A stretch of 64,000 bases of DNA, taken from contig CANJXC010000002.1 in assembly GCA_947478845.1 (NCBI GenBank), positions 62,001-126,000 on the forward strand. The letters are read 5' to 3'. The number at the start of each line of letters is the position of its first letter. The stretch's first letter is position 1. Below the pieces are notes generated by a model that saw only the letters and a program-made list of their open reading frames with translations, had not been told where the DNA came from and ran no database searches. Positions 1-64,000 of this stretch are shown piece after piece. Position numbers and translations under genes: made by a program. Source of the stretch: Spirochaetales bacterium (GTDB lineage: Bacteria > Spirochaetota > Spirochaetia > JABEVK01).

Positions 1-104
1 CGGCCGTGTCAGGCTTTTTTGTTGGCTTTTGGGGCCTCTTCTTACGCCTCCAAAGCCACCACGTCAGCGCTGCGAGAAAGCCCACATCGAGAACGAGAAA
101 GAGC

Positions 105-473
105 TCACTCGGAACGATAGGGCAACACCCGAACGTCCAGATGATCTTGAATTGTCACTAAAGCGCCTTCCAGCAGTTCTTGTTGAAACGACTTCAAGGC
201 GGCAAACAGCGTGGGTCCGAGGGCCTCGGGACTTGTGTTCAGGGCACGAAGCAAAAGCACGCTGGGCCTGCCCCCTTTAGGAGAAGCCAAAAGGTGGCCG
301 AAGTCGAAATCTTTGGTCATGACCAACCACCCAGATTCGGCCGCCTTGCAAACCACCTCGGTATCGGAAGCGCTCAGGCGACCCATCTCCGACCAGTGGT
401 AGGCCTCGATGCCTTTTGCATCTAGGGCTGCGAGCCAGTGGCTCGAAAGGTTCAGGTCGATCAGTATGGTCAT
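105..473 (-). CDS. DUF5615-type PIN-like toxin
   Basis: A 122-residue protein of the DUF5615 (Mut7-C-like, PIN-fold) family, the usual toxin partner of DUF433 antitoxins; a nuclease role is known only by family analogy. Visible family features are the N-terminal ILIDLNLS strand with its acidic residue, the mid-protein 'SDTEVV' helix start and 'VMTKDFDFG' with the conserved lysine and aspartates. I start it at the ATG at 473, which overlaps the antitoxin stop codon (ATGA, 4 nt), instead of the longer frame opening at 509, because the overlap is typical of such pairs and the family begins there. It is intact, unlike the related toxin near 33465. Confidence 0.8.
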   Translation of the reverse strand: MTILIDLNLSSHWLAALDAKGIEAYHWSEMGRLSASDTEVVCKAAESGWLVMTKDFDFGHLLASPKGGRPSVLLLRALNTSPEALGPTLFAALKSFQQELLEGALVTIQDHLDVRVLPYRSE

Positions 474-694
474 AGCGTAAGGACAACTTCTCGCTCGTTG
501 ACGCGCCACGAAGCGTAGGCCAAAGCCTGCGTCACATCCTCGGCCACAAGGTAAGGATATTCATTCAAAATCGTAGCCACCGAATTGCCCGAGGCCAACA
601 GGTCGAGCACGGTGCTCACGGTAACCCGCATTCCTCGTACGCACGGTTTGCCACCCATCACCTCGGGATTTATCGTAATCCTGTCGAACTTCAT
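470..694 (-). CDS. DUF433 antitoxin
   Basis: A 74-residue DUF433 protein, a small winged-helix-like antitoxin that normally neutralises the DUF5615 toxin and represses its own promoter. The family core is visible: 'RITINPEVMGGKPCVRGMRV' near the N-terminus, then 'VLDLLASG' and 'ILNEYPYL.AEDV.QALAYA'. The ATG at 694 is chosen because the 38 extra residues of the longer frame are unlike the family. The toxin gene follows with a 4-nt overlap. It shares the GKP.V.G.R and EDI/EDV..ALAYAS features with the second DUF433 gene at 33229, so the window has two modules of the same type. Confidence 0.82.
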   Translation of the reverse strand: MKFDRITINPEVMGGKPCVRGMRVTVSTVLDLLASGNSVATILNEYPYLVAEDVTQALAYASWRVNEREVVLTL

Positions 695-840
695 GATAGT
701 TGGAAAATAGCACCGGGCCGTGGAGAAGTCAAAGTGCGGGGGAGGGGGGACTTCAGATTTCGGATGTAACCTCAAATCTGTCTCGACACCCAAAAAAGTA
801 GAACGCATTCAGATGACCACAAGCTAGCCATTGACGTTAC

Positions 841-849
841 GGGGGGGGG
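841..849 (+). repeat. Run of nine G before a lipoprotein start
   Basis: Nine consecutive G occupy the Shine-Dalgarno position of the lipoprotein gene that starts at 853. A second G-rich stretch (five G, A, six G) lies at 738-749. Homopolymer G runs of this size are known slippage sites in other bacteria; slippage here is an inference. Confidence 0.6.
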
Positions 850-852
850 AGT

Positions 853-3800
853 ATGATTACATCTTTGAGGGGGCTATCTGTGACTTACAGGCAAGCAAGG
901 AGTTTGTTTCTTTCCTTTCTGGGCTTCCTTCTCCTAGTTTCGTGTGCGCAGCCGCTGACTCCCCCTTCCATCATGAAGTCTAAAGGGAGCCTCTGGATCT
1001 ATATTTCTGGCGGCAGTAGTACGCAGAGGACGATTCAGCCAGTCGCCAACGACTTGACGATTACTCAGTACACGATTTCCGGAAGTGGACCGGCAGGGGT
1101 GACGTTGGCTCCGTTGACCCAAGCTTCGGGCACCTTCAGCGCACCCTCCATAGACGCTGGTGACTGGTCAATCACGATACAAGGAAGAAATGCGGGCAAC
1201 GCTGTGGTTGCTTCCGCAACCACGACATTGACAGTTCCTGCGGGAGGTACAGTCAACAAGACCGTCCAGCTCGTGGCTGAAACCGGCAACGGCACCCTTT
1301 CGCTCACGGTAACTTGGCCTGCGGGAACGGTTGTAGACACCGTGTACGGTACCCTGAAGCTGGATGGGGGTTCAGCAGAGAACATCTCGCTTGTGATTTC
1401 GGGCAACAGTGCTACCCTGACGGCATCCAAGCCAAACGGGGCCTCAACCCTCGTCATCAATCTTGCCAACGCTGGTCAGCTCTTGGCGCCTCCTATGATG
1501 GAGGCGGTTATGATTTACAAAGCTATGGTGTCACCGGGCACGATAGACTTTACGAGTGCCGACCTTGCGGGGGGTGGCACGGTAGCCGCACCTTCTTTTA
1601 GCCTGGCGGCAGGAACCTACAATAACCTCTCGACGCTAACCCTTTCGACTGTGACTGCTGGGGCAACTATCAGGTATACAACGGATGGCACCCTACCTAC
1701 GGGTACGACGGGTATAATTTATACTGGCCCGATTACAATTGGCACCACTTGCACGGTTAAGGCAATCGCTTGCTTCTCCAGTTGGGCGAACTCAGCGGTA
1801 GTGACAAACACCTATGTTTTACAATCGGCGACCCCGAACTTTAGTGTAGCCCCTGGAACCTACAACAACGACCAAACTGTATCGGTCACCAGTTCAACCA
1901 CGGGAGCGACGATACGGTACACCACCGACGGAACAACACCAACAAAATCGGTTGGCACCATATACTCCGCTCCGCTCGTGGTCGCCTCAACCCAGACTGT
2001 TAAGGCCCTTGCGTACTTAACAAACTTCGACGACTCAGCGGTATCGAGTTCGACCTATACCCTTGTTGCCGCTAACCCTGTGCCCAGCTTCACGGCGGGA
2101 ACCTACGACATTGGCCAATCGGTGACGCTCAGTTCAACAACGACTGGCTCTACATTTCGGTACACCACCGATGGCACGACTCCTTCCGAAACTACCGGTA
2201 CCATTTATTCCGGCGCTATCGCTGTCAACACAACCAGTACGTTGAAAACGATTAGCTACAAAGCCGGTTACAGCAATTCAGCGGTCGTGACCCTGGCCTA
2301 CACAATTCTGGGAATCGTCGGGACGCCTGTGATTAGCCTCGCATCCGGGACGTACTCAACCGGCCAATCGACGACAATCTCCACAACCACTCCGGGAGCT
2401 TCGATACGGTATACAACCGATGGAAGCACTCCAATCTCAACCACCGGAACGCTGTACTCTGGCCCCGTCTCCATAGCCGCAACGCAGAACCTAAAGGCGA
2501 TTGCCTACATTTCAGGGTGGCCAGCTTCTGTGGTGGCTTTGGCAGCCTACACGATTAACGGGGCCATGGGTTTGAGCATCGTGGGGCTACCTAATGTGGC
2601 GTTGTCGATTCAGGGGGTGCCGAGTTTGCTGCTTCGCTCCAAATCGATGACCGCACTAGCGAACCCTTCAACAGGCTTGAGTTCCTACAACTGGTATCTC
2701 GATGGCACCCCAATCGCTGGGGCGAACACAGCTTCCTTTACACTCAGTTCCGGCTCGAGCCGCTGGCTAGCTAAAGGCCCCCATTCGCTCACTCTGATTG
2801 CGAAAGCCGGTAGCTCGAGCTACTCGTCGAACGCACGTTTTACGGCCTACGACGGAGTTTTAGTATCAGTGGGTACCCAACATACCATGATTCTGAAGAC
2901 CGATGGCTGGCTTTGGGCAAGCGGATACAACCTCAAGGGTCAACTTGGAAACGGTACCAACACCAGCGTTTCAACTCCCGTGCAGGTCATGACCGGGGTT
3001 GCCTCAGTATCAGCGGGTTCGAGCCACACAATGATTCTGAAGACCGATGGCTCGCTTTGGGCAACTGGAGATAACGGCTCTGGTCAACTTGGAAACGGTA
3101 CCACCACCAGCGTTTCAACTCCCATGCAGGTCATGACCGGGGTTGCCTCAGTATCAGCGGGTTCGGGCCACACCATGATTGTGAAGACCGATGGCTCGCT
3201 TTGGGCAACCGGATTCAACCTCCATGGTGCACTTGGAAACGGCACCACCACCAGCGTTTCAACTCCCGTGGAGGTCATGACCGGAGTTGACTCAGTATCA
3301 GCGGGTTCGGGCCACACAATGATTGTGAAGACCGATGGCTCGCTTTGGGCAACCGGATTCAACCTCAAGGGTCAACTTGGAAACGGTACCAATACCGACG
3401 TTTTTACTCCCGTGCAGGTCATGACCGGAGTTGCGTCTGTATACCCTGGATCTACCCACACAATGATTCTGAAGACCGATGGTACACTTTGGGCAACTGG
3501 AGATAACGGCTATGGGCAACTTGGGACTGGCGATACAACCACTGTTGTGACACCCGTACAGGTCATGACCGGGGTTGCCTCAGTATCAGCGGGTGACAAC
3601 ATCCACACCATGATTCTGAAGAACGATGGTACGCTGTGGGCAACTGGAAACAACATGAATGGTCAACTTGGAACCGGCAACACCACCAACGTTTCAACTC
3701 CCGTACAGGTCATGACCGGCGTCGCCTCAGTATCAGCGGGTGGCAAATCTACCATGATTCTGAAGACCGATGGTACGCTTTGGGCAACTGGAAACAACAA

Positions 3801-3876
3801 CTTTGGCCAGCTCGGAATCGGCACCACCACGAACTCGTCTGTGCCAGTTCGTATCAATTCCATGAATCCGTACTGA
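853..3876 (+). CDS. Repeat-rich surface lipoprotein with RCC1 propeller
   Basis: A 1007-residue predicted lipoprotein: a hydrophobic stretch (about residues 18-30) ends in the lipobox-like LLVSC. Residues about 45-240 are a beta-rich part I do not recognise. Residues about 245-568 hold four repeats of 81-83 residues of the chitobiase/beta-hexosaminidase C-terminal type, each with 'GTY', 'IRYTTDG..P' and 'KAIA' motifs. Residues about 573-665 look like an Ig/PKD-type domain, and residues about 672-1005 form seven RCC1 repeats of 48 residues ('HTMILKTDGSLWATG', 'GQLGNGT', 'PVQVM'), enough for one closed seven-blade propeller. Likely displayed on the cell envelope for binding; no catalytic domain is visible. 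The RCC1 units are nearly identical at DNA level, which suggests recent duplication or recombination. Confidence 0.88.
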   Translation: MITSLRGLSVTYRQARSLFLSFLGFLLLVSCAQPLTPPSIMKSKGSLWIYISGGSSTQRTIQPVANDLTITQYTISGSGPAGVTLAPLTQASGTFSAPSIDAGDWSITIQGRNAGNAVVASATTTLTVPAGGTVNKTVQLVAETGNGTLSLTVTWPAGTVVDTVYGTLKLDGGSAENISLVISGNSATLTASKPNGASTLVINLANAGQLLAPPMMEAVMIYKAMVSPGTIDFTSADLAGGGTVAAPSFSLAAGTYNNLSTLTLSTVTAGATIRYTTDGTLPTGTTGIIYTGPITIGTTCTVKAIACFSSWANSAVVTNTYVLQSATPNFSVAPGTYNNDQTVSVTSSTTGATIRYTTDGTTPTKSVGTIYSAPLVVASTQTVKALAYLTNFDDSAVSSSTYTLVAANPVPSFTAGTYDIGQSVTLSSTTTGSTFRYTTDGTTPSETTGTIYSGAIAVNTTSTLKTISYKAGYSNSAVVTLAYTILGIVGTPVISLASGTYSTGQSTTISTTTPGASIRYTTDGSTPISTTGTLYSGPVSIAATQNLKAIAYISGWPASVVALAAYTINGAMGLSIVGLPNVALSIQGVPSLLLRSKSMTALANPSTGLSSYNWYLDGTPIAGANTASFTLSSGSSRWLAKGPHSLTLIAKAGSSSYSSNARFTAYDGVLVSVGTQHTMILKTDGWLWASGYNLKGQLGNGTNTSVSTPVQVMTGVASVSAGSSHTMILKTDGSLWATGDNGSGQLGNGTTTSVSTPMQVMTGVASVSAGSGHTMIVKTDGSLWATGFNLHGALGNGTTTSVSTPVEVMTGVDSVSAGSGHTMIVKTDGSLWATGFNLKGQLGNGTNTDVFTPVQVMTGVASVYPGSTHTMILKTDGTLWATGDNGYGQLGTGDTTTVVTPVQVMTGVASVSAGDNIHTMILKNDGTLWATGNNMNGQLGTGNTTNVSTPVQVMTGVASVSAGGKSTMILKTDGTLWATGNNNFGQLGIGTTTNSSVPVRINSMNPY
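1588..2556 (+). repeat. Four chitobiase-C-like repeats (coding)
   Basis: Four in-frame units of about 243-249 nt within the lipoprotein gene, each encoding the RYTTDG signature (near 1670, 1913, 2159 and 2408). Diverged in DNA, conserved in protein. Confidence 0.75.
2866..3870 (+). repeat. Seven 144-nt RCC1 repeats (coding)
   Basis: Tandem in-frame units of 48 codons. The HTMIL/HTMIV codons recur at 2881, 3025, 3169 and 3313, exactly 144 nt apart, and the sequence between is nearly identical in units 2-4; units 6 and 7 differ slightly in length and lose the exact phase. Confidence 0.88.
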
Positions 3877-3933
3877 AAGCAGGGCACCGCGGTTGGCCCC
3901 GCTAATTCTCTTTAGCTACCAATCTCCCCCAGC

Positions 3934-4560
3934 TTAATGGAGGAGCACAGACTTCCCATATTCCAGGTGAGTCTGGATGATGCTTTCCGCTTTAGGTAAA
4001 TCACGCGCCTGCAGGGCGTTCAAAATCGCATGGTGGTCTTCGAAAGAGGGCCTGAGCCGCTCTGAATCTCGTTGCAAAACCGCCAAAGCCACGCGGTAGA
4101 GCCTATCCTGGATGCGTTCCATCGCTTGCGCAATTTCCCGGTTCCCGGTTGCATTAGCCAACAGAAGGTGAAATTGGGAGTCGGCTTGGGTAAACTCCGC
4201 TGGATCATTGCGGTTGATGAAGGTTACCTGCACCTCGAGATTCTCGTGGAGGGAGTCCAGATCCTTTTCTGCGAGGCCCCGAGTGGCCAGCCGACGTACA
4301 ATGAAGGGTTCCAGTGCCAAACGGAAGTCAAACAGGTCAACAGCAGTGCTCAACGAAAGTTCTGTGATGAGGATTCCTTTTTGGGGTGAATACTTGACAA
4401 GACCGTCGGCCTCAAGTCGTTCCAAGGCCGAGCGGATCGGTGAACGGCTCATGCCGAGAACCTCTCCCAAAGAGCGCTCGGAGACAAAAGAGCCAGGCTC
4501 AAGCTCTGCATGGAGTATTTTTCTGCGCAGTGCGAGGTAGGCCGATTCTTTCAGGGTCAT
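3934..4560 (-). CDS. GntR/FCD transcriptional regulator
   Basis: A 208-residue FadR-subfamily GntR regulator. Residues about 5-70 are the winged helix (KESAYLALRRKIL, 'SERSLGEVLGMSRSPIRSAL', wing 'YSPQKGILI'). Residues about 80-205 are an FCD ligand domain with the expected metal ligands (D and H in 'ADSQFH', then H in 'DHHAIL' and 'THLEYG'). The ATG at 4560 follows the upstream gene by one base, so the two are co-transcribed; a longer frame to 4737 would overlap that gene. FCD regulators commonly bind sugar acids. I infer that it controls the three TGGTATACCA sites in this island, one of which is in its own upstream region. Confidence 0.88.
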   Translation of the reverse strand: MTLKESAYLALRRKILHAELEPGSFVSERSLGEVLGMSRSPIRSALERLEADGLVKYSPQKGILITELSLSTAVDLFDFRLALEPFIVRRLATRGLAEKDLDSLHENLEVQVTFINRNDPAEFTQADSQFHLLLANATGNREIAQAMERIQDRLYRVALAVLQRDSERLRPSFEDHHAILNALQARDLPKAESIIQTHLEYGKSVLLH

Positions 4561-4561
4561 G

Positions 4562-5380
4562 CTATGTTTCCTTGAACTGTAATTGCGGTAAGGTGCGGGC
4601 GTATTCGAGACTTTTCTCAAGCCAAGACTCTTCCAAGAGCACGGTTTCTTCCACCTCTCCCGTGTAGGGAACCCAGACTTCAAGAACAGCCGTGGGCTTC
4701 TTATCGGAATATTGGAGTTTCCTAACAACCTCGTCAACCTTCAACAATCCGGAGCCCGCAGGCGTCCCTAAAATCTCGAAGCCCATCATGTGTCGGTGCC
4801 GCTGTATCGTAAAGTCCTTAATGTGCAAGTTTATCGTCAACGGAGCGAGGACTTCAATTACTGTTTCTGGGAGCTCTAAAGCTGAAAAATTATTCACTGT
4901 GTCAAGGCAACAGCCCAAATAGGGCGTTTCAAAACCGCTCACCAGAAGCGCCAAATCGCTGCAACGATGCAGCCCATGGTTTTCAATCGCCAGTTGAATC
5001 CTCGCTTCCTTAAACTCCTCCATCACTTGACTTAACTCCGCTCGGGCTACCGCAAGCTCGGGTACTGTAACCATGGTTCTGACAAGCCGGCAGTTGAGGT
5101 ACTTAGCGAGGCTCAGGTACTTCCTCAAGTGCTCTGGGTCAGTGCCTCTGGTTCCCAACTCGACGCTAAGATTTTTTTCTCGAGCCGAGTCCCGCACTTG
5201 TGCAAGTTCGGGAGCGGTCAACGCATTCATCGGGAGGTTGTCGGCGAATTGCACCAGAGCTACATCAGAGCGGGCGGCACGCTCGAGAAAAAGCAGGGCT
5301 GTGAGGTTGGGAAGGGTCCTAGGGTATCCGGGAACCCCAATGGCCCAAGTCAGACTATACGTGCTGATTCCAAACTTCAT
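4562..5380 (-). CDS. Xylose-isomerase-like TIM barrel, possible 3-oxo-isoapionate decarboxylase
   Basis: A 272-residue AP-endonuclease-2/xylose-isomerase-like TIM barrel ('MKFGISTYSLTWAIGVPGYP' at the N-terminus, 'LAIENHG' with metal-binding E and H, 'GCCLDTVN' with D, 'NLHIKDF' with H and K, and a C-terminal 'AVLEVWVP' glutamate). The family includes sugar isomerases, epimerases and the apiose-pathway decarboxylase OiaC, which turns 3-oxo-isoapionate into L-erythrulose. The OiaC reading is an inference from the neighbours (ApnO-like gene divergent at 5472, kinase/RuBisCO-like pair further on). A plain ketose epimerase is the main alternative. It is the first gene of a two-gene operon with the GntR regulator. 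Confidence 0.7.
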   Translation of the reverse strand: MKFGISTYSLTWAIGVPGYPRTLPNLTALLFLERAARSDVALVQFADNLPMNALTAPELAQVRDSAREKNLSVELGTRGTDPEHLRKYLSLAKYLNCRLVRTMVTVPELAVARAELSQVMEEFKEARIQLAIENHGLHRCSDLALLVSGFETPYLGCCLDTVNNFSALELPETVIEVLAPLTINLHIKDFTIQRHRHMMGFEILGTPAGSGLLKVDEVVRKLQYSDKKPTAVLEVWVPYTGEVEETVLLEESWLEKSLEYARTLPQLQFKET

Positions 5381-5397
5381 TCTTCACAACTCCTACC

Positions 5398-5440
5398 TTT
5401 ACAACCTACACTTCGTCCTGTATATTACTGGTATACCAGT
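5398..5440 (+). promoter_or_regulatory. Promoter with TGGTATACCA operator, apnO operon 1
   Basis: On the plus strand TTTACA (5398-5403), 17 bases, TATATT (5421-5426) make a good sigma-70 promoter for the gene at 5472. The 20-bp site TATATTACTGGTATACCAGT (5421-5440) contains the perfect palindrome ACTGGTATACCAGT just after the -10 box, where a bound repressor would block initiation. The divergent gene at 5380 may share it. Confidence 0.7.
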
Positions 5441-5471
5441 GCTATGCCAAGAGTTGAGGGAGGGTTCCAGT

Positions 5472-6341
5472 ATGAATATTGCGCTCATAGGTGCCGGAGG
5501 AAAGATGGGTTCTCGAATCACCGACAACTTTCTGAAGTCGAACCTCAAGAACTCCGTTAGCTATGTCGAGGTGGGAGAGGCAGGCATCGCAAAGCTCGCG
5601 GCAAAAGGAATTAAGCCGATGGCAGCCGAAGTTGCCGTGCCACAAGCTGAGTTCGTTATTTTGGCTTTACCAGACAGGGCCATCGGTAAGTTGGCGCCGC
5701 CTCTTTTGAAGCTCATGAAAAAGAACGCCATGGTGATCCTTCTTGATCCGGCTGCCGTCTACCTTGATCAGGTGCCCGCTAGGCCCGACACCTCGGTTTT
5801 TGTCACCCACCCTTGTCATCCCCCTGTTTTCAACGACGAGATTGATCCTGAGGCCAAGAGGGATTTTTTTGGCGGCGTAAAGGCCAAGCAGTCGATTGTT
5901 TGTGCTCTGAAGTCTGGTCCGGAAAGTGACTATACGAAGGGTGAAGAAATGGCAAAGGTGATGTACGGACCAATTATTCGTTCCCATCGCATCACGGTCG
6001 ACCAGATGGCCATTCTTGAGCCGGCAATGGCCGAAACTGTGGGGTCGATGCTCTCGACAGTTTTGGGTGAGGCTCTCAAGCAAGCGGTGAAGGCCGGGGT
6101 GCCGGAAGCCGCCGCCAAGGATTTCATGTTAGGCCATATTCAGGTTCAGCTGGGAATTGTCTTTGGAGACGCAGGTTTTCCCTTTTCCGACGCGTGCCAA
6201 GTGGCCATTGAATACGGTAGAAAGTACATGATTCGCGACGGTTGGCAGGAGTTGTTCGACCACAAGAGTGTTCGTGAGCAAGTCGATGTCATGTTGAACC
6301 CCGAAAAGTTGCCTTTAGCCTTGAAGGCGATGAAACACTAA
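5472..6341 (+). CDS. apnO: D-apionate oxidoisomerase-like protein, copy 1
   Basis: A 289-residue NAD(P)-binding protein of the ApnO type (Rossmann domain plus a phosphogluconate-dehydrogenase-C-like domain). ApnO oxidises and isomerises D-apionate to 3-oxo-isoapionate. Visible: nucleotide-binding 'IALIGAGGKMGSRI' at the N-terminus, 'VILALPDRAIGKL', 'VFVTHPCHPPVFNDE', 'FFGGVKAKQSIVCAL' and the helix 'SHRITVDQMAILEPAMAE'. The ATG at 5472 is chosen because it opens the Rossmann fold and lies after the promoter and operator; the frame extends to 5073 but that part overlaps the divergent gene. First of three genes (apnO, apsD-like, amidohydrolase). A closely related copy lies at 25233-26105. Confidence 0.85.
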   Translation: MNIALIGAGGKMGSRITDNFLKSNLKNSVSYVEVGEAGIAKLAAKGIKPMAAEVAVPQAEFVILALPDRAIGKLAPPLLKLMKKNAMVILLDPAAVYLDQVPARPDTSVFVTHPCHPPVFNDEIDPEAKRDFFGGVKAKQSIVCALKSGPESDYTKGEEMAKVMYGPIIRSHRITVDQMAILEPAMAETVGSMLSTVLGEALKQAVKAGVPEAAAKDFMLGHIQVQLGIVFGDAGFPFSDACQVAIEYGRKYMIRDGWQELFDHKSVREQVDVMLNPEKLPLALKAMKH

Positions 6342-6342
6342 A

Positions 6343-7392
6343 ATGAAGCAACTCAAGGTAGGACTAATAGGGACGGGCTGGTGGTCAGAAAAGCATCTCA
6401 AAGCGTGGTCGAGGATTCCGGAGGTTCAACTTTGGGCCTTGGCAAATCGAAGCCCTGCAAAGCTTGTAGACAAAGCGACCGAGTTTGGTATTCCCCCCGA
6501 GCGGTGCTTCGCCACCTTCAAGGAGCTGCTGGCATCAGGGATAGACGTGGTCGATATTGTGACCGGCCCCGATTCGCACCGCGAATATGTGGAAGCCGCA
6601 GCAAAGGCGGGGGTACAGATTCTGTGCCAGAAGCCCTTTGCCCCATCGCTGAAAGATGCCGAAGCGATGGTTTCGGTGGCCAAGAGTTTCGCGGTGCGAC
6701 TGATGGTGACCGAAAACTGGCGTTGGCTTGAGCCGATGCGGATCATCAAGTCGATTCTCGATGAGGGAACCTTGGGATCGATTCAGGCCGTTCGCTACGT
6801 CCATTCCGATTTCTATACACCTCGGATGGCCCCTGGTGTTGCCCTCCCTCAGCCCTTTTTCCGCGACATGGATCCTTTTCTGTTTTTCGAAATGGGGCCA
6901 CATTGGTTCGATACTTGGCGCTACCTTTTTGGCAACCCAATGCGAGTCTATGCCGACCTCCGCTCGATCAGTCCCCACGTGAAAGGAGAAGATAGCGGAA
7001 CCGTAGTCTTGTCCCACGAGGGTTTTGTGGGCCTCATGGACATGAGCTGGGCAACTCGTCAGAGCCTCGATCGTCCTCTTGGAAAGGAAGTAGGCCCCGT
7101 GCATTTGGAGAGGCTGGTGATCGACGGAAAACTGGGTTCGCTCAAGCTCGACACTCTTGGCAGAATCACTTTGATTTCCGAGGATGGAATGGTGTCGACA
7201 GTGCTCCATTCTGAAACTTCCCTCGACCACGAGGAGAGTCACTTTCGGCTTCAAAAACATTTCATAGACGCCTTGGCCTCGGGTTCACCTTTCGCAACAA
7301 GCGGTGAGTTCACTCTCGATACCGTAAGGTTGATCGACGCGGTGTATCGCAGCTCGAAGACGGGGCAAGCTGTCGCCTACGGGTCAAAGTAA
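6343..7392 (+). CDS. apsD: D-apiose dehydrogenase-like Gfo/Idh/MocA oxidoreductase
   Basis: A 349-residue Gfo/Idh/MocA-family dehydrogenase, one base after the apnO stop. N-terminal Rossmann motif 'VGLIGTGWWSEKH', then 'VDIVTGPDSH', the family lysine in 'ILCQKPFAPS', and the substrate domain with 'VTENWRWLEPMR', 'FFRDMDPFLFFEMGPHWFDT' and 'WRYLFG'. The CQKP, NWRW and FRDM..E.G.H pattern is what I recall from ApsD, which oxidises D-apiose to apionolactone with NAD; I make the specific call from this and from the neighbouring ApnO-like and ApnL-like genes. Another sugar dehydrogenase of the family is the alternative. Cytoplasmic. Confidence 0.8.
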   Translation: MKQLKVGLIGTGWWSEKHLKAWSRIPEVQLWALANRSPAKLVDKATEFGIPPERCFATFKELLASGIDVVDIVTGPDSHREYVEAAAKAGVQILCQKPFAPSLKDAEAMVSVAKSFAVRLMVTENWRWLEPMRIIKSILDEGTLGSIQAVRYVHSDFYTPRMAPGVALPQPFFRDMDPFLFFEMGPHWFDTWRYLFGNPMRVYADLRSISPHVKGEDSGTVVLSHEGFVGLMDMSWATRQSLDRPLGKEVGPVHLERLVIDGKLGSLKLDTLGRITLISEDGMVSTVLHSETSLDHEESHFRLQKHFIDALASGSPFATSGEFTLDTVRLIDAVYRSSKTGQAVAYGSK

Positions 7393-7403
7393 GGAGTTGC
7401 ATC

Positions 7404-8144
7404 ATGATTATTGATGTCCATGCACACATGGGTTGGGACCAGGTTTTCGATGAGGAGTTCACCGCGCAGGACCTCCTAGCGAAACATAAGCTGTTTGGTA
7501 TCTCCCGGACCATTGTTCAACCCGCGTCCTGCCATACCTTGGAGTCTGTGCAAAAGCAGCATACGGCGATTGCCGAGTTGGCCAAAAAGCATCCCGGGGA
7601 ATTTCAAGGGATGGCCAATCCTAACCCACACCTGCCCGACGCCGAATATGAGGCCGAGCTTAAACGCTGCGTCTTGGAACTAGGTTTCGTCGGAGTCAAA
7701 GTTCACACTTTTGCGCACTCGGTTGTTCCCGGTGGACGCGACGGTCGCAAGGTTTTTCGCCTCGCGCAGCAACTAAAGATTCCAGTGATGGTGCATACCG
7801 GACCCGGGATTCCTTTTGCCAACCCGTCACTCTTGATCCCGGTTGCCCGCGACTTCCCCGATGTAACCGTGGTGATGGCCCATTGTGGACTCATGATTTC
7901 GGCCGCCGAGGTTCCCATTGTCCTGGACCTGTGCCCCAATGTGGTCGCCGACGTCACCTGGACAGGCGCCTTCCTCGTTCGGCATTGGGTGCACCAATTT
8001 GGTGCCCAGCGATTTATGTATGGAAGTGACCATGCCGACAACGCCGGAACCGAACTCGCAAAAGTTCGGGAGTGTGGCCTGACTGACGAGCAGGAAAACC
8101 TCCTTTTGTCGGGCAACGCGATCAGGGTTTACGGCGGCTTATAA
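7404..8144 (+). CDS. Amidohydrolase-2 family TIM-barrel hydrolase
   Basis: A 246-residue amidohydrolase-related metal-dependent hydrolase. Metal-ligand positions are visible: 'IDVHAHMGW' at the N-terminus, 'VKVHTF', 'PVMVHTG', 'VVMAHCG' and the late 'YGSDHADN'. A Shine-Dalgarno AAGGAG precedes the ATG at 7404, 12 bases after the dehydrogenase stop, so it is the third gene of the apnO operon. The family includes lactonases and decarboxylases acting on sugar acids; a lactone-opening role in parallel with the ApnL-like protein is possible but not shown by the sequence. Confidence 0.78.
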   Translation: MIIDVHAHMGWDQVFDEEFTAQDLLAKHKLFGISRTIVQPASCHTLESVQKQHTAIAELAKKHPGEFQGMANPNPHLPDAEYEAELKRCVLELGFVGVKVHTFAHSVVPGGRDGRKVFRLAQQLKIPVMVHTGPGIPFANPSLLIPVARDFPDVTVVMAHCGLMISAAEVPIVLDLCPNVVADVTWTGAFLVRHWVHQFGAQRFMYGSDHADNAGTELAKVRECGLTDEQENLLLSGNAIRVYGGL

Positions 8145-8167
8145 CAAGTGCGGGCACCAGGCTTTCC

Positions 8168-9490
8168 TTACAACTCCCACCTGCCCACCTGGTAGGCCAT
8201 AAGGTGGCAGGTGTGGGTTTTTCCGTCCGAAACGGTTACCAGTAAGTCTGTTGGTAACTCGGTTAGGTTGGCGAGGTAGACTAAAATCTGCGAGTCCTGC
8301 TCGATGGCGATGCCAGCGTACTTGCGTTCTCCTGACTGGGTTGCCTCACAAGACATTTTGATGGGCAGTAGCGGAACCCCTGCGAAGTTTCCTAACTCGA
8401 CAAGCAGCAAAGAACTTTCCTGCGAAAGCGACCCAAAACTGATCTCGCTGATGCCGGCTCTCGACGCGGTGGCTATCGCCGCCAGAACCCATGCGTTTTG
8501 AAAAGGGTCAGCTGCCAAACTGTCGTTTGTGCGGTACGAAACCACACCGAGGGCGAGGCTCGCGCCAGGAGCGAGGTCTTTTACCGTGTCCGCCTGGTCC
8601 CTGAGAGCGTCGAGGTTTTCGGCAAAGGTCTTCTGGTCGTAAAGGTTCACCGATGGGTCGAAGTCCCAGGAAACGACGCTTTGAGCTGCCCATGATTCCC
8701 TGTGGGTCCACCCGTCAAGAAAGAACTGAGGCCGCCTCGCAGCCAAAAGCTTGTGTAAAGACGGCATAAACAAACTTGGTGTTTGGCTTGGGTTTCCGAT
8801 CGTGACTTCCAATGGATCTTTAGTGGCCTGTGGTGGTGGGCTTTTATAGTCCACCGTTAGTCGTAGTACCTGTTTCTTTTCCGTGAGCTCGCTGACTTGC
8901 GGGTAAAGATACCTCATGCCCGAAAACAGTTTGAACGAACTGTCGCCAAAAAACCTTTGATCCTCCAAGCCAAAATCACTTTTGCTCAGCTCAATTTCCG
9001 CAGTCATCCCGCCTGAGTTCTCGTACTTGAGCGCCTTGAAGTTCTCTGCAAAAACAACCTGCTCGAGTTTGTACGGGAAGACCAAGGCCTTTCGCTGAGG
9101 TAGATCCACCTCGAACTCTCGCCCACAAACGGCTTGGGCTCCCAGCAGAACGCAAAAGCCAAAACGGTTCGCCAATGAGGGTCGCAGGGGTCGGCCAGCC
9201 GCGCTCACTGTAATCAGACCCGGCAACGTTGCTACCACCTGAATCTGGTACTCAAAATCGAGGGTCGCAGTTCGGCAACGTCCCTGGTAATCGACGGTGA
9301 AACCGTCGAGCTTTTGTGAAACCTTCAATCCTAGAATCTCCGGAACGACTGTTCTCCAGGCCTCATCTCGAACCGAAAAGTACACTCTTCGAATTAACTC
9401 AAAGGGGCCCACACGAAAGTAACGAAGTTCCCCGTCCTCAAGGTCCACGGATAGAGGGCCCAAGGTGAGGGTATTTGTTGGCTCGCTCAA
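8168..9490 (-). CDS. apnL: D-apionate lactonase-like protein
   Basis: A 440-residue protein resembling the N-terminal and middle parts of D-apionate lactonase (ApnL), which opens apionolactone to D-apionate. The features I match are 'LEDGELRYFRVGPFELIRRV', 'VRDEAWRTVVPEI', 'ANRFGFCVL' and 'EDQRFFGDSSFKLF', followed by a TIM-barrel-like half. It seems shorter than the roughly 600 residues I remember for the family. I start it at a TTG (9490) whose TTGA overlaps the stop of the upstream gene by 4 nt; the frame runs to 9547 with a 61-nt overlap, which is less likely. Last gene of the operon that starts with the binding protein at 15237. Confidence 0.7.
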   Translation of the reverse strand: MSEPTNTLTLGPLSVDLEDGELRYFRVGPFELIRRVYFSVRDEAWRTVVPEILGLKVSQKLDGFTVDYQGRCRTATLDFEYQIQVVATLPGLITVSAAGRPLRPSLANRFGFCVLLGAQAVCGREFEVDLPQRKALVFPYKLEQVVFAENFKALKYENSGGMTAEIELSKSDFGLEDQRFFGDSSFKLFSGMRYLYPQVSELTEKKQVLRLTVDYKSPPPQATKDPLEVTIGNPSQTPSLFMPSLHKLLAARRPQFFLDGWTHRESWAAQSVVSWDFDPSVNLYDQKTFAENLDALRDQADTVKDLAPGASLALGVVSYRTNDSLAADPFQNAWVLAAIATASRAGISEISFGSLSQESSLLLVELGNFAGVPLLPIKMSCEATQSGERKYAGIAIEQDSQILVYLANLTELPTDLLVTVSDGKTHTCHLMAYQVGRWEL

Positions 9491-10524
9491 TGGATGCCAT
9501 ACTTTCCAGCGAGTTCGGCAACCATTTGGGATGAGTGTTTCTTCCACGATTCAACAATATGGTCGTAAAAAGCATAGGCGGAAGAATCCTCAATAGTACC
9601 ATTCGCAGCCAGCCAGTCTAAACAACGCCTCACGCCTTCCTTCCAGCCGATGGTGTAGCGAAAGCCAAGATCGGCCCGAGCCGCGTCGTTGTTAAAGATC
9701 GTGACATATTGAAAGTTATAGCCACACCAGCTGGCCAGTTCCGGCGCTGTTCTCACAAGAAGGTCGGTAGGAATATGGACCAACTCAGGGGTGGCAACTC
9801 CCATGACTTCGGCCACCGCCGACCAGTAGGCATTATAGGTCATCCACTCTTCTCCGGTCACGTTGTAGCTTTTCCCGAAGGCCTTGGCATTGCCGATGGC
9901 ATTGAAAAAAGCCCTAGCTACGTCGATGGCGTGGCAGGCTACCCAAAGTGAACTTCCATCCCCATGGACGATGATCGGCTTACCTTTTTGAATGCGGTCT
10001 AGGTGGTAGGTGCCACCACGGAAAGCATGAACTAAAGGGCTTCCACCTTCGCTGTAGGTTTGCGCCGGCCTGAGGATGGTTACCGCGAAGTCTCCCTGGT
10101 CATGGGCCAAAAGCAACATTTCTTCGCAACGAGCTTTGTCAAACGCATACTGAAATTCACCAGAAGGTACTTTTGGCGAGTCTTCCCTTATCGGGAAGGC
10201 CGGTGCGGGTTTCGTGTAAACGTCGACCGTACTGCAAAAAATGTACTGCTTGATTCGACCACGAAACAGTTCGATGGATAGGGCCACTTCTTTGGGGGTG
10301 AAGCCAATCATATCCACAACACAATCGAAGTGACCCGCGGCCAAAATGAGTTTCCGGAAAGTCTCATGGTCTTTTCTGTCCGCGGTAATGGTTTTGACCG
10401 ACGATGGGATTCTCGTCGAGCGAAGGCCCCGATTGAGCACCGTCACATCGGAGGACTGCTCAACAAGCAAGTGGGTAAGGGGTGTGCTGATATTTCCTGT
10501 GCCGCCTAGGATGAGGGTTCTCAT
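9487..10524 (-). CDS. NAD-dependent epimerase/dehydratase (extended SDR)
   Basis: A 345-residue extended short-chain dehydrogenase. Cofactor motif 'LILGGTGNIS' (GxxGxxx) at the N-terminus, 'VVDMIGF', 'IFCSTVDVYTKP' for the active-site serine region, 'YAFDKARCEE' in the usual YxxxK place (here Y-A-F-D-K), and 'RPAQTY'. The substrate is unknown; in this operon an apiose-containing sugar, its lactone or a partner sugar is likely. The ATG overlaps the stop of the GH140-like gene by 4 nt (ATGA), and the ApnL-like gene overlaps its end, so the three are translationally coupled. Confidence 0.85.
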   Translation of the reverse strand: MRTLILGGTGNISTPLTHLLVEQSSDVTVLNRGLRSTRIPSSVKTITADRKDHETFRKLILAAGHFDCVVDMIGFTPKEVALSIELFRGRIKQYIFCSTVDVYTKPAPAFPIREDSPKVPSGEFQYAFDKARCEEMLLLAHDQGDFAVTILRPAQTYSEGGSPLVHAFRGGTYHLDRIQKGKPIIVHGDGSSLWVACHAIDVARAFFNAIGNAKAFGKSYNVTGEEWMTYNAYWSAVAEVMGVATPELVHIPTDLLVRTAPELASWCGYNFQYVTIFNNDAARADLGFRYTIGWKEGVRRCLDWLAANGTIEDSSAYAFYDHIVESWKKHSSQMVAELAGKYGIH

Positions 10525-11837
10525 TCTTGGCTATCCAAAACCAGAACATAGTCATGGTCACGACCTTGGAGCGGAGGGCGAAAGAAACGTTCGCCTGTGT
10601 TGGGAAAATTGTCGTAATCCACGAACGTCCCTAGGCGGGGGTCGAACCAACGGGCCATTAGCGTTTTACCACCAAGTACGCCCAGGCGAACGGTGACGCC
10701 TATTCCGTTGGGCAGATACACGAAGGCATAACCGTTTCCGCGGCAGGCCTGAATATGATTCATCCCTTCAAAGTTTTTTATCACAAGGCTTTGATCGGGA
10801 ACCCGGCTGAAAAAGTCCCGCGATTCAAAGAGTGTTTTCATGTGCCTGATCTGAGAGGCTCCGGGGCGATCCAAAGCGGTGCGCCAGTCCATCAAAAAAT
10901 AATTGTCGGACCAAGGGTCAGCAAGGTTGTCCGCTTGGGTTCTCATGGGCCAAACACAGTGATGACCGTAAGTGATGCCAAGACTACCCGCCATCAACGC
11001 CCAATACGACGAACGCCGCACATCGACTTGGTCAAAATACCCGTTGGCCGCTTTGAAACCGATGGGGTGGTCTTCATAGTTGGTTTCACCTTCCACCACC
11101 GGCTTAGGCTTGGTCAGTCGGTAGTCTTTCTCCAACACCTCATAATGAGGCGTAGTCTCCGTTCCATGTCCAGTTTGGGTCAAGTGAAAATCTAACCAAG
11201 TCTCGTCAGGAAACGGCAAGGAGGAAGAGGAAACGCCAGGAGGATGAAAGGTAATCAGATGTTGGCTTCCCGAACTCTTGATGCCCTCGACGAGAGAGCG
11301 AATCACCGAAAAATGATGTTCGGTCTGAAGGGGTCGGTCGCCACCTAGAACCCAGATCAGATTCTTGAACTTTCCATATCGAGCACCCAACCATTGCCCA
11401 AAAACCTTAGCGTTTTTGCTGTCGAAGACCTCTGGCCCTTTACCCCAATGCGAGGCATTGTACTTGTCGCCCCAGGTAGGGAGGAAAGCGAGGTAGATAC
11501 CCTGCCGCTCAGCTTCCCCAAAGGCATAATCCACTAGGTCCCAGTAGCTGTCTGAGCCATCAGCATCTGGGAGACTGGGGTCGAAGTTGCCGGCTTTGTT
11601 CTTCTTGAGCGGGTAGGCCCCCTGCCGGTTGGGAACTCGAAGCCCGTCTACCTCCGCAAGCGCCACCGCAAGCACGACGTTGAACCCCTGTGCAGACCGC
11701 TTTTGCAAGTAGAGGAGAATCTCTTCCCGGGTGAGTCGGTGAAATAATTCCCACGCCGTATCCGCCATCCAAAAAAAAGGCCGACCATCGGCCGTCTCGA
11801 GAAACCTACCATCTTTGTGCACTCTGAGCTCTTTCAC
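10521..11837 (-). CDS. GH140-type apiosidase (DUF4038)
   Basis: A 438-residue glycoside hydrolase of the DUF4038/Apiosidase family with a C-terminal collagen-binding-like beta domain; characterised members (GH140) cut apiose linkages in rhamnogalacturonan II. Visible: 'DGRPFFWMADTAWELFHRLT' at the N-terminus, 'GFNVVLAVAL', 'NLIWVLGGDRPL' (likely acid/base aspartate), 'DFHLTQTGH', 'PVVEGETNYEDHP' (likely nucleophile glutamate) and 'SYWALMAGSLGITYGHH'. The GTG at 11837 has GGAGG four bases upstream and matches the family start. No signal peptide is present, so it acts in the cytoplasm on imported oligosaccharides. Coupled to the SDR gene downstream. Confidence 0.87.
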   Translation of the reverse strand: MKELRVHKDGRFLETADGRPFFWMADTAWELFHRLTREEILLYLQKRSAQGFNVVLAVALAEVDGLRVPNRQGAYPLKKNKAGNFDPSLPDADGSDSYWDLVDYAFGEAERQGIYLAFLPTWGDKYNASHWGKGPEVFDSKNAKVFGQWLGARYGKFKNLIWVLGGDRPLQTEHHFSVIRSLVEGIKSSGSQHLITFHPPGVSSSSLPFPDETWLDFHLTQTGHGTETTPHYEVLEKDYRLTKPKPVVEGETNYEDHPIGFKAANGYFDQVDVRRSSYWALMAGSLGITYGHHCVWPMRTQADNLADPWSDNYFLMDWRTALDRPGASQIRHMKTLFESRDFFSRVPDQSLVIKNFEGMNHIQACRGNGYAFVYLPNGIGVTVRLGVLGGKTLMARWFDPRLGTFVDYDNFPNTGERFFRPPLQGRDHDYVLVLDSQE

Positions 11838-11859
11838 AAATCCTCCATCCGCATAATAG

Positions 11860-12744
11860 TTAGTCTCCCTTAATTCCACCGAGCATGATGCCCCGCACAA
11901 AGTGCTTCTGTACCGCTAAGAAAGAAAAGAAAATGGGGATCAAGGCGATAGTCGCCATGCCCATACGCAGAGCCAGAGGTGAGGCTATTGTGCCGGTGTA
12001 CTGTTCCCCACTTTGAGGAATAATGCTTTGGTTGAACGTGAGCTTATAGAGTAGATATTGCAAAGGATAAAGGTATTGCTGGTCGATATAAAGCAGGGCT
12101 TGGGTCATGTCGTTCCAGTACATCAGCATCGTAAACAATCCAACCGTGAGAACTGCCGGCATGGATAAGGGTAGAACAATACTGCGAAACGTCCGGAACT
12201 CTGATGCTCCGTCGATACGTGCTGACTCAATCAAAGACAAAGGAATTGTCCGAAAATACGACCGAAGAAGCAGAACATTAAAGGGAGAAATGAGCAGAGG
12301 AACAATGAGAGACAGCAGATTGTTTTTCCAATGCAGAAAGTTTGAAATCAGCAGGTAACTTGAGAGCGTGCCGCCGTTGAACAACAAGGTGAAGAACAGG
12401 AAAAAGCTGAGGAAGTTTGACCCTCCAAAGTTCTGCCTGGAAATCACGTAGGCGAACAAGGCCGAAGCCGCTACTCCTGCCAAGGTTCCCGCTACGGTTA
12501 CAGCTATGCTCACACTGTAGGAACGCACAATGAAATCAGGCTGGGCAAAAATCTTTCGGTAAGCCTCCCAAGAAAACTCCGAAGGGAAGATTTGGAAACC
12601 AAAAGAGGCAAGCGACTCGGTCGAGGCCACCGAAGAAATAATCAAAATCCATATTGGGAGTACTGACAGGATGCAAATAGGCACCAGAACCCCGATGCTG
12701 ATCCAAGTCACTGCGCCACCAGATTGGCTTCTAGAAGAGGGCAT
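11860..12744 (-). CDS. CUT1 ABC permease, YtcP/LplC type
   Basis: A 294-residue inner-membrane permease of the MalG-like branch used for oligosaccharide uptake (YtcP/LplC group). Six hydrophobic segments are apparent, with the EAA loop 'ESARIDGASEFRTFRSIVLP' that contacts the ATPase, and the typical C-terminus 'FVRGIMLGGIKGD'. The ATG at 12744 overlaps the preceding permease gene by 14 nt. It pairs with the permease at 12731 and the binding protein at 13723; no ATP-binding subunit is in the window, so a shared MsmX/MsiK-type ATPase elsewhere is expected. Confidence 0.9.
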   Translation of the reverse strand: MPSSRSQSGGAVTWISIGVLVPICILSVLPIWILIISSVASTESLASFGFQIFPSEFSWEAYRKIFAQPDFIVRSYSVSIAVTVAGTLAGVAASALFAYVISRQNFGGSNFLSFFLFFTLLFNGGTLSSYLLISNFLHWKNNLLSLIVPLLISPFNVLLLRSYFRTIPLSLIESARIDGASEFRTFRSIVLPLSMPAVLTVGLFTMLMYWNDMTQALLYIDQQYLYPLQYLLYKLTFNQSIIPQSGEQYTGTIASPLALRMGMATIALIPIFFSFLAVQKHFVRGIMLGGIKGD

Positions 12745-13654
12745 TTTCGTTATCCATTCTTCGTACAAGCCAGTTTGATCCTACAATAAGGATGAACCCA
12801 CATACTCCCTGGAAAAGCCCCACAGCAGCAGCCATGTTGAAGTCTCCAGTGACCAGAATAGACCGCATGACGTAGGTATCAATCACATCGGTTGTTGACA
12901 TAATCAAGCCGTTGTTTTTAACGACATTGTTGAAAAAGTCGAAGTTTGCGTAGAAAATTCGACCCAAGGCAAAGAACAAGTTGATGTAAATCAAAGGGGT
13001 AATCATCGGCAGCGTGATACGGAACATTTCATCGAGCTTCGTGCCTCCATCGAGGCGTGCTGCTTCGTATAGTTCTGGGTTGATGGAGACCATGCCAGCG
13101 AGGTAGATGATCGAAAAATACCCGAGCCCTTTCCAAATGCTGATCACAGTCATGATCAAGGGCCAGTATTCTGGTGAGGCATACCAATTGACGGGTGCGA
13201 GTCCCCAGTAGCCGAGGACAACATTGAGGAAGCCGTTATCGGCATTCAAGAAGGAATAGGAGAAATACCCGACTATGATCCACGAGATGAAGTGTGGAAA
13301 GAAAAGTACTGACTGGAACAGTTTGGCAATACGCCATTTGAAAATCTCATTGAGAAAAAGGGCTACTAAAATTGAAAAGAAGGTGACGCTGACAATGAAC
13401 AAAAAGTTGAGGAAGACAGTGTTGTAGATTAAGGTCCACGCTACGCCCGATTGAAAGAAGAACTTAAAGTTGTCGAAGCCGATCCAAGCGCTATTAAAGA
13501 TACCATCCGAAAAGCTGTAGTCCTTGAACGCAAGTATGATTCCGCCCATGGGTACATAGTTAAAAAGGAAGACGAGAAGGATACATGGAAGTGCCATCAG
13601 CCAAAGTTGTAGCTGGTACGTGGTCTGTCTGTTTCTGGTCTTCCGGGGTTTCAT
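12731..13654 (-). CDS. CUT1 ABC permease, YteP/LplB type
   Basis: A 307-residue inner-membrane permease of the MalF-like branch (YteP/LplB group, which in Bacillus imports pectin-derived rhamnogalacturonan fragments). Visible are 'NYVPMGGIILAFKDY' near the N-terminus, several membrane spans and the EAA loop 'YEAARLDGGTKLDEMFRITL'. The ATG at 13654 has AAAGG seven bases upstream; a GTG two codons earlier is possible. It lies 68 nt after the binding-protein gene, with a strong stem-loop in the gap. Confidence 0.9.
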   Translation of the reverse strand: MKPRKTRNRQTTYQLQLWLMALPCILLVFLFNYVPMGGIILAFKDYSFSDGIFNSAWIGFDNFKFFFQSGVAWTLIYNTVFLNFLFIVSVTFFSILVALFLNEIFKWRIAKLFQSVLFFPHFISWIIVGYFSYSFLNADNGFLNVVLGYWGLAPVNWYASPEYWPLIMTVISIWKGLGYFSIIYLAGMVSINPELYEAARLDGGTKLDEMFRITLPMITPLIYINLFFALGRIFYANFDFFNNVVKNNGLIMSTTDVIDTYVMRSILVTGDFNMAAAVGLFQGVCGFILIVGSNWLVRRMDNENALF

Positions 13655-13675
13655 TAACACACCTTTAAAGGAAAT

Positions 13676-13700
13676 GTCCCGGAAGTTCTCCTTCCGGGAC
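13676..13700 (-). other. Stem-loop between binding-protein and permease genes
   Basis: A perfect 10-bp inverted repeat (GTCCCGGAAG, loop TTCTC, CTTCCGGGAC) after the solute-binding-protein gene. No T run follows on the transcribed strand, so it is more likely an mRNA-stabilising element than a full terminator. It would give more binding protein than permease. Confidence 0.7.
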
Positions 13701-13722
13701 CGCAGTTTATTGTCTGCCTCTT

Positions 13723-15237
13723 CTATTTCTTATTCTCAGCCTTCCAAGCATTGATCTGCTTCTGGAGTTCAGCGAGAATGGTGTCAATTCCAGCCTCTTT
13801 AAGCTTTGCACGGAAGACCGCTAGGCCAATTTTAGGGTCTTGGGGATCGACAAGGCCTTTTTCTAGTGGGTCGCCGTACTGGGCTGCCACGTTGGCTACG
13901 TTTGCCATGGCAGTCTTAACCGAGGCCATGTCGGGAACGAAACCAAAAATCGGCGAAACAACGGAGTTGCTTTTGATCGAATCTGCGACGCGCTGATCGG
14001 TGAGCAAGTCGCCTTCAGAACGGTAGTAGGAAAGTTTATTGATGGTTGTCCGAAATTGGTCGGAAGCGTTTGGGTAATAACCGGTATTTTCAACGGTTTT
14101 CCCGTCCACGAAAGCGATAATTTTCTTGGACTTGTCTTTCCATTGCCAGTGAACTCCTTCAATTCCCCAGGCCAGTAGGTTTTGCACATCGGAGTTCGTG
14201 TAGGACTCCTGGATGAACTTTAAGGCTTGTTCTGGATTCTTGGAGGCCTTGTTGATGGCCAAGCCCGTCCCGACGGAAATGTTGCGAATCGTTGGGTGAC
14301 CAGCCATTTTCCCCTGGGGAATTACGGCTCCACCCCACTCTGCTTGGCCCATGCCTGTGGTATCCCATTCACCGGCAAATGGAATCAAGAAGGCTGCCAT
14401 CTTTCCCGTACTGCGCAAATTATTCATTTCCATTTCGGTTGGAGGGTTTTTCTTGACATACCCCTTGTTGAACCACTTGCGCATGAGGGTTACATTGGCC
14501 TCGTATTCTCTTGTGAAGGGAGCCGCAAATACGTCGCTTTTACCTTTCACCGCATCAACAACTGCGAGGTCTTGTCCTTTAGGACTCTTGACGCCGCCTA
14601 CACCTTCAAAGCCGTAGTAGTTGGGAAACCAAATGCGGCCCCAGTACTCGTCGGTAGAGAGGATGGGTGTGACGCCCGGTTCGTTAGCAAGAATCGCATC
14701 GAAATAGGGCTCGTAATCTTCCCATTTCTTGACCTTGGACCAATCAAACTTGTACTTATCCAACCGTGCTTTGGAAGTCCATATACCGGGATAGCTCACC
14801 GAAGGGGAATAGCTCGGAACGGCATAGATTCTGCCTTTGATTTTGGCGGCGTTCCAAATGATCGGGTCGTAGAGTTTGTAAAGGTTAGAGGCAACCTTAG
14901 GCAAAAGGTCGTCAAGAGCCAGCAGCCCACCGGTCTGGTAGAGGCTGATGTAGGGGTCAAACTGAGATACCGTGACGATATCGGCGTCATCTCCAGTTTT
15001 CAACAGTAACGGAATCTTGGTGGTGATTTCCGAAAACGAGAGGGGGTGCAACTCAATGTTCGCACCGACTTTTTTGGCAACGAGAGAATTGATCTTATCC
15101 TGAACGAGGGTCACATCGTCAGGCGTGGCGTTCGTAGCAACAAAATAGAACTTGATGGTTGGAAGCCCCGCCACCGACTGGGCAAAGCTCGCAACAGCGA
15201 ATGTGATGATGATCAAAACTGCGAGTAAGTTTTTCAT
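13723..15237 (-). CDS. ABC solute-binding protein, oligosaccharide type
   Basis: A 504-residue extracellular family-1 solute-binding protein, close in layout to LipO/YtcQ proteins. It has a signal peptide (MKNLL..., hydrophobic to about residue 18, AXA-like site near 'ASFAQS'), then 'DADIVTVSQFDPY' and 'GGLLALDDLL'. No lipobox cysteine is visible, so it is probably free in the periplasm. AGGTATAGGA precedes the ATG. First gene of the run binding protein, two permeases, GH140, SDR and ApnL-like, which suggests it imports apiose-containing oligosaccharides. Likely regulated by the divergent AraC gene. Confidence 0.9.
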   Translation of the reverse strand: MKNLLAVLIIITFAVASFAQSVAGLPTIKFYFVATNATPDDVTLVQDKINSLVAKKVGANIELHPLSFSEITTKIPLLLKTGDDADIVTVSQFDPYISLYQTGGLLALDDLLPKVASNLYKLYDPIIWNAAKIKGRIYAVPSYSPSVSYPGIWTSKARLDKYKFDWSKVKKWEDYEPYFDAILANEPGVTPILSTDEYWGRIWFPNYYGFEGVGGVKSPKGQDLAVVDAVKGKSDVFAAPFTREYEANVTLMRKWFNKGYVKKNPPTEMEMNNLRSTGKMAAFLIPFAGEWDTTGMGQAEWGGAVIPQGKMAGHPTIRNISVGTGLAINKASKNPEQALKFIQESYTNSDVQNLLAWGIEGVHWQWKDKSKKIIAFVDGKTVENTGYYPNASDQFRTTINKLSYYRSEGDLLTDQRVADSIKSNSVVSPIFGFVPDMASVKTAMANVANVAAQYGDPLEKGLVDPQDPKIGLAVFRAKLKEAGIDTILAELQKQINAWKAENKK

Positions 15238-15389
15238 ATTCCTATACCTCCTAAAGAAAAAATCAAAATGACTTGAGTGAGAATGCTGGGAAACGTGAAG
15301 GTTCCAGTCCGTGTACTACCCCCTTAACCGCTCTAATGGGTAAAAAGGTAAACCCGGTGCCCAAAATCAGAAAGGTCTAGAATTACTCA

Positions 15390-16289
15390 ATGATAGCAAG
15401 ATATTATCCACAAATGGACTATGAACTTTCTTGCCGATTTAACCCCTACGTACTTCATGTAGGAGGCATATCCGCTCATAACTGCCCTCCCGCGGGTGCC
15501 ATTTTCCCAAAACGCAAAGCACGTTGGTTTGAGCTTGAACTAATCAACACCGGGGGTGGTTTTCTTTTGTCTCAGGATGAGCTGGTAGCGGTTCGTCCTG
15601 GGATGGTGTTCTTCCACCCCCCTGGGAGAGTTGTTCAGGGAACTGCCCCCTATACCTGTGATGTCGTTGTCTTCGACGCGGAATATTCTCGTGACCGGGA
15701 GTCGGCCTATCATGAAGCAAACCTCTGGGCTGGCGACGAAACAGACTCTGTTGGTGGCCAAGGCGCCCTACCGGTGGGCCTTCCACCTTATTGGCAACTT
15801 TCTGAGTCTGCCCCGGTACGAGCCGCTTTCCGCAATATGCAGATCCTTTTTCAACAGAAAGGCACGGCTCCTCAGATGGCGCTAAAACAGTCTTTGATGG
15901 AAGTCCTTTTGTACTTGGGTGATCGACTCAAAGACCCCCCGAGCCGGTTGTTTGCCCATCAGCAGCAAATTGGCCTTCTCTGCCGCCACATTGACGCCAA
16001 TCCTCAGGGTAGGTTCGTGCTGGAAGAGCTCGCACAAATGGTCAATCTTAGCCCGAACTTTCTCTGTCGGGTTTTTAAGCAAAGCTTGGGTCAGACTTTG
16101 TTTCAATATGTGCACCGAAGCAAAATGGATAGAGCCAGTTCACTTCTGTTCGAAACTAACCTTTCTATCAAGGCAGTGGCGCTCGAAGTCGGCATCGAAA
16201 ATCAGAGTTATTTCCATGCTCTTTTCAAGAGATTAAGGGGTATGACACCTGCCGAATACCGGCAGAGGAATCGTTATCGGGTCTCCTAA
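15390..16289 (+). CDS. AraC-family transcriptional regulator
   Basis: A 299-residue AraC/XylS regulator. Residues about 1-160 form a cupin-like sensor ('ELINTGGGFLLSQDE', 'VRPGMVFFHPPGRVV'). Residues about 195-298 form the double helix-turn-helix ('LEELAQMVNLSPNFLCRVFK' and 'IKAVALEVGIENQSYFHALF', 'MTPAEYRQ'). It is divergent from the binding-protein operon with 152 bases between, so it most likely controls that operon in response to an imported sugar. A terminator follows at 16299. Confidence 0.9.
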   Translation: MIARYYPQMDYELSCRFNPYVLHVGGISAHNCPPAGAIFPKRKARWFELELINTGGGFLLSQDELVAVRPGMVFFHPPGRVVQGTAPYTCDVVVFDAEYSRDRESAYHEANLWAGDETDSVGGQGALPVGLPPYWQLSESAPVRAAFRNMQILFQQKGTAPQMALKQSLMEVLLYLGDRLKDPPSRLFAHQQQIGLLCRHIDANPQGRFVLEELAQMVNLSPNFLCRVFKQSLGQTLFQYVHRSKMDRASSLLFETNLSIKAVALEVGIENQSYFHALFKRLRGMTPAEYRQRNRYRVS

Positions 16290-16298
16290 GGGTCCCTG

Positions 16299-16322
16299 CA
16301 GGTTGCAACAACCTGGTTTTTT
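16299..16322 (+). terminator. Rho-independent terminator after araC-type gene
   Basis: CAGGTTG, loop CAA, CAACCTG (7-bp perfect stem) followed by G and six T. It ends 20 bases before the convergent M24-like gene. Confidence 0.85.
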
Positions 16323-16342
16323 GCACCGAGCCATTCTACGCG

Positions 16343-17452
16343 TTAGCGTTCGAGTATCCATGGCACGTCAAGGGTTAGTCCCTCTGCTGTGAAGGGTTTA
16401 GTAGGCCAATGTCCGGCCTGTGAAAGTATTTCTCTTCGTCCCTGGTGGGTCACCGTCAACTCCTCCACCTTTGCTCCGGTTACGGTGATGAACCAATCAA
16501 ATAGCTGACCGTCCGAAACCCTAAGGCCCGCTTTGGCTCCCCAATCTCCCCGAGCCAAAACATAGCCCGTCGGGCCACCAGGAAAATGATTCTCCCACTC
16601 ATCAGGGTAGCCACCTTCTTCAAGAAGCTCGCGACGCCTTCGGAATATCTCAGAAAACTCGCGGCCCGGTAGGCACATTTGGAGGGTTGTTGCCTGTAGC
16701 TGACAAAGGAGTCGATACTTGTCTTCCAGTTCCGCAGAAAGGGGAGCACCCAATTGGACCATGCGAGTAATGTTTGCGTGGATTCCGCCACGCACTACGG
16801 CTGGGTGCAAGAGTACTGTAGAACCCAAGGGTTGGGCCGAAGGGACCGGATGACGGTATCGGGAGAGCCGCTCGATACCTCCAACCAACAAGACCTCGAT
16901 AGCGATTCCCGCTCTAGAATAATCACCAGCCAACATATTCGCCGCTTCTCGCTCGGACATTCCTGGGTCAAGTTGGTCGGCCACCTTACGGATAATCCGC
17001 TCTGAATCTGACGCCAGACTCTTAGCGAGCTCAATTTCCCTATCGGACAAGGGGTAGTGGAGGCTAGTGATCGCCTCTTGGTCCTCTCTGGCACCCAGCA
17101 AGGGGAAATCCGAAACAAGTGAACCTTTGCCGGCGAGTGCGATTGCTGTGGCTTCTTTCGTGGCCTCGTGCCACGCAAGGGAGACAAGCTCAATTTCTGT
17201 TCCCAGCAGCTCGTCATCGTAGATCCTTTGAGCATCCATTCTGTGAGCGACCAAGTAGACCTGTTCCATTTTGATAACCAAAAATCCGAAACCTAACTCG
17301 CTCGAGCTCACCACGGTATTGTTGCCCCCCGAAGTGATCCACGAGAAGTTATCTCTTCTTCCAAGAATCGCGGCGCTATCGCCGTTGGAGTCGAGGTAGG
17401 CCCTCACCTTTGCCAATTTTGCCAGGTATTCGCCTCGCTGATTCACGTCCAT
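16343..17452 (-). CDS. M24-fold protein with degenerate metal site
   Basis: A 369-residue creatinase/aminopeptidase-P-like (M24, pita-bread fold) protein with an N-terminal creatinase domain and a C-terminal catalytic-fold domain. The usual ligands are mostly missing: where DFG...DITR is expected the sequence is 'LLHPAVVRGGIHANITRM' (D replaced by H and N). The histidine region 'NHFPGGPTGY' and a glutamate near 'AKVEELTVT' remain. It is therefore unlikely to be a normal metal peptidase. Similar proteins occur in sugar operons, and their role is unknown to me. The ATG at 17452 is chosen; a GTG at 17485 is the alternative. It follows the second permease pair. Confidence 0.75.
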   Translation of the reverse strand: MDVNQRGEYLAKLAKVRAYLDSNGDSAAILGRRDNFSWITSGGNNTVVSSSELGFGFLVIKMEQVYLVAHRMDAQRIYDDELLGTEIELVSLAWHEATKEATAIALAGKGSLVSDFPLLGAREDQEAITSLHYPLSDREIELAKSLASDSERIIRKVADQLDPGMSEREAANMLAGDYSRAGIAIEVLLVGGIERLSRYRHPVPSAQPLGSTVLLHPAVVRGGIHANITRMVQLGAPLSAELEDKYRLLCQLQATTLQMCLPGREFSEIFRRRRELLEEGGYPDEWENHFPGGPTGYVLARGDWGAKAGLRVSDGQLFDWFITVTGAKVEELTVTHQGRREILSQAGHWPTKPFTAEGLTLDVPWILER

Positions 17453-17575
17453 AGAAGCCCCACACAACTTTGATCTATCAAGCACGAGCCTACCGGCAGA
17501 AACAAAAATCGAATCACCGGTAAGTGCTCGGCGCTTGGTCTCGAGTCAATTTTGTCTCCTTCGAAGACACTACGC

Positions 17576-18451
17576 TCAACCTTTGACAGCTCCCGCCGTT
17601 AGCCCTTGTACAACCTTTTCCTGGAAAAAAATGTAGATCAGGATAGCAGGGGTAATCAGCACGAGCACACCAGCCGACATGAGCCCTTGGTCGCTTGAAT
17701 ACTGTCCCCTCAACATGAAAATGGACAGATTCAGAGTTCTGATGGCTGGGTCGGTCAACAAAATGAGAGCAAACAGGAACTCATTCCACACCCCCAGAAA
17801 GACAAAGGTCGCGACTGTGGCAATTCCCGTTTGGGAGAGGGGAAGCACCACCATAAAAAAGCACCGAATGGGCCCACATCCATCAATGATTGTCGCCTCA
17901 ATCATCTCATCAGGAACACCCTTACGCATAAATCCCGTGAGCACAAAAATCGCAAAAGAAAGATTTGTAGCGATATATACGATGAGAATTCCTTGCATCG
18001 TATTGATGAGGCCCAAGTCACGCGTTGTCACAAAGAGCGGAATCAAGATGGCCTGGACTGGGATCAGAATCCCAGCAATAAAGTAGGTGAACAACCAGCC
18101 TTGCTTCTTCAGAAATTTCGATAGAAAAAACGCCACCATTGCCGCTAGAACTATCACAACTGCTACTGTGACGGAAGCATAAAGAAAACTATTGAGGAGG
18201 GTGTTGAAAAGATTCGCGCTTTTGAAGACCTTAGGAAAATTGGCCAAGATCAGTGGATCGGGGAGCGCAAAAGGCATAGTGTAGATTTGTGTGTTGTCTC
18301 TGAAGGCGCACAGCACAATCCACAAAAAAGGAAAGATCGTCGCAAGGGACGAGCAAATCAGCACCGCGTACCTGAGGATGGTCATAATGCGATCTCGAAA
18401 AACAAACGAACCGAGACTAGCTTCTTTTCGTTCCGCTGTTATCGGATTCAT
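17576..18451 (-). CDS. CUT1 ABC permease, MalG type (system 2)
   Basis: A 291-residue inner-membrane permease with about six spans, the EAA-like loop 'EATIIDGCGPIRCFFMVVLP' and the typical ending 'KVVQGLTAGAVKG'. Its ATG overlaps the stop of the MalF-type gene by 4 nt. It belongs to the second sugar transporter in the island (binding protein at 19399). The substrate is not readable from the sequence; the position between two apiose gene groups suggests a related sugar or apiose itself. Confidence 0.9.
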   Translation of the reverse strand: MNPITAERKEASLGSFVFRDRIMTILRYAVLICSSLATIFPFLWIVLCAFRDNTQIYTMPFALPDPLILANFPKVFKSANLFNTLLNSFLYASVTVAVVIVLAAMVAFFLSKFLKKQGWLFTYFIAGILIPVQAILIPLFVTTRDLGLINTMQGILIVYIATNLSFAIFVLTGFMRKGVPDEMIEATIIDGCGPIRCFFMVVLPLSQTGIATVATFVFLGVWNEFLFALILLTDPAIRTLNLSIFMLRGQYSSDQGLMSAGVLVLITPAILIYIFFQEKVVQGLTAGAVKG

Positions 18452-19329
18452 GACTGGTAATCCAGTCGGCGAACGACCGCCCTAAAGATCATGGTCACAG
18501 CAAGGGAGATGAAAAGGATCACCATCCCGATGGCACAACCAAGCCCGAAGTTTGCATCAATAAAGGTACGCAAATACATATACACGCCAAGAAAAGCCGA
18601 TCTAACCCCCGGCCCACCCCACGTCATCAGATACGAATGTTCAAAAGCCTTAAACGAACCCGCAGTTATGAGGGTGACACAGATAAAAATAATATCCCAA
18701 ATCATAGGAACAATAATCATGGTGAAGGTTCGGAAGCTGCCTGCGCCATCGATGGCACTACTCTCGAGGATTTCTGGAGGAATCGACTGCATTCCAGCAA
18801 GAAGCACAATCACGTAAAGGCCGATAAACTGATAGATCATGGGTGAAAGCACCGTATAGAACACGATGTCCTTGTCGGAAAGCCAATTCCGTTTAAGGCC
18901 CGAAAGTCCGATTGACTCCAGGATCTTGTTAACAGGGCCAATGTCAGAATTGAAGATCAGGACGAACATCAGTGCTACAGCCGCGGGAGCAAGGACCACA
19001 GGGAGAAAAGCCATCGCCCGGAAGGCTCGGTAGCCTGCTTTGGTCTGGTACAAAAGGAAAGAGATCAACAGGCCAAATCCCACTTGTATGACTAAGGCAA
19101 GGCCAAGGCCAATCCAAGTGTTGGTCATCACGATGGCAAAGTCTTTGCTCTTAAAAAGAGCTTCGTAGTTATTCAAACCGACAAAAACCGCAGGAGATAT
19201 CGCATTCCATTTGGTAAGGGAATAGGCCATCGAGGAAACAATTGGGAAGATGACCAGGTAGGTATAGATCAAGAAAGAAGGGGCGACAAACACGAAGAAG
19301 GCCCACCGAAACTTGCGAAGAATGTTCAT
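18448..19329 (-). CDS. CUT1 ABC permease, MalF type (system 2)
   Basis: A 293-residue inner-membrane permease. Visible are the N-terminal span 'FVFVAPSFLIYTYLVIFP', the motif 'YSLTKWNAISPAVFVGLNNY' and the EAA loop 'ESSAIDGAGSFRTFTMIIVP'. The ATG at 19329 has GGAG nine bases upstream; a TTG five codons earlier is less likely. It is separated from the binding-protein gene by a terminator-like hairpin and coupled to the MalG-type gene after it. Confidence 0.9.
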   Translation of the reverse strand: MNILRKFRWAFFVFVAPSFLIYTYLVIFPIVSSMAYSLTKWNAISPAVFVGLNNYEALFKSKDFAIVMTNTWIGLGLALVIQVGFGLLISFLLYQTKAGYRAFRAMAFLPVVLAPAAVALMFVLIFNSDIGPVNKILESIGLSGLKRNWLSDKDIVFYTVLSPMIYQFIGLYVIVLLAGMQSIPPEILESSAIDGAGSFRTFTMIIVPMIWDIIFICVTLITAGSFKAFEHSYLMTWGGPGVRSAFLGVYMYLRTFIDANFGLGCAIGMVILFISLAVTMIFRAVVRRLDYQS

Positions 19330-19355
19330 GGTTGTTGGCTCCAAAAGAAAAAAGG

Positions 19356-19383
19356 AGGAACCGGGCGTGCGAGCCCGGTTCCT
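19356..19383 (-). terminator. Intra-operon terminator-like hairpin
   Basis: An 11-bp perfect stem (AGGAACCGGGC pairs with GCCCGGTTCCT, six-base loop) followed on the minus strand by CCTTTTTTCTTTT. It lies between the binding-protein and permease genes, so it probably acts as a partial terminator that lowers permease expression. Confidence 0.8.
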
Positions 19384-19398
19384 GAGTTACTTCAGTAC

Positions 19399-20709
19399 TT
19401 ACTTCTTCTTGAACTCGTTCAGGCTGGCTTGCACTTTAGCAATGAACTCGGTCGAATTAATCGACTTGGACCACAGTTCGTCGACAGCAGACTGATAGTC
19501 GAATTGCAGCTTGTTATCGGGCAGTTGTTGCCAGATCATCGGTGACCCGCTGATCTTGTTTTTTAGGTTGTACTGCGTTGCCTTCACCATCATCTTGTTG
19601 GGAATTTTGGCTAGGTCGACTTTAGCCATTACTGCGTTGTTGACCGAAACCATATTTCCCATTTGAGCCAAGGAGAGCGAAATGTCATAGGTCAGGGCAT
19701 CCATGGCAAGTACGATACCCGCCTGCTTTTTTGCGTCGTCAAAAGACTTGGCATTGATGCAGTAAGCGTCGTTAACTGTGCCCTGAATGAAGGTCGCAGG
19801 GTCACGCTCGGCGTCAGGAAGTTTTGGCAACTGGATGACTTCCGAGTTCTCAATCATTTCTGGGGTGAACACACCGTACATCCAGGGGAAAGTGTAGCAC
19901 ATGGCCACGTTGCCCTGAGCATACAAGGCAATGCTGGGCGCCCAATCTCCGTTGGCCATCGGATCGTCGGGGAACATACCAGCTTCAGCCATCTGTTGGC
20001 AGTACTTTGCAGCCTTTACAAAACCAGGAGCTGTAAAGTCAAGCTTTGTGGAAAGATTCGCTGTACCAGCCAAGCCCGAGGTGTACTGGCAAACCAAGTC
20101 ACCATACCAGAAGTGGGAAGGGTTTCCACCCTTCGATCCGATATTGGTCGGGATGACTCCATTTGCCCTGAAGGTTTTGCCCACGGCCAGAAACTCAGCC
20201 CAAGTTTTTGGGTACTTGAGGTTGTATTTCTTGAAAAGCGTCTTGTTTGCAAGAAATACGCCCAGAGCTAGGTTTCGGGGAACGGCTCGAATTGTCGCGT
20301 TAAAAGTACAGGTTGCCCAAGAACTATCGGCGATGTCGGCCTTCTTGACGACTTTGCTTTTGGCCAGATACTTGCTGATATCCAGAAGCACTCCAGCGTT
20401 TGCGTAGTCGGTCAGTACACCGCCTGCCCAGAATTGCCATAGGTCAGGCGCGTTGTTTGCCGCAACGTCAACTCGGATTTTGTTGCGCATTTCATCGCCA
20501 ACAACAACCTCACTAACGAACTCAAACTCCGGATGAGCTGCCTGGAGTTTTTTCAAGACGGCCAGAGCTGCGTCGGCCTCAGCTGAAGCTCCCTCCTGCC
20601 ACATGTGCGCGATACGGATTTTTACGGGGGCTGCCGAAAGATTGGGAAGTAAAACCGCCATAGCGAGCAGTCCCAATACTGTAAAAGTGAAAGATCTTCG
20701 GATGTTCAT
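19399..20709 (-). CDS. ABC solute-binding protein (system 2)
   Basis: A 436-residue extracellular family-1 sugar-binding protein. The signal peptide (RRSFTFTVLGLLAMAVLLPN, then 'LSAAP') gives a likely cleavage near residue 27. The mature part has 'IRIAHMWQEGASAEADAALA' and 'APDLWQFWAGGVL'. GGAGGAAAT precedes the ATG. It heads the operon of two permeases and the M24-like gene. In function it captures a mono- or oligosaccharide in the periplasm. It shares the word AGTGAGAAT in its leader with the other binding-protein gene. Confidence 0.9.
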   Translation of the reverse strand: MNIRRSFTFTVLGLLAMAVLLPNLSAAPVKIRIAHMWQEGASAEADAALAVLKKLQAAHPEFEFVSEVVVGDEMRNKIRVDVAANNAPDLWQFWAGGVLTDYANAGVLLDISKYLAKSKVVKKADIADSSWATCTFNATIRAVPRNLALGVFLANKTLFKKYNLKYPKTWAEFLAVGKTFRANGVIPTNIGSKGGNPSHFWYGDLVCQYTSGLAGTANLSTKLDFTAPGFVKAAKYCQQMAEAGMFPDDPMANGDWAPSIALYAQGNVAMCYTFPWMYGVFTPEMIENSEVIQLPKLPDAERDPATFIQGTVNDAYCINAKSFDDAKKQAGIVLAMDALTYDISLSLAQMGNMVSVNNAVMAKVDLAKIPNKMMVKATQYNLKNKISGSPMIWQQLPDNKLQFDYQSAVDELWSKSINSTEFIAKVQASLNEFKKK

Positions 20710-20863
20710 ATTTCCTCCAATGAAAATATTGACAATAGACTAAAGACAAAAAACATCGCCTTAGTGAGAATTGGTCTGATCCTAAAGCCAACGATTGTCT
20801 AGGTAAGAGCTCTTCCGGTCGATATCAATTCACCTCCCAAATCAAGCTTTTTGAGATACGTCT

Positions 20864-22480
20864 CTAAAGTCGCTTAAGTAGGAGAAGCCACTCCATGAGA
20901 TAGGGGGTAGTAGGTACCACCCAGTCACCTTTCGAGTCGGCTAGGGCCACTCCAGCGTCTATCGTTGTGAATCTTTCGGGATCGACGAACTGAGCCTGAT
21001 AACGTGTGCCAGGCTCCAGACAATGGAGGACGGATCCATCCCAATGCCAATAACGCCGAGGAATATAAAAGAGTCGGCAAATGTTTGGCACACCGGCACA
21101 ATAGACCCTTAAAGGGGGGTCGTAGGCTTCCTCACCCCATCTGACTGCCGTCGTCGCCCATTCGGGAAAGGGTTTGAAATCTTGCCAAGGCAATTTTTCG
21201 AGCAGAGCCCGAGCTTTTCCGAGCTGCGATGCCCCTTTGAAGGTAAGGGCTTCGTCCCAGGTTGTGGCGTCATAAGCGCCGCCATCCGGCCGATTGCCGG
21301 TAGGTCTATCGCGATCGTTGGCCTGAAATATACCTGCTGCTCCGTAGGTGAACCCACCAGCGCCCGAAAGCAGGCTCGACCAAAAAGCAAAGCGTTGAAC
21401 TTCAGGGCCGTTTGTGCCCATGTGTCCCTCATAGGGGGGCTCAGCGTTGACAACCGGTTGCTCAGGAAAAGACTTTCGGGCGTCCTCAATCAAGGAGACC
21501 CCCAGACCTAGGGCGTTGCGCATGTGACCAGGCTGCAACATATGAAAATCTAGCGTCGTTGAATCCTCTAGGTCCAACCAAGACGAACGCCGAGGATGTG
21601 TGCTCAATGGCCTGTGGTAAGGATCAAAGTGTTTGACAACTTGAGAAACGCGGGTCCAAGCGGAACGAAGGCGCTCCGTATCGCCTGTCGGATCTTTCGA
21701 CAAATAGTAGCTCATAGCCGTTTCTCCGGCTAAGGCCCAAACCACTGGCCATGAAGCGTACCTGGCCACGAGATATCGCCAAAAGTCGGTCATCGTCTTT
21801 TCACCAAGCTCGAGCAGGTGGTAGCCCCAGCTTCCTAGAATGCAGGGAACTATTCCGGCCCTAATAATAGTCCTAAGTCGTCGGTCACATGCTTCAAAAT
21901 ACGCCGGGTTAATTCTTGATCTATCGGTAGCCAGCGGCATTCCGCCCTCGTTACCTACTCTCGGATCGTCAGTGGCCAAATCCCCCGGATATCCTAAGAC
22001 TACCTGAACCACTGTGAAGCCGTGCTCAGCCCTATCCTGAACGAGCGTCGTGAAATCATTTGGCCAGCTAACCCTGTCGGACATCTGCATCCACCATGTA
22101 TCTCCTAACCAGAAAAAAGGCGTGCCGTCGGCATGAACAAAGCCTGCGCCTTGCTTCACACGAACGGCACCATGATGAAATAGGGGGTTGGAATCCAAGT
22201 GCTTATTCGTTACCAGCAACTGAGCGTTTACACCGTTCAAGCCAAGATCTTTAGTATCTGAACATTTAGACCTAAGGGAGTATTCTCCCGCAACCGCAAC
22301 GCTTACCCGAAGGGTCCATACTTGGCCACCTGACCAGAATAAAGGAAGCGTTGTCTGGGTTCCGTCAGCGGCCTCTAGAATAGCAACCACCTCAATTTCC
22401 CCGTAGGGATTCTCGCGATGAACTTGCCCTTCAAGGTCCCATTCCGTAGAAACGTTAACACTAGTAATTAGGTTTACCAC
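20864..22480 (-). CDS. DUF5060 + DUF4038 apiosidase-like glycoside hydrolase
   Basis: A 538-residue predicted glycosidase. Residues about 1-110 are a DUF5060-like beta domain ('YSLRSKCSD'). Residues about 125-430 are an Apiosidase-type TIM barrel ('FFWLGDTWWMQMSDRVSWP', 'VVWALAGETAMSYY' with a likely acid/base glutamate, 'DFHMLQPGH', 'PVVNAEPPYEGHM' with a likely nucleophile glutamate, 'GAGGFTYGAAGI'). A C-terminal beta domain follows. The GTG at 22480 has GAGGAG six bases upstream. No signal peptide, so it is cytoplasmic. Substrate inferred from the family and the locus only. It sits between the two-component genes and transporter 2. Confidence 0.8.
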   Translation of the reverse strand: MVNLITSVNVSTEWDLEGQVHRENPYGEIEVVAILEAADGTQTTLPLFWSGGQVWTLRVSVAVAGEYSLRSKCSDTKDLGLNGVNAQLLVTNKHLDSNPLFHHGAVRVKQGAGFVHADGTPFFWLGDTWWMQMSDRVSWPNDFTTLVQDRAEHGFTVVQVVLGYPGDLATDDPRVGNEGGMPLATDRSRINPAYFEACDRRLRTIIRAGIVPCILGSWGYHLLELGEKTMTDFWRYLVARYASWPVVWALAGETAMSYYLSKDPTGDTERLRSAWTRVSQVVKHFDPYHRPLSTHPRRSSWLDLEDSTTLDFHMLQPGHMRNALGLGVSLIEDARKSFPEQPVVNAEPPYEGHMGTNGPEVQRFAFWSSLLSGAGGFTYGAAGIFQANDRDRPTGNRPDGGAYDATTWDEALTFKGASQLGKARALLEKLPWQDFKPFPEWATTAVRWGEEAYDPPLRVYCAGVPNICRLFYIPRRYWHWDGSVLHCLEPGTRYQAQFVDPERFTTIDAGVALADSKGDWVVPTTPYLMEWLLLLKRL

Positions 22481-22594
22481 GAGAGACTCCTCACCCAACT
22501 GTCGATGCCAATAATGCTGACTTCAATAAGTCTAACTTATCGCGAGTTGCCGTCTACGAGAATGATTTCGGATTTTGTGGACTTTATTCGGAAA

Positions 22595-23419
22595 CTAGAT
22601 TGTAGAGGAAGAACTATTTTCTTTGGCAGAGTGCTCCTTACGATAAACCTCAGGAGAACTTAAAAAAGACCTTTTAAACACACGAGAAAAATAGGCAGAG
22701 TCTGAGAACCCAGCTAAAGCGGCGATTTCAAAGATTTTTAGTTCTGTTTCTTCCAGTAGAGCCACTGCACTGCGCATCTTAATGCTAAGCAAGAATGCCG
22801 AATATCCTAAGCCAACTTCTCTCTTGAAGACCTCGGAAAAGTAGGTTGGGTTCATAGAAGTGAGTCTCGAAGCTTCGGTCAGGCTTGGATTGAGTTGATA
22901 GTTTTCCTGTAGGTATTCACAAACTCTAGCAATGCGGACATCGATGATTGGCGCAGGCGCGTGGATGGTCTCATGAGTTCCAAAGTCTGCTACCTTGTTT
23001 TCCACTTCCCCAATCTGCTCAAGCTCATCGGAACAACCCCTACGGTGGACGATGCGCTCGACGGCACGAGACAAAATGAACTCGAACTCGAGCTTATTGA
23101 TTGGTTTTAAGACGTAGTCACAAACACTCTCCCGAATTGCTCTCTGTGCAAACGCAAAATCGCTATGGCCTGAAATAACGATAGTTTCCAGTTCTGGAGA
23201 CACGGTTTTTAGGCTGTGAATCAACTCAAGTCCATCGAGATCTGCCATTTTAATGTCGGTGATCAAAATATCGGGATGAATTTTCAGACACCCAGCCAAA
23301 GCATCCGTGCCAGTGGACGCTTCGCCCACAAGTTGAATGCCAAGGCGCTTCCAATCGATCATGTTCTTAAGGAGGGATCTGACCCACACCTCGTCGTCCG
23401 CGATAAAAGCGCGGATCAT
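22595..23419 (-). CDS. YesN-type response regulator (REC + AraC HTH)
   Basis: A 274-residue response regulator: receiver domain residues 1-120 (acidic pocket 'ADDE', phosphoacceptor D55 in 'LITDIKM', K105 in 'VLKPI') and a C-terminal AraC-type helix-turn-helix pair ('PSLTEASRLTSMNPTYFSEVF', 'IFEIAALAGFSDSAYFSRVF'). Its ATG overlaps the kinase stop by 4 nt, so it is the partner of that kinase. Such pairs activate carbohydrate uptake genes; the nearest candidates are the hydrolase at 20864 and transporter 2. Confidence 0.93.
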   Translation of the reverse strand: MIRAFIADDEVWVRSLLKNMIDWKRLGIQLVGEASTGTDALAGCLKIHPDILITDIKMADLDGLELIHSLKTVSPELETIVISGHSDFAFAQRAIRESVCDYVLKPINKLEFEFILSRAVERIVHRRGCSDELEQIGEVENKVADFGTHETIHAPAPIIDVRIARVCEYLQENYQLNPSLTEASRLTSMNPTYFSEVFKREVGLGYSAFLLSIKMRSAVALLEETELKIFEIAALAGFSDSAYFSRVFKRSFLSSPEVYRKEHSAKENSSSSTI

Positions 23420-25200
23420 AGTGAGTTTTCTACCGGGAAGAAGGGTTGCCTGATTGTCACTAAAGTTCCGTGCCCGTAGTCGCTTTCCACTTCAATGCCA
23501 CTTGGTTGGCCATGGACGAGTCGAATACGGTTGTGGACATTTGCCATGCCTATTCCCGTGTTGTGGGACTCTCTTCCGGCATTTAACCCAATGCGTATCT
23601 TCTCCAGGGTTGTGTCGTCTATCCCAGGACCATTGTCTCGGACGGTGACCACGAGCTGTCCGCCTTCGCGGCGAGCTTTCAGTTCGATATGGCCGTTTTT
23701 TCCACACTTCTCGACACCATGCTGGAAGGCGTTTTCGACGATTGGCTGTAGCATAAAGCGGACTACGTTGGCGCGGGAGCATCCTTCTTCGATATCTGAG
23801 GAATAGCAAAAGCGGTTCTGAAAGCGGTGTTTCTGTATTTCGAGATAATGGTTCAAGTGTTCGAGCTCCTGCAACAAGGTAGCGGTTCCACCGGAGCCAC
23901 TGCTCGCGTACCGGAAGAGTTCGCCTAAAGAGGCTGTCATATCGGCGACATCTTTGTAGCGACTCTCATAAGCCATACCGCGAATAACATCGATGGTGTT
24001 ATACAGAAAATGCGGGTTGATCTGGAATTGGAGCGCCAAAAGCTCAGCACGGACTGTTTCCCGCTCTTTGAGCACAACCTGATTGACAAGAGCATCAATT
24101 TGCACCTGCATCGAATTAAAACTGCTCACCAGATGCACAAACTCTTTGCAACCCGCTTCTTCAAGAGGACGGGAGAAATCACCTTTGTGCACGGTGTCCA
24201 TTCCTTCGATGATCTTGAACAAGGGCCGAGTCACTCGATTGACCGCTATCAGGCTCATGAAGATGGTCGTCAGGATAAGAAGTAGTACTGCAACCAAATA
24301 GAGTTCTTGAATGCTAGATAGCTCTTCTTGAAGTCCCTGAAGGGGCATTTCACTAACGACCCAACCAAAAGGTTCAAGTGGTCTTCTCAGAAGAACTGAA
24401 TCACCTCGGTTTGTAAGCACCTTATTCAAGAGTTCACTGCGGCTGGTTTTGGCCACGTGGGAGGTCTCGGTTTCTTGACCCAAGAAATTGCGATTCGGAT
24501 GATAGAGGATAAAGCCACTTTCATCGTAGATCATCATGGAGGATCCAGTTCGAGCGAGGCTAATGTCAAATTGGCCAAAAAGCAGACCATAGTCGAAATC
24601 AATAACAAGTATGATTGAGTTCTGCGGAAGTCCATAGGGAGCAATCCGCGATACCATAGTCAGCGTCCGGTTTGGCTTTGTGGCCGCACGCTGGGCATAA
24701 TCGGGAACCAAGATCTGTAATTTAATTCCGGGGATTTCTGTCGTTCGGGCTTGCTGGAACCAAGGTTTTTCCTCAAGTTTTTGGAAGTCGGCGTCTATTG
24801 CAGTGGAAACGGCCCGGTTCTCGATACCAACGATATAGATGTTGGAAATGTAGGAAAAGGATCTTTTGAGCCGCTTGAGATAAATCTCATCGGCTTTAAG
24901 TATTGCGTTTTGGTCTGTTCCTGGGTCCACGGTTGGCAGGTAGAGGTAATCGGTTAGGGCGGCAATGTCGACGACTTGTCTCCAGATAACATTGAGTTGC
25001 TTCATAAGGTTTTCTGCGGCATCAGCGTTTTGGTTAACCAGTCCTGTGGCGTAAGTAGAAACGTTTTCTGTAACCAGGGAGTTTACTCGGGAATAATAGA
25101 GAAAGCTGAGAATCAATAAAGGAGTCATGGAGAACAGAAGGATGATGAGGATCAGTTCAGTGCGGATGGAGATTTTAGAAGAGGGTAAGTTCAATAGCAA
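23416..25200 (-). CDS. YesM-type sensor histidine kinase
   Basis: A 594-residue membrane kinase: first span at about residues 15-36, a periplasmic Cache-like sensor, second span near 300-320, a HAMP linker ('VTRPLFKIIEGMDTVHKGDF'), a His_kinase domain with the phospho-histidine in 'LQFQINPHFLYNTIDV' (near residue 395), and a HATPase domain ('PIVENAFQHGVEK', 'VRDNGPGIDD', 'TGIGMANVHNRI'). The start is a TTG at 25200 with GAGGA seven bases upstream. It follows the apnO copy 2 gene by 32 bases. It probably senses an extracellular sugar or a loaded binding protein. Confidence 0.92.
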   Translation of the reverse strand: MLLNLPSSKISIRTELILIILLFSMTPLLILSFLYYSRVNSLVTENVSTYATGLVNQNADAAENLMKQLNVIWRQVVDIAALTDYLYLPTVDPGTDQNAILKADEIYLKRLKRSFSYISNIYIVGIENRAVSTAIDADFQKLEEKPWFQQARTTEIPGIKLQILVPDYAQRAATKPNRTLTMVSRIAPYGLPQNSIILVIDFDYGLLFGQFDISLARTGSSMMIYDESGFILYHPNRNFLGQETETSHVAKTSRSELLNKVLTNRGDSVLLRRPLEPFGWVVSEMPLQGLQEELSSIQELYLVAVLLLILTTIFMSLIAVNRVTRPLFKIIEGMDTVHKGDFSRPLEEAGCKEFVHLVSSFNSMQVQIDALVNQVVLKERETVRAELLALQFQINPHFLYNTIDVIRGMAYESRYKDVADMTASLGELFRYASSGSGGTATLLQELEHLNHYLEIQKHRFQNRFCYSSDIEEGCSRANVVRFMLQPIVENAFQHGVEKCGKNGHIELKARREGGQLVVTVRDNGPGIDDTTLEKIRIGLNAGRESHNTGIGMANVHNRIRLVHGQPSGIEVESDYGHGTLVTIRQPFFPVENSL

Positions 25201-25232
25201 GTCTTATTCCTCAACCACAGCGACGCTTCTTC

Positions 25233-26105
25233 TCAGCCCTTAATGGCCTGAAGTACTTTTGTCAATTTTTCGGGATGCAGCATAACATCGACCTGCTCCT
25301 TGATGCTTTTGTGGTCAAAGACTTTTTCCCATCCTTCTTTGATCAGGGATGCCCTGCCATAATCGATAGCAACCAAGCAGGCGTCTGAAAAATTGAACCC
25401 AACTTGGCCGAGTGCGATGCTGAGGCCAATGTGGATGTGCCCCAGCATAAAGTCGCGAGCGGCCTCAGCAGGCACACCTGCCTTGATTGCCTGCGCCAGT
25501 GAATCTCGCAAGATTGTTGATAACGTGCAGGCAACGGTCTCTGCCATTGCGGGTTCAAGAATCGCCATTTGGTCGACCGTGATTCGGTGAGATCGGAGAA
25601 TGGGGCCATACATCACCTTGGCAAGATCCTCGCCTCTTGCGTAGTCGGCCTCAGGGCCACTCCCTAGGGCGCATACAATCGCTTGTTTTGCCTTGACTCC
25701 GCCGAAATAATCTTGGCGTGCTTCTGCGTCCACTTCATCGTTAAAAACCGGGGTGTGGCAGGGGTGGGTTACGAAGAAGGAGACCTCGTGGCGTATGGGG
25801 AGTTGGCCGAGATAAGCCGCGGCGGGGTCAAGAAGTACGACCATGGCTCCAGGCTTCATGAGTTGAACGACAGCAGGGGATAGTTTCCCGATAAGGCGGT
25901 CAGGGAGTGCAAGGATCACGAGGTCGGCACCGGGGATAGCTTCTTCGGCAGTAGAAACCCGGAGTCCTTTTGCCTTCAGGCGGTCCTGACCTTCGGAACT
26001 GACTTCAACATATTGCGTCGAATCACCGTAGGCAGATTTGACTAAGTTGTTGGTGATCCTCGTACCCATTTTGCCGCCCGCACCCAACAGAGTTACTCTT
26101 TGCAA
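25233..26105 (-). CDS. apnO: D-apionate oxidoisomerase-like protein, copy 2
   Basis: A 290-residue paralogue of the gene at 5472, sharing 'LLGAGGKMG.RI', 'LVILALPDRLIGKLSP', 'FFVTHPCHTPVFNDE', 'YFGGVKAKQAIVCALGSGPE' and 'SHRITVDQMAILEPAMAE'. No ATG precedes the Rossmann motif after the promoter; I choose a TTG at 26105 (reading QRVTLLGAGG next) with GGGGG just upstream. The frame extends to 26183 but that part contains the -10 box and operator. The two copies are close enough that one could be a recent duplicate or could have a different substrate. Confidence 0.82.
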   Translation of the reverse strand: MQRVTLLGAGGKMGTRITNNLVKSAYGDSTQYVEVSSEGQDRLKAKGLRVSTAEEAIPGADLVILALPDRLIGKLSPAVVQLMKPGAMVVLLDPAAAYLGQLPIRHEVSFFVTHPCHTPVFNDEVDAEARQDYFGGVKAKQAIVCALGSGPEADYARGEDLAKVMYGPILRSHRITVDQMAILEPAMAETVACTLSTILRDSLAQAIKAGVPAEAARDFMLGHIHIGLSIALGQVGFNFSDACLVAIDYGRASLIKEGWEKVFDHKSIKEQVDVMLHPEKLTKVLQAIKG

Positions 26106-26131
26106 TGGAAAGCCCCCGACCCTTTGGTAAG

Positions 26132-26179
26132 TATACCATTGGTATACCAGTTGATACACCCGGTCGCTGAATCTGTCAA
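26132..26179 (-). promoter_or_regulatory. Promoter with TGGTATACCA operator, apnO copy 2
   Basis: On the minus strand TTGACA (26179-26174), 17 bases, TATCAA (26156-26151) form a strong promoter. The operator TATACCATTGGTATACCAGT (26132-26151, plus strand) starts at the -10 box and runs over the expected start point, the same geometry as at 5421 and 27571. Confidence 0.75.
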
Positions 26180-26224
26180 TCATATTCTGCTACCGTGACC
26201 CCTCTCACAGCGCGTTCTCTGGTG

Positions 26225-27547
26225 TTAGCCTGTCGGGTTACCCGTTGGTTTTCGGACGATCAGGTCGCGGGTAATTCGACCCACATCGGGTGCACCACAC
26301 AAGGCCATGCACAGTTTAGTCTCTTCGTGAAGGAGGCTCAGCACAGCTTTGGCGCCTTCTTCACCGTAACCTGCCAGCCCATAAATAACCGGACGAGTCA
26401 CGCCCACGGCCCGTGCACCCAAAGCAAGTGCCTTGACGATATCGCTTCCCCGCCGGATTCCACCGTCAAGGTACACTTCCATCTTGGTTTGTGGACCCAA
26501 AGAGTCGATGACCTCTTCGAGGACGTCTAGGCTCGCCCTAGCGCCATCGAGTTGCCTTCCCCCGTGGTTGCTGACTAGGATTCCCGCGACGCCGTGCCGG
26601 GCTGCCGTTTGGGAATCGTCACCACGTTGAACACCCTTGAGGACTATTGGCAGGGTAGTGATCGACATCAGCCAGTCGACAAAATCCCACGTCAGGCTTG
26701 GATCGCTGAGGGTGCCAAGGGAACGGATGACCCCGTTTCCCGAGCCAAAGGTGTTGCGCAGATCACTTTCGCGGCGCCCAAGAAACGGTGTGTCGACAGT
26801 CAGAAAAATCGCCTGGTATCCGAGAGCCTCGACTTTTTTGACCAGAGATTTTGTCACCTCATGGTCGCGATTGACGTAAAGCTGAAAGAACTGAATATGC
26901 CCTTCCGGTCGGGCTGAAGCAATTTCCTCGTGAGTTCGGCTTGACACGGTAGGGACCATTTGTGGAACACCAACGGCCTTTGTCGCTCGAGCCAAGGCAA
27001 GTTCCGCCTCCGGGTGAGCAAGACCCGACAAGGCCGAAGCGGACAGAAAAAGCGGGTATGCTGTTGGAAAACCGAGTATTGTGGTCGACGTATCGACGTT
27101 GCTGACATCAACCAAGATGCGGGGGCGGAACCGCCAATTCTTAAATGTCGCTTGGTTTTCTGCAACGGTGAACTCATCTTCTGCAGCGCTGGAATAGTAA
27201 ACATACTCGGCATGACCCATGGATTTTTGAGCGACTTTCTGAAAATCTTCGGTGTTTAACAGGGTTGCCATCTCCGGCCTACCACGAACCGTTGGTGACT
27301 CTTGAATCACCGGCTGCCAGTCCTCGAGTTGGCCTCGGTAAGAGTCGGAAGGAAGCATCGAGAGGAACGATTTTGGATGATGAGCGGCAAAAGCGCCGCT
27401 GGAATCCTTGCCCGCAACGCTGAGCAGGATATCTTTCCCTCCTGGATGACGCTCGAGAAAGCTGGTGATATCGAACACTTGGCCTTCCAGCGCTATCCAA
27501 CAACTAGAAGCGTCACTATGCTCGCTCAATTGTTGTCTAGTGATCAC
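26225..27547 (-). CDS. Cytochrome b5 + FMN 2-hydroxyacid dehydrogenase fusion
   Basis: A 440-residue flavocytochrome-b2-like protein. Residues about 1-85 are a cytochrome b5 domain with both heme histidines ('FLERHPGGKDIL' and 'AFAAHHPKSF'). Residues about 105-435 are an FMN-dependent alpha-hydroxyacid dehydrogenase with 'YYSSAAEDE', 'LYVNRDHE', 'TVDTPFLGRRESD', 'VLKGV' and the catalytic 'SNHGGRQLDG'. It oxidises a 2-hydroxyacid such as lactate or glycolate. The start is a GTG at 27547 with AAGGAG six bases before it; the ATG at 27553 touches the ribosome site. It is divergent from the RuBisCO-like gene and shares its operator, which favours glycolate as substrate. This domain fusion is classical in yeast and unusual in bacteria. 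Confidence 0.87.
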   Translation of the reverse strand: MITRQQLSEHSDASSCWIALEGQVFDITSFLERHPGGKDILLSVAGKDSSGAFAAHHPKSFLSMLPSDSYRGQLEDWQPVIQESPTVRGRPEMATLLNTEDFQKVAQKSMGHAEYVYYSSAAEDEFTVAENQATFKNWRFRPRILVDVSNVDTSTTILGFPTAYPLFLSASALSGLAHPEAELALARATKAVGVPQMVPTVSSRTHEEIASARPEGHIQFFQLYVNRDHEVTKSLVKKVEALGYQAIFLTVDTPFLGRRESDLRNTFGSGNGVIRSLGTLSDPSLTWDFVDWLMSITTLPIVLKGVQRGDDSQTAARHGVAGILVSNHGGRQLDGARASLDVLEEVIDSLGPQTKMEVYLDGGIRRGSDIVKALALGARAVGVTRPVIYGLAGYGEEGAKAVLSLLHEETKLCMALCGAPDVGRITRDLIVRKPTGNPTG

Positions 27548-27557
27548 AAACATCTCC

Positions 27558-27587
27558 TTGACCACAAAGGTATACCATTGGTATACC
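27558..27587 (+). promoter_or_regulatory. Possible divergent promoter for the RuBisCO-like gene
   Basis: On the plus strand TTGACC (27558-27563), 18 bases, TATACC (27582-27587), with the -10 box inside the operator. Weaker than the opposite promoter, but one repressor dimer here would control both directions. Confidence 0.5.
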
Positions 27588-27618
27588 AGTATATAGTTCT
27601 GGCGATAGTTGCTGTCAA
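27571..27618 (-). promoter_or_regulatory. Promoter with TGGTATACCA operator, flavocytochrome gene
   Basis: On the minus strand TTGACA (27618-27613), 17 bases, TATATA (27595-27590). The operator TATACCATTGGTATACCAGT (27571-27590, plus strand) overlaps the start of transcription. It is identical over 20 bp to the copy at 26132-26151. Confidence 0.78.
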
Positions 27619-27646
27619 TCTGGTAGTTCGGGGAGGAATAGTGGAA

Positions 27647-28894
27647 ATGGATGACATTCAGGCCACGTATCTTGTCGAAACGGCACATCCGCTTGGTGTG
27701 GCTGCGGCTGTCATGGCAGGGGAGCAGTCTTCGGGAACTTTTGTCCGAGTCCCTGGGGAGACACCGGAACTAACCGAAAAACACGCCGCGAAAGTCGTTT
27801 CAATCACCCCGATAGAAACCGTACAGGCACCGTCTCTGCCCGGTTCCCGCGCGCCCAAAGACACTCAGGAGTGGCAGCGGGCTGAAATTGTCATCAGTTA
27901 TCCGTTGGCGAACGTTGGAGCTTCTTTAGCTGCTCTGATTACCACCGTCAGCGGAAATCTTTACGAACTGGGCCAGTTTTCTGGTCTTAAATTGTTAGAT
28001 GTGACGATTCCTTCGGCTTTTTCAGAGGTCTATCAGCCTCCACAGTTTGGAATCGATGGCACTCGGCGACTGTCGGGCGTCTTTAGTCGCCCGTTGATAG
28101 GCACCATCATCAAGCCGAGTGTCGGCTTGTCGCCGGAGCAAACTGCCAGTCTGGTGAAATCACTTTGTGGTGCCGGAATCGACTTCATTAAAGACGACGA
28201 ACTGCAGACAAATGCACCTCACTCTCCCCTAAAAAGGCGTATCGAGGCGGTCATGCGCGAAGTCAACGAAAGTTCCCAGCGTACGGGTAAGATGGTGATG
28301 TATGCGTTCAACATCACCGGAGATTTAGAGGACATGCTCCGAGGGCACGACCTGGTACTGGCTCAAGGTGGGACCTGTGTGATGGTGAACTTACTTGCCA
28401 CCGGCCTTACGGCAGTAGCCTACCTGCGCAAGCATAGCCAATTGCCGATTCATGGGCACCGCGCTGGCTGGGGTGGTATCTCACGACATCCCTATTTGGG
28501 GATCAGCTACACGGCGTACCAAAAGTTTGCGAGGTTGGCTGGAGTCGACCATTTGCACGTCAATGGTTTTCTTAACAAGTTCACAGAATCCGACGAGTCC
28601 GTCCTTACCTCGGCAACTGAATGTATGAAGCCCCTCTTTGGTGGTTACGCCGTCATGCCGGTATTTTCCTCGGGGCAGTCCGCAAAACAAGTGCAACAAA
28701 CCTTTTCCGAAGTCGGAACCGACCTCATTTATCTGGCAGGTGGCGGTATTTTAGGCCATCCCTCCGGGCCAGAAGCCGGTGTCAAAAGTCTGAATGAAGC
28801 TTGGGAAGCTGCCATGTCTAACACGCCCATTGCAGACTATGCTGCGGACCACCCGGCCCTGCAACAGGCTCTTTCGGCCTTTGGTGCGAGATGA
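27647..28894 (+). CDS. RuBisCO-like protein of the apiose pathway (OiaX/OiaT type)
   Basis: A 415-residue RuBisCO large-chain-like protein. The active site is largely kept: 'GTIIKPSVG' (catalytic lysine), 'GIDFIKDDEL' (carbamylated lysine with the D and E metal ligands), 'HGHRAGWGG', 'NGFLNKF' (loop-6 lysine) and 'LAGGGILGHPSG' (phosphate site). In the apiose pathway such proteins act on 3-oxo-isoapionate 4-phosphate, either decarboxylating it (OiaX) or splitting it to 3-phosphoglycerate and glycolate (OiaT); I cannot tell which. The ATG at 27647 fits the family N-terminus; a GTG at 27641 is possible. It overlaps the kinase gene by 4 nt. Confidence 0.88.
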   Translation: MDDIQATYLVETAHPLGVAAAVMAGEQSSGTFVRVPGETPELTEKHAAKVVSITPIETVQAPSLPGSRAPKDTQEWQRAEIVISYPLANVGASLAALITTVSGNLYELGQFSGLKLLDVTIPSAFSEVYQPPQFGIDGTRRLSGVFSRPLIGTIIKPSVGLSPEQTASLVKSLCGAGIDFIKDDELQTNAPHSPLKRRIEAVMREVNESSQRTGKMVMYAFNITGDLEDMLRGHDLVLAQGGTCVMVNLLATGLTAVAYLRKHSQLPIHGHRAGWGGISRHPYLGISYTAYQKFARLAGVDHLHVNGFLNKFTESDESVLTSATECMKPLFGGYAVMPVFSSGQSAKQVQQTFSEVGTDLIYLAGGGILGHPSGPEAGVKSLNEAWEAAMSNTPIADYAADHPALQQALSAFGAR

Positions 28895-30249
28895 GCGAGC
28901 TTTTGCTCTCGTTTTATGGGGATGACTTCACCGGCTCGACGGACGTTTTGGAAGCCCTGAGCATCAATGGAGTTCCTACCGTACTGTTCTTGAATACTCC
29001 AACGCTGGAGCAGGTGCGAACTCAGTTCCCCGAGGTGCGCGCCGTGGGCATTGCGGGAGTCAGCCGTAGCCTGACTCCGGCCCAAATGGATGCCCAGTTG
29101 CCACCAAAACTGACGGCCTTGAAGGCTCTCCAAGCGCCCATAACCCATTACAAAGTTTGCTCCACGTTTGATTCCTCCCCGGAGTTAGGGAGTATTGGTC
29201 ATGCCGTTGATCTTGGTTGTGACATCTTTCATCCAAGTTTTGTTCCCCTGCTTGTCGGTGCCCCACAACTGAAGCGTTACGTGGTCTTTGGCAATCTATT
29301 CGCCACCGTCGGGGATCGAACTTTTCGCCTCGACCGGCACCCTACCATGAGTAGGCATCCCGCCACTCCGATGGCAGAAAGCGACCTGGCATTCCATCTG
29401 CAAGCACAATCCCCTCGCCGGTCGCACAGCATCGACTTGAAGGCGCTCAGCACTTCGCGCGAAAGCCTTCTGGGGCAAATCCAGGCCTTGAAACAGGACG
29501 AGGCCCCCTTTGTGATTTTTGATACTCTGGGCCCGGCGGAATTGGCGACGATTGGCGAACTTTTAGACTCGCTCAGTACCGGTGCGCCGCTCTTTGTTGT
29601 CGGGTCAAGCGGGGTTGAGTATGCGTTAGCCGACGCATGGCTGAAACAAGGCAAAATCAGTGCGCCCCACAAGAAAAACACACCGATTCCCATAGAGCAA
29701 TTGGTGGTGATGAGCGGGAGCGCTTCTCCTGTGAATGAGCGTCAGATTCAAATGGCCTTTGCACAGGGGGCAATCGGGCAGCGACTCGAGGCACATCTGC
29801 TCGTGGACCCAAGTAAGGCCGACCAGGAACGCAAAAGTGCCATCAAGCAGGCTCTCCTCCATTTAGCGAGTGGGCGTTCTCTGGTGCTATACACCGTATT
29901 GGGCCCTGACGACCCGTCAATTGAGAAAACAATTTCTCAAATTGCCCAACTTGGCCTGTCCGCCGAAGGAACCAGCAAGATTCTAGGGCGGGAGCAGGGG
30001 CTGATTTTGAACGCACTGATCGAACATGGCGGGCTTAAGAGGGTCTGCGTCGCGGGCGGGGATACTTCGGGTTATGTCGCTGCCACCATGGAGATTGAGG
30101 CTCTCGAGTTCATCGCCTCAGTCGCTACCGGGGCGCCGCTCTGCCGGGTTTCGTCGCGTATTCCTTCCAACGATGGGATTGAAATCGCCTTCAAGGGAGG
30201 ACAGAACGGTAGTGACGACTATTTCGAAATCTTGCGTCGCGGGGTTTAA
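28891..30249 (+). CDS. oiaK: DUF1537-family kinase, 3-oxo-isoapionate kinase-like
   Basis: A 452-residue four-carbon-acid-sugar-kinase-family protein. Visible: N-terminal 'YGDDFTGSTDVLEAL', 'KVCSTFDSSPELGSIGHA', C-terminal nucleotide domain with 'VVMSGSASPVNERQI', 'VCVAGGDTSGYVA' and 'GGQNG.DDYFE'. The family phosphorylates sugar acids. Here the ATGA overlap with the RuBisCO-like gene supports OiaK, which makes 3-oxo-isoapionate 4-phosphate, the substrate of that protein. Cytoplasmic. A tetronate kinase is the alternative, but the partner gene makes it less likely. Confidence 0.87.
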   Translation: MSELLLSFYGDDFTGSTDVLEALSINGVPTVLFLNTPTLEQVRTQFPEVRAVGIAGVSRSLTPAQMDAQLPPKLTALKALQAPITHYKVCSTFDSSPELGSIGHAVDLGCDIFHPSFVPLLVGAPQLKRYVVFGNLFATVGDRTFRLDRHPTMSRHPATPMAESDLAFHLQAQSPRRSHSIDLKALSTSRESLLGQIQALKQDEAPFVIFDTLGPAELATIGELLDSLSTGAPLFVVGSSGVEYALADAWLKQGKISAPHKKNTPIPIEQLVVMSGSASPVNERQIQMAFAQGAIGQRLEAHLLVDPSKADQERKSAIKQALLHLASGRSLVLYTVLGPDDPSIEKTISQIAQLGLSAEGTSKILGREQGLILNALIEHGGLKRVCVAGGDTSGYVAATMEIEALEFIASVATGAPLCRVSSRIPSNDGIEIAFKGGQNGSDDYFEILRRGV

Positions 30250-30339
30250 CGCGGAACGCCTTAATTTCAGTGAACTAAAACTGAGCAAAAAACAAAGTGG
30301 ACAGGCTGAACAAAACAAAGTCTCCGGGAGCTCGAACTT

Positions 30340-31815
30340 ATGAATTTTTCTTTTCCTTCCACAGTATCCCTTTGGGAAACACTGGAAATTGCCCTAGAGG
30401 GCCCATCGGATGGCAACCCTTTTCTGGACGTACAGGTCTCGGCTCGCTTCCAGTTTGGGAACCGACGTCTGGATATTAAAGGTTTTTACGATGGTGGCGG
30501 TGTCTTCCGAATCCGCTTTTTGGCCGACAGGCAAGGCACGTGGGACTTCCAAATCAGTTCCAATGTGCCACCTATAGACGGCCTTTCGGGGCAAGTGAGC
30601 GTCACGGCGCCCCAGAAGGACCGTCATGGTCCGGTACGGGTTTCCAAGCAGTTCCATTTTGCCCACGAGGACAGTACCCCATACCTGCCTGTAGGAACAA
30701 CTTGCTACGTTTGGACTCACCAGTCCAACGCGCTCCAAAAAAAGACCCTTGAAACGCTGAAAGGTTCTGCTTTCAATAAATTGAGAATGTGCGTCTTCCC
30801 CAAACATTACGATTACAACACCAACGAGCCAACGCTGTTTCCCTTCGAGGGCAGCCTGGAGGACGGTTGGGATTTCCAGAAACCGAACCCGGAGTTTTTT
30901 CGGCATTTGGAGATACAGATCTCCGCCCTCAAGGGTATCGGGGTGGAAGCCGACCTGATTCTATTCCACCCCTATGATCGATGGGGATTTTCGAAGATGG
31001 ACGCGGCAGCCGATGACTTCTACCTTCGCTATCTGACAGCACGGCTAGCCGCCTTTCCCAACCTCTGGTGGTCTTTGTGCAATGAGTACGACTTAATGGA
31101 GGCCAAAGCGACCCCTGACTGGGAACGTTTTGCGAAGATTATTCTGGAAAACGATCCATGGGACCATCTTCGCTCGATTCACAACTGCCGTGAGTTTTAC
31201 GACCACACGAAGTCGTGGATCACTCATTGTAGTATCCAGCGGCAGGACGTCTACAAAACAAGTGAACTGACAGCTGAATGGAGAGAACGCTGGCACAAAC
31301 CCGTTGTGATCGATGAGTGTGCCTACGAAGGAAACATCAATTGGGGCTGGGGTAACATTTCTGGTGAAGAGATGACGCGAAGGTTTTGGGAAGGTGCCGT
31401 TCGAGGCGGCTATGTTGGGCACGGTGAAACCTACCTGAACAGCCGGGAAGAGCTTTGGTGGTCTAAGGGTGGCGAACTGGTCGGGAGCAGCCCACCGAGA
31501 ATCGCCTTTCTGCGCCGGATACTCGAAGAGGGCCCTCAGGGTGGAATCGATCCTATCAGCATGGGACCAGCCTACTGGGATCTCCCGGTTGGTGGGGTAG
31601 TCGACAAGTTCTACCTGTTCTATTTTGGGCAGAGTCAGCCTTCATACCGAGTCATCGACGTGCCTACGACTGGCCACTATCGTGTCGAGATCCTAGACAC
31701 CTGGAACATGACCGTGACCCCTATGCCCGGACTATTCTCTGGTAAGCTCAAAGTCGAGTTGCCCGCAAGGCAATTCATGGCGGTTCGGGCAACCTTGGCG
31801 GAAACAATATTGTGA
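30340..31815 (+). CDS. DUF5060 + DUF4038 + DUF5605-like glycoside hydrolase
   Basis: A 491-residue predicted glycosidase. Residues about 1-90 resemble DUF5060 ('FYDGGGVFRIRFLADRQG'). Residues about 105-390 are an Apiosidase-type barrel ('LPVGTTCYVWTHQS', 'FNKLRMCVFPKHY', 'LWWSLCNEYDLM' with a likely acid/base glutamate, 'PVVIDECAYEGNI' with a likely nucleophile glutamate, 'GETYLNS'). A C-terminal beta domain resembles DUF5605 ('RVEILDTWNMTV'). GGGAG lies nine bases before the ATG. No signal peptide. It follows the kinase gene by 90 bases and probably shares its transcript. Exact linkage specificity is unknown. Confidence 0.82.
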   Translation: MNFSFPSTVSLWETLEIALEGPSDGNPFLDVQVSARFQFGNRRLDIKGFYDGGGVFRIRFLADRQGTWDFQISSNVPPIDGLSGQVSVTAPQKDRHGPVRVSKQFHFAHEDSTPYLPVGTTCYVWTHQSNALQKKTLETLKGSAFNKLRMCVFPKHYDYNTNEPTLFPFEGSLEDGWDFQKPNPEFFRHLEIQISALKGIGVEADLILFHPYDRWGFSKMDAAADDFYLRYLTARLAAFPNLWWSLCNEYDLMEAKATPDWERFAKIILENDPWDHLRSIHNCREFYDHTKSWITHCSIQRQDVYKTSELTAEWRERWHKPVVIDECAYEGNINWGWGNISGEEMTRRFWEGAVRGGYVGHGETYLNSREELWWSKGGELVGSSPPRIAFLRRILEEGPQGGIDPISMGPAYWDLPVGGVVDKFYLFYFGQSQPSYRVIDVPTTGHYRVEILDTWNMTVTPMPGLFSGKLKVELPARQFMAVRATLAETIL

Positions 31816-32014
31816 GGTTGAGGCCGATCAAACTGGTTTCAAGACGGCGAGATCGGGCTCTAGGTCGTGGCAAGAGCTACCAGCCTCGCGGTAGTCGGCC
31901 CTTACACCAGGAATGAAGCGAGACGTGAAAACTAGTCGTTAGCTACTGCATGAAACAACACGGCTTCACAGCCTGTGACAAACTGCAGTCGGCAGCCACC
32001 AAACGATTCTTTGG
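31816..32014. other. Non-coding gap, right edge of the sugar island
   Basis: About 200 bases between the last hydrolase and the HicAB operator. I find no gene, tRNA-like fold or clear terminator in it. Confidence 0.5.
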
Positions 32015-32042
32015 ATTGACACGTGTCAAGACACGTGTCAAT
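32015..32042. promoter_or_regulatory. HicAB operator, double palindrome
   Basis: Two 13-base arms, ATTGACACGTGTC and GACACGTGTCAAT, separated by AA. Each arm contains the palindrome GACACGTGTC, so there are two dimer sites 12 bp apart. It ends nine bases before the hicA start, where a HicB ribbon-helix-helix tetramer would repress. Confidence 0.75.
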
Positions 32043-32050
32043 CTTGTGTC

Positions 32051-32251
32051 ATGAAGAGCTGGTCGTCAAGAGAGGTCTTGACGCGGCTCCTGGGAGATGG
32101 CTGGTTCGTCAAACATCAGGTTGGGTCGCACGTCCAGTTGGTTCACCCCACAAAAGCTGGAAAGGTGACAGTGCCCCACCCAAAGAAGGACGTGACGATT
32201 GCAACGGTTCGGAGCATCTTCCGGCAAGCTGAAATTCCTCTGGAGGACTAA
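32051..32251 (+). CDS. hicA: HicA-type mRNA interferase toxin
   Basis: A 66-residue HicA toxin, a small dsRBD-fold ribonuclease that cuts mRNA. Conserved features: 'LTRLLGDGWFVKHQVGSH' ending in the catalytic histidine, 'QLVHPTKAGKVTVPHPKKD' and the C-terminal helix 'TVRSIFRQAEI'. There is almost no leader between the operator and the ATG. The antitoxin gene follows two bases after its stop. Confidence 0.9.
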   Translation: MKSWSSREVLTRLLGDGWFVKHQVGSHVQLVHPTKAGKVTVPHPKKDVTIATVRSIFRQAEIPLED

Positions 32252-32252
32252 C

Positions 32253-32648
32253 ATGACGACCTACCTGTACCCTGCCTATTTTCATCGCGACGAAGGGGGT
32301 CTCTACGGCATCGAGTTTCCAGACTTGCCGGGATGCTTCTCGGCCGGCGACACCCTACAGGAGGCTCTGGCTATGGCCCGCGAAGCCCTCTCGTTGCACC
32401 TCTATGGGCTTTCTGAAGATCTCGAATCGCTTCCTGTTCCAACTGCGCCCGAGCATGTCGTTCCCTTGGATGGTGCCTTCGTAGTCCCTATCGAAGGGCG
32501 CCCAGACATGGCTCGCGACGAGATCCGTAACCGGTCGGTGAAGAAGACGCTCACCATTCCGAATTGGCTGAATGAAGAGGCGGAACGCAATCACATCAAC
32601 TTTTCTCAGGTACTTCAGGGAGCCCTGAAGGCCCGCCTGGGAGTTTAG
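32253..32648 (+). CDS. hicB: HicB-type antitoxin
   Basis: A 131-residue HicB antitoxin. Residues about 1-65 form the partial RNase-H-like domain ('YPAYFHRDEGGLYGIEFPD', 'LPGCFSAGDTLQEALAMARE'). The C-terminal ~45 residues form a ribbon-helix-helix DNA-binding domain ('KKTLTIPNWLNEEAERN', 'INFSQVLQGAL'), so it can both block HicA and bind the double palindrome upstream. GGAGG precedes the ATG at 32253; the longer frame from 32199 would overlap hicA. Confidence 0.92.
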   Translation: MTTYLYPAYFHRDEGGLYGIEFPDLPGCFSAGDTLQEALAMAREALSLHLYGLSEDLESLPVPTAPEHVVPLDGAFVVPIEGRPDMARDEIRNRSVKKTLTIPNWLNEEAERNHINFSQVLQGALKARLGV

Positions 32649-32688
32649 GGATCGAACCGATCGGGCACTCGCAGGTCTGCGTTTCTAC

Positions 32689-32733
32689 CTGCAAACTCAG
32701 CCAGTACCTGGCAACGCCCTCCTGGCGGAGGGC
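32689..32733 (-). repeat. Degenerate eno-3'-end repeat A' with stem-loop
   Basis: Bases 32689-32718 match 33920-33949 at 27 of 30 positions. Read on the minus strand they encode VLAEFAGR, like the end of enolase, then diverge. A stem-loop GCCCTCC/GGAGGGC (32716-32733) adjoins it, as a stem-loop adjoins the copy near 33920. Confidence 0.65.
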
Positions 32734-32756
32734 TTACGCCTGGGACGGCTAGGTTT

Positions 32757-32807
32757 CAGCTATTTCTTCTTGATACTGCTAAACGCATCCCGGCCTGCGA
32801 ACTCACT
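32757..32807 (-). repeat. eno 3'-end fragment, copy A
   Basis: On the minus strand it encodes [15 protein letters not shown] followed by a TAG stop at 32760-32762. Enolase at 33998 ends in [15 protein letters not shown], so only the last ~15 codons are copied. Synonymous differences show the copy is not brand new. Confidence 0.75.
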
Positions 32808-32819
32808 CGTTTGGTCGCT

Positions 32820-33228
32820 GTCAAGATTTCGGCCGCTGTACTGAATGCCAACGACGAAAAAGAGATTGCCCGAGTTCTTTCCGTGTGGTGTCGACAGAAG
32901 GGCTCCTCTGGGCAGAACTAAAGCCTTGGTCAACCCAATATGACCCTGAAGACTTTCTTCGTTCCTGTTGTGGCGCCTGAGTCGGCAGAAAACGCCCTGA
33001 GCCCCTTTTACCTCCAGCCAGCAAGTCACCGGAATCCTAAAGGCTTGCGCAGAGGACAACGGTGTCCTCTCAAGCTGCTGACTTTGTTGAGTTCCTAGGC
33101 CCGGCGAACCGCGACGGAGGCCCCGGACTATTATTACTGCGTCGTCCTGTGACCGAGGAGTCACCGCATCGTTGACTTGACCCGACCCCGGGCGCCACCT
33201 ATCCTTAGGAGCAGGAGCTATCATCGAA
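32820..33228. other. Non-coding remnant between two toxin-antitoxin modules
   Basis: About 400 bases with no gene I can support. A minus-strand frame runs through it into the eno fragment but has no recognisable domain. Near 32830-32850 another faint GRN-like echo of the repeat is present. Confidence 0.5.
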
Positions 33229-33459
33229 ATGCCCGTTGATCGCATTATCAGTAATCCGTCCATCCTTGTCGGCAAACCCGTTGTGGCAGGAACACGAATA
33301 GCAGTCGAACAGATTCTTGACCATCTCGCTTCAGGCTGGACAAACGAACAGATTCTCGAAAACTATCCCCGACTAGCGGGCGAAGACATCCTCGCGTGCT
33401 TGGCCTACGCGAGCCGCCTCGTTCACGAGGAAAGGTTCTACCAACTCACGGCGGTTTGA
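33229..33459 (+). CDS. DUF433 antitoxin, second module
   Basis: A 76-residue DUF433 antitoxin ('DRIISNPSILVGKPVVAGTR', 'QILDHLASG', 'ILENYPRLAGEDILACLAYA'). AGGAG lies about 15-20 bases before the ATG. The frame is intact even though the following toxin gene is broken. It is related to the antitoxin at 470 but clearly diverged. Confidence 0.85.
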   Translation: MPVDRIISNPSILVGKPVVAGTRIAVEQILDHLASGWTNEQILENYPRLAGEDILACLAYASRLVHEERFYQLTAV

Positions 33460-33464
33460 CGACA

Positions 33465-33690
33465 GTGAAGCTCTTGGCCGACGAGAATGTCCCCGCGGTC
33501 GTTATCCGGTTTCTGCGGACGAAGGGAACTGACTTGGAGTCGATCGCCGAAATTTCACCGAGCATCACCGACGAAGAGATTTGCCGTCGGTCGGAGTCCA
33601 GTGGCCGGGTCATTCTGACAAACGACAAGGACTTTGTGAGCTGGTCATGCGCAAGGCCACTTTTCTGTCGTCACCAACGACAGCCTTCGC
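33465..33690 (+). pseudogene. Frameshifted DUF5615 toxin
   Basis: A GTG at 33465, five bases after the antitoxin stop, opens 'VKLLADENVPAVVIRFLR' and continues to 'RVILTNDKDF' near 33640, the normal DUF5615 core. Just after this the frame is lost: shifting it gives 'ELVMRKATFLSS', the expected continuation, to a TGA near 33688-33690. A base is missing in the TTTGTGAG region. The original frame runs on without family features. The toxin is therefore probably dead. Confidence 0.75.
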
Positions 33691-33820
33691 ATGAGACCAC
33701 TTCCGGGCAAATAACGACAAGAAGCGTTCATTTGTCCCCCCGGGCGTTGCAAGGGCAGGGCCACGTCGCCGGTAGCTCCTTTGGCCCGCAAAGGCCGCGC
33801 CCCGCAGGGTGGGTAGCGAA

Positions 33821-33853
33821 ATAAAAAAGCCGGCACTTCTGCCGGCTTTTTTA
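33821..33853. terminator. Bidirectional rho-independent terminator
   Basis: AAAAAAGCCGGCA, loop CTTC, TGCCGGCTTTTTT: a perfect GC stem with A and T runs on both sides. It can end transcripts from the toxin side and from eno. Confidence 0.92.
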
Positions 33854-33860
33854 TGCAGCG

Positions 33861-33878
33861 AGGGAGGTTCTCCTCCCT
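33861..33878 (-). other. Stem-loop beside eno fragment B
   Basis: AGGGAGG, loop TTCT, CCTCCCT. It lies between the bidirectional terminator and the second eno 3'-end fragment. Confidence 0.55.
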
Positions 33879-33884
33879 TGTGCC

Positions 33885-33949
33885 TTACTTCTTCTTGATC
33901 GAGCTAAAAGCATCCCGGCCTGCAAACTCCGCCAGTACCTGGCGACGCT
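33885..33949 (-). repeat. eno 3'-end fragment, copy B
   Basis: On the minus strand it encodes [17 protein letters not shown] and a TAA stop at 33885-33887, repeating the end of eno 113 bases downstream of the true stop. Bases 33920-33949 are the part shared with the repeat at 32689. Confidence 0.85.
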
Positions 33950-33976
33950 CACTCCCTTGCGGGTGTGAGCGTCGCC
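33941..33976 (-). other. Strong stem-loop downstream of eno
   Basis: A perfect 12-bp stem GGCGACGCTCAC / GTGAGCGTCGCC with a 12-base loop, 21 bases after the eno stop. No T run follows on the eno strand; the likely eno terminator is the one at 33821. Confidence 0.75.
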
Positions 33977-33997
33977 CTCGGTACCGCGATTTTATTC

Positions 33998-35356
<1,359 letters not shown>

Positions 35357-35360
<4 letters not shown>

Positions 35361-36571
35361 GATTGCTGTCCTCGCGCCGACAGCTGGCGCACCGCCTCGA
35401 CCAGGCCGTCCAGGTGCTCCAGACGGCTGGGAAACCCCGGCACCACGCGTACTCCGGGGCCCGACGGGAGGGTCTGGACGGCGGTGTGCAGGCCGAACTC
35501 GCGGTAGAGCGCGTCGACCAGTTCGGGCGCGTTCCAGCCCTTCACGGCGAACAGCGACAGGCCCGCGCAGTGCTCCCGGGACGACAGCACAGTGACGCCG
35601 GGCAGGGCGCGCAGCGGCTCGGTCCAGCGCCGTCGCAGCAGGGCCAGACGCTCGGCCTTGAGTCGCCAACCCAGGGCGCGGTGCCACTTCAGCGCCTCCA
35701 GCAGGCCCGAAAACACCGCCTCGGTGCGGTTGCCGAAGCGCTCGAGCTTGCGGACGTCGGTGTCGGCGAACGCGGTGTCGCCGAACAGCGGGCGCACGCC
35801 TGCGATGCGGTCGCGGCGCACGTACAGGACTCCCGTGCCCAGCGGTGCGCCCACCCACTTGTGCAGCGCCGCTGCCAGGTAGTCGCAGTCCAGCGCGCGC
35901 ACGTCGACCTCGAGCTGGCCCAGGGCGTGGGCGGCGTCGACCAACACCGGCACCCCATGGCGGCGGGCCAAAGCGCACAGCTCGGCCGCCGGCAGAATCT
36001 GCCCGGTGACGTGGATGACCTGCGTCACCAGCAGCAGCTTGGTGCGTGGCGTCAGCGCGGCCTCGAAGGCGCGCACCACCTCGTCGTCGGTGGGTTCGGC
36101 CGGCAAGGAGACCCGGACGACGCGCACACCATCGAAGCGGCCGCGCTCGCCCAACGCCTGCTCGGCGGCGGTGTAATCGCGGTCGCTGCACACCACCTCG
36201 TCGCCGCTCTCGAAAGGCAGGCCCGAGAGCACCAGGTTGAGCGCCTCGCTGGCGCTGCGCGTCACGACGATCTCGTCGGCCTCGGCGCCCACCAGGTCGG
36301 CCACGGCGGCGCGGGCGCTCTCGGCCAGGGCGGGCGCGTCGAAACGCTTGAAGTGGCTGGCGCGGCGGTTGAGCTCGCGGGCGGTGGCCAGCTCGGCCTC
36401 GAACACCGGCGTGAGCGACGGGTGGTAGAAGCCGTAGTTGAGCTGCGTGAAGCTCGCGTCCAGGTCGTACAGGCCGCGCACGTCGTCCCAAAAGGGCTCG
36501 TCGGCGGCCAAGGCGGTGGGCGGCGACGCGGCGGACCGCGCGGCCAGGCGGGGCAAGAGGGGGTGGTCCAT
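35357..36571 (-). CDS. Class V aminotransferase, very GC-rich
   Basis: A 404-residue PLP enzyme of the cysteine desulfurase/isopenicillin-N-epimerase-like class V family. Motifs: 'ELNRRASHFKRF', 'EIVVTRSASEALNLVLSGLP', 'VTQVIHVTGQILPA', 'VLVDAAHALGQLEVDV' (PLP-ring aspartate), 'YLAAALHKWVGAPLGTGVLYV' (Schiff-base lysine). The substrate is unknown. Base composition is far above the neighbours: by hand, 46 of 60 bases at 36241-36300 are G or C, against 28 of 60 at 24961-25020. Codon choice is almost only G/C-ending. This points to transfer from a high-GC donor. Confidence 0.88.
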
Positions 36572-36632
36572 GCGTCCCAGTTTAGCAGATTTCGGCGTTG
36601 CCCATCTTCAAAAACCGGTTTACACTGGCGCA

Positions 36633-37547
36633 ATGGCGAACAAACCCGGGCTGTCGGCCGCCGTCATCGATCAGATTCTCTTCGCCATGGAAGACCAAGA
36701 GAACCATACCGTGTTCAATCTCGACTCGTTTTCTGTGGAGACCCTGCAGGAGGAAAACCTCGTGGCTGAAGCTCGCATCGTGGCGCTCCCGTCGTGGTCG
36801 AGCTCGGATGGGTTTCGCATGATGCGCGAGTTTGCCGAGAGCCTTCACAACCCCGCAGTTCAGGACGAGTTGCATGATGTACTAGATTCCGGGCAGGGGG
36901 TGTTCCGCCGATTCAAACAGGTACTCAAACCCCGCGACTTCCTGTACCGACAGTGGCTTCGCTTCAAGCGGGGCTTCATGGAAGACGTGGTGCTCGAATG
37001 GTTCGATGAGCACCCGCTCGAGTTTGGTCCCAACGCCCGCGATATGGCCGCAGGCTTGGAAAAAACCTCCCTTCTGGCCACCGATTTTACGTGTCAGTTG
37101 GTCAGCAAGGTAGATCAAGAGCGCCTGGCTCAGTGGTACCACGAGGCGGGAAGGGAGGAGGCGGTCGTCCTCTTCGGTGACGACAGAGCCGAGGACTGGG
37201 CCTGGTTTTTCGCGCGGGAAACCTCTTGGCGCGAGGGCGATCAGCTTTGGTTGGCGCTCAGCCCTGACGGAGACTGGGCCGGAGTTCTTTGGTCGAGAAC
37301 CTGGTCATCGCCGGAAACCTTGAGCGGAATCGGTTCGCCGGGCGCGGTTGAAATCTTGCTTTGGTTTGTCGAGCGCTCCTATCGCGGCCTTGGGCTTGGA
37401 AGCCTTTTGCTACAAAGTTCGCTGCAAAGCCTCTTACCGGGGCAACCTGTCTTTTTGAGCTCTCCTCAGGGAGGACAAAGGGTGGAAGGGGTGCTTGTCC
37501 GTTCGGGCTTCGTCAACCGAGGCAAACTGTGGGCCTCCACCCCTTAG
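36633..37547 (+). CDS. UPF0158 domain fused to GNAT acetyltransferase
   Basis: A 304-residue protein. Residues about 10-145 resemble UPF0158 ('VFNLDSFSVETL', 'IVALPSWSSSDGFRMMREFA', 'GVFRRFKQVL', 'WLRFKRGFMEDVVLEWFDEH'). Residues about 150-300 look like a GNAT acetyltransferase ('VLWSRTW', 'FVERSYRGLGLGSLLLQSSL', with the R/G-x-x-G acetyl-CoA loop, and 'LVRSGF'). The ATG at 36633 opens the UPF0158 part; longer frames run into the GC-rich gene. The function and target are unknown. Confidence 0.75.
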   Translation: MANKPGLSAAVIDQILFAMEDQENHTVFNLDSFSVETLQEENLVAEARIVALPSWSSSDGFRMMREFAESLHNPAVQDELHDVLDSGQGVFRRFKQVLKPRDFLYRQWLRFKRGFMEDVVLEWFDEHPLEFGPNARDMAAGLEKTSLLATDFTCQLVSKVDQERLAQWYHEAGREEAVVLFGDDRAEDWAWFFARETSWREGDQLWLALSPDGDWAGVLWSRTWSSPETLSGIGSPGAVEILLWFVERSYRGLGLGSLLLQSSLQSLLPGQPVFLSSPQGGQRVEGVLVRSGFVNRGKLWASTP

Positions 37548-37571
37548 GAGAGCCGCCACCCCCTAGGAGGC

Positions 37572-38486
37572 CTACGACTTGGGAAGGTGTTTGAGGCGAA
37601 GGGGCTCATTGGCCTCGTGGAGCCTCTCTAGTTCTTCCATTACCCGGTCGACGGTGAATTGTTTGCTGTCTAACCCTTCGGGGCAGGCCTCTTGGGCCGC
37701 TTTACGAAATAAGGAACAATCCATCACTGGGCTGGCCCCCACCACCATGACATCCTGTTGTGCCTCGTCTTCGGTCATATCGGCAGCTTCGGTTACCCTG
37801 AGGGTATTTCCATTCAGGCTCAGCATCACCATGCAGTCAAAGCTCTTCATGTAGCTATCGATTTCCTTGACGCCTTTTTTGGTTTCTGGTTTACCGGGCC
37901 TGTAGCGGGTGCCCGAGGGGAAAACAAGCACGATCTTCCCGCTGGTTTTGGCCTTCGAGAGCGCCTTCATCGAGGCGAGGTTAATTTTTTGAGCTCGTTT
38001 GAGCTCGGCTTCTTTTTCCGCTCCCTCGGGGAGGGCCTCGATGGAGCGGGAGGGGTAGATGATGATGCGGCTAAAGGCTTCGGCGAAAGCCAGCACCACA
38101 GGGCTTGATTCATTGAGCTTGAAACCCGCTATAGCCACCAGAGCCTCGGCAATTTGTGGCCCCTCTTTGTGGGCTGCCTCGATGAGCCCGAAAATCACCG
38201 GCAGGTCGAAATTGGAATAGTGCTCGCTCAGGAGCAGGCACGCTTCCCCCTTTTGCGCTCGGTGGTAGAGTTCCACCAAATGTTCTATGCCTGTTACCTG
38301 CGAACCCGGAAGCATAAGCCCCTCAACAATTTTGTAGAACAAATGGCGGTTGACGGAATTGCCCTCTTGCCACACGTTGGTCTCGTCTATGACGTGCTGC
38401 TTCTGGGAGTTGTGCATCATCTGCTCGATGATATGCCCGTAGGTTTTCGGAAGAGAGATCATGTGCTGAGTGTATTCGCACATCAT
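37572..38486 (-). CDS. PlsC-like glycerolipid acyltransferase
   Basis: A 304-residue protein with acyltransferase motifs: 'LLLSEHYSNFDLPVI' (HX4D), 'FSRIIIYPSRS', 'IVLVFPSGTRYRPGKP' (the F-P-x-G-T motif) and 'VMVVGASPVM'. Such enzymes move fatty acyl groups onto glycerol phosphate during membrane lipid synthesis. There is no clear membrane span. The start is uncertain: ATG at 38486 is used, with ATG 38483 or 38462 possible. It is divergent from hom. Confidence 0.8.
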   Translation of the reverse strand: MMCEYTQHMISLPKTYGHIIEQMMHNSQKQHVIDETNVWQEGNSVNRHLFYKIVEGLMLPGSQVTGIEHLVELYHRAQKGEACLLLSEHYSNFDLPVIFGLIEAAHKEGPQIAEALVAIAGFKLNESSPVVLAFAEAFSRIIIYPSRSIEALPEGAEKEAELKRAQKINLASMKALSKAKTSGKIVLVFPSGTRYRPGKPETKKGVKEIDSYMKSFDCMVMLSLNGNTLRVTEAADMTEDEAQQDVMVVGASPVMDCSLFRKAAQEACPEGLDSKQFTVDRVMEELERLHEANEPLRLKHLPKS

Positions 38487-38534
38487 TGTCGTGTCGAGCA
38501 AAAAAAGGTATCCTTCGGCCGTTGAGGTAACCCC

Positions 38535-39824
38535 ATGACCACCATAGGACTGGCCGGAGCAGGCACCATCGGCAGAGGTTTGATCGAGCTCATTGGCCGG
38601 TCGCCAGCTGCCTCACAGCTTAAAATCAAGACCCTTTTGGTGCGAGATGCCACCCGAAGCCGTTTTGGTGTTCCCGCCGGGGTGAAGTTGACCACCAAGC
38701 TCGAAGAGCTCACCGACGACCCGGAAATCAGCATTGTTGTGGAACTCATGGGCGGGGTAGATGCTCCTCTGCGGGTGGTCACCAGGGCCTTGGAGCAAGG
38801 CAAATCGGTGGTGTCGGCCAACAAAAACCTTCTGGCGCAACACGGGCCTGCTTTGTTTGCGCTGGCGGCCAACCACAAGGTGAATCTGGGGGTGGAAGCC
38901 AGCGTGTGCGGCGGTATTCCCATCATCCGGCTTATTGGCGAAGCCTTGCGTGCAGACCGCATTACTTCCCTCGAGGGAATTGTGAACGGAACCACGAATT
39001 ATCTGCTCACCCGGATGAGCGAGGAGAAGACCAGCTATTCCCAAGCGCTCGCCGAGGCCCAGAGGCTGGGGTTTGCCGAACCCGACCCCGACTACGATGT
39101 GTCGGGCAAGGACGCCGTCTGCAAGGCGGGCATTCTCGCAAGCCTGGCCTTCGGTGGCTACGTCGACTTCCGCCGCATTCCCACTTCAGGCATCGAGAAC
39201 CTTCAACTCGAAGACCTGCGCCAGGCTGAACGCATGGGCTACACCGTCAAGCTGGTCGCAACCGCCCGCCGCACCTCCCACAACAACAAGCTCGACGCCC
39301 AGGTGGCCCCGGTGCTGTTGCCGCTCACCCACCCATTGGCCTCGATCCGCCACGAAAACAATGCGGTGCTTATCGAGAGCGAGGGCCTGGGCATGACGCT
39401 CGCCTGTGGAAAAGGGGCCGGACCCGCTCCGACCTCGGTGTCGCTTTTGGCGGACCTGCTTGATATCGCCGAGGGTCGCCAGAAGCTTCCCGATGTTAAC
39501 CACCCGTTTCTGGGCACCCCCTTCGAGATGGAAGCGCACGGGCAATCGTCCTCGCGGTACTACCTCCGGTTTGCAGTTCCCGACCGGCCTGGAACTCTCG
39601 CTTTGGTTGCCGGTCGTTTCGCCGATCAGGGTTTGAGCCTTGCCTCCGTGCTTCAGCCTGAGGGTGCCGACCCCGTGCCTGCGCCAGTCGCTGGCGGCCA
39701 CCCGCAGGTGACCCTTATTCTGACAACCCATTTGTGTCGTCGTGCTCAGCTCGACAAGGTGCTTGGCGCACTCGCGGGCGAGGGTTGGGGAAACCCGGTT
39801 GTGCTTCGCATTCAGGAGGACTAG
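38535..39824 (+). CDS. hom: Homoserine dehydrogenase
   Basis: A 429-residue homoserine dehydrogenase, making homoserine from aspartate semialdehyde for threonine and methionine. N-terminal 'IGLAGAGTIGRGLIELI', 'VVELMGGVDAPLRVV', 'VVSANKNLLA', 'VEASVCGGIPIIRLI', 'GIVNGTTNYLLTRM' and 'EPDPDYDVSGKDAVCKA' are all present. A C-terminal ACT-like domain ('FAVPDRPGTLALVAGRFAD') suggests feedback control. The methyltransferase gene starts two bases after its stop. Confidence 0.96.
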   Translation: MTTIGLAGAGTIGRGLIELIGRSPAASQLKIKTLLVRDATRSRFGVPAGVKLTTKLEELTDDPEISIVVELMGGVDAPLRVVTRALEQGKSVVSANKNLLAQHGPALFALAANHKVNLGVEASVCGGIPIIRLIGEALRADRITSLEGIVNGTTNYLLTRMSEEKTSYSQALAEAQRLGFAEPDPDYDVSGKDAVCKAGILASLAFGGYVDFRRIPTSGIENLQLEDLRQAERMGYTVKLVATARRTSHNNKLDAQVAPVLLPLTHPLASIRHENNAVLIESEGLGMTLACGKGAGPAPTSVSLLADLLDIAEGRQKLPDVNHPFLGTPFEMEAHGQSSSRYYLRFAVPDRPGTLALVAGRFADQGLSLASVLQPEGADPVPAPVAGGHPQVTLILTTHLCRRAQLDKVLGALAGEGWGNPVVLRIQED

Positions 39825-39826
39825 CC

Positions 39827-40552
39827 ATGCCCGAGACCATCAGCAATTTCCACGGCATCGAGGAAACCCTCAAGGACCCTCCGGCCGGGGCAACTCTTTA
39901 CGCGAGCAAGAAGAATGCCCGCATCACCGCCTTGGTCGAACTGGCTCGCCGGGGGAAGGTGCCCGTCACCGAGACCAGCGATTCCGAGCTTGGACGCCTA
40001 TCGGCCGGCCGTGAACACAGGGGTGCTCTTTTGGTGCTCCCCGAAGGCCGCAAACAGCGCGAAACCTCGCTGGAAGAGTTTTTGGAAACCTTTGATTCCG
40101 ACCGAGGGCTGGTCGTTCTGCTCGATGGCGTCACCGACCCGCAGAATTATGGGGCTATACTGCGCTCCGCCGACCAGTTTTCGGCTGACTTAGTGCTGAT
40201 TCCTGCCCGACGCTCGGCCAGCGACACCCCCGCAGTGTTTGCTGCCAGCGCCGGAGCGGCCGCCTGGGTGCCCCATGCTGTCGTGACCAACCTCAACCGT
40301 GCCCTGAAGCAACTGAAAGACTCTGGGTTCTGGATCTACGGTGCCGATATGAACGGAAGCGTCGCATGGAGCTCCAAGCTCACCGGCAAAGTAGCGCTGG
40401 TGCTCGGCAGCGAAGGCAAAGGCCTCAGCCGGCTCACGCGCGACCTATGCGATCAAATCATTTCCATTCCCACGAGCGGGCAGCTCGACAGCCTCAACGT
40501 CTCGGTTTCTGCGGGAGTTCTGATGTACGAAGTGCGTCGCCAGCAGGGCTGA
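39827..40552 (+). CDS. TrmH/SpoU-family rRNA or tRNA 2'-O-methyltransferase
   Basis: A 241-residue SPOUT methyltransferase with an N-terminal RNA-binding domain ('FHGIEETLKD', 'GALLVLPE') and the SpoU knot motifs 'VLLDGVTDPQNYGAILRSAD', 'LVLGSEGKGLSRLT' and 'IPTSGQLDSLNVSVSAGVLMYE'. It resembles RlmB-type enzymes that methylate 23S rRNA, but the exact target cannot be read from the sequence. AGGAGG precedes the ATG. It is co-transcribed with hom. Confidence 0.9.
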   Translation: MPETISNFHGIEETLKDPPAGATLYASKKNARITALVELARRGKVPVTETSDSELGRLSAGREHRGALLVLPEGRKQRETSLEEFLETFDSDRGLVVLLDGVTDPQNYGAILRSADQFSADLVLIPARRSASDTPAVFAASAGAAAWVPHAVVTNLNRALKQLKDSGFWIYGADMNGSVAWSSKLTGKVALVLGSEGKGLSRLTRDLCDQIISIPTSGQLDSLNVSVSAGVLMYEVRRQQG

Positions 40553-40556
40553 ACTC

Positions 40557-41411
40557 TCAGCGGCCCAATACGGCCCAAAGGCCCACGTGGTCGCTCACCC
40601 GCCCAAAGGTTGTCTCGGTAAAGATGCGCTCGCACGAAATCACCTTGAGAGCATCCTCTTTTCTGGTAAATACATAGTCGATTCGCTTGGCCTCGGCGGA
40701 GTCCTCCCACCCCTCGGCGGCTGGGCCCATGGTTGGGGTGTTCATGTCTTGCGGATGGGCCTCAAGCCAGCAGTCGCTCCAGAGGGTCCAGTCGGTGAGA
40801 AACTCGTAGCCTTTGCTGCCGGCGATGATGTTGAAATCACCGGCGGTGATCATTGGTTCTGCTGGCCGGGCGAACTGAGTCTGCCAACTCGTCAGTTGGT
40901 CGAGTGAGTCCTCAAAGGGTTCCTCCTCGTCGCCCCACCAGCCCAAGTGGGTGGAAAACACCGATAGAGGTCCAAATCCGGGAACCATTAAGCGGGCGGC
41001 GACGGGTTTACGGCTCTTCCAAGCACCGGAATGAGCCCCCTTGGTAACATAACGGGAATCGGCATAGACAATGGGGTGCCGCGAAAGGATGGCACAGCCC
41101 TCTTCCCAGCGGTCCCAGCCATAATGGGCCCAGTCCCACGCCCCGTGCGAAGCTTGTCCTCCGGCTCGCAACCTTTCGGCAAGCCAAAGGGCAGCATTTC
41201 CTTCCCGGATGACAACCCCCGGGTTCACCCGAAGCCGTTCGGGCGCCCAGCGGTCCTGTGCGCATTCCTGCAGCGCCACCACGTCGGGCTCCAGTTCCAA
41301 AATGGCCTCAGCCACCACACCAAGCTTGGCAAAGGGTTGGTCTTCTTGAAAACAATGGAGATTCAACGTGAGAACCGAAACTTCCCCCGGTTGAGACTTG
41401 CGAAACCTCAT
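40557..41411 (-). CDS. Endonuclease/exonuclease/phosphatase family protein
   Basis: A 284-residue EEP-fold metal-dependent phosphoesterase. Motifs: 'LTLNLHCF' (metal N), 'VVALQEC' (metal E), 'FSTHLGWW' (H), 'ITAGDFNIIAG' (D and N) and 'RIDYVF...VSDHVGLWA' (D and the general-base H). The substrate may be a nucleic acid, lipid or sugar phosphate. The ATG overlaps the purD stop by 4 nt, so it is the last gene of the purine operon. The longer frame upstream is antisense-free overlap with purD and is not used. Confidence 0.88.
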   Translation of the reverse strand: MRFRKSQPGEVSVLTLNLHCFQEDQPFAKLGVVAEAILELEPDVVALQECAQDRWAPERLRVNPGVVIREGNAALWLAERLRAGGQASHGAWDWAHYGWDRWEEGCAILSRHPIVYADSRYVTKGAHSGAWKSRKPVAARLMVPGFGPLSVFSTHLGWWGDEEEPFEDSLDQLTSWQTQFARPAEPMITAGDFNIIAGSKGYEFLTDWTLWSDCWLEAHPQDMNTPTMGPAAEGWEDSAEAKRIDYVFTRKEDALKVISCERIFTETTFGRVSDHVGLWAVLGR

Positions 41412-42661
41412 GTGAGCCTCCCGAGAAACTTGGTGCCGATATCCTTGCGGTACCAGGCACCATCGAACCTGACCTCGGCGCACCCCGCAAGCGCCGCTTC
41501 TTGAGCCGCCTGGGGCGACCCTTCGACCGAAACTACCGTGAAACAACGCCCGCCACCGGTAAAGACTTGCCCAGCTAATCCCGTTGTCGAGGCATGAAAC
41601 ACCTGAAGTCGGCCAGGTAGCTCGGTGGGTAAACCAGTCACAGACGCGCCCTCTCGGTAGGCTCCCGGATACCCGCCAGCGGCCACCACCACCCCCAGCG
41701 CTACGTTGCGGCTCATCTCTAAGTGGTATTCGGCCACCGTGCCCTCTGCCATAGCTTTCAAGAGTTTGGCGAAGTCGCTTTCGATCAATGGCATCAACAC
41801 CTGTGTCTCGGGGTCGCCAAAGCGGGTGTTGTATTCCAAAATCTTCGGGCCCTCGGCGGTGATCATCAGACCAATGAAAATAACCCCTTTGTAGTTCAGG
41901 CCCTCTTTGTTGAGGGCTCGTACCGTTGGTTCCACGGCTTCGGCCAGTACCCGCTGCCATAATTCTGGGGTCACGGTGGGCACCGGGCAAATGGCCCCCA
42001 TGCCTCCGGTGTTGGGGCCCTCGTCGTTTTCCAAGGCTTTTTTGAAGTCGGCCGTTGGTGGAAGCACCACATAGTTGAGCCCATCCGAAAGGACAAACAC
42101 CGAAATCTCCCAACCGGTGAGAAACTCCTCCACCAGCAAATGGTCGGTTTTCAGGATTTCGAGGCCAAAGGCCAGTGCCTGGGCATGGTCAGAGGTTTCC
42201 AGCACACCCTTGCCTGCCGCAAGGCCGCTCTTCTTCACCACGATTTTTCCACGGGAAGACTCCATAAAGGCCCCAAATGCGGCGGCTTGACTGAACTGTT
42301 GAGCACGGGCCGTGGGCAGCCCATTGCGGAGCATAAAGTTCTTGCTGAACACTTTGGAGCTTTCTAATTGCGCACGGTGCCTGTCGGGGCCGATGACAGC
42401 GATGCCGGCGGCTTGCAAGGCGTCCACAACTCCGGCTTCCAAAGGCCCCTCCGGCCCCACAAAGACCAGATCTACCTGCTGTTCTTGCGCAGCTTTCACA
42501 ACCGAGGCTGGCTGGAGGGGGTCAAGGGGTAGGTTTTTCGCTACCTCGGCCGTACCCGCATTACCCGGTGCCACGAAGAGAGCTTTCACGAGCGGGCTTT
42601 GGGAAAGTTTCCACGCCAACGCGTGTTCGCGGGCGCCATTACCCAGGATGAGGATGGTCAT
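41408..42661 (-). CDS. purD: Phosphoribosylamine-glycine ligase
   Basis: A 417-residue GAR synthetase, step 2 of purine synthesis. N-terminal 'ILILGNGAREHALAWKL' and 'VFVAPGNAGTAEVA'-like start, 'VFVGPEGPLEAGVVD', ATP-grasp 'VVKKSGLAAGKGVLE', 'VEEFLTGWEISVFVLSDG', 'GPNTGGMGAICPVP' and 'EYNTRFGDPETQVLMPL' are visible. Length is normal. It lies 62 bases after purN in the purF-purM-purN-purD order. Confidence 0.97.
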   Translation of the reverse strand: MTILILGNGAREHALAWKLSQSPLVKALFVAPGNAGTAEVAKNLPLDPLQPASVVKAAQEQQVDLVFVGPEGPLEAGVVDALQAAGIAVIGPDRHRAQLESSKVFSKNFMLRNGLPTARAQQFSQAAAFGAFMESSRGKIVVKKSGLAAGKGVLETSDHAQALAFGLEILKTDHLLVEEFLTGWEISVFVLSDGLNYVVLPPTADFKKALENDEGPNTGGMGAICPVPTVTPELWQRVLAEAVEPTVRALNKEGLNYKGVIFIGLMITAEGPKILEYNTRFGDPETQVLMPLIESDFAKLLKAMAEGTVAEYHLEMSRNVALGVVVAAGGYPGAYREGASVTGLPTELPGRLQVFHASTTGLAGQVFTGGGRCFTVVSVEGSPQAAQEAALAGCAEVRFDGAWYRKDIGTKFLGRLT

Positions 42662-42723
42662 GTGCTTGCAGGATATAGGCTGTCCTAACGAGGGTCAACT
42701 TGTGCTGCCGAGCCGCCACGCCT

Positions 42724-43299
42724 TCAGCGATCAAGAAGCCGTTTTACAACGGCAGGGTAGATTTCGTGTTCTAGTTGGTGGATGCGGAACTCGGCCTCCT
42801 CCAAGCTCATTTTGGCGTGGCGGGCAAACGACCGCTGCTCGATCACCTCACCGGTATCGACCCCTTCGTCCACCCAATGCACGGTAATGCCCAGTTCGGT
42901 ATCGCCGGAGTCGTAGCTGTCTTCCAAACCATGGGCCCCAGGGTGCCGGGGAAGCAGGGACGGGTGGATGTTGATGAGCTTGCCCCGCCACCGCCGCACG
43001 AAAAAAGGCGTCAGTATGCGCATGAAGCCAGCGAGAACTACGAGGTCTGTCCCTGCCTGCTCAAGCCAAGAGGTCATCTGGGCTTCGGCGGCTTCACGTT
43101 CCCCTTTGACATAGGTCACAACGTGCGCAGGTATGCCTAGTTTGGCCGCCCGGTCGAGGCAGTAGGCGCTGGCCTTGTCGCATACCAGCACCGCTACCTC
43201 ATGAGGTGCCCCGGAAGTGCCAGCTTGGGCCGCCAGATGCAGGGCGATGGCCTGAAAGTTCGACCCACCCCCGGAGGCGAGAACGCCGACCCTAGCCAA
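42724..43299 (-). CDS. purN: Phosphoribosylglycinamide formyltransferase
   Basis: A 191-residue folate-dependent GAR transformylase, step 3 of purine synthesis. 'VLASGGGSNFQAI' at the N-terminus, 'DLVVLAGFMRILTPFFV', 'INIHPSLLPRHPGAHGLEDSY' (catalytic N, H) and 'GITVHWVDEGVDTGEVI' (catalytic D). The start is a TTG at 43299 that overlaps purM by 8 nt; no better start is nearby. Confidence 0.96.
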   Translation of the reverse strand: MARVGVLASGGGSNFQAIALHLAAQAGTSGAPHEVAVLVCDKASAYCLDRAAKLGIPAHVVTYVKGEREAAEAQMTSWLEQAGTDLVVLAGFMRILTPFFVRRWRGKLINIHPSLLPRHPGAHGLEDSYDSGDTELGITVHWVDEGVDTGEVIEQRSFARHAKMSLEEAEFRIHQLEHEIYPAVVKRLLDR

Positions 43300-44287
43300 G
43301 GCGGGCTGTTCCCGCTTCTAGGTTGCCAGCGCGGAACACGGCGACGCCGGCCTTGAGAGCACCGGCCTCAAACGCGTCGGCCTGAGCCTTTCTCACCACC
43401 AAAGCCAGCCCGATACCCATGTTGAACACCTTGATCATCTCGTCGCGGTCCACGTTTCCGTCTTTCTCAATCTTGCCGAATATACGGGGGATTTCCCAGT
43501 CCCAAGCCAACTTCAGCTGAAGTTGGGGCGGCAACACCCGCTCAATGTTGCCGTAGAGGCCACCACCGGTGATGTGGGCCGCCCCGACCAGACCACCGAG
43601 GGGCAACAGCGCCTTCATGTCGCGCACATAGATTTTGGTGGGGACCAAGAGGTCGTCCCAAGCTTGCTGATCGTCCGCTTTGACGGCCTTGCGGGCCAAA
43701 CTGTAACCATTGGAATGCACGCCGCTCGAGGCCACGCCAAACACCACGTCACCGGCTTGCATCAACTCGGGTCGGGGGAGCATCTTGTCTTTTTCCACCA
43801 GCCCGACGGTGAAGCCGGCCAGGTCAAAGTCTTCACCGTGATAAAGGTCGGGCATTTCGGCGGTCTCGCCTCCGGCCAAAAGGCAGTCGGCTTGCTCGCA
43901 ACCTTCCACAATGCCGCGGATGATGGCCTGAAGCCGGGTTTCGTTGATGTACCCCGTGGCGATGTAGTCGAGAAAAACACTGGGCATGCAACCGCAAACG
44001 GCCAAGTCGTTAACGTTCATGGCCACCAGGTCGATGCCGATGGTGTCGAACTTCTGAAACTTCTGCGCTACCAACAGCTTGGTGCCCACCCCATCGGTGC
44101 AGCTGAGCAAAATGGGCCGGGTGAAGGCCTTCCAGTCGAGCTCCAGCCCTCCCGCGAAGCCTCCGATGCCAAGCCCATTTTGGGCTCGCCCTATGGCCTT
44201 GCTGGGAATCTTGCCGATGAACTCGGCGAACCGGTCGCCCTTTTCGATGTCGACGCCGGCTCCGGCGTAGGTCTGCTTTGCGGCCAC
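43292..44287 (-). CDS. purM: Phosphoribosylformylglycinamidine cyclo-ligase
   Basis: A 331-residue AIR synthetase, step 5 of purine synthesis. 'YAGAGVDIEKGDRF' near the start, 'LSCTDGVGTKLLVAQ', 'GIDLVAMNVNDLAVCG', 'LAGGETAEMPDLY', 'GVASSGVHSNGYSLAR' and 'HITGGGLYGNIERVLP' are present. The start is a GTG at 44287 with AAGGAG six bases upstream. It lies 15 bases after purF. Confidence 0.97.
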   Translation of the reverse strand: MAAKQTYAGAGVDIEKGDRFAEFIGKIPSKAIGRAQNGLGIGGFAGGLELDWKAFTRPILLSCTDGVGTKLLVAQKFQKFDTIGIDLVAMNVNDLAVCGCMPSVFLDYIATGYINETRLQAIIRGIVEGCEQADCLLAGGETAEMPDLYHGEDFDLAGFTVGLVEKDKMLPRPELMQAGDVVFGVASSGVHSNGYSLARKAVKADDQQAWDDLLVPTKIYVRDMKALLPLGGLVGAAHITGGGLYGNIERVLPPQLQLKLAWDWEIPRIFGKIEKDGNVDRDEMIKVFNMGIGLALVVRKAQADAFEAGALKAGVAVFRAGNLEAGTARLG

Positions 44288-44302
44288 AGGAAACTCCTTG
44301 CT

Positions 44303-45781
44303 TTAGCGGTCTGCGCTCTTAGGGGCGAACTCGGTTTGACGCTTCTGCCCTTGGTCGAGCGGCTCGGGATAAATCCCGCTGAAGCAGGCGTAACAATAGT
44401 CGTCGGCTTTCGGGTCGTTGCACTCGCGTAGCTCTTCCAGCGGCAGAAATGCCACCGTGTCGGCGCCAAGCCAGACGGCCAGAGAGGCAGGGTCGTGCGT
44501 GTTGCTGATTAGCTCTCCCCGCGTGGGCACGTCAATTCCGTAGAAGCAGGGAAACTTGATCTCAGGCGCCGAAAGCCTGAGGTGGATTTCTTTGGCGCCA
44601 GCATCCCGCAGCAGTTTAACGATATGCTTGCTCGTGGTACCCCTGACCAGGCTGTCGTCGACCAACACTATTCGTTTGCCTTTCACCACTTCGCCGATGG
44701 GGTTGAGTTTCATCTTGACTGCAAACTCGCGCTGGGCCTGGCTGGGCAGGGTGAAACTACGCCCCGCGAAGTGGTTGCGGGTCATGCCCATTTCAAAAGG
44801 CAGGCCCTTGGCTTTGGCGTACCCGAGTGCGGCGGTGGTGCCACTGTCGGGCACCGCCATCACCAGGTCGGCCTGCACAGGGTCAATCCCGGCGAGTTTT
44901 GCCCCCACGGCCTGACGCATGGCGTACACGGAGCGGCCAAAAATCTCGCTATCGGGCCGTGCAAAGTAAAGAAACTCAAAGACGCAATGGGCTTTGCGAA
45001 TAGTCGGGCCGATGCGCTGGCTTTCGAAGGCCGCCGGACCTTCACCACCACGGGAGATTACCAGTATCTCGCCGGGCTCTACCTCGCGGTACTCGGTGAT
45101 TCCCATGATGTCGAAGGCGCAGGTTTCGCTCACCAAGGCGGTGAGCTCTTGGTTCCACCCCACATAAAGCGGACGAAAGCCCTTGCGGTCGCGCAGGGCA
45201 ATCAGTTGTTCGCCCCGAAGCATCACCATGCTGAAAGCCCCTTCGAGTTGCTCCAAGGCTTCCTGCAACGCTTCGCGGAAATCCTCTTTGCGGGAGCGGC
45301 TGATCAAATGCAAAATCACTTCGGTATCGCTGGAGCTCTGAAAAATCGCGCCCTCGGCGGTAAGGCGGTTGCGTAGGGTCTCCAAGTTGCTGATATTGCC
45401 GTTGTGCGCGAGGCTGATTTCACCCTTGTTGCACAGAATCTGAAAAGGCTGGACGTTCTCGATGAGGTTGCCGCCATGCGTGGAGTAGCGTACGTGCCCA
45501 ATTCCCACCCTGCCGGGGTGGCTCTCGGTGAGGTAGCGTCCGAGAACCTGGCTGACGAGGCCCAGGTCCTTGTAGGTGACCATCCGGGTACCGACTCCCG
45601 ATGGGCCAGCCTTGGTGTAGGTAATCCCTGCCGATTCCTGCCCCCGGTGTTGTAACGCGTAAAGCGGATAGAACAGTTTTTCTGGAAGGTTGGCCAAGTC
45701 TTTGGTAATGATCCCGGCGACCCCGCAGTGGTGTTCCGGCTTGTCGGTAGGTTCCACGGTGATGGTTATACCTGAAAACAT
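44303..45781 (-). CDS. purF: Amidophosphoribosyltransferase
   Basis: A 492-residue PRPP amidotransferase, the first committed step of purine synthesis. The Ntn glutaminase domain carries 'HHCGVAGII' with the nucleophile cysteine at residue 19, so an 18-residue propeptide would have to be removed. Then 'YALQHRGQESAGI', 'IGHVRYSTHGG' and 'LAHNGNISN'. The PRTase domain has 'KRIVLVDDSLVRGTTS'. Cysteines near the C-terminus ('CNDPKADDYCYACFSG') fit the iron-sulfur type. It is the first gene of the purine operon; no purine riboswitch fold was seen in the 100-base leader. Confidence 0.97.
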   Translation of the reverse strand: MFSGITITVEPTDKPEHHCGVAGIITKDLANLPEKLFYPLYALQHRGQESAGITYTKAGPSGVGTRMVTYKDLGLVSQVLGRYLTESHPGRVGIGHVRYSTHGGNLIENVQPFQILCNKGEISLAHNGNISNLETLRNRLTAEGAIFQSSSDTEVILHLISRSRKEDFREALQEALEQLEGAFSMVMLRGEQLIALRDRKGFRPLYVGWNQELTALVSETCAFDIMGITEYREVEPGEILVISRGGEGPAAFESQRIGPTIRKAHCVFEFLYFARPDSEIFGRSVYAMRQAVGAKLAGIDPVQADLVMAVPDSGTTAALGYAKAKGLPFEMGMTRNHFAGRSFTLPSQAQREFAVKMKLNPIGEVVKGKRIVLVDDSLVRGTTSKHIVKLLRDAGAKEIHLRLSAPEIKFPCFYGIDVPTRGELISNTHDPASLAVWLGADTVAFLPLEELRECNDPKADDYCYACFSGIYPEPLDQGQKRQTEFAPKSADR

Positions 45782-45885
45782 CTGGGTTGTCTAAGGTGTC
45801 ACTCCAATTATCTGTCTGGGATAGATATAATTGACATTGATAAGCTTGATCTTTTGATGCTACTGTCGTCCAAGCAGGAGGGCGC

Positions 45886-47430
45886 ATGGCAGAAAACACG
45901 TTTGAACGTGCGGCTCCTCCTAGGGTGCTGCGAAAAAACAACTCTTGGCGCAGGTTTCTCATCCTCTACTTGCCGTGGCTGTTTGGTTCCGACATTCACG
46001 ATAGGGAACTGGCCAAATTGTGGACAGAAATTTCAAGGTTTCTCCCGGTTTGGTACCGACCGGTCAACGACCTGCTAACCCCCGAGTTTGGACAACTGCT
46101 TGAACGTCTTGCGGAGAATTGCCGTGTCTTGGCACTAGCTGTCCACCTTAAAGACGTAGAAGTCCTTCCAACGACGTATTTGATCTCGGTGCGGAACAGA
46201 CTTCTGGAAGCATTTTTGCGCCGGAACAACCTGAGTGGTGAACAGATTGTCGCTTCTGAATCCGGTGACCTCGAGGCCCGCACCCAGATGGGTAATAAGC
46301 TGAAGGCGCTATCGCGCATCGAGCTTCAGGAATGGGACCGAGGATTTGTCGGGCTCGCGGCCCTGTTGCAGCTCACCTGCTACCCTTGGCACCAACTTGG
46401 TCAACTGTTCCCTTCTAAGGAAAGCAAGCTAGATCCCCGCGGAATGGCCCACGTGGACCACTTGATGGACCTCTACTTTCTTGCCGCGAGCGTGAGGTTG
46501 AATCCCCTCGTAGAAATCCTTTTGGGCGAAGCTTTCTCTACTTCAGGACAGGCACCTCTGGTGGCCATCAAAGCTTGCCTCGGCGAACTGCAACACGATG
46601 ACCGGCTGAAAACACTGATCTTCGGCATCTTGGGCGACACCAAGTTCCGGCTCCCGCAGTCGGGCTACCGCCCACCGCTGTTGGCCGCTGAGCTGGAAAC
46701 GCGCACCCATGAGTTCCAAATTGCTTGCCGTCGTAAGGAAAAACTGGAACTTGCGGAGGAAATCACGCTTCAGGTGAGTTTGGTTTTCGGCAAGAAACCG
46801 CTGGCAGAAGTGGCCATGTACAACGCCAAAACCAACGCGACACTAGCGGGTAAAAAACTTCCTGGGTTAATCCATTGCGAGGCATTGCAGATTCTTGCCA
46901 CCTTCCGGCAAGTCCACGACAGAAAATTAATTCAACAGTTGTTTCAGGACTTTCAGCTCGAAGTGGAGTTTCTGAACGATGTAAAACGCCAGCGCTTTCA
47001 AGACACGCTGGATCAGTATTACCAGTTCATCCGAGTTTTGAACAAACTCGAAGAAGATTTCGCTTCGGCATCGCAGTCGCCGTTAGCACCAATCCGGGCG
47101 CTCTTGGAAAACCGCCCGGCCGAAAAGGGCCCCAAGGATGGGCCACATCGAGCAATCACCGTATCGAACGAGATTGTTGCTTCAGTTTGTCGGAAAGGTC
47201 TGTGGGCTTTGCAGGCCTTGCATAGGTTGCTAAGCGCCTATCAGGTCGATTCTGAGTCGCGGACTCCGGAAAACTATGCCGCTGGCCCAGCTTTGCGACA
47301 GAAGCTTCCGAGCCTCTTTTCCCGTCTTGATCAATGCGTCAAGGTTCTCGGTGACGTTTTCGGAGTTCTCACTCAGGTCATCGACGACCAACCCGAGGCC
47401 AAGAGCCCGTCGAACCAAAAACTGAGCTGA
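45886..47430 (+). CDS. Uncharacterised 514-residue protein, possibly spirochaete-specific
   Basis: I do not recognise this protein with confidence. It is soluble, mostly helical and leucine-rich, with one short hydrophobic stretch near the N-terminus ('FLILYLPWLFG') that could anchor it. Helical blocks alternate with charged linkers, for example 'HVDHLMDLYFLAASVRLNPL' and 'RQRFQDTLDQYYQFIRVLNK'. The overall look recalls hypothetical proteins of spirochaetes (DUF5312-like), an impression only. GGAGG lies just before the ATG at 45886. It is divergent from purF and stands alone. Confidence 0.75.
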   Translation: MAENTFERAAPPRVLRKNNSWRRFLILYLPWLFGSDIHDRELAKLWTEISRFLPVWYRPVNDLLTPEFGQLLERLAENCRVLALAVHLKDVEVLPTTYLISVRNRLLEAFLRRNNLSGEQIVASESGDLEARTQMGNKLKALSRIELQEWDRGFVGLAALLQLTCYPWHQLGQLFPSKESKLDPRGMAHVDHLMDLYFLAASVRLNPLVEILLGEAFSTSGQAPLVAIKACLGELQHDDRLKTLIFGILGDTKFRLPQSGYRPPLLAAELETRTHEFQIACRRKEKLELAEEITLQVSLVFGKKPLAEVAMYNAKTNATLAGKKLPGLIHCEALQILATFRQVHDRKLIQQLFQDFQLEVEFLNDVKRQRFQDTLDQYYQFIRVLNKLEEDFASASQSPLAPIRALLENRPAEKGPKDGPHRAITVSNEIVASVCRKGLWALQALHRLLSAYQVDSESRTPENYAAGPALRQKLPSLFSRLDQCVKVLGDVFGVLTQVIDDQPEAKSPSNQKLS

Positions 47431-47475
47431 CGAGTTTGGCGTCGTTGCTGTGAACTTTGTGGACGGTCACCAAGC

Positions 47476-48651
47476 TCAAGCTGGCGTGAGCCGCTCCTTA
47501 CTCCCTTTGAATCCCTTTCCCACAACCCAAAACGAGCCCACAAAGCTCAGTAGCACCAGAAACCCTGCGACCAATCCCGGCCAATACGAACCTTGTACTA
47601 GTAGCCAGCCTCCAGTTGCCGGAGCAATGATGCGTGTGAGGCTTTCAGCGGAGGCGGACCAGCCCAGCACACCGCCAATCTGATCGGCTGGGGCAAACTT
47701 GGCGAGCAGGGTTTTGAGAAGGATGGTCGCTAGGGCCGCACCCAGGGTGAGAGGCACCATGAGCAGGTACAAGTACCAGCCCGCAAAGGTAAAAGCCCAT
47801 CCCCAAAGTGCCAGGGTCAGAAGCCCTAAGCCAACGATAAACAGCCCTTCCTCTCGAAACCGTTTGGCGAGGGCGCCCATTCCCCCTCCCTGGAAAGCCC
47901 CAAGCAACAGGCCACTCCAGGCAAGAGCAAACCCGACGCCGGCCGGGGTCCAGCCCAACTGCTGCTGGGTGGCTGGGGTGAAAAGGGTTTGAAAGAAGTT
48001 GAAGCCGAGATTCATCAAGAACCCGAGTACCAATAGGGCGAGAACCTCGTGAGGGAACTTGGCCTTTGGAGTGGTCTCCCGGGTGCGCACCGGCCGGGGC
48101 AAGGGTAGCGATTCCTTCACGAACAGCAGCGCCATCACAAACGAGAGGCCCACTAGCACCGCCGAGGTCCAGGCCACCAATGGAAGACCCAACGTCCCCA
48201 ACAAGCCGCCGACGGGTGGACCCACTACGAAACCCATACCGAACACCAAACCTGTGAACCCGATATTGCGGGAGCGCAGCTCGGGCGGGGAGGTGTCGAT
48301 AATCCAGCTCTGAGCCACCGTGGCTTTCGCCGCCATGATGCCCCCGAAGATACGAGCGATAAACAACCAAAGAAGGTTGGGGGCCAGCGCCAGACCCACC
48401 CAAGCGATGACGCCCCCACCTGCGGACAGCAGGAGTACGGGCCGACGTCCCCATCGGTCAGAAAGTGCTCCCCACAGCGGTGCAAATACAAAGCTCCCCG
48501 CGGCATAGCTGGCTGTAATCATGCCGAAAGCGAACGAGTCTCCTCCAAGGCTTTTGACGTAGTCGGGCAACAAAGGGATGAACAGGCTGAACCCCAGAAT
48601 ATCGAGGAACAGCATGAACAGCACCGTGATCAATTCGTGACCACTTGCCAT
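47476..48651 (-). CDS. MFS transporter, drug/sugar efflux type
   Basis: A 391-residue major facilitator protein with about twelve hydrophobic segments. The loop-2 signature 'GALSDRWGRRPVLLLS' and 'LLPDYVKSLGG' place it near the tetracycline/multidrug-type (DHA1) group. The start overlaps the 3' end of the beta-mannosidase gene by 22 nt, so both are co-transcribed. It may export a by-product or import a mannoside; the sequence does not decide. Confidence 0.87.
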   Translation of the reverse strand: MASGHELITVLFMLFLDILGFSLFIPLLPDYVKSLGGDSFAFGMITASYAAGSFVFAPLWGALSDRWGRRPVLLLSAGGGVIAWVGLALAPNLLWLFIARIFGGIMAAKATVAQSWIIDTSPPELRSRNIGFTGLVFGMGFVVGPPVGGLLGTLGLPLVAWTSAVLVGLSFVMALLFVKESLPLPRPVRTRETTPKAKFPHEVLALLVLGFLMNLGFNFFQTLFTPATQQQLGWTPAGVGFALAWSGLLLGAFQGGGMGALAKRFREEGLFIVGLGLLTLALWGWAFTFAGWYLYLLMVPLTLGAALATILLKTLLAKFAPADQIGGVLGWSASAESLTRIIAPATGGWLLVQGSYWPGLVAGFLVLLSFVGSFWVVGKGFKGSKERLTPA

Positions 48652-51170
48652 CGGAGGTCCAAAACACCCGGGTGAGCGCTGCGGAACAGCACCGTTTTGG
48701 CGACACCTGGCAAAACGTCGAAGAAGTTATCTTCCCAGAAGCCTTCGCTGTCGGTTTCCAAGCGCAGGTTTTTCAGGAAGACAGGGCTCTCAACCGTGAC
48801 TTCCACTCCATCCATCACCGATTTTTTGTGGAATACCGGGGCGGGGGGCGGAAGCTCCAGGTCTTTGATGGGGAGGGCGAAGGCGTTGCGACTACCGACG
48901 TGCTTTCCGTTCTCCAGTAAACGCACGTGGAGAAACGACCCCGACGATGGGGCGCCCGCCAACAGGCTTGCCCAGTTCAGCGTCTGAACCCTCTGCGACG
49001 CGGCGGCGGGAATCTTCACAGCCAAAGTTTGTACTACGCCTGCGCCTCCCTGGAGGCCCCAGGTTTGCCATTCGAGGGTCACCAAGTGGTCCGCTGGGCT
49101 GTCATTTAGCACCCAGAGTTCAATAGCTTCGTCTTCCCGATTGACCGAGAGGGTCAAATCGGCCAGCGACTCACGGAGGAAGTACTGAAGGGCTTTCCAA
49201 CGCCCAAAGCTGTCGATTCCCGACCACGAGGGCCCTGGCCAGCAATCGTTGATCTGCCAATAAATGCTCCCCATGCAGTAAGGCCGGTCGCGCCTATGGG
49301 CTTCCATAGCCGAGCGGATGGCCTCTGCCTGCAATAATTGGCTCAGGTAGGCAAAGGTGGCGAAGTCCGGGCTACGGCGGTAGTCCCTCACCAGGTAGTC
49401 GTCGATGGCTTGGTTGCCAATGGCGCTTTTTTGATGAAGTTTCATCACCTCGGAGTCCAGGTGCCATTGGTCGGGTGTTGCGAAGGCCCGTAGTGTTTTG
49501 GGTTCCGGAAACGACTGGAAGCCGAACTCACTCATGAAACGGGCCTTCACCACCTTGTAGGTGGAAAAAGGGGCCCTCTTGTGCCAGACGCCCCAGTAGT
49601 GTTGGTCGCCGCTGGTCGCACCGTCGAAGGCATGCGAGTGCGCATCACCGGAAAGTTCGGCCATGGGCGAGCTAGGCCAGTAGGGGAGCTCCGGTTGCAA
49701 GTCGGCCAGTAAGTCTGGGAGTAACTTGTGGAACACCGCCTCGTAGTCGGCCCAAATGCGTTTCTGCTGCTCAGGCTTGAACTCTCGCTTCCATCCGTCC
49801 CAGCCGCCTTCGGGATTATAGGCCTGCCAAGCGGTGTCGATCTCATTGTTGCCGCACCACAGCACCAAGCTCGGATGATTGCGAAGACGCCGCACGTTGT
49901 CGTTCACCTCGGCGGCCACACTGGCTAGAAAAGCCTCGTCACCCGGGTACATGGAACAGGCAAACAGGAAGTCCTGCCACACCATCAGGCCGAGGGTATC
50001 GCAGAGGTCGTAAAAGACATCGCTCTCGTAAATGCCGCCGCCCCATACCCGGACGAGGTTGAAGTCGGCCTCAGCGCAACTTTCCAGCTCGTGCCGGTAG
50101 GTGGCCTCCGTAACCCGAGGCAACAGGAGGTCGTGGGGGATATGGTTGCCACCTTTGGCAAAGATGGGTCTGCCATTGAGCTCGAGGGTAAAACTTTTTC
50201 CTTTCCCAAGAGGGCCTTCATCGGCTTCGCGAACCAACCTGACTTGCCGAAGTCCCGTTCGCAGGGTTCGCTGCTGGTGCTCAGCCCCATCCTGGCCTAG
50301 CAGCTTTAGTTGAAAGGTATACAGCTCTTGGGCTCCCTGACCACGGCACCACCAAAGGCGCGGGAAAGGAAGCTCAAACATCCAGGAAACTGAAGTGGTT
50401 CCAGGCTCCACCTCGACCCGCCGGTTGAGACCAGAAGACTCCCAACCCAGTTCCAGATGAACGATTCCACTAAAATCAGACTCGAGGTCCACGAGGGCTT
50501 CGATACGGGCCTTGGTAGGTGCGGTCGCTTGCCCTTCCATGGACACGACACGAAGGGCGAAGTCGGTAATGTGCACCTGGTCCCTGCCCCAGATCTCAAG
50601 GGGTTTCCAAATTCCGCTGGTAGCCACCCGAGGGCCCCAGTCCCAACCGAAATGGTAGGGGGCTTTGCGCACAAAAGGGCTAACACGCTTGGTTCCCAGT
50701 CCTCCCATGGCCGCCATGTCGTTGGAGGCGGGCAAGTCTAGGCCATGAGCGGCTTGCAGGGCCAGGCCGCATCCTGTGGGGGAATCAAACTCGATTCGCA
50801 GTTCGTTCCCCGTGGGCAGGAGGTCTGTCCCCACGTTCCACGTTCGGAACATATTGTCGGCCTCAAGTACCAGTTTTCCATTCAAGTAAACACGCGCGAA
50901 GGTATCGAGGCCATGAAAACACAAACCCTTGTGATTAAAAGTTTTGATTTCGGCAGGGAGGTCAAACTCGGTGCGGTATTCCCAGGCTTTTTTATCTACC
51001 CATTGAATATCGCGCTCGTTAGTGCCCACGTACGGGTCGGCGAGTCTACCGGCGGCCATGAGATCGCTATGTACGGTACCGGGAACCGTGGCGGGTAACC
51101 AGTCGGTAGTCCCGAGTTCACGGAAGCTCCAAAAGGAGTTCAGGGGTAGGGCGAGATAAGTGCTCTTCAT
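48630..51170 (-). CDS. GH2 beta-mannosidase
   Basis: An 846-residue glycoside hydrolase family 2 enzyme of the beta-mannosidase branch, releasing mannose from the non-reducing end of beta-mannosides. N-terminal sugar-binding domain ('WLPATVPGTVHSDLMAAGR', 'FHGLDTFARVYLNGKL'), Ig-like domain, then the barrel with 'FAKGGNHIPHD', 'VRVWGGGIYESDVFYDLCD', 'LVLWCGNNEIDTAW' (acid/base glutamate) and 'FMSEFGFQSFP' (nucleophile glutamate). No signal peptide, so cytoplasmic. It lies between manA and the MFS gene, a logical mannoside-use operon. Confidence 0.93.
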   Translation of the reverse strand: MKSTYLALPLNSFWSFRELGTTDWLPATVPGTVHSDLMAAGRLADPYVGTNERDIQWVDKKAWEYRTEFDLPAEIKTFNHKGLCFHGLDTFARVYLNGKLVLEADNMFRTWNVGTDLLPTGNELRIEFDSPTGCGLALQAAHGLDLPASNDMAAMGGLGTKRVSPFVRKAPYHFGWDWGPRVATSGIWKPLEIWGRDQVHITDFALRVVSMEGQATAPTKARIEALVDLESDFSGIVHLELGWESSGLNRRVEVEPGTTSVSWMFELPFPRLWWCRGQGAQELYTFQLKLLGQDGAEHQQRTLRTGLRQVRLVREADEGPLGKGKSFTLELNGRPIFAKGGNHIPHDLLLPRVTEATYRHELESCAEADFNLVRVWGGGIYESDVFYDLCDTLGLMVWQDFLFACSMYPGDEAFLASVAAEVNDNVRRLRNHPSLVLWCGNNEIDTAWQAYNPEGGWDGWKREFKPEQQKRIWADYEAVFHKLLPDLLADLQPELPYWPSSPMAELSGDAHSHAFDGATSGDQHYWGVWHKRAPFSTYKVVKARFMSEFGFQSFPEPKTLRAFATPDQWHLDSEVMKLHQKSAIGNQAIDDYLVRDYRRSPDFATFAYLSQLLQAEAIRSAMEAHRRDRPYCMGSIYWQINDCWPGPSWSGIDSFGRWKALQYFLRESLADLTLSVNREDEAIELWVLNDSPADHLVTLEWQTWGLQGGAGVVQTLAVKIPAAASQRVQTLNWASLLAGAPSSGSFLHVRLLENGKHVGSRNAFALPIKDLELPPPAPVFHKKSVMDGVEVTVESPVFLKNLRLETDSEGFWEDNFFDVLPGVAKTVLFRSAHPGVLDLRWQVVTN

Positions 51171-51262
51171 GGGTCAAAGCATGCCACCCCCGAAAGAAAA
51201 CGGCAATCCCTGCCGGCCCTACAAACTCTTTGGCCTTCGATCGGCTAGGCCCACCGATCGGC

Positions 51263-52231
51263 TTAGACGGTGCTTCGCAATAGGCTCAGTTCCCCTTGAA
51301 GGACAACCTCGAGGTTGGCCGGCAGAAACCAGGTTTCTCCCTCGTTAAGCAACCAAGCCTTGCCCGCGTGAACGACGGCGCCTCCGCCTTCCACAATGCT
51401 GAGCACTTTGAAGCGGTCTTCGGCAGGCTCTTTCCAGGTGCCGTTGATGTCAAGCCTGTCGATGGTATAGTGCTCATCCGCCACCAAAGGTTCTACCACG
51501 GCACCGTCGTAAGCCTGACGCGTCCTTGACGCGGCGTGCGTGACCCGGGGTTGTTCGGCAAAGCGGATGACCTCGAGGGCGTTATCGAGATGGAGAGGTC
51601 TTTTGACACCGTTCTCGAGCCGGTCAAAGTCGTAGATTCGGTAAGTGGTATCAGAGTTCTGCTGAATCTCACAAAGGAGCACCGAACCGCTGAGTGTGGC
51701 ATGCACAGTACCAGGGACGATGTGGATGAAGTCGCCTGTTGTCACCTTGACTTCGTTAAAAAGGCCCTCCCAACGGCCTTGCTTTGAGCGCCAGGCGAAG
51801 TCTTCCCGGGTCACTCCAGCCGCCATGCCCAGAATGAGGCGGGCATCAGGGCTCGCCTTAAGGATGTACCAGCATTCCGACTTGCCAAACTCGCCCTCAT
51901 GCTCGAGCGCGTAGGCATTGTCGGGATGAACCTGAATGGAAAGCTTGTCGTGGATGTCGAGGTACTTGATGAGCAAGGGAAACGTAGTGCCAAACTTCTG
52001 GAAGTTAACCCGACCAAGAAACCGGGCACCTTCCCTCCTGAGAACTTGCGGCAGAGCTTGCCCTGCCCAGGGTCCCTCAGAGACGATGGAAGGACCGTTG
52101 AGATGCGCCGAAACCTCCCAACTTTCTCCAAAGGTCTTTCCCTCGGGGAGGGGGATCCCCCACACCGCCTCGAACTCGCGGCCACCCCAAATTTTCTCTT
52201 TTAGGACCTTTTCGAACTTCAACGGGTACAT
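51263..52231 (-). CDS. manA: Class I mannose-6-phosphate isomerase
   Basis: A 322-residue cupin-fold phosphomannose isomerase, interconverting mannose 6-phosphate and fructose 6-phosphate. 'KEKIWGGREFE', 'GESWEVSAH', the zinc-site stretch 'LSIQVHPDNAYALEHE' (Q and H), 'GKSECWYIL' (E) and 'FIHIVPGTVHATL' (H) are present. It is upstream of the beta-mannosidase gene on the same strand with 92 bases between, so mannose released there can enter glycolysis. A mannose kinase is not in the window. Confidence 0.94.
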   Translation of the reverse strand: MYPLKFEKVLKEKIWGGREFEAVWGIPLPEGKTFGESWEVSAHLNGPSIVSEGPWAGQALPQVLRREGARFLGRVNFQKFGTTFPLLIKYLDIHDKLSIQVHPDNAYALEHEGEFGKSECWYILKASPDARLILGMAAGVTREDFAWRSKQGRWEGLFNEVKVTTGDFIHIVPGTVHATLSGSVLLCEIQQNSDTTYRIYDFDRLENGVKRPLHLDNALEVIRFAEQPRVTHAASRTRQAYDGAVVEPLVADEHYTIDRLDINGTWKEPAEDRFKVLSIVEGGGAVVHAGKAWLLNEGETWFLPANLEVVLQGELSLLRSTV

Positions 52232-52331
52232 AACTTATTCAACCACGAACCCGCTGCTTGCGTGAAGTTGTTCGCAAAGGTGGAGTTCGACAAAACACGG
52301 CCTTTGGGCAGCGTTAGTGCTGCTGGGCTGA

Positions 52332-54116
52332 CTAGTCGGCCAGTTTGAAACGGTCAGTCTGCGCTCGCACGCTGTGGACTGCCCCCGAAGTTGCCTCGGT
52401 TACCTGCGAAAGGTTCTCGACAACCTCTTGGATTTCGACCGTACCGGCTGTGATGCTTTCCATACTGGACTTGATCTGCTGGCTAATTTCCACCAACCTC
52501 GTCATCTCCTCCAGAATGGTCTGGGTTCCAATCGTCATTTCTTCCGAACCCGAAGCAATCTCGGAGGAAAGAGCCTGGATATTTCGGAACGTATTCAGAT
52601 TCTCTTCGTTGGTGCCCACCTGTGCCAAAAGCGTCTGTTCCACCGTAGTTTGCAACTCGGCGACCTCCTCGATCTGCTTGGCTATCACAGTAAAAGACTC
52701 GCCAGAGGCCGCACTGGCCCGATCGATTTCGAGGATCTGCGAGGTGATACCCTTAAGCACCTGCGAGGTTTGACGGGCTTGGATTGACGCAGACTCGGCC
52801 AGCTTGCGGATTTCATCGGCCACAACGGCAAATCCTTTGCCCGCCTCGCCGGCATGCGCAGCCTCGATGGCCGCATTCATGGCAAGGAGGTTGGTCTGGC
52901 CGGCAATGGAACTGATGGCTTCGTTGGTTTCGCGTAAACTCTCGGACTTAACCGTGATTTCACGAACCAGGCCAATGACGGCCTCCATTTTCCTCTGACC
53001 CTCGCTTGATTCGCTTTGCAACCGAACGAACTCGCGTGAGCTGGCTTCAACTTTTGACGCCAGGCCGCGAATTTCCTCTACCATGGTCTGCATTCCCTTC
53101 GCCGAGGCTTCGACATCCTGACTCTGAATGCGAACATTTTGATGGAAGGAAGCAACGTTCTTGTTGATCTGCTCTACCGAGGCCGAAGTTTCGGTGATCG
53201 ACGCGCTCTGGTTTGTAATACGGTCCATCACCTGCTCGATGTTTCGGGAAATCTGGGCCACAGTCACGGCCGTCTGTTCGGTGTTTTTGGCCAGACTTTC
53301 GCTGTTGCTGGAGAGTTGGCTCATCGAATGTCGAACAGTTTGAAGGATCTGGCCCAAGTTGCCGGTGAACGTGTTGAACCAATGGCCTAGTTCGCTGAAC
53401 TCGTCTTTTTTTGCCTCTTCAAGTTTCTTCGTGAGGTCGGCCTCGCCTTCAGCCATGCCTTTAAGCAGAATCAACTGTGCATTGAGGGGATTAAGCACGC
53501 TCGCACGCGTCCAGAGAGACACGAACAGGCTCAGGAGGATGCCCACCACACCCAAAAGGAGGGAGAGCGACAAGCTGTCGGTTCCCCTGGCCACAAGCGC
53601 CGCATCATAGTTGTCGGCCTGAGCCCGCTTCAGTTCGGCCAGGGCCAGGAACTTCTCCCTTAAGACACCTTTCTGCACGTCCATTTCACCGTCGAGCTCG
53701 CGCATTTGGGTCGAAACTCCCTTGAAGGTCTTGAGTTGGGGGATCAGCTCAACCTCAAACAAACGCGAAAGTTCCTCGAACGCGCTCGCTGCTCCGAGGA
53801 GGAGTTTTTCTCCCTCGGGATCGCTGGTGTCGTTCTGAAACTCAGCTAGCGTTGCGGAAGCTTTTTTTTTGGCGACTGCCCATTGGTCTTCAAAGTCGGC
53901 CGAACGGTTGATGATCGCATCGGCAATCGTGCTGTAAAGGACTTCGCCGAGATGGGAGGTATCAAAAGCTTTGTTAACGGTGACCTCAGCCTTGCGGAGG
54001 TTGTTCTGTAGTGTGGTCAGAGCCGTCAAGGTAAAGAACTGATTAACGAGCAAGACGAGGATTATGCCCGCCGAAAGTGTGGCTCCGACAAGAAATTTAG
54101 CTCTAAGAGTCTTCAT
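52332..54116 (-). CDS. Methyl-accepting chemotaxis protein
   Basis: A 594-residue chemoreceptor: first span at residues 9-30, a helical periplasmic sensor (about 31-182), second span 183-203, HAMP 204-256 and a cytoplasmic signalling coil whose tip reads '[20 protein letters not shown]' with 'IRKLAES'. It passes ligand state to CheA/CheW. The ATG at 54116 (MKTLRAKF...) is chosen because the 15 extra residues in the longer frame spoil the membrane start. No che genes are nearby, so it is an orphan receptor. Confidence 0.93.
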
Positions 54117-54215
54117 GATGAGAAAACAATAATGCATCGATCTACCCGGCACAAGCACCACAGGCGGTTGTCATTTGTCAAAAAATCGTTAAGCTACTGG
54201 TCGAATTGGAGCACC

Positions 54216-55208
54216 ATGAAAACCCAGATTTTGAAGAAAGAACAGACCAAAGAGGCCGCCTCGCTTATTCGAAAGGGTGGACTGGTCGTTTTTCCAACCG
54301 AGACGGTCTATGGTCTTGGCGCATCGGCGTTCAACCCAACGGCCTGTGCCCGTATTTTTTCGGCCAAGGGTAGGCCTTCGGATAACCCCCTCATTGTGCA
54401 TATCGCCTCCGAGGAACAGTTGGTGCAGGTGGTGGGCGAGGTTCCGGAAGTCGCCCGGGTGTTGATGGCGGCATTCTGGCCAGGTCCGCTGTCGCTGATT
54501 CTTCCACGAAACAACGAATTGCCCGAAATCGTCACTGCCGGGCAGTCCACTGTGGCGGTCCGTTGGCCCCGTAGTGCTCAGGCCCAAGGCTTCCTGCTTG
54601 AGTGCGGACAGGGCGTCGCGGCACCTTCGGCCAACGTGAGCGGAGCCCCGAGCCCCACCACCTTCGATATGGCCAAGGGTGCCATGCTTGGCCGTGTAGA
54701 CGGCATACTCATGGGCGAGGATGCCGAAGAGGGTCTGGAATCGACCATTGTGGGTTTTGAAGACGGTAAAGCACGGGTTCTACGGCCTGGCAGCGTCACC
54801 ATCGAGCAACTGGCCAAGGTACTGTCGGTTAAGGTGGAATCGCTGGTTTATCTCGCCCCGACCGAGGGCAGACCCCTATCGCCGGGCTTGAAGTATGCCC
54901 ACTACAAGCCAGCGGCGGAAGTGAGGCTGTTTCGAAGTGTGGCCGAACTTCCCCTTCTGGCCGAAAGCGCAGAAAAAGTGGGTGTTCTTCTGCTTGCCTC
55001 AGCTTTAAACCGGCAACCTGAAGGCTGGACCGTAGTGCAGTTTAAAGACCTGAAGTCCTACGCCAAAGGGCTGTATGCCTCGTTTTTCGACTTCGACCGA
55101 ATTGGCTGTACTGTGATCTGGGCTCAGTTTCCACCGGCGGAAGGTTTGGGTACGGCTTTGGCCAATCGGCTCACCAAAGCAGCCTCCGGGGTTACTCCAG
55201 CCAAATAA
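54216..55208 (+). CDS. sua5: L-threonylcarbamoyladenylate synthase, Sua5 type
   Basis: A 330-residue protein that makes threonylcarbamoyl-AMP for the t6A37 tRNA modification. The YrdC domain (residues 1-205) has 'GGLVVFPTETVYGLGA', 'IFSAKGRPSDNPLIVHI', 'FWPGPLSLIL' and 'APSANVSGAPSPTT'. 'LSPGLKYAHYKPAAEV' starts the C-terminal Sua5 domain, which makes it the long form, not TsaC. GGAG lies five bases before the ATG at 54216. Its 3' end overlaps the convergent pgeF gene by 17 nt. Confidence 0.94.
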   Translation: MKTQILKKEQTKEAASLIRKGGLVVFPTETVYGLGASAFNPTACARIFSAKGRPSDNPLIVHIASEEQLVQVVGEVPEVARVLMAAFWPGPLSLILPRNNELPEIVTAGQSTVAVRWPRSAQAQGFLLECGQGVAAPSANVSGAPSPTTFDMAKGAMLGRVDGILMGEDAEEGLESTIVGFEDGKARVLRPGSVTIEQLAKVLSVKVESLVYLAPTEGRPLSPGLKYAHYKPAAEVRLFRSVAELPLLAESAEKVGVLLLASALNRQPEGWTVVQFKDLKSYAKGLYASFFDFDRIGCTVIWAQFPPAEGLGTALANRLTKAASGVTPAK

Positions 55209-55923
55209 AGCTGCCGAACCTGCCACAGGGAGCTTCGCGCCGATGGCTAAAAAACAAGTCCTCTCGGCCGGTGTTCCAGGGAGCCTGATGTACCTCTCCC
55301 ACCCCTAACAGCCTAAGTTGGCGCGCTGCGGCTTCCGAGAGGTCAAACCTCCAGTGCCCGGGCCCGTCGGCCGTAAAATCCTGCCGATGTTGGTTGTCTT
55401 TCCGTACGAAGGCGCTCCAGACCTCGTCGCCTACCTGATAGTCGGCTTGCCCGATGCCGGGGCCCACCCAAACGATGAGGTCTTCGGGCGCAACTCCCAT
55501 AGCCGCAACGCCATGCTCCAGAACTCCTTCCGCAAGCCCCCGCCAACCGGCATGAAAGGCTCCCACCACGGTGCCGGCCCTGTCGGTTGCCAAAACCGGT
55601 AGGCAGTCGGCCGTGAGGACAACCAGCGGCACGCCGCGAAGATGAGTGACGCAGCCGTCTGCGGTAGGCAATTCGGGGTCAAGGGGCCCCTCGGCGTGCA
55701 CCACCAAGGTTCCGTGAACCTGATGGAGCCACACCGGTTCCTGGGCCCACGCTTGGGAAGAAGCAAGAAGACGACGGTTTTGGCGCACCGAATCGGCCTC
55801 ATCGCCCACATGCAGGGCCAAGTTGAGGCTGGAGTAACTGGCGAGGCTGGTCCCTCCAGTACGGGTAGTCACCAGACTATGAACACTGGCTGGGGCGTTC
55901 CAAGCCGGATGAAGCAGGGTCAT
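55192..55923 (-). CDS. pgeF: PgeF/YfiH-type purine nucleoside phosphorylase (laccase-domain)
   Basis: A 243-residue multicopper-oxidase-like protein of the DUF152 family (once called polyphenol oxidase), linked to peptidoglycan editing and purine nucleoside cleavage. The zinc triad is visible: 'VWLHQVHG' (H), 'LTADCLPVL' (C) and 'FHAGWRGLAEGV' (H). The ATG overlaps the hflX stop by 4 nt. The 3' end runs 17 nt into the end of sua5 on the other strand. Confidence 0.92.
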   Translation of the reverse strand: MTLLHPAWNAPASVHSLVTTRTGGTSLASYSSLNLALHVGDEADSVRQNRRLLASSQAWAQEPVWLHQVHGTLVVHAEGPLDPELPTADGCVTHLRGVPLVVLTADCLPVLATDRAGTVVGAFHAGWRGLAEGVLEHGVAAMGVAPEDLIVWVGPGIGQADYQVGDEVWSAFVRKDNQHRQDFTADGPGHWRFDLSEAAARQLRLLGVGEVHQAPWNTGREDLFFSHRREAPCGRFGSFIWLE

Positions 55924-57176
55924 GTGGCGAACTCAAGCAGTGCGGCGGCCGCGGAAGGGGGTGCAACCGCCAGCACGTCGATGGCCGTCTCAGTGTAGGC
56001 TTCCGACAAAACCTGGGTGTGTTTGTAAAGGTATCCCAACAGGTCGCCCCGGTTGAGGGGCAAACGGTAAAGCACCGGACGCCGCAGCGTTTTGAGGGTT
56101 TCAGATAGTTTTGTTTTGAGGGCGTCCAGCCCATCACCGGTGCGCAGGCTCACAAACACCGCCTCGGGAAATTGAAGCTCTAGTCCGCGGCGCAGCACCT
56201 CGTTTTCCGCCAAGGCATCCATTTTGTTGAACACCAGCACCTGCGGCTTATCGCCGCAACCCAGGCTGGTCAGCACCTCGAGGGTGGTCAGTCGCTGAAC
56301 ATCCCAATCTTGATGGGAAGCATCCACCACGTGCACCAGAAAATCCGAAAAACGGGCTTCTTCCAGCGTGGATCGGAAGGCATCGATCAAGTGGTGCGGG
56401 AGTTTCTGGATGAAGCCTACCGTGTCGGTGAGCAGGATTTCCAGGCCTCCACCAAGGGCTGTGCGCCGCGTGGTTGGGTCGAGGGTGGCAAACAGCTTGT
56501 CTTCCTGCAAAACGCCGGCGTCGGTGAGGGTGTTCAGGAGGGTCGACTTGCCCGCGTTGGTGTAACCCACGATGCTCACCACAGGGAGGGAATTGCCTTC
56601 GCGCTTGCTGCGGGTGCGGTCGCGGTGGCGACGTACTTTGTCGAGCTCTTCTTTCAGTTTATCGATTTTATCGAAGATGACCCGGCGGTCGAGCTCGAGC
56701 TGCATTTCGCCGCCACCCCGGTTGCCTCGGGCTCCACCGCGCTGCCGGCTTAAGTTGGTGTAACTGCGGGCCAAACGCGGCAGGCTGTACTGCATGCGGG
56801 CCAGCCCTACCTGAAGCACAGCCTCTCGGGTGAAGGCGCGTTCGCTGAAGATTTCCAGAATCACTTCCTGACGGTCGATGACCGTGAGGCCCGAGAGCTC
56901 CTCCCAGTTGCGCTGCTGGCTGGGCGAGAGGTCGTCGTCAAAAATCACCAGCGTGGCCCCGAAGTCGAGCGCCGCGGCAACAATTTCCTCGGCCTTGCCT
57001 GAGCCCACCAACAGCCGTGGGTGCGGCTCGCGGTGCTTCACCACCAGACCCCTGCTTTCGACGATTCCCAGCGTGTTAACCAGCCCCCTCAATTCGCCGA
57101 GGTGCGACTGCGCTGTGTAATCCGAGAGTCCTGGGGGCTGCAGAGTCACCAAGACGGCTTTGAGGGCATCATCCAT
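55920..57176 (-). CDS. hflX: GTPase HflX
   Basis: A 418-residue ribosome-associated GTPase that splits stalled ribosomes under stress. The N-terminal HflX domain ends in the glycine-rich linker 'RQRGGARGNRGGGEMQLE'; a coiled stretch follows; then the G domain with 'VSIVGYTNAGKSTLLNTL' (G1), 'DTVGFIQKLPHHLI' (G3) and 'VFNKMDAL' (G4). A C-terminal domain completes it. Coupled to pgeF downstream. Confidence 0.96.
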   Translation of the reverse strand: MDDALKAVLVTLQPPGLSDYTAQSHLGELRGLVNTLGIVESRGLVVKHREPHPRLLVGSGKAEEIVAAALDFGATLVIFDDDLSPSQQRNWEELSGLTVIDRQEVILEIFSERAFTREAVLQVGLARMQYSLPRLARSYTNLSRQRGGARGNRGGGEMQLELDRRVIFDKIDKLKEELDKVRRHRDRTRSKREGNSLPVVSIVGYTNAGKSTLLNTLTDAGVLQEDKLFATLDPTTRRTALGGGLEILLTDTVGFIQKLPHHLIDAFRSTLEEARFSDFLVHVVDASHQDWDVQRLTTLEVLTSLGCGDKPQVLVFNKMDALAENEVLRRGLELQFPEAVFVSLRTGDGLDALKTKLSETLKTLRRPVLYRLPLNRGDLLGYLYKHTQVLSEAYTETAIDVLAVAPPSAAAALLEFAT

Positions 57177-57247
57177 GGCTCACTATGGGGCCCTAAGGGT
57201 GTGGGGGTCAACGGGCCTTGCCCTCGGGTTTGGGCCGGGGTAGGCGC

Positions 57248-57850
57248 CTAAGACAAGAGTCGGGTCAGCATCGCCAAGAGGCTGTTCTTCTCCTGAAGCC
57301 TGACCTTGGTTCGCTCGGTTCCCAAATGCGCCAAAAGCGAACTGCGAGTTTCAGGGGACAAGTTGTCAAACGACCTTGCTGGGCCTTCAGGAACGGTATT
57401 GCGGGCCCAAAAGGCCTGCATAGCTTGCCCGGAAAGCACGGTGAGCTCGGGGGTTCGCTCGATAAGGTGCCCAAGTTCCTTCCCCTTTGCATCGAAAAAC
57501 ACGTAGAGGGGGATGTGCACGTCCCCATCCTCGTGGGGGTAGAGCTGGCCGATGTCGCGGTTGTCGGGGTCCTTGGGAAGAATGTGCAACTTCAGTTTGC
57601 CGGTTTGGGCTTCGATTTTGGCAAACAGGGGCAGGTTTGCCACCACGTCGCCACACCAGTCGTGGGCCAACACCACCACGTCGGTGACGCCCTTCCAGGT
57701 TTCGATTTGCCTCATGTCGGTCTCTGTGAGCTCGTAGGCGGCATAGTTCGCTTCGATGGCCGGCCGGTTGACCTTCATGGTGTCGAGAAAGCCCGCGAAA
57801 TTGGTGCCGTGCGCAAAGGCTCGGGACAGTTGATCTGGTGTCATACGCAT
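57248..57850 (-). CDS. Thioredoxin-fold protein with a single active-site cysteine
   Basis: A 200-residue thioredoxin-family protein (Thioredoxin_9-like). The strand 'TDVVVLAHDWCGDVVANLP' ends in WCGDV, where relatives usually have a second cysteine after the D, so disulfide exchange would need another partner. 'VHIPLYVFFD' holds a cis-proline-like position. The start is uncertain: ATG 57850 is used, ATG 57844 or a TTG at 57886 are possible. It stands 71 bases from hflX on the same strand. Confidence 0.75.
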   Translation of the reverse strand: MRMTPDQLSRAFAHGTNFAGFLDTMKVNRPAIEANYAAYELTETDMRQIETWKGVTDVVVLAHDWCGDVVANLPLFAKIEAQTGKLKLHILPKDPDNRDIGQLYPHEDGDVHIPLYVFFDAKGKELGHLIERTPELTVLSGQAMQAFWARNTVPEGPARSFDNLSPETRSSLLAHLGTERTKVRLQEKNSLLAMLTRLLS

Positions 57851-57938
57851 GAGTGCGAAGCTACGCCTTTTTGGCAGGGGCGTCAAACCGCTGGAAGCGA
57901 CGGGTACTTCCGGCTAAATTGGAAGCCGAGGAGCCGCC

Positions 57939-59723
57939 ATGTACCTAGCCGAGTTGTTCGAACACCCACTGAAGTCTGGCCGGGGCAACCTTGTCACCAC
58001 GGCGCAGGTAAGGCCGGAAGGGTTGGCGCACGACCGGCGTTTTTTGGCCCACACCGCCGATGGCACCTTTATGAGCGGACGCAGTCATCCTCGGCTGGTG
58101 CAGGTGTCTGCTGATTGGAATGGCCAACGTTTGATTCTCCGCGCGCCGGGACAGGAAGAGCTAATAGTACTACCGCACAGGGAAGTTCCCGCCTCGGTGG
58201 CCGTTTGGAAAGACCGCTTCACAGCTTGGGACCAGGGAAACAAAGCCTCAGCTTGGTTGTCCTTTTTTTTGCAAGACGAGGTCCGCCTCGCTTGGCTGGG
58301 CGAGAGTCAGCGGCAACTACGCTGGGACCACGATCGGCGGGTCACCTTTGCCGACGCGGCGCCCCTGCTGGCCATTTCGCATGCCAGTCTAGACGACCTG
58401 TCGCGGCGGGTTGGCCAAGCCCTTTCGATGCGGCGCTTCAGGCCAAATCTCGTGCTAGCCGGGCTTCAACCTTTTGAAGAGGACCGATGGCGTCGTTTTC
58501 GCGTAGGCGAGGTAGAGTTTCTCAACCTCGACGGTTGCAGCCGCTGCGAGTTCACCACCATCGACCCCGAAACCGCCGAGCGGCATCCGCTTGGTGAGCC
58601 GGTGAAGACTCTGGAGAGCTACCGCCAGGTCGATACAGGAATCTACTTCGGTATGAATCTGATGCCGATCAGCGGGGGTACCCTCCGGGTAGGTGATGAG
58701 GTTTCTGTTCTCGAGACGCGAAAAGGGCTCCAGTTCGCTGGGTTCACGGTTGTACAACCTTCCCAAAAGACCGCTAGTTACCAGGCTGTGCCGGGTGTCG
58801 AGCAGGAGTTTGTTCTCGTGTGCCGGTCCGTCAGGCAAGAGGCAAAGGACCTCAAGACCTTCGTCCTCGAACCTCGAGAGGGTCGTCCTACCCTCTGGCT
58901 AGCCGGACAATACCTGAAGATCCGCACTCCGGCAGGCGACCATCGTTGTTACACGATTTCGTCGGCGCCCGGGAACCGAACTCTGGAAATCACTGTGAAG
59001 CGCCTCGAGGGTGGGGTGGTCTCGAATTGGCTCCACCAAGAGCTAAGTCCGGGGTGCGAACTGGTCAGCGAAGGAATCGCCGGACGGTTCACGCTCGAAA
59101 ATCACCCCTGGAGCAGCCTTTTGTTTTTGGGGGCCGGTTCGGGAATGAGCCCAATGATGGCGATGGTGCGCGACGCGGCTGGTAAAGAACTCGACCTCGA
59201 TATCGCCTTGCATCAATCAGCTACCCGGGAGGAAGACCTCCTGTTTGTGGAGGAGCTTAAGGAGTTGCAACGCCAGGAACGGCCCCGCTTGTCGTTGGGA
59301 TTACGGGTCACCAGCCGGGAAAACCACCTAGACTATAACAGTCTGCTTCGGTTTTGCCCCGACCTACGTGACCGCCGGGCGTTTGTGTGCGGCCCCGACG
59401 GCTACCGCGCGAATGTGCGCGGCCTACTGGCAGACGCTGGGCTGAAACTCGACCGGCGTTACCACGAGGAGCTCTACGGCGAAGCGGCTCTCGAAGTGCC
59501 GCAAAGTCTCGAGCCTGGACTTGTCACCTTTTTGCAAACCGGCAAGACGGTGACCTCCGACGGCGCGACGACGGTGCTCCAGTTGGCGGAAAGAGCCGGA
59601 ATCACGATAGCTTCCTCGTGCCGATCAGGCGACTGCGGCACCTGCCGCGTGCAAGGGCAACAAGGGGAGTGGTTACTCGCGTGCCACTTCTTTCCCCAAG
59701 GGGACGCGAGCTACAACCTGTAG
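57939..59723 (+). CDS. MOSC domain + FAD/NAD reductase + 2Fe-2S ferredoxin fusion
   Basis: A 594-residue three-part protein. Residues 1-265 are MOSC_N plus MOSC, with 'LDGCSRCEFTTIDPET' and 'EPVKTLESYR', the pattern of mARC/YcbX molybdenum-cofactor enzymes (the Mo-binding cysteine is near residue 200). Residues about 285-495 are a ferredoxin-reductase module ('YLKIRTPAGDHRCYTISS' for FAD, 'LFLGAGSGMSPMMAM' for NAD(P)). Residues about 505-594 are a plant-type 2Fe-2S domain ('CRSGDCGTCRVQG' and a final C). It could pass electrons from NAD(P)H to a Mo centre that reduces N-hydroxylated compounds, all in one chain. Confidence 0.88.
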   Translation: MYLAELFEHPLKSGRGNLVTTAQVRPEGLAHDRRFLAHTADGTFMSGRSHPRLVQVSADWNGQRLILRAPGQEELIVLPHREVPASVAVWKDRFTAWDQGNKASAWLSFFLQDEVRLAWLGESQRQLRWDHDRRVTFADAAPLLAISHASLDDLSRRVGQALSMRRFRPNLVLAGLQPFEEDRWRRFRVGEVEFLNLDGCSRCEFTTIDPETAERHPLGEPVKTLESYRQVDTGIYFGMNLMPISGGTLRVGDEVSVLETRKGLQFAGFTVVQPSQKTASYQAVPGVEQEFVLVCRSVRQEAKDLKTFVLEPREGRPTLWLAGQYLKIRTPAGDHRCYTISSAPGNRTLEITVKRLEGGVVSNWLHQELSPGCELVSEGIAGRFTLENHPWSSLLFLGAGSGMSPMMAMVRDAAGKELDLDIALHQSATREEDLLFVEELKELQRQERPRLSLGLRVTSRENHLDYNSLLRFCPDLRDRRAFVCGPDGYRANVRGLLADAGLKLDRRYHEELYGEAALEVPQSLEPGLVTFLQTGKTVTSDGATTVLQLAERAGITIASSCRSGDCGTCRVQGQQGEWLLACHFFPQGDASYNL

Positions 59724-60160
59724 GAGATGCTGGTTTCTCCAGAGGGGTTGGCGGCGAAAGTGCCTGAGGAGCTCAGCGTGATACCGTACCCACCTTGCAG
59801 GTCGATGGCGATGCGTCCACCGAGGACGAGCTCCAAACCGATTCCCCCTCCAAAGGTAGCAGATACATCAGTTTGCCAAAATGCTGCCCCTCCAAAGTAG
59901 CCGAAGAATCGCGTGAACTCCGAGTCGTTGATCAGCCACAAGCCATTGAGGCCCAAATTTAGCAAGCCTACACCCGTAGGTGGCAAAAAGTTGATTTGTA
60001 ACCCTAGCGGACCGTCCCACCACCGGTACAGAAAACCGGTACCAGAAATGAAACCCGCGCCCAAGCCGTAGTATTGAGTGGGGGCCGGGGGTGCAGTCTG
60101 CTGAGACCAAGACGTACCGGCCACAAGGATGAGCACCAGGGCAAAAAGGCAACTTTTCAT
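59711..60160 (-). CDS. Small secreted beta-barrel-like protein
   Basis: A 149-residue protein with a clear signal peptide (CLFALVLILVAGTSWSQQ, cleavage near residue 19). The mature part is glycine- and aromatic-rich with alternating strands ('LGLQINFLPPTGVGLLNLGL', 'FFGYFGGAAFW', 'IGLELVLGGRIAIDLQGGYG'), as in small outer-membrane barrels. The ATG at 60160 is used because the longer frame has no membrane logic. Its 3' end overlaps the end of the MOSC fusion gene by 13 nt. Function unknown. Confidence 0.8.
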   Translation of the reverse strand: MKSCLFALVLILVAGTSWSQQTAPPAPTQYYGLGAGFISGTGFLYRWWDGPLGLQINFLPPTGVGLLNLGLNGLWLINDSEFTRFFGYFGGAAFWQTDVSATFGGGIGLELVLGGRIAIDLQGGYGITLSSSGTFAANPSGETSISYRL

Positions 60161-60281
60161 ACCCCAATTATACTGCGAAGCTTGAAGACCTGCAAATTGT
60201 TTCTCCTGTTTGAAGCAGAACACGCGGCCCGCCTGTGTCTCCTTTTGAACATCCGGCCGGATGAACAAAAAAGGAGAACCT

Positions 60282-60878
60282 ATGAAACGAATCGTCTTGT
60301 GGGCAGGGCTAACCCTGCTAGCGCTGCACGGCAGCTGGGCCATCGCCTGGCCTGTTCCCATTCCCGGTGGTGAGCTCGGCGAAAAAGAACTGAACGCTAT
60401 CGAAGGCGAAGCCCTCTACCTGGGGGTTGACCGGGAAAGTGGTACCATGAACGTTACCTCCATCGTTCCCGGCGACTACAGCCGTATCGAGTGCTACACC
60501 GTGGGAGCGACCACCAACGTCGTGCGAAACATCGATGCCCCCTTGCCGAAAAATGCCTTGGTGAACACGAATCGGGAAATTGTGGCCAGCAACGGGGTCA
60601 AATATAACCCGACGCAATTGGCCCCTGGTACCTACACGTTGTCGACAACCTCGAGCAACGTGGCAGGGCAAGGACCAGGAATCAAGATTGACGTGACCCA
60701 AGTTGTGACCAACAGCAGGGGCCAAACAGCCATTTCCAACGACTTCTATATCCACGGAATTCAATACACGAACACGAATGGCTGCGTGGGGGTCATGAAT
60801 AACTCCATGGCCAGAGTGATGACGACCTACCTCAATGCTGTGGGACCAAAGGTGGTCCAGGTTTCCGGTAGGCGCTGA
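60282..60878 (+). CDS. Secreted protein with leader-like motif and L,D-transpeptidase-like HG/GC site
   Basis: A 198-residue exported protein. Residues 1-22 form a signal peptide. Residues 31-43 read 'ELGEKELNAIEGE', very like a double-glycine bacteriocin leader (ELxxxELxxIxGG) but ending in GE. The C-terminal part has 'LAPGTYTL' and 'DFYIHGIQYTNTNGCVGVMN' with H158 and C168, the arrangement found in YkuD/Tlde1-type enzymes that act on peptidoglycan. Both readings are pattern matches only. AGGAG precedes the ATG at 60282. It heads a four-gene run that includes a C39 peptidase. Confidence 0.78.
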   Translation: MKRIVLWAGLTLLALHGSWAIAWPVPIPGGELGEKELNAIEGEALYLGVDRESGTMNVTSIVPGDYSRIECYTVGATTNVVRNIDAPLPKNALVNTNREIVASNGVKYNPTQLAPGTYTLSTTSSNVAGQGPGIKIDVTQVVTNSRGQTAISNDFYIHGIQYTNTNGCVGVMNNSMARVMTTYLNAVGPKVVQVSGRR

Positions 60879-60924
60879 CAAAAGGGTCCCGGCGACTACG
60901 CCGGGACCAACTTCAGGAGGAGTC

Positions 60925-61692
60925 ATGAAAATCTGTTTATTTTTGGGAGCCTTGATAGGGCTCTCGGTCTTGAGCATCAACTGTTCTGCGGCTTCAGTGC
61001 TTCAGATTCAGATCGAGCATCTGTCTTGGGGGAATGGGTGGAACACTGCTGTCCAGGAGTTTCGAGTCTCCACGGGGGCCGACGGTATGATCCGCGAGAT
61101 CAGTTTCACCATGCAGGGAGGACGCCTTCCAGAACAGAAGCTCTTCGTCAAGCGCTCTGGACGCGAGGTAGGTTGGTCCTGGAATCAGCCCGGCCTGGGA
61201 AAGCATACGTTTTTTCTTCAAAAAACCGAAAAAGCCTGGGAAGGTACAGCTAGTTTTACCAGTTCGGTTAGGCCATCGGAATCGCACAGCCGGCCTATAC
61301 GCTTGATCTGGGGCCCTTTGCCCGCCCGACCTTGGGCCGATGAGCAGCGGGTCGCGTCTGTGAATGGGAAGCACTATTGGGAACAGCGGGTGGTACCCGA
61401 TACGCAAACCCAGTGGACCGATATCTATGAGTACACGGGTGGAGAACTCCTTGAGCACTACCGCGACCAAATCAACGCCCGTTTTGTCTTCCACCGCAAC
61501 GCGAAGGTGGTTTCCGTGGAACGGCTCGAGCAGCCCGACGACGGCGGTTGGACCAAACAGGGTTGGGCCACCTTGAAAGGTTCCTCACTGGCGACAAAAA
61601 ACCCCGCTATTGATGCCCTAAACTGGAAAATCCTGAACAGCGTCCTGCCCGAGCCGGTCTTCCTTCCCTTTCTGCTGGAGCTCGGTCTGTGA
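60925..61692 (+). CDS. Uncharacterised secreted protein
   Basis: A 255-residue protein with a signal peptide ('ICLFLGALIGLSVLSINCSA', cleavage near 'SAAS'; the cysteine at about residue 20 could make it a lipoprotein). The mature part is rich in tryptophan and beta strands ('HLSWGNGWNTAVQEF', 'REVGWSWNQPGLGKHTFFL'). I recognise no domain. AGGAGG precedes the ATG. It overlaps the C39 peptidase gene by 4 nt (GTGA). Confidence 0.8.
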   Translation: MKICLFLGALIGLSVLSINCSAASVLQIQIEHLSWGNGWNTAVQEFRVSTGADGMIREISFTMQGGRLPEQKLFVKRSGREVGWSWNQPGLGKHTFFLQKTEKAWEGTASFTSSVRPSESHSRPIRLIWGPLPARPWADEQRVASVNGKHYWEQRVVPDTQTQWTDIYEYTGGELLEHYRDQINARFVFHRNAKVVSVERLEQPDDGGWTKQGWATLKGSSLATKNPAIDALNWKILNSVLPEPVFLPFLLELGL

Positions 61693-62240
61693 TAGGCGTT
61701 GACTTGGCCAGCGTGCAAAGTCGCGAGTCTCTGCGGTTCGAGGCCGTTCATGAACAGGCATTCGATTCCTCGTGCGGGTATGCCTCGGTGGCTTCGCTTC
61801 TTGACCTCTATTGGAACCAAAAGACTTCTGAGCTTGATCTTCTTGCAGGGGAACCCGGTCGAGCCGGAAACCGCGCGCTCAGCTTGGCGCAGGCTCGCCG
61901 GTTACTGGAGCGCTCGGGCTTCGAAGCGAGGGGGTACCGCATGGATTTCCAGCAGCTAGCGGGAGTAGCCGGCCTGTATGCTCCTGTCTTGGTCCATTTT
62001 GACCGACCCCAAAATCACTTTGCGCTTTTGCTGGGCGTGGCCGGCGACAGGGTCGTAACTGCCGACCCGGCCCGCGGTGTCGAAGTGCTCTCTAGCAAGC
62101 AGTTTCAAGCCCGCTGGTCGGGGGTCGCACTGTTTGTGGCCAAGGGCGACGCCGTTCGGAATCTGGTTCGTCTCGAAACGGTCGTGGATGGGGCCCTGGC
62201 ACGTCACAGACTCCTAGCCCGTGTTGCCAGCTTACCATGA
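61689..62240 (+). CDS. C39-family cysteine peptidase
   Basis: A 183-residue papain-like peptidase of the C39 family, the group that cleaves after double-glycine leaders. The catalytic set is intact: 'FDSSCGYASVASLLDLYW' (C with preceding Q/S region), 'RPQNHFALLLGV' (H) and 'VTADPARGVE' (D). There is no ABC transporter fused to it and no clear signal peptide. It starts at a GTG overlapping the upstream stop and ends with an ATGA overlap into the next gene, so the four genes are tightly coupled. A substrate with a leader-like motif is encoded at 60282. Confidence 0.85.
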   Translation: MIGVDLASVQSRESLRFEAVHEQAFDSSCGYASVASLLDLYWNQKTSELDLLAGEPGRAGNRALSLAQARRLLERSGFEARGYRMDFQQLAGVAGLYAPVLVHFDRPQNHFALLLGVAGDRVVTADPARGVEVLSSKQFQARWSGVALFVAKGDAVRNLVRLETVVDGALARHRLLARVASLP

Positions 62241-62869
62241 GGTTTCTGTGGCTGTTTGGCGCCTTTTCTTTGGCGCTTGTCGTTGCTTCTCAGGAGCACC
62301 AGAGGATTTCAGCTGCTAAGCCAACTAGTCAAGCGGTTCAGGTTGCGGGGGAATGGGCGTGGTTGGTTACGCCCCAAGGTGTCTTGTTCGGGAACCTTGG
62401 GAGCCGCATTTCTTGGGACCTGCAGGACACCGTGGAAGTCGCGGCAAGGCATGACTGGTTGAATCCATCGCCATGGCTTTTTAAGTTCACAGGGCTTGGT
62501 ACACAGGATAACAGGAGGGTGCGTGGCTCGTTGGAATGGATCATTCCCGGTGGAGCCGCGCTGTCGCTGGGAACTTCTGTCATTCTTGACCCGGTTGTTC
62601 TATCGCTTGAAGGTACCTGGGAAGCGACGGCGCAGCCCGCACTTGCGGCAACGCTTTCGCTGGTTGAGGTTCTCAACGACCAGATCTCGTGGCAGTTGGC
62701 TGTCACCTCGCGGTTTATCCCTCTCGGTGAAGAGGCCTGGACCGGTTCGCTGGGGGTTCAATGGAGCGTCAGCTGGTTTTCCGGTCCGTGGAGCCTCGAA
62801 AGCGGCGTAGCGCTCTACCCCCGGATTTTCACCGGAAGCGGCGCGGCGACGGCCCGGCTCGACTGGTGA
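62237..62869 (+). CDS. Exported outer-membrane-like protein
   Basis: A 210-residue protein with a signal peptide ('FLWLFGAFSLALVVAS') and a mature part of amphipathic strands with aromatic ends ('LEWIIPGGAALSLGTSVIL', 'WQLAVTSRFIPL', 'SGVALYPRIF', final 'ARLDW'), typical of outer-membrane barrels that end in an aromatic residue. It is coupled to the C39 peptidase gene (ATGA). It may be the surface outlet or anchor of this small system. Confidence 0.8.
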   Translation: MRFLWLFGAFSLALVVASQEHQRISAAKPTSQAVQVAGEWAWLVTPQGVLFGNLGSRISWDLQDTVEVAARHDWLNPSPWLFKFTGLGTQDNRRVRGSLEWIIPGGAALSLGTSVILDPVVLSLEGTWEATAQPALAATLSLVEVLNDQISWQLAVTSRFIPLGEEAWTGSLGVQWSVSWFSGPWSLESGVALYPRIFTGSGAATARLDW

Positions 62870-63847
62870 CTAGAGGACTAGCCGATCCACTTGTGTGGCA
62901 AGGTCTTCGAGTTCCCTGATCCAAAAAGCCTTGCTTCCCCAGCCTGGAAAGGTCTTCAGGAATCCCCGGTCGCCGCTTTGGTGGTGGCACCAGGCCAGAA
63001 AGTGTACCATCCGCATCAGACGCAGCGGTTCAACCAAGTCCCATGCTTCCTGACCGATCGCCTGAAACTCGCCGTACCCTTCGGAAAGCAGGTTCACCTC
63101 GCGACGGCAGTCTTCCCGATAGCCCGGCAGAAGAAGCCAGAGGTCCTGAACAGCCGGTCCCCAAGCGCAGTCGTCAAAGTCCATCAGGAGCAAGCCCTCG
63201 CCGGGCCTGTCGAGGATATTGCCTCGGTGGCAGTCCCCGTGAATGCGCTGCAGTTCCGTTCCCTCGAACAACGGTACCAGTTCTTTGGCCACAGGTAATA
63301 ACAGATTCTCAAAATCTCGGCCGAGGTCTCCAACGATGCCTGAGTCTGCGAGACTCTCGATCTGAGGGAGGAGGGTGGTACCTGGGGTAAACACGGGACG
63401 CCACGAAAACTGGCCCGCACGGCCCACCCGGTGAAGGCGGCCCAGCAGACGTCCCAATCGCAGCCAGTCTTCGTCACCCTCGGCGTCGAAGTTGCGGCCA
63501 CCCTTCTTCTCAAACACGGCGAAATAGTAGGGAAGGTCTCCCGTGGGAGTTTCAACGACAATTTCCCCCAGTGTTTCCGCTTCCTCATTGGCCACAGGCC
63601 GAGCCACAGGGAGTTCGGCGAGGGCTGCTTCCAAAAGAAACTGGTGCTCTTCTTCCAGGGCGGGCTTGTCCCAGCGGTCAGGGCGGTAAAACTTGACGAT
63701 GAAATTGCGGCCGTCTTCTTCTCGCACCCCGAAGACACGGTTGATGTGGCTGTTGTAAGGCACCAAAGATCCATCAAGCTGCCAGCCCGACCATTGTTCC
63801 ACCGCTTGAAAAACTAGCTGCGGCGTGAGGATGTCAAAGACGCTCAC
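62870..63847 (-). CDS. srkA: Stress response kinase A (YihE/SrkA-like)
   Basis: A 325-residue kinase of the aminoglycoside-phosphotransferase/choline-kinase fold. 'NSHINRVFGVREEDG', 'FIVKFYRPDRWD' (ATP lysine), 'RIHGDCHRGNIL' (catalytic D and N) and 'LLMDFDDCAWGP' (metal D) are visible; the order matches SrkA, a Ser/Thr protein kinase that limits stress-induced death. The start is a GTG at 63847 whose GTGA overlaps the stop of the preceding gene; the longer frame to 63871 is not used. Confidence 0.9.
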   Translation of the reverse strand: MSVFDILTPQLVFQAVEQWSGWQLDGSLVPYNSHINRVFGVREEDGRNFIVKFYRPDRWDKPALEEEHQFLLEAALAELPVARPVANEEAETLGEIVVETPTGDLPYYFAVFEKKGGRNFDAEGDEDWLRLGRLLGRLHRVGRAGQFSWRPVFTPGTTLLPQIESLADSGIVGDLGRDFENLLLPVAKELVPLFEGTELQRIHGDCHRGNILDRPGEGLLLMDFDDCAWGPAVQDLWLLLPGYREDCRREVNLLSEGYGEFQAIGQEAWDLVEPLRLMRMVHFLAWCHHQSGDRGFLKTFPGWGSKAFWIRELEDLATQVDRLVL

Positions 63848-64000
63848 TGCACTTCCCGGGGTGCGGCCCACCAGAACACGGTTGAGATCAGTTCGTCTTC
63901 TTCCACAACCGGATGCTCCCGCACGAGGTCGAACCCCGCATCGTAGCCTGCCTCGCGCACAGCCTCGAGCCGGTGCGAGTGCGACAGAATCGTGAACTTC
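63844..64000 (-). CDS. C-terminal end of an unidentified protein (cut by window)
   Basis: The last 51 codons of a gene that begins beyond the right edge. The fragment reads 'KFTILSHSHRLEAVREAGYD' then 'DELISTVFWWAAPREVQ' and stops with TGA at 63846-63844, overlapping the srkA start. The ending recalls class I methyltransferase C-termini, but this is too little to assign. Confidence 0.6.
   Translation of the reverse strand, partial: KFTILSHSHRLEAVREAGYDAGFDLVREHPVVEEDELISTVFWWAAPREVQ

Follow-up and report, generated by a model that had tools for sequence, protein, structure and literature searches.

The window, i.e., the complete 64-kb stretch of DNA analysed here, belongs to a 2.99-Mb genome and contains a gene cluster whose pathway breaks down the plant sugar apiose; apiose pathways were reportedly described by Carter et al. 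in 2018. The genes, promoters and palindromic sites of the cluster are listed in Table 1. The SPIM gene, which heads the gntR operon, has homologues of 34–40% identity at the RuBisCO-like protein (RLP) loci L072, L124, L135 and L147. A further AraC-type protein is encoded at position 15390.

Table 1. Genes, promoters and operator palindromes of the cluster (window coordinates)
Feature	Coordinates	Strand	Remarks
gntR	3934..4560	-	GntR-FCD regulator, 208 aa; PF00392 5.3e-15, PF07729 2.5e-26
SPIM	4562..5380	-	xylose-isomerase-like TIM barrel (AP_endonuc_2)
apnO1 promoter	5398..5426	+	TTTACA-17-TATATT; promoter scan
Divergent SPIM-gntR promoter	5422..5450	-	TTGGCA-17-TAATAT; promoter scan; operator 1 in spacer
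Operator 1, primary	5429..5438	+	TGGTATACCA, exact; inside 14-bp palindrome ACTGGTATACCAGT
Operator 1, second copy	5440..5449	+	TGCTATGCCA, 8/10, at +11 bp; best palindrome match within 40 bp
apnO1	5472..6341	+	D-apionate oxidoisomerase family, PGDH_C; PF16896 4e-59
Gfo/Idh/MocA dehydrogenase	6343..7392	+	apnO1 operon; homologues in many RLP loci
Amidohydrolase 2	7404..8144	+	apnO1 operon; domain match
AraC-type response regulator	22595..23419	-	partner of histidine kinase
Histidine kinase	23416..25200	-	32 bp downstream of apnO2
apnO2	25233..26105	-	TTG start; paralogue of apnO1
Operator 2, second copy	26129..26138	-	TGGTATACTT, 8/10, +11 bp in promoter orientation
Operator 2, primary	26140..26149	-	TGGTATACCA, exact
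apnO2 promoter	26151..26179	-	TTGACA-17-TATCAA; hexamer pair present
Flavocytochrome b2-like	26225..27553	-	PF00173 7e-20 (cytochrome b5), PF01070 5e-113 (FMN-dependent 2-hydroxyacid dehydrogenase)
Candidate RLP-operon promoter	27558..27587	+	TTGACC-18-TATACC; read from sequence; weak -10
Operator 3, second copy	27568..27577	-	TGGTATACCT, 9/10, +11 bp
Operator 3, primary	27579..27588	-	TGGTATACCA, exact
Flavocytochrome promoter	27590..27618	-	TTGACA-17-TATATA; hexamer pair present
RLP	27641..28894	+	outside OiaX branch
OiaK-like four-carbon acid sugar kinase	28891..30249	+	profile match
Apiosidase-like hydrolase	30340..31815	+	closes RLP operon

Read in promoter orientation, each of the three perfect palindromes is followed at +11 bp, i.e., after one helical turn, by the best second copy (3/3 sites). 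The original prediction had taken a plus-strand 20-mer, located at 5421-5440, 26132-26151 and 27571-27590, for the shared operator. All three 20-mers are found exactly there, but the register is wrong: two of the three promoters are on the minus strand, and the plus-strand alignment sets the -10 box of site 1 (TATATTAC) against TATACCAT, which at sites 2 and 3 is a second copy of the operator. The plus-strand 20-mer was dropped as the operator unit because only the promoter orientation yields a consistent +11 copy at every site.

The same prediction had placed three promoters, each a hexamer pair with a 17-base spacer, at the starts of the two apnO genes and the flavocytochrome/RLP divergon; all three pairs are present. 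Promoters of the form TT(G/T)ACA-N16-18-TATNNN occur four times in the 64 kb, and three of the four abut the operators; at sites 2 and 3, the -35 boxes are perfect and the -10 boxes (TATCAA and TATATA) are weak, with 4/6 matches and the final T missing. The promoter scan independently identified a divergent promoter over site 1, overlooked previously. This promoter straddles the site and would drive the gntR operon, so that gntR is probably autoregulated. On the other side of the second divergon, the candidate RLP-operon promoter overlaps both copies of operator 3; its assignment is not convincingly defined.

A pattern search of the whole genome detects three perfect matches to TGGTATACCA, all in the window and all within the apiose/apionate cluster. 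From base composition, about 2.2 matches are expected in 2.99 Mb, so three copies of the 10-mer are in themselves unremarkable; the unusual features are their confinement to promoters of a single cluster and their common extended structure. The 20-bp composite CTGGTATACCARTGSTATRC has three perfect matches in the genome and, with up to two mismatches allowed, nothing further is found genome-wide except site 1 on the opposite strand (reversed control, 0). Versions of the 12-mer TGGTATACCAGT with one or two mismatches are at background level (142 vs 143 in the control), so weaker sites do not extend the set. Thus, the genome scan proposed with the original prediction came out in its favour, with only three sites, all at cluster promoters, and the three-site observation is confirmed as far exceeding chance. 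Apart from the promoter elements, the flanks show no conservation from site to site (6–8 of 28 downstream positions), so the operators are not merely recent duplications. A literature search with the letters of TGGTATACCA returned mostly unrelated primer and viral papers.

The protein encoded at 3934-4560, already proposed as the repressor, contains both the winged helix (PF00392) and the FCD domain (PF07729) with scores above the curated cut-offs. The genome has two FCD genes, of which only this one is linked, and its orthologues (37–43% identity) are found inside RLP-kinase operons of three Firmicutes, Ammoniphilus, Cytobacillus and Cohnella. Operators of the FadR subfamily have the form T(G/T)GT-N2or3-AC(A/C)A, and weaker boxes have been described nearby, at 7–12 nt from the centre of the site (PMC4494728). 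All three sites match this form (TGGT-AT-ACCA, GT and AC being two bases apart). This FCD-GntR protein is the best candidate for the repressor. Its identification as NanR is not supported by the score against the NanR profile NF003011 (72.7 bits, below the curated cut-off of 260), by the N-terminus, which from the ATG at 4560 begins MTLKESAYLALRRKIL and runs straight into the winged helix, lacking the 32-residue extension of NanR, and by the operators, which are palindromes rather than direct GGTATA repeats.

The arrangement resembles the UxuR/GntR sugar-acid regulons of the FadR subfamily, which combine a winged helix-FCD regulator, a TGGT-N2-ACCA palindrome and a sugar-acid pathway, and in which a single divergon site regulates both sides and a weaker extra box lies 7–12 nt off centre (PMC4494728). 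The present case differs in the apiose/apionate pathway with an RLP, in the inclusion of the flavocytochrome, and in the extra box, which at every site lies exactly 11 bp away and is almost a complete second palindrome. Escherichia coli NanR with its (GGTATA)3 operator is likewise an FCD GntR repressor that recognizes GGTATA half-sites in several adjacent copies, but it binds direct repeats and cooperates through its 32-residue N-terminal extension (PMC8012715), whereas here the copies are palindromic and the protein has only a few residues ahead of its DNA-binding domain. In Proteobacteria, NanR-type regulators lie next to oiaX, kinase and apnO genes, e.g., in Rhizobium sp. N731 (L202), where the FCD regulator adjoins the apionate operon and a CTGGTAT half-site is found upstream of oiaX and apnO. 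In these systems, however, the operator CTGGTATRATGA is not a full palindrome, the regulators are only about 25% identical to the present one, and the RLP is a true OiaX decarboxylase.

CTGGTATRATGA occurs 21 times in 87 apionate-type RLP loci (0 for the reversed control), including the region between the NanR-type gene and the annotated OiaX of Rhizobium. An apionate-type locus from Oceanospirillaceae has three perfect copies of TGGTATACCA, two ahead of the RLP operon and one ahead of its GntR gene. With the GntR protein from the window, the Oceanospirillaceae and NanR-type regulators share only 24–28% identity, so the common half-site may partly reflect a general preference of the family. 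At the loci with the closest GntR orthologues, the operator letters are not conserved and TAGATCTA-type palindromes are found instead, in Cohnella again 11 bp apart. Across the loci compared, apionate-type RLP clusters of several phyla repeatedly go together with FCD-GntR regulators that have the CTGGTAT half-site in common.

The flavocytochrome aligns over its full length with yeast flavocytochrome b2 (1FCB, 1LTD), which also combines cytochrome b5 and an FMN-dependent 2-hydroxyacid dehydrogenase in one chain; unlike the yeast protein, it is bacterial, is encoded in an apiose cluster and has Val in place of Leu230. The domain fusion and the catalytic motifs are retained. The aligned motifs YYSSAAEDE, QLYVNRD, TVDTPFLGRRESD, VLKGVQRG, SNHGGRQLD and HPGG contain what we take to be the catalytic Tyr, Asp, Lys, His and Arg. 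At the Leu230 position glycolate oxidase has Trp, so the protein was not classified as a simple glycolate oxidase. Among the matches listed from a search of 393 genomes of the phylum, those outside its own genome cover only part of the FMN domain.

The RLP is 43% identical to Rhizobium OiaX and scores 454.6 bits against the OiaX profile NF042437 (cut-off 700; Rhizobium OiaX, 785.7), so it was not assigned as OiaX, the 3-oxo-isoapionate-4-phosphate decarboxylase. A search of the order and phylum of the host identified no RLP with more than 34% identity outside its own genome. Related RLPs are 52–66% identical, and most adjoin an SBD_N/NBD_C kinase and many adjoin ApnO. By its fold, the adjacent kinase and ApnO, it is an apionate RuBisCO-like protein in the wide sense.

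Taken together, these features are best compatible with the three sites being double operators at which the FCD-type GntR protein represses the cluster until an acidic intermediate binds, a reading to which we assign a probability of about 0.83. Each site holds two palindromes resembling TGGTATACCA, with their centres separated by 11 bp, and could accommodate two dimers side by side on one helix face. As the first copy is directly 3' of the -10 box at apnO1, apnO2 and the flavocytochrome gene, a protein bound there would obstruct RNA polymerase or the formation of an open complex. Site 1, in the spacer of the divergent promoter, would mediate negative autoregulation; site 3 overlaps the probable promoter of the operon for the RLP, the kinase and the apiosidase. 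On binding apionate, 3-oxo-isoapionate or a phosphorylated form of the latter, the regulator would leave the DNA, and the intracellular oxidative branch and the flavocytochrome would then be induced together.

The sites could also be genuine operators that bind another protein, either the second FCD protein, whose recognition helix (VSRSPVREAL) is similar and which is 36% identical to the GntR protein over nearly its full length, or the AraC-type proteins encoded at 15390 and 22595. This is improbable, given that the second FCD gene is on a different contig (C3), which has no perfect site, that the linked gntR operon has its promoter across site 1, and that TGGT-N2-ACCA palindromes are characteristic of GntR proteins of the FadR subfamily; to our knowledge, they are not typical of AraC proteins. 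More serious, albeit still unlikely, is the possibility that operator 3 serves the RLP operon alone and the flavocytochrome is a bystander in the divergon. The 86 further RLP loci of the apionate type encode no FMN-dependent 2-hydroxyacid dehydrogenase, and such an enzyme is also missing from the closest apionate clusters. Nevertheless, the fixed-geometry promoter, TTGACA-17-TATATA followed by the operator, faces the flavocytochrome gene, just as at apnO1 and apnO2, and the promoter on the RLP side is less convincing. The common words are most improbably by-products of the apnO1/apnO2 duplication or of chance, with no regulatory role: the encoded paralogues are indeed 65% identical, and about two perfect 10-mers are expected at this genome size, but the surroundings of the operators are not conserved from site to site, the flavocytochrome gene carries the same site despite being unrelated to apnO, and the composite motif is found nowhere else in the genome.

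Thus, a single GntR repressor very probably switches the apiose-breakdown cluster together with a previously unlinked heme-flavin enzyme. No operator or regulator for an apionate/RLP pathway is described in the literature open to search here, and the sites provide a specific, testable predicted operator with a sharp genome-wide boundary of three. The earlier inclusion of the flavocytochrome in the pathway is supported, its gene being one of the three with the fixed promoter-operator geometry; this operator is its sole tie, and assigns a biochemically orphan protein to a pathway that neighbourhoods elsewhere would never suggest. Tentatively, the flavocytochrome might be a step in an undescribed form of the apionate pathway under the same repressor, in which the RLP, distinct from OiaX and transcarboxylase/hydrolase-like, releases glycolate and 3-phosphoglycerate, and the flavocytochrome oxidises either glycolate or a different 2-hydroxy acid from the pathway, passing electrons to the respiratory chain. 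The other RLP loci lack GlcD- and FMN-type oxidases, except for a GlcD-like fragment in L108, and so do not support the view that an enzyme for glycolate oxidation is regularly encoded nearby.

The 32-bp gap between apnO2 and the histidine-kinase gene contains no terminator-like site, and the two genes are probably co-transcribed. Transcription of apnO2 into the histidine kinase/response regulator pair suggests a regulatory cascade, in which read-through would raise the level of the pair, which in turn probably controls uptake. The original prediction had overlooked this pair.

The available evidence supports a predicted regulon in the window, in which an FCD-GntR protein would act on operators made of two palindromes each. 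The original prediction placed three operators (sites 1-3) at promoters of the cluster: those of apnO1 and apnO2 (D-apionate oxidoisomerase family, ApnO) and that of a flavocytochrome divergent from a RuBisCO-like protein (RLP) gene. Re-reading of the sequence confirms the exact positions of the three 20-mers and three promoters, and a scan of the genome (2,988,638 bases, 99.75% complete) finds exactly three mismatch-free occurrences of TGGTATACCA, all within the window. Because base composition alone would already yield roughly two exact copies at this genome size, the copy number is unremarkable; the placement is the remarkable feature. The 20-base composite CTGGTATACCARTGSTATRC has three perfect genomic matches in promoter orientation; at up to two mismatches, the only other match is site 1 on the opposite strand, and the reversed control gives no match at all. 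The 12-mer TGGTATACCAGT, with two mismatches allowed, is as frequent as its control, so there is no hint of a larger set of weak sites. The pattern TT(G/T)ACA-N16-18-TATNNN occurs four times in the 64 kb, three times abutting an operator, and a search of the window finds no site at the start of either ABC transporter gene group or of the other apiosidase genes.

The proposed regulation by the GntR protein is supported, with site register and promoter strands corrected: the common 20-mer had been aligned on the plus strand at all three sites, sites 2 and 3 belong to minus-strand promoters, and TATATT, the -10 box at site 1, was thereby set against an operator copy of the other two. Given that the best second palindrome match within 40 bp stands at the same distance at every site (see the table), the predicted operator consists of a pair of palindromes offset by one helical turn, of which the first comes immediately after the -10 box. 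The chance of these copies at one fixed offset is ~1e-12 by base composition, to be relaxed by a factor of ~80 for the post hoc choice of offset. The GntR family has documented cases of a palindromic site accompanied by a weaker neighbouring box 7-12 nt from its centre, and UxuR- and GntR-type sites have two bases between GT and AC (PMC4494728). Duplication of apnO (the copies are 65% identical) does not explain the sites, because around and between the three only the promoter elements are conserved; the flavocytochrome carries site 3 though unrelated to apnO.

Features of the predicted regulon and associated loci
Feature	Position	Strand	Second copy	Match	Offset (promoter orientation)
Site 1	5421-5440	+ (apnO1)	TGCTATGCCA	8/10	+11 bp
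Site 2	26132-26151	- (apnO2)	TGGTATACTT	8/10	+11 bp
Site 3	27571-27590	- (flavocytochrome)	TGGTATACCT	9/10	+11 bp
gntR	3934-4560	-
Xylose-isomerase-like TIM barrel gene	4562-5380	-
apnO2 start (TTG)	26105	-
ORF with repeated RCC1-like units, 1007 aa	853-3876
459-aa protein	8168-9547
Apiosidase-like hydrolases	10521-11900, 20864-22498, 30340-31815
Class I/II aminotransferase, locus L108	4231-5400
Class I/II aminotransferase, locus L150	4483-5556

On the plus strand, site 1 precedes apnO1, a Gfo/Idh/MocA dehydrogenase and an amidohydrolase. On the minus strand, a divergent promoter (TTGGCA-17-TAATAT) straddles operator 1 and leads into the xylose-isomerase-like gene and then gntR, which starts within 2 bp of it, so that autoregulation is likely. 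The xylose-isomerase-like gene is probably a pathway enzyme, since homologues (34-40% identity) recur in RLP loci of other phyla (L072, L124, L135, L147). Behind apnO2, after 32 bp with no terminator-like site, follow a histidine kinase and an AraC-type response regulator, which may therefore share its control and probably serve the adjacent sugar ABC transporter genes. The flavocytochrome promoter has the geometry of the apnO promoters; the opposite promoter at site 3, for RLP, kinase and apiosidase, is less certain and overlaps the operator.

A profile search identifies the gntR product as a complete GntR-FCD protein; the whole genome has only two FCD genes. The closest homologues found (37-43% identity) are GntR proteins of Ammoniphilus (L081), Cytobacillus (L082) and Cohnella (L104), encoded directly behind RLP-kinase(-apnO); the top-scoring ones among 392 further genomes from the phylum have ~35%. 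The RLP promoters of these three Firmicute loci carry TAGATCTA-type palindromes, which in Cohnella form a pair of perfect cores at a distance of 11 bp; they are missing from the three Firmicute RLP loci that have no GntR of this kind. The recognition helix reads SKTPIK in these proteins versus SRSPIR in the window; by our own alignment, the first of these Arg positions corresponds to a specific Arg-G contact of FadR (PMC4494728, Table 1). The same architecture with different letters, as expected of a co-evolving regulator and operator, is suggestive across three loci.

The CTGGTAT half-site is recurrent in apionate regulons with FCD regulators, judging from TGGTATACCA in the Oceanospirillaceae locus L108 and CTGGTATRATGA across 87 apionate-type RLP loci (1.54 Mb). 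L108 has perfect TGGTATACCA twice, 23 bp apart, before its RLP-kinase-apnO operon and once upstream of its GntR gene. CTGGTATRATGA occurs 21 times in the 87 loci (reversed control, 0), for the most part upstream of apnO or of genes for RLPs or NanR-type FCD regulators; examples are the annotated oiaX (3-oxo-isoapionate-4-phosphate decarboxylase, OiaX) and apnO in Rhizobium sp. N731. The same class I/II aminotransferase adjoins a TGGTATACCA site in the proteobacterial loci L108 and L150, which may point to an additional member of the regulon in those loci. Haloarchaeal replicons (L068, L071, L120) also combine RLP, kinase and ApnO homologues, in L068 with an IclR-type regulator in place of GntR.

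The window RLP is 52-66% identical to RLPs neighbouring the same kinase and often ApnO. Assignment as OiaX was rejected (454.6 bits, below the 700-bit cut-off, 43% identity to OiaX; Rhizobium OiaX scores 785.7 bits with the same profile). In the passage of PMC6302742 citing Carter et al. 2018, two activities on 3-oxo-isoapionate-4-phosphate are named for apiose RLPs, decarboxylation (Agrobacterium) and transcarboxylation/hydrolysis (Xanthobacter). The comparison favours the transcarboxylase/hydrolase type, because the triose-phosphate-isomerase and RpiB-like genes of the Rhizobium oiaX operon are absent from the cluster genes examined and a quick tree, in which OiaX is a long branch, places the RLPs of Xanthobacteraceae on the side without OiaX. 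Such enzymes reportedly yield 3-phosphoglycerate and glycolate.

The flavocytochrome matches yeast flavocytochrome b2 in a full-length alignment, with the HPGG heme motif and the motifs of the flavin active site retained. Its pocket may take larger 2-hydroxy acids, since Val replaces the Leu of b2 and the Trp of glycolate oxidase; glycolate is only one candidate substrate. With no relative in the 86 other RLP loci, the protein is tied to the apionate pathway, on present predictions, solely by the operator. The value of the predicted regulon lies in its sharp boundary and in drawing this orphan into the pathway.

The three apiosidase-like hydrolases and two ABC importers lie in one ~28 kb cluster, and the RCC1-like ORF ends just before gntR. 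The 459-aa protein, without a Pfam match, has homologues in many RLP loci, including a 642-aa hypothetical protein beside a Gfo dehydrogenase in a Microvirga RLP locus (27% identity over 218 residues), and is probably a lactonase of the pathway.
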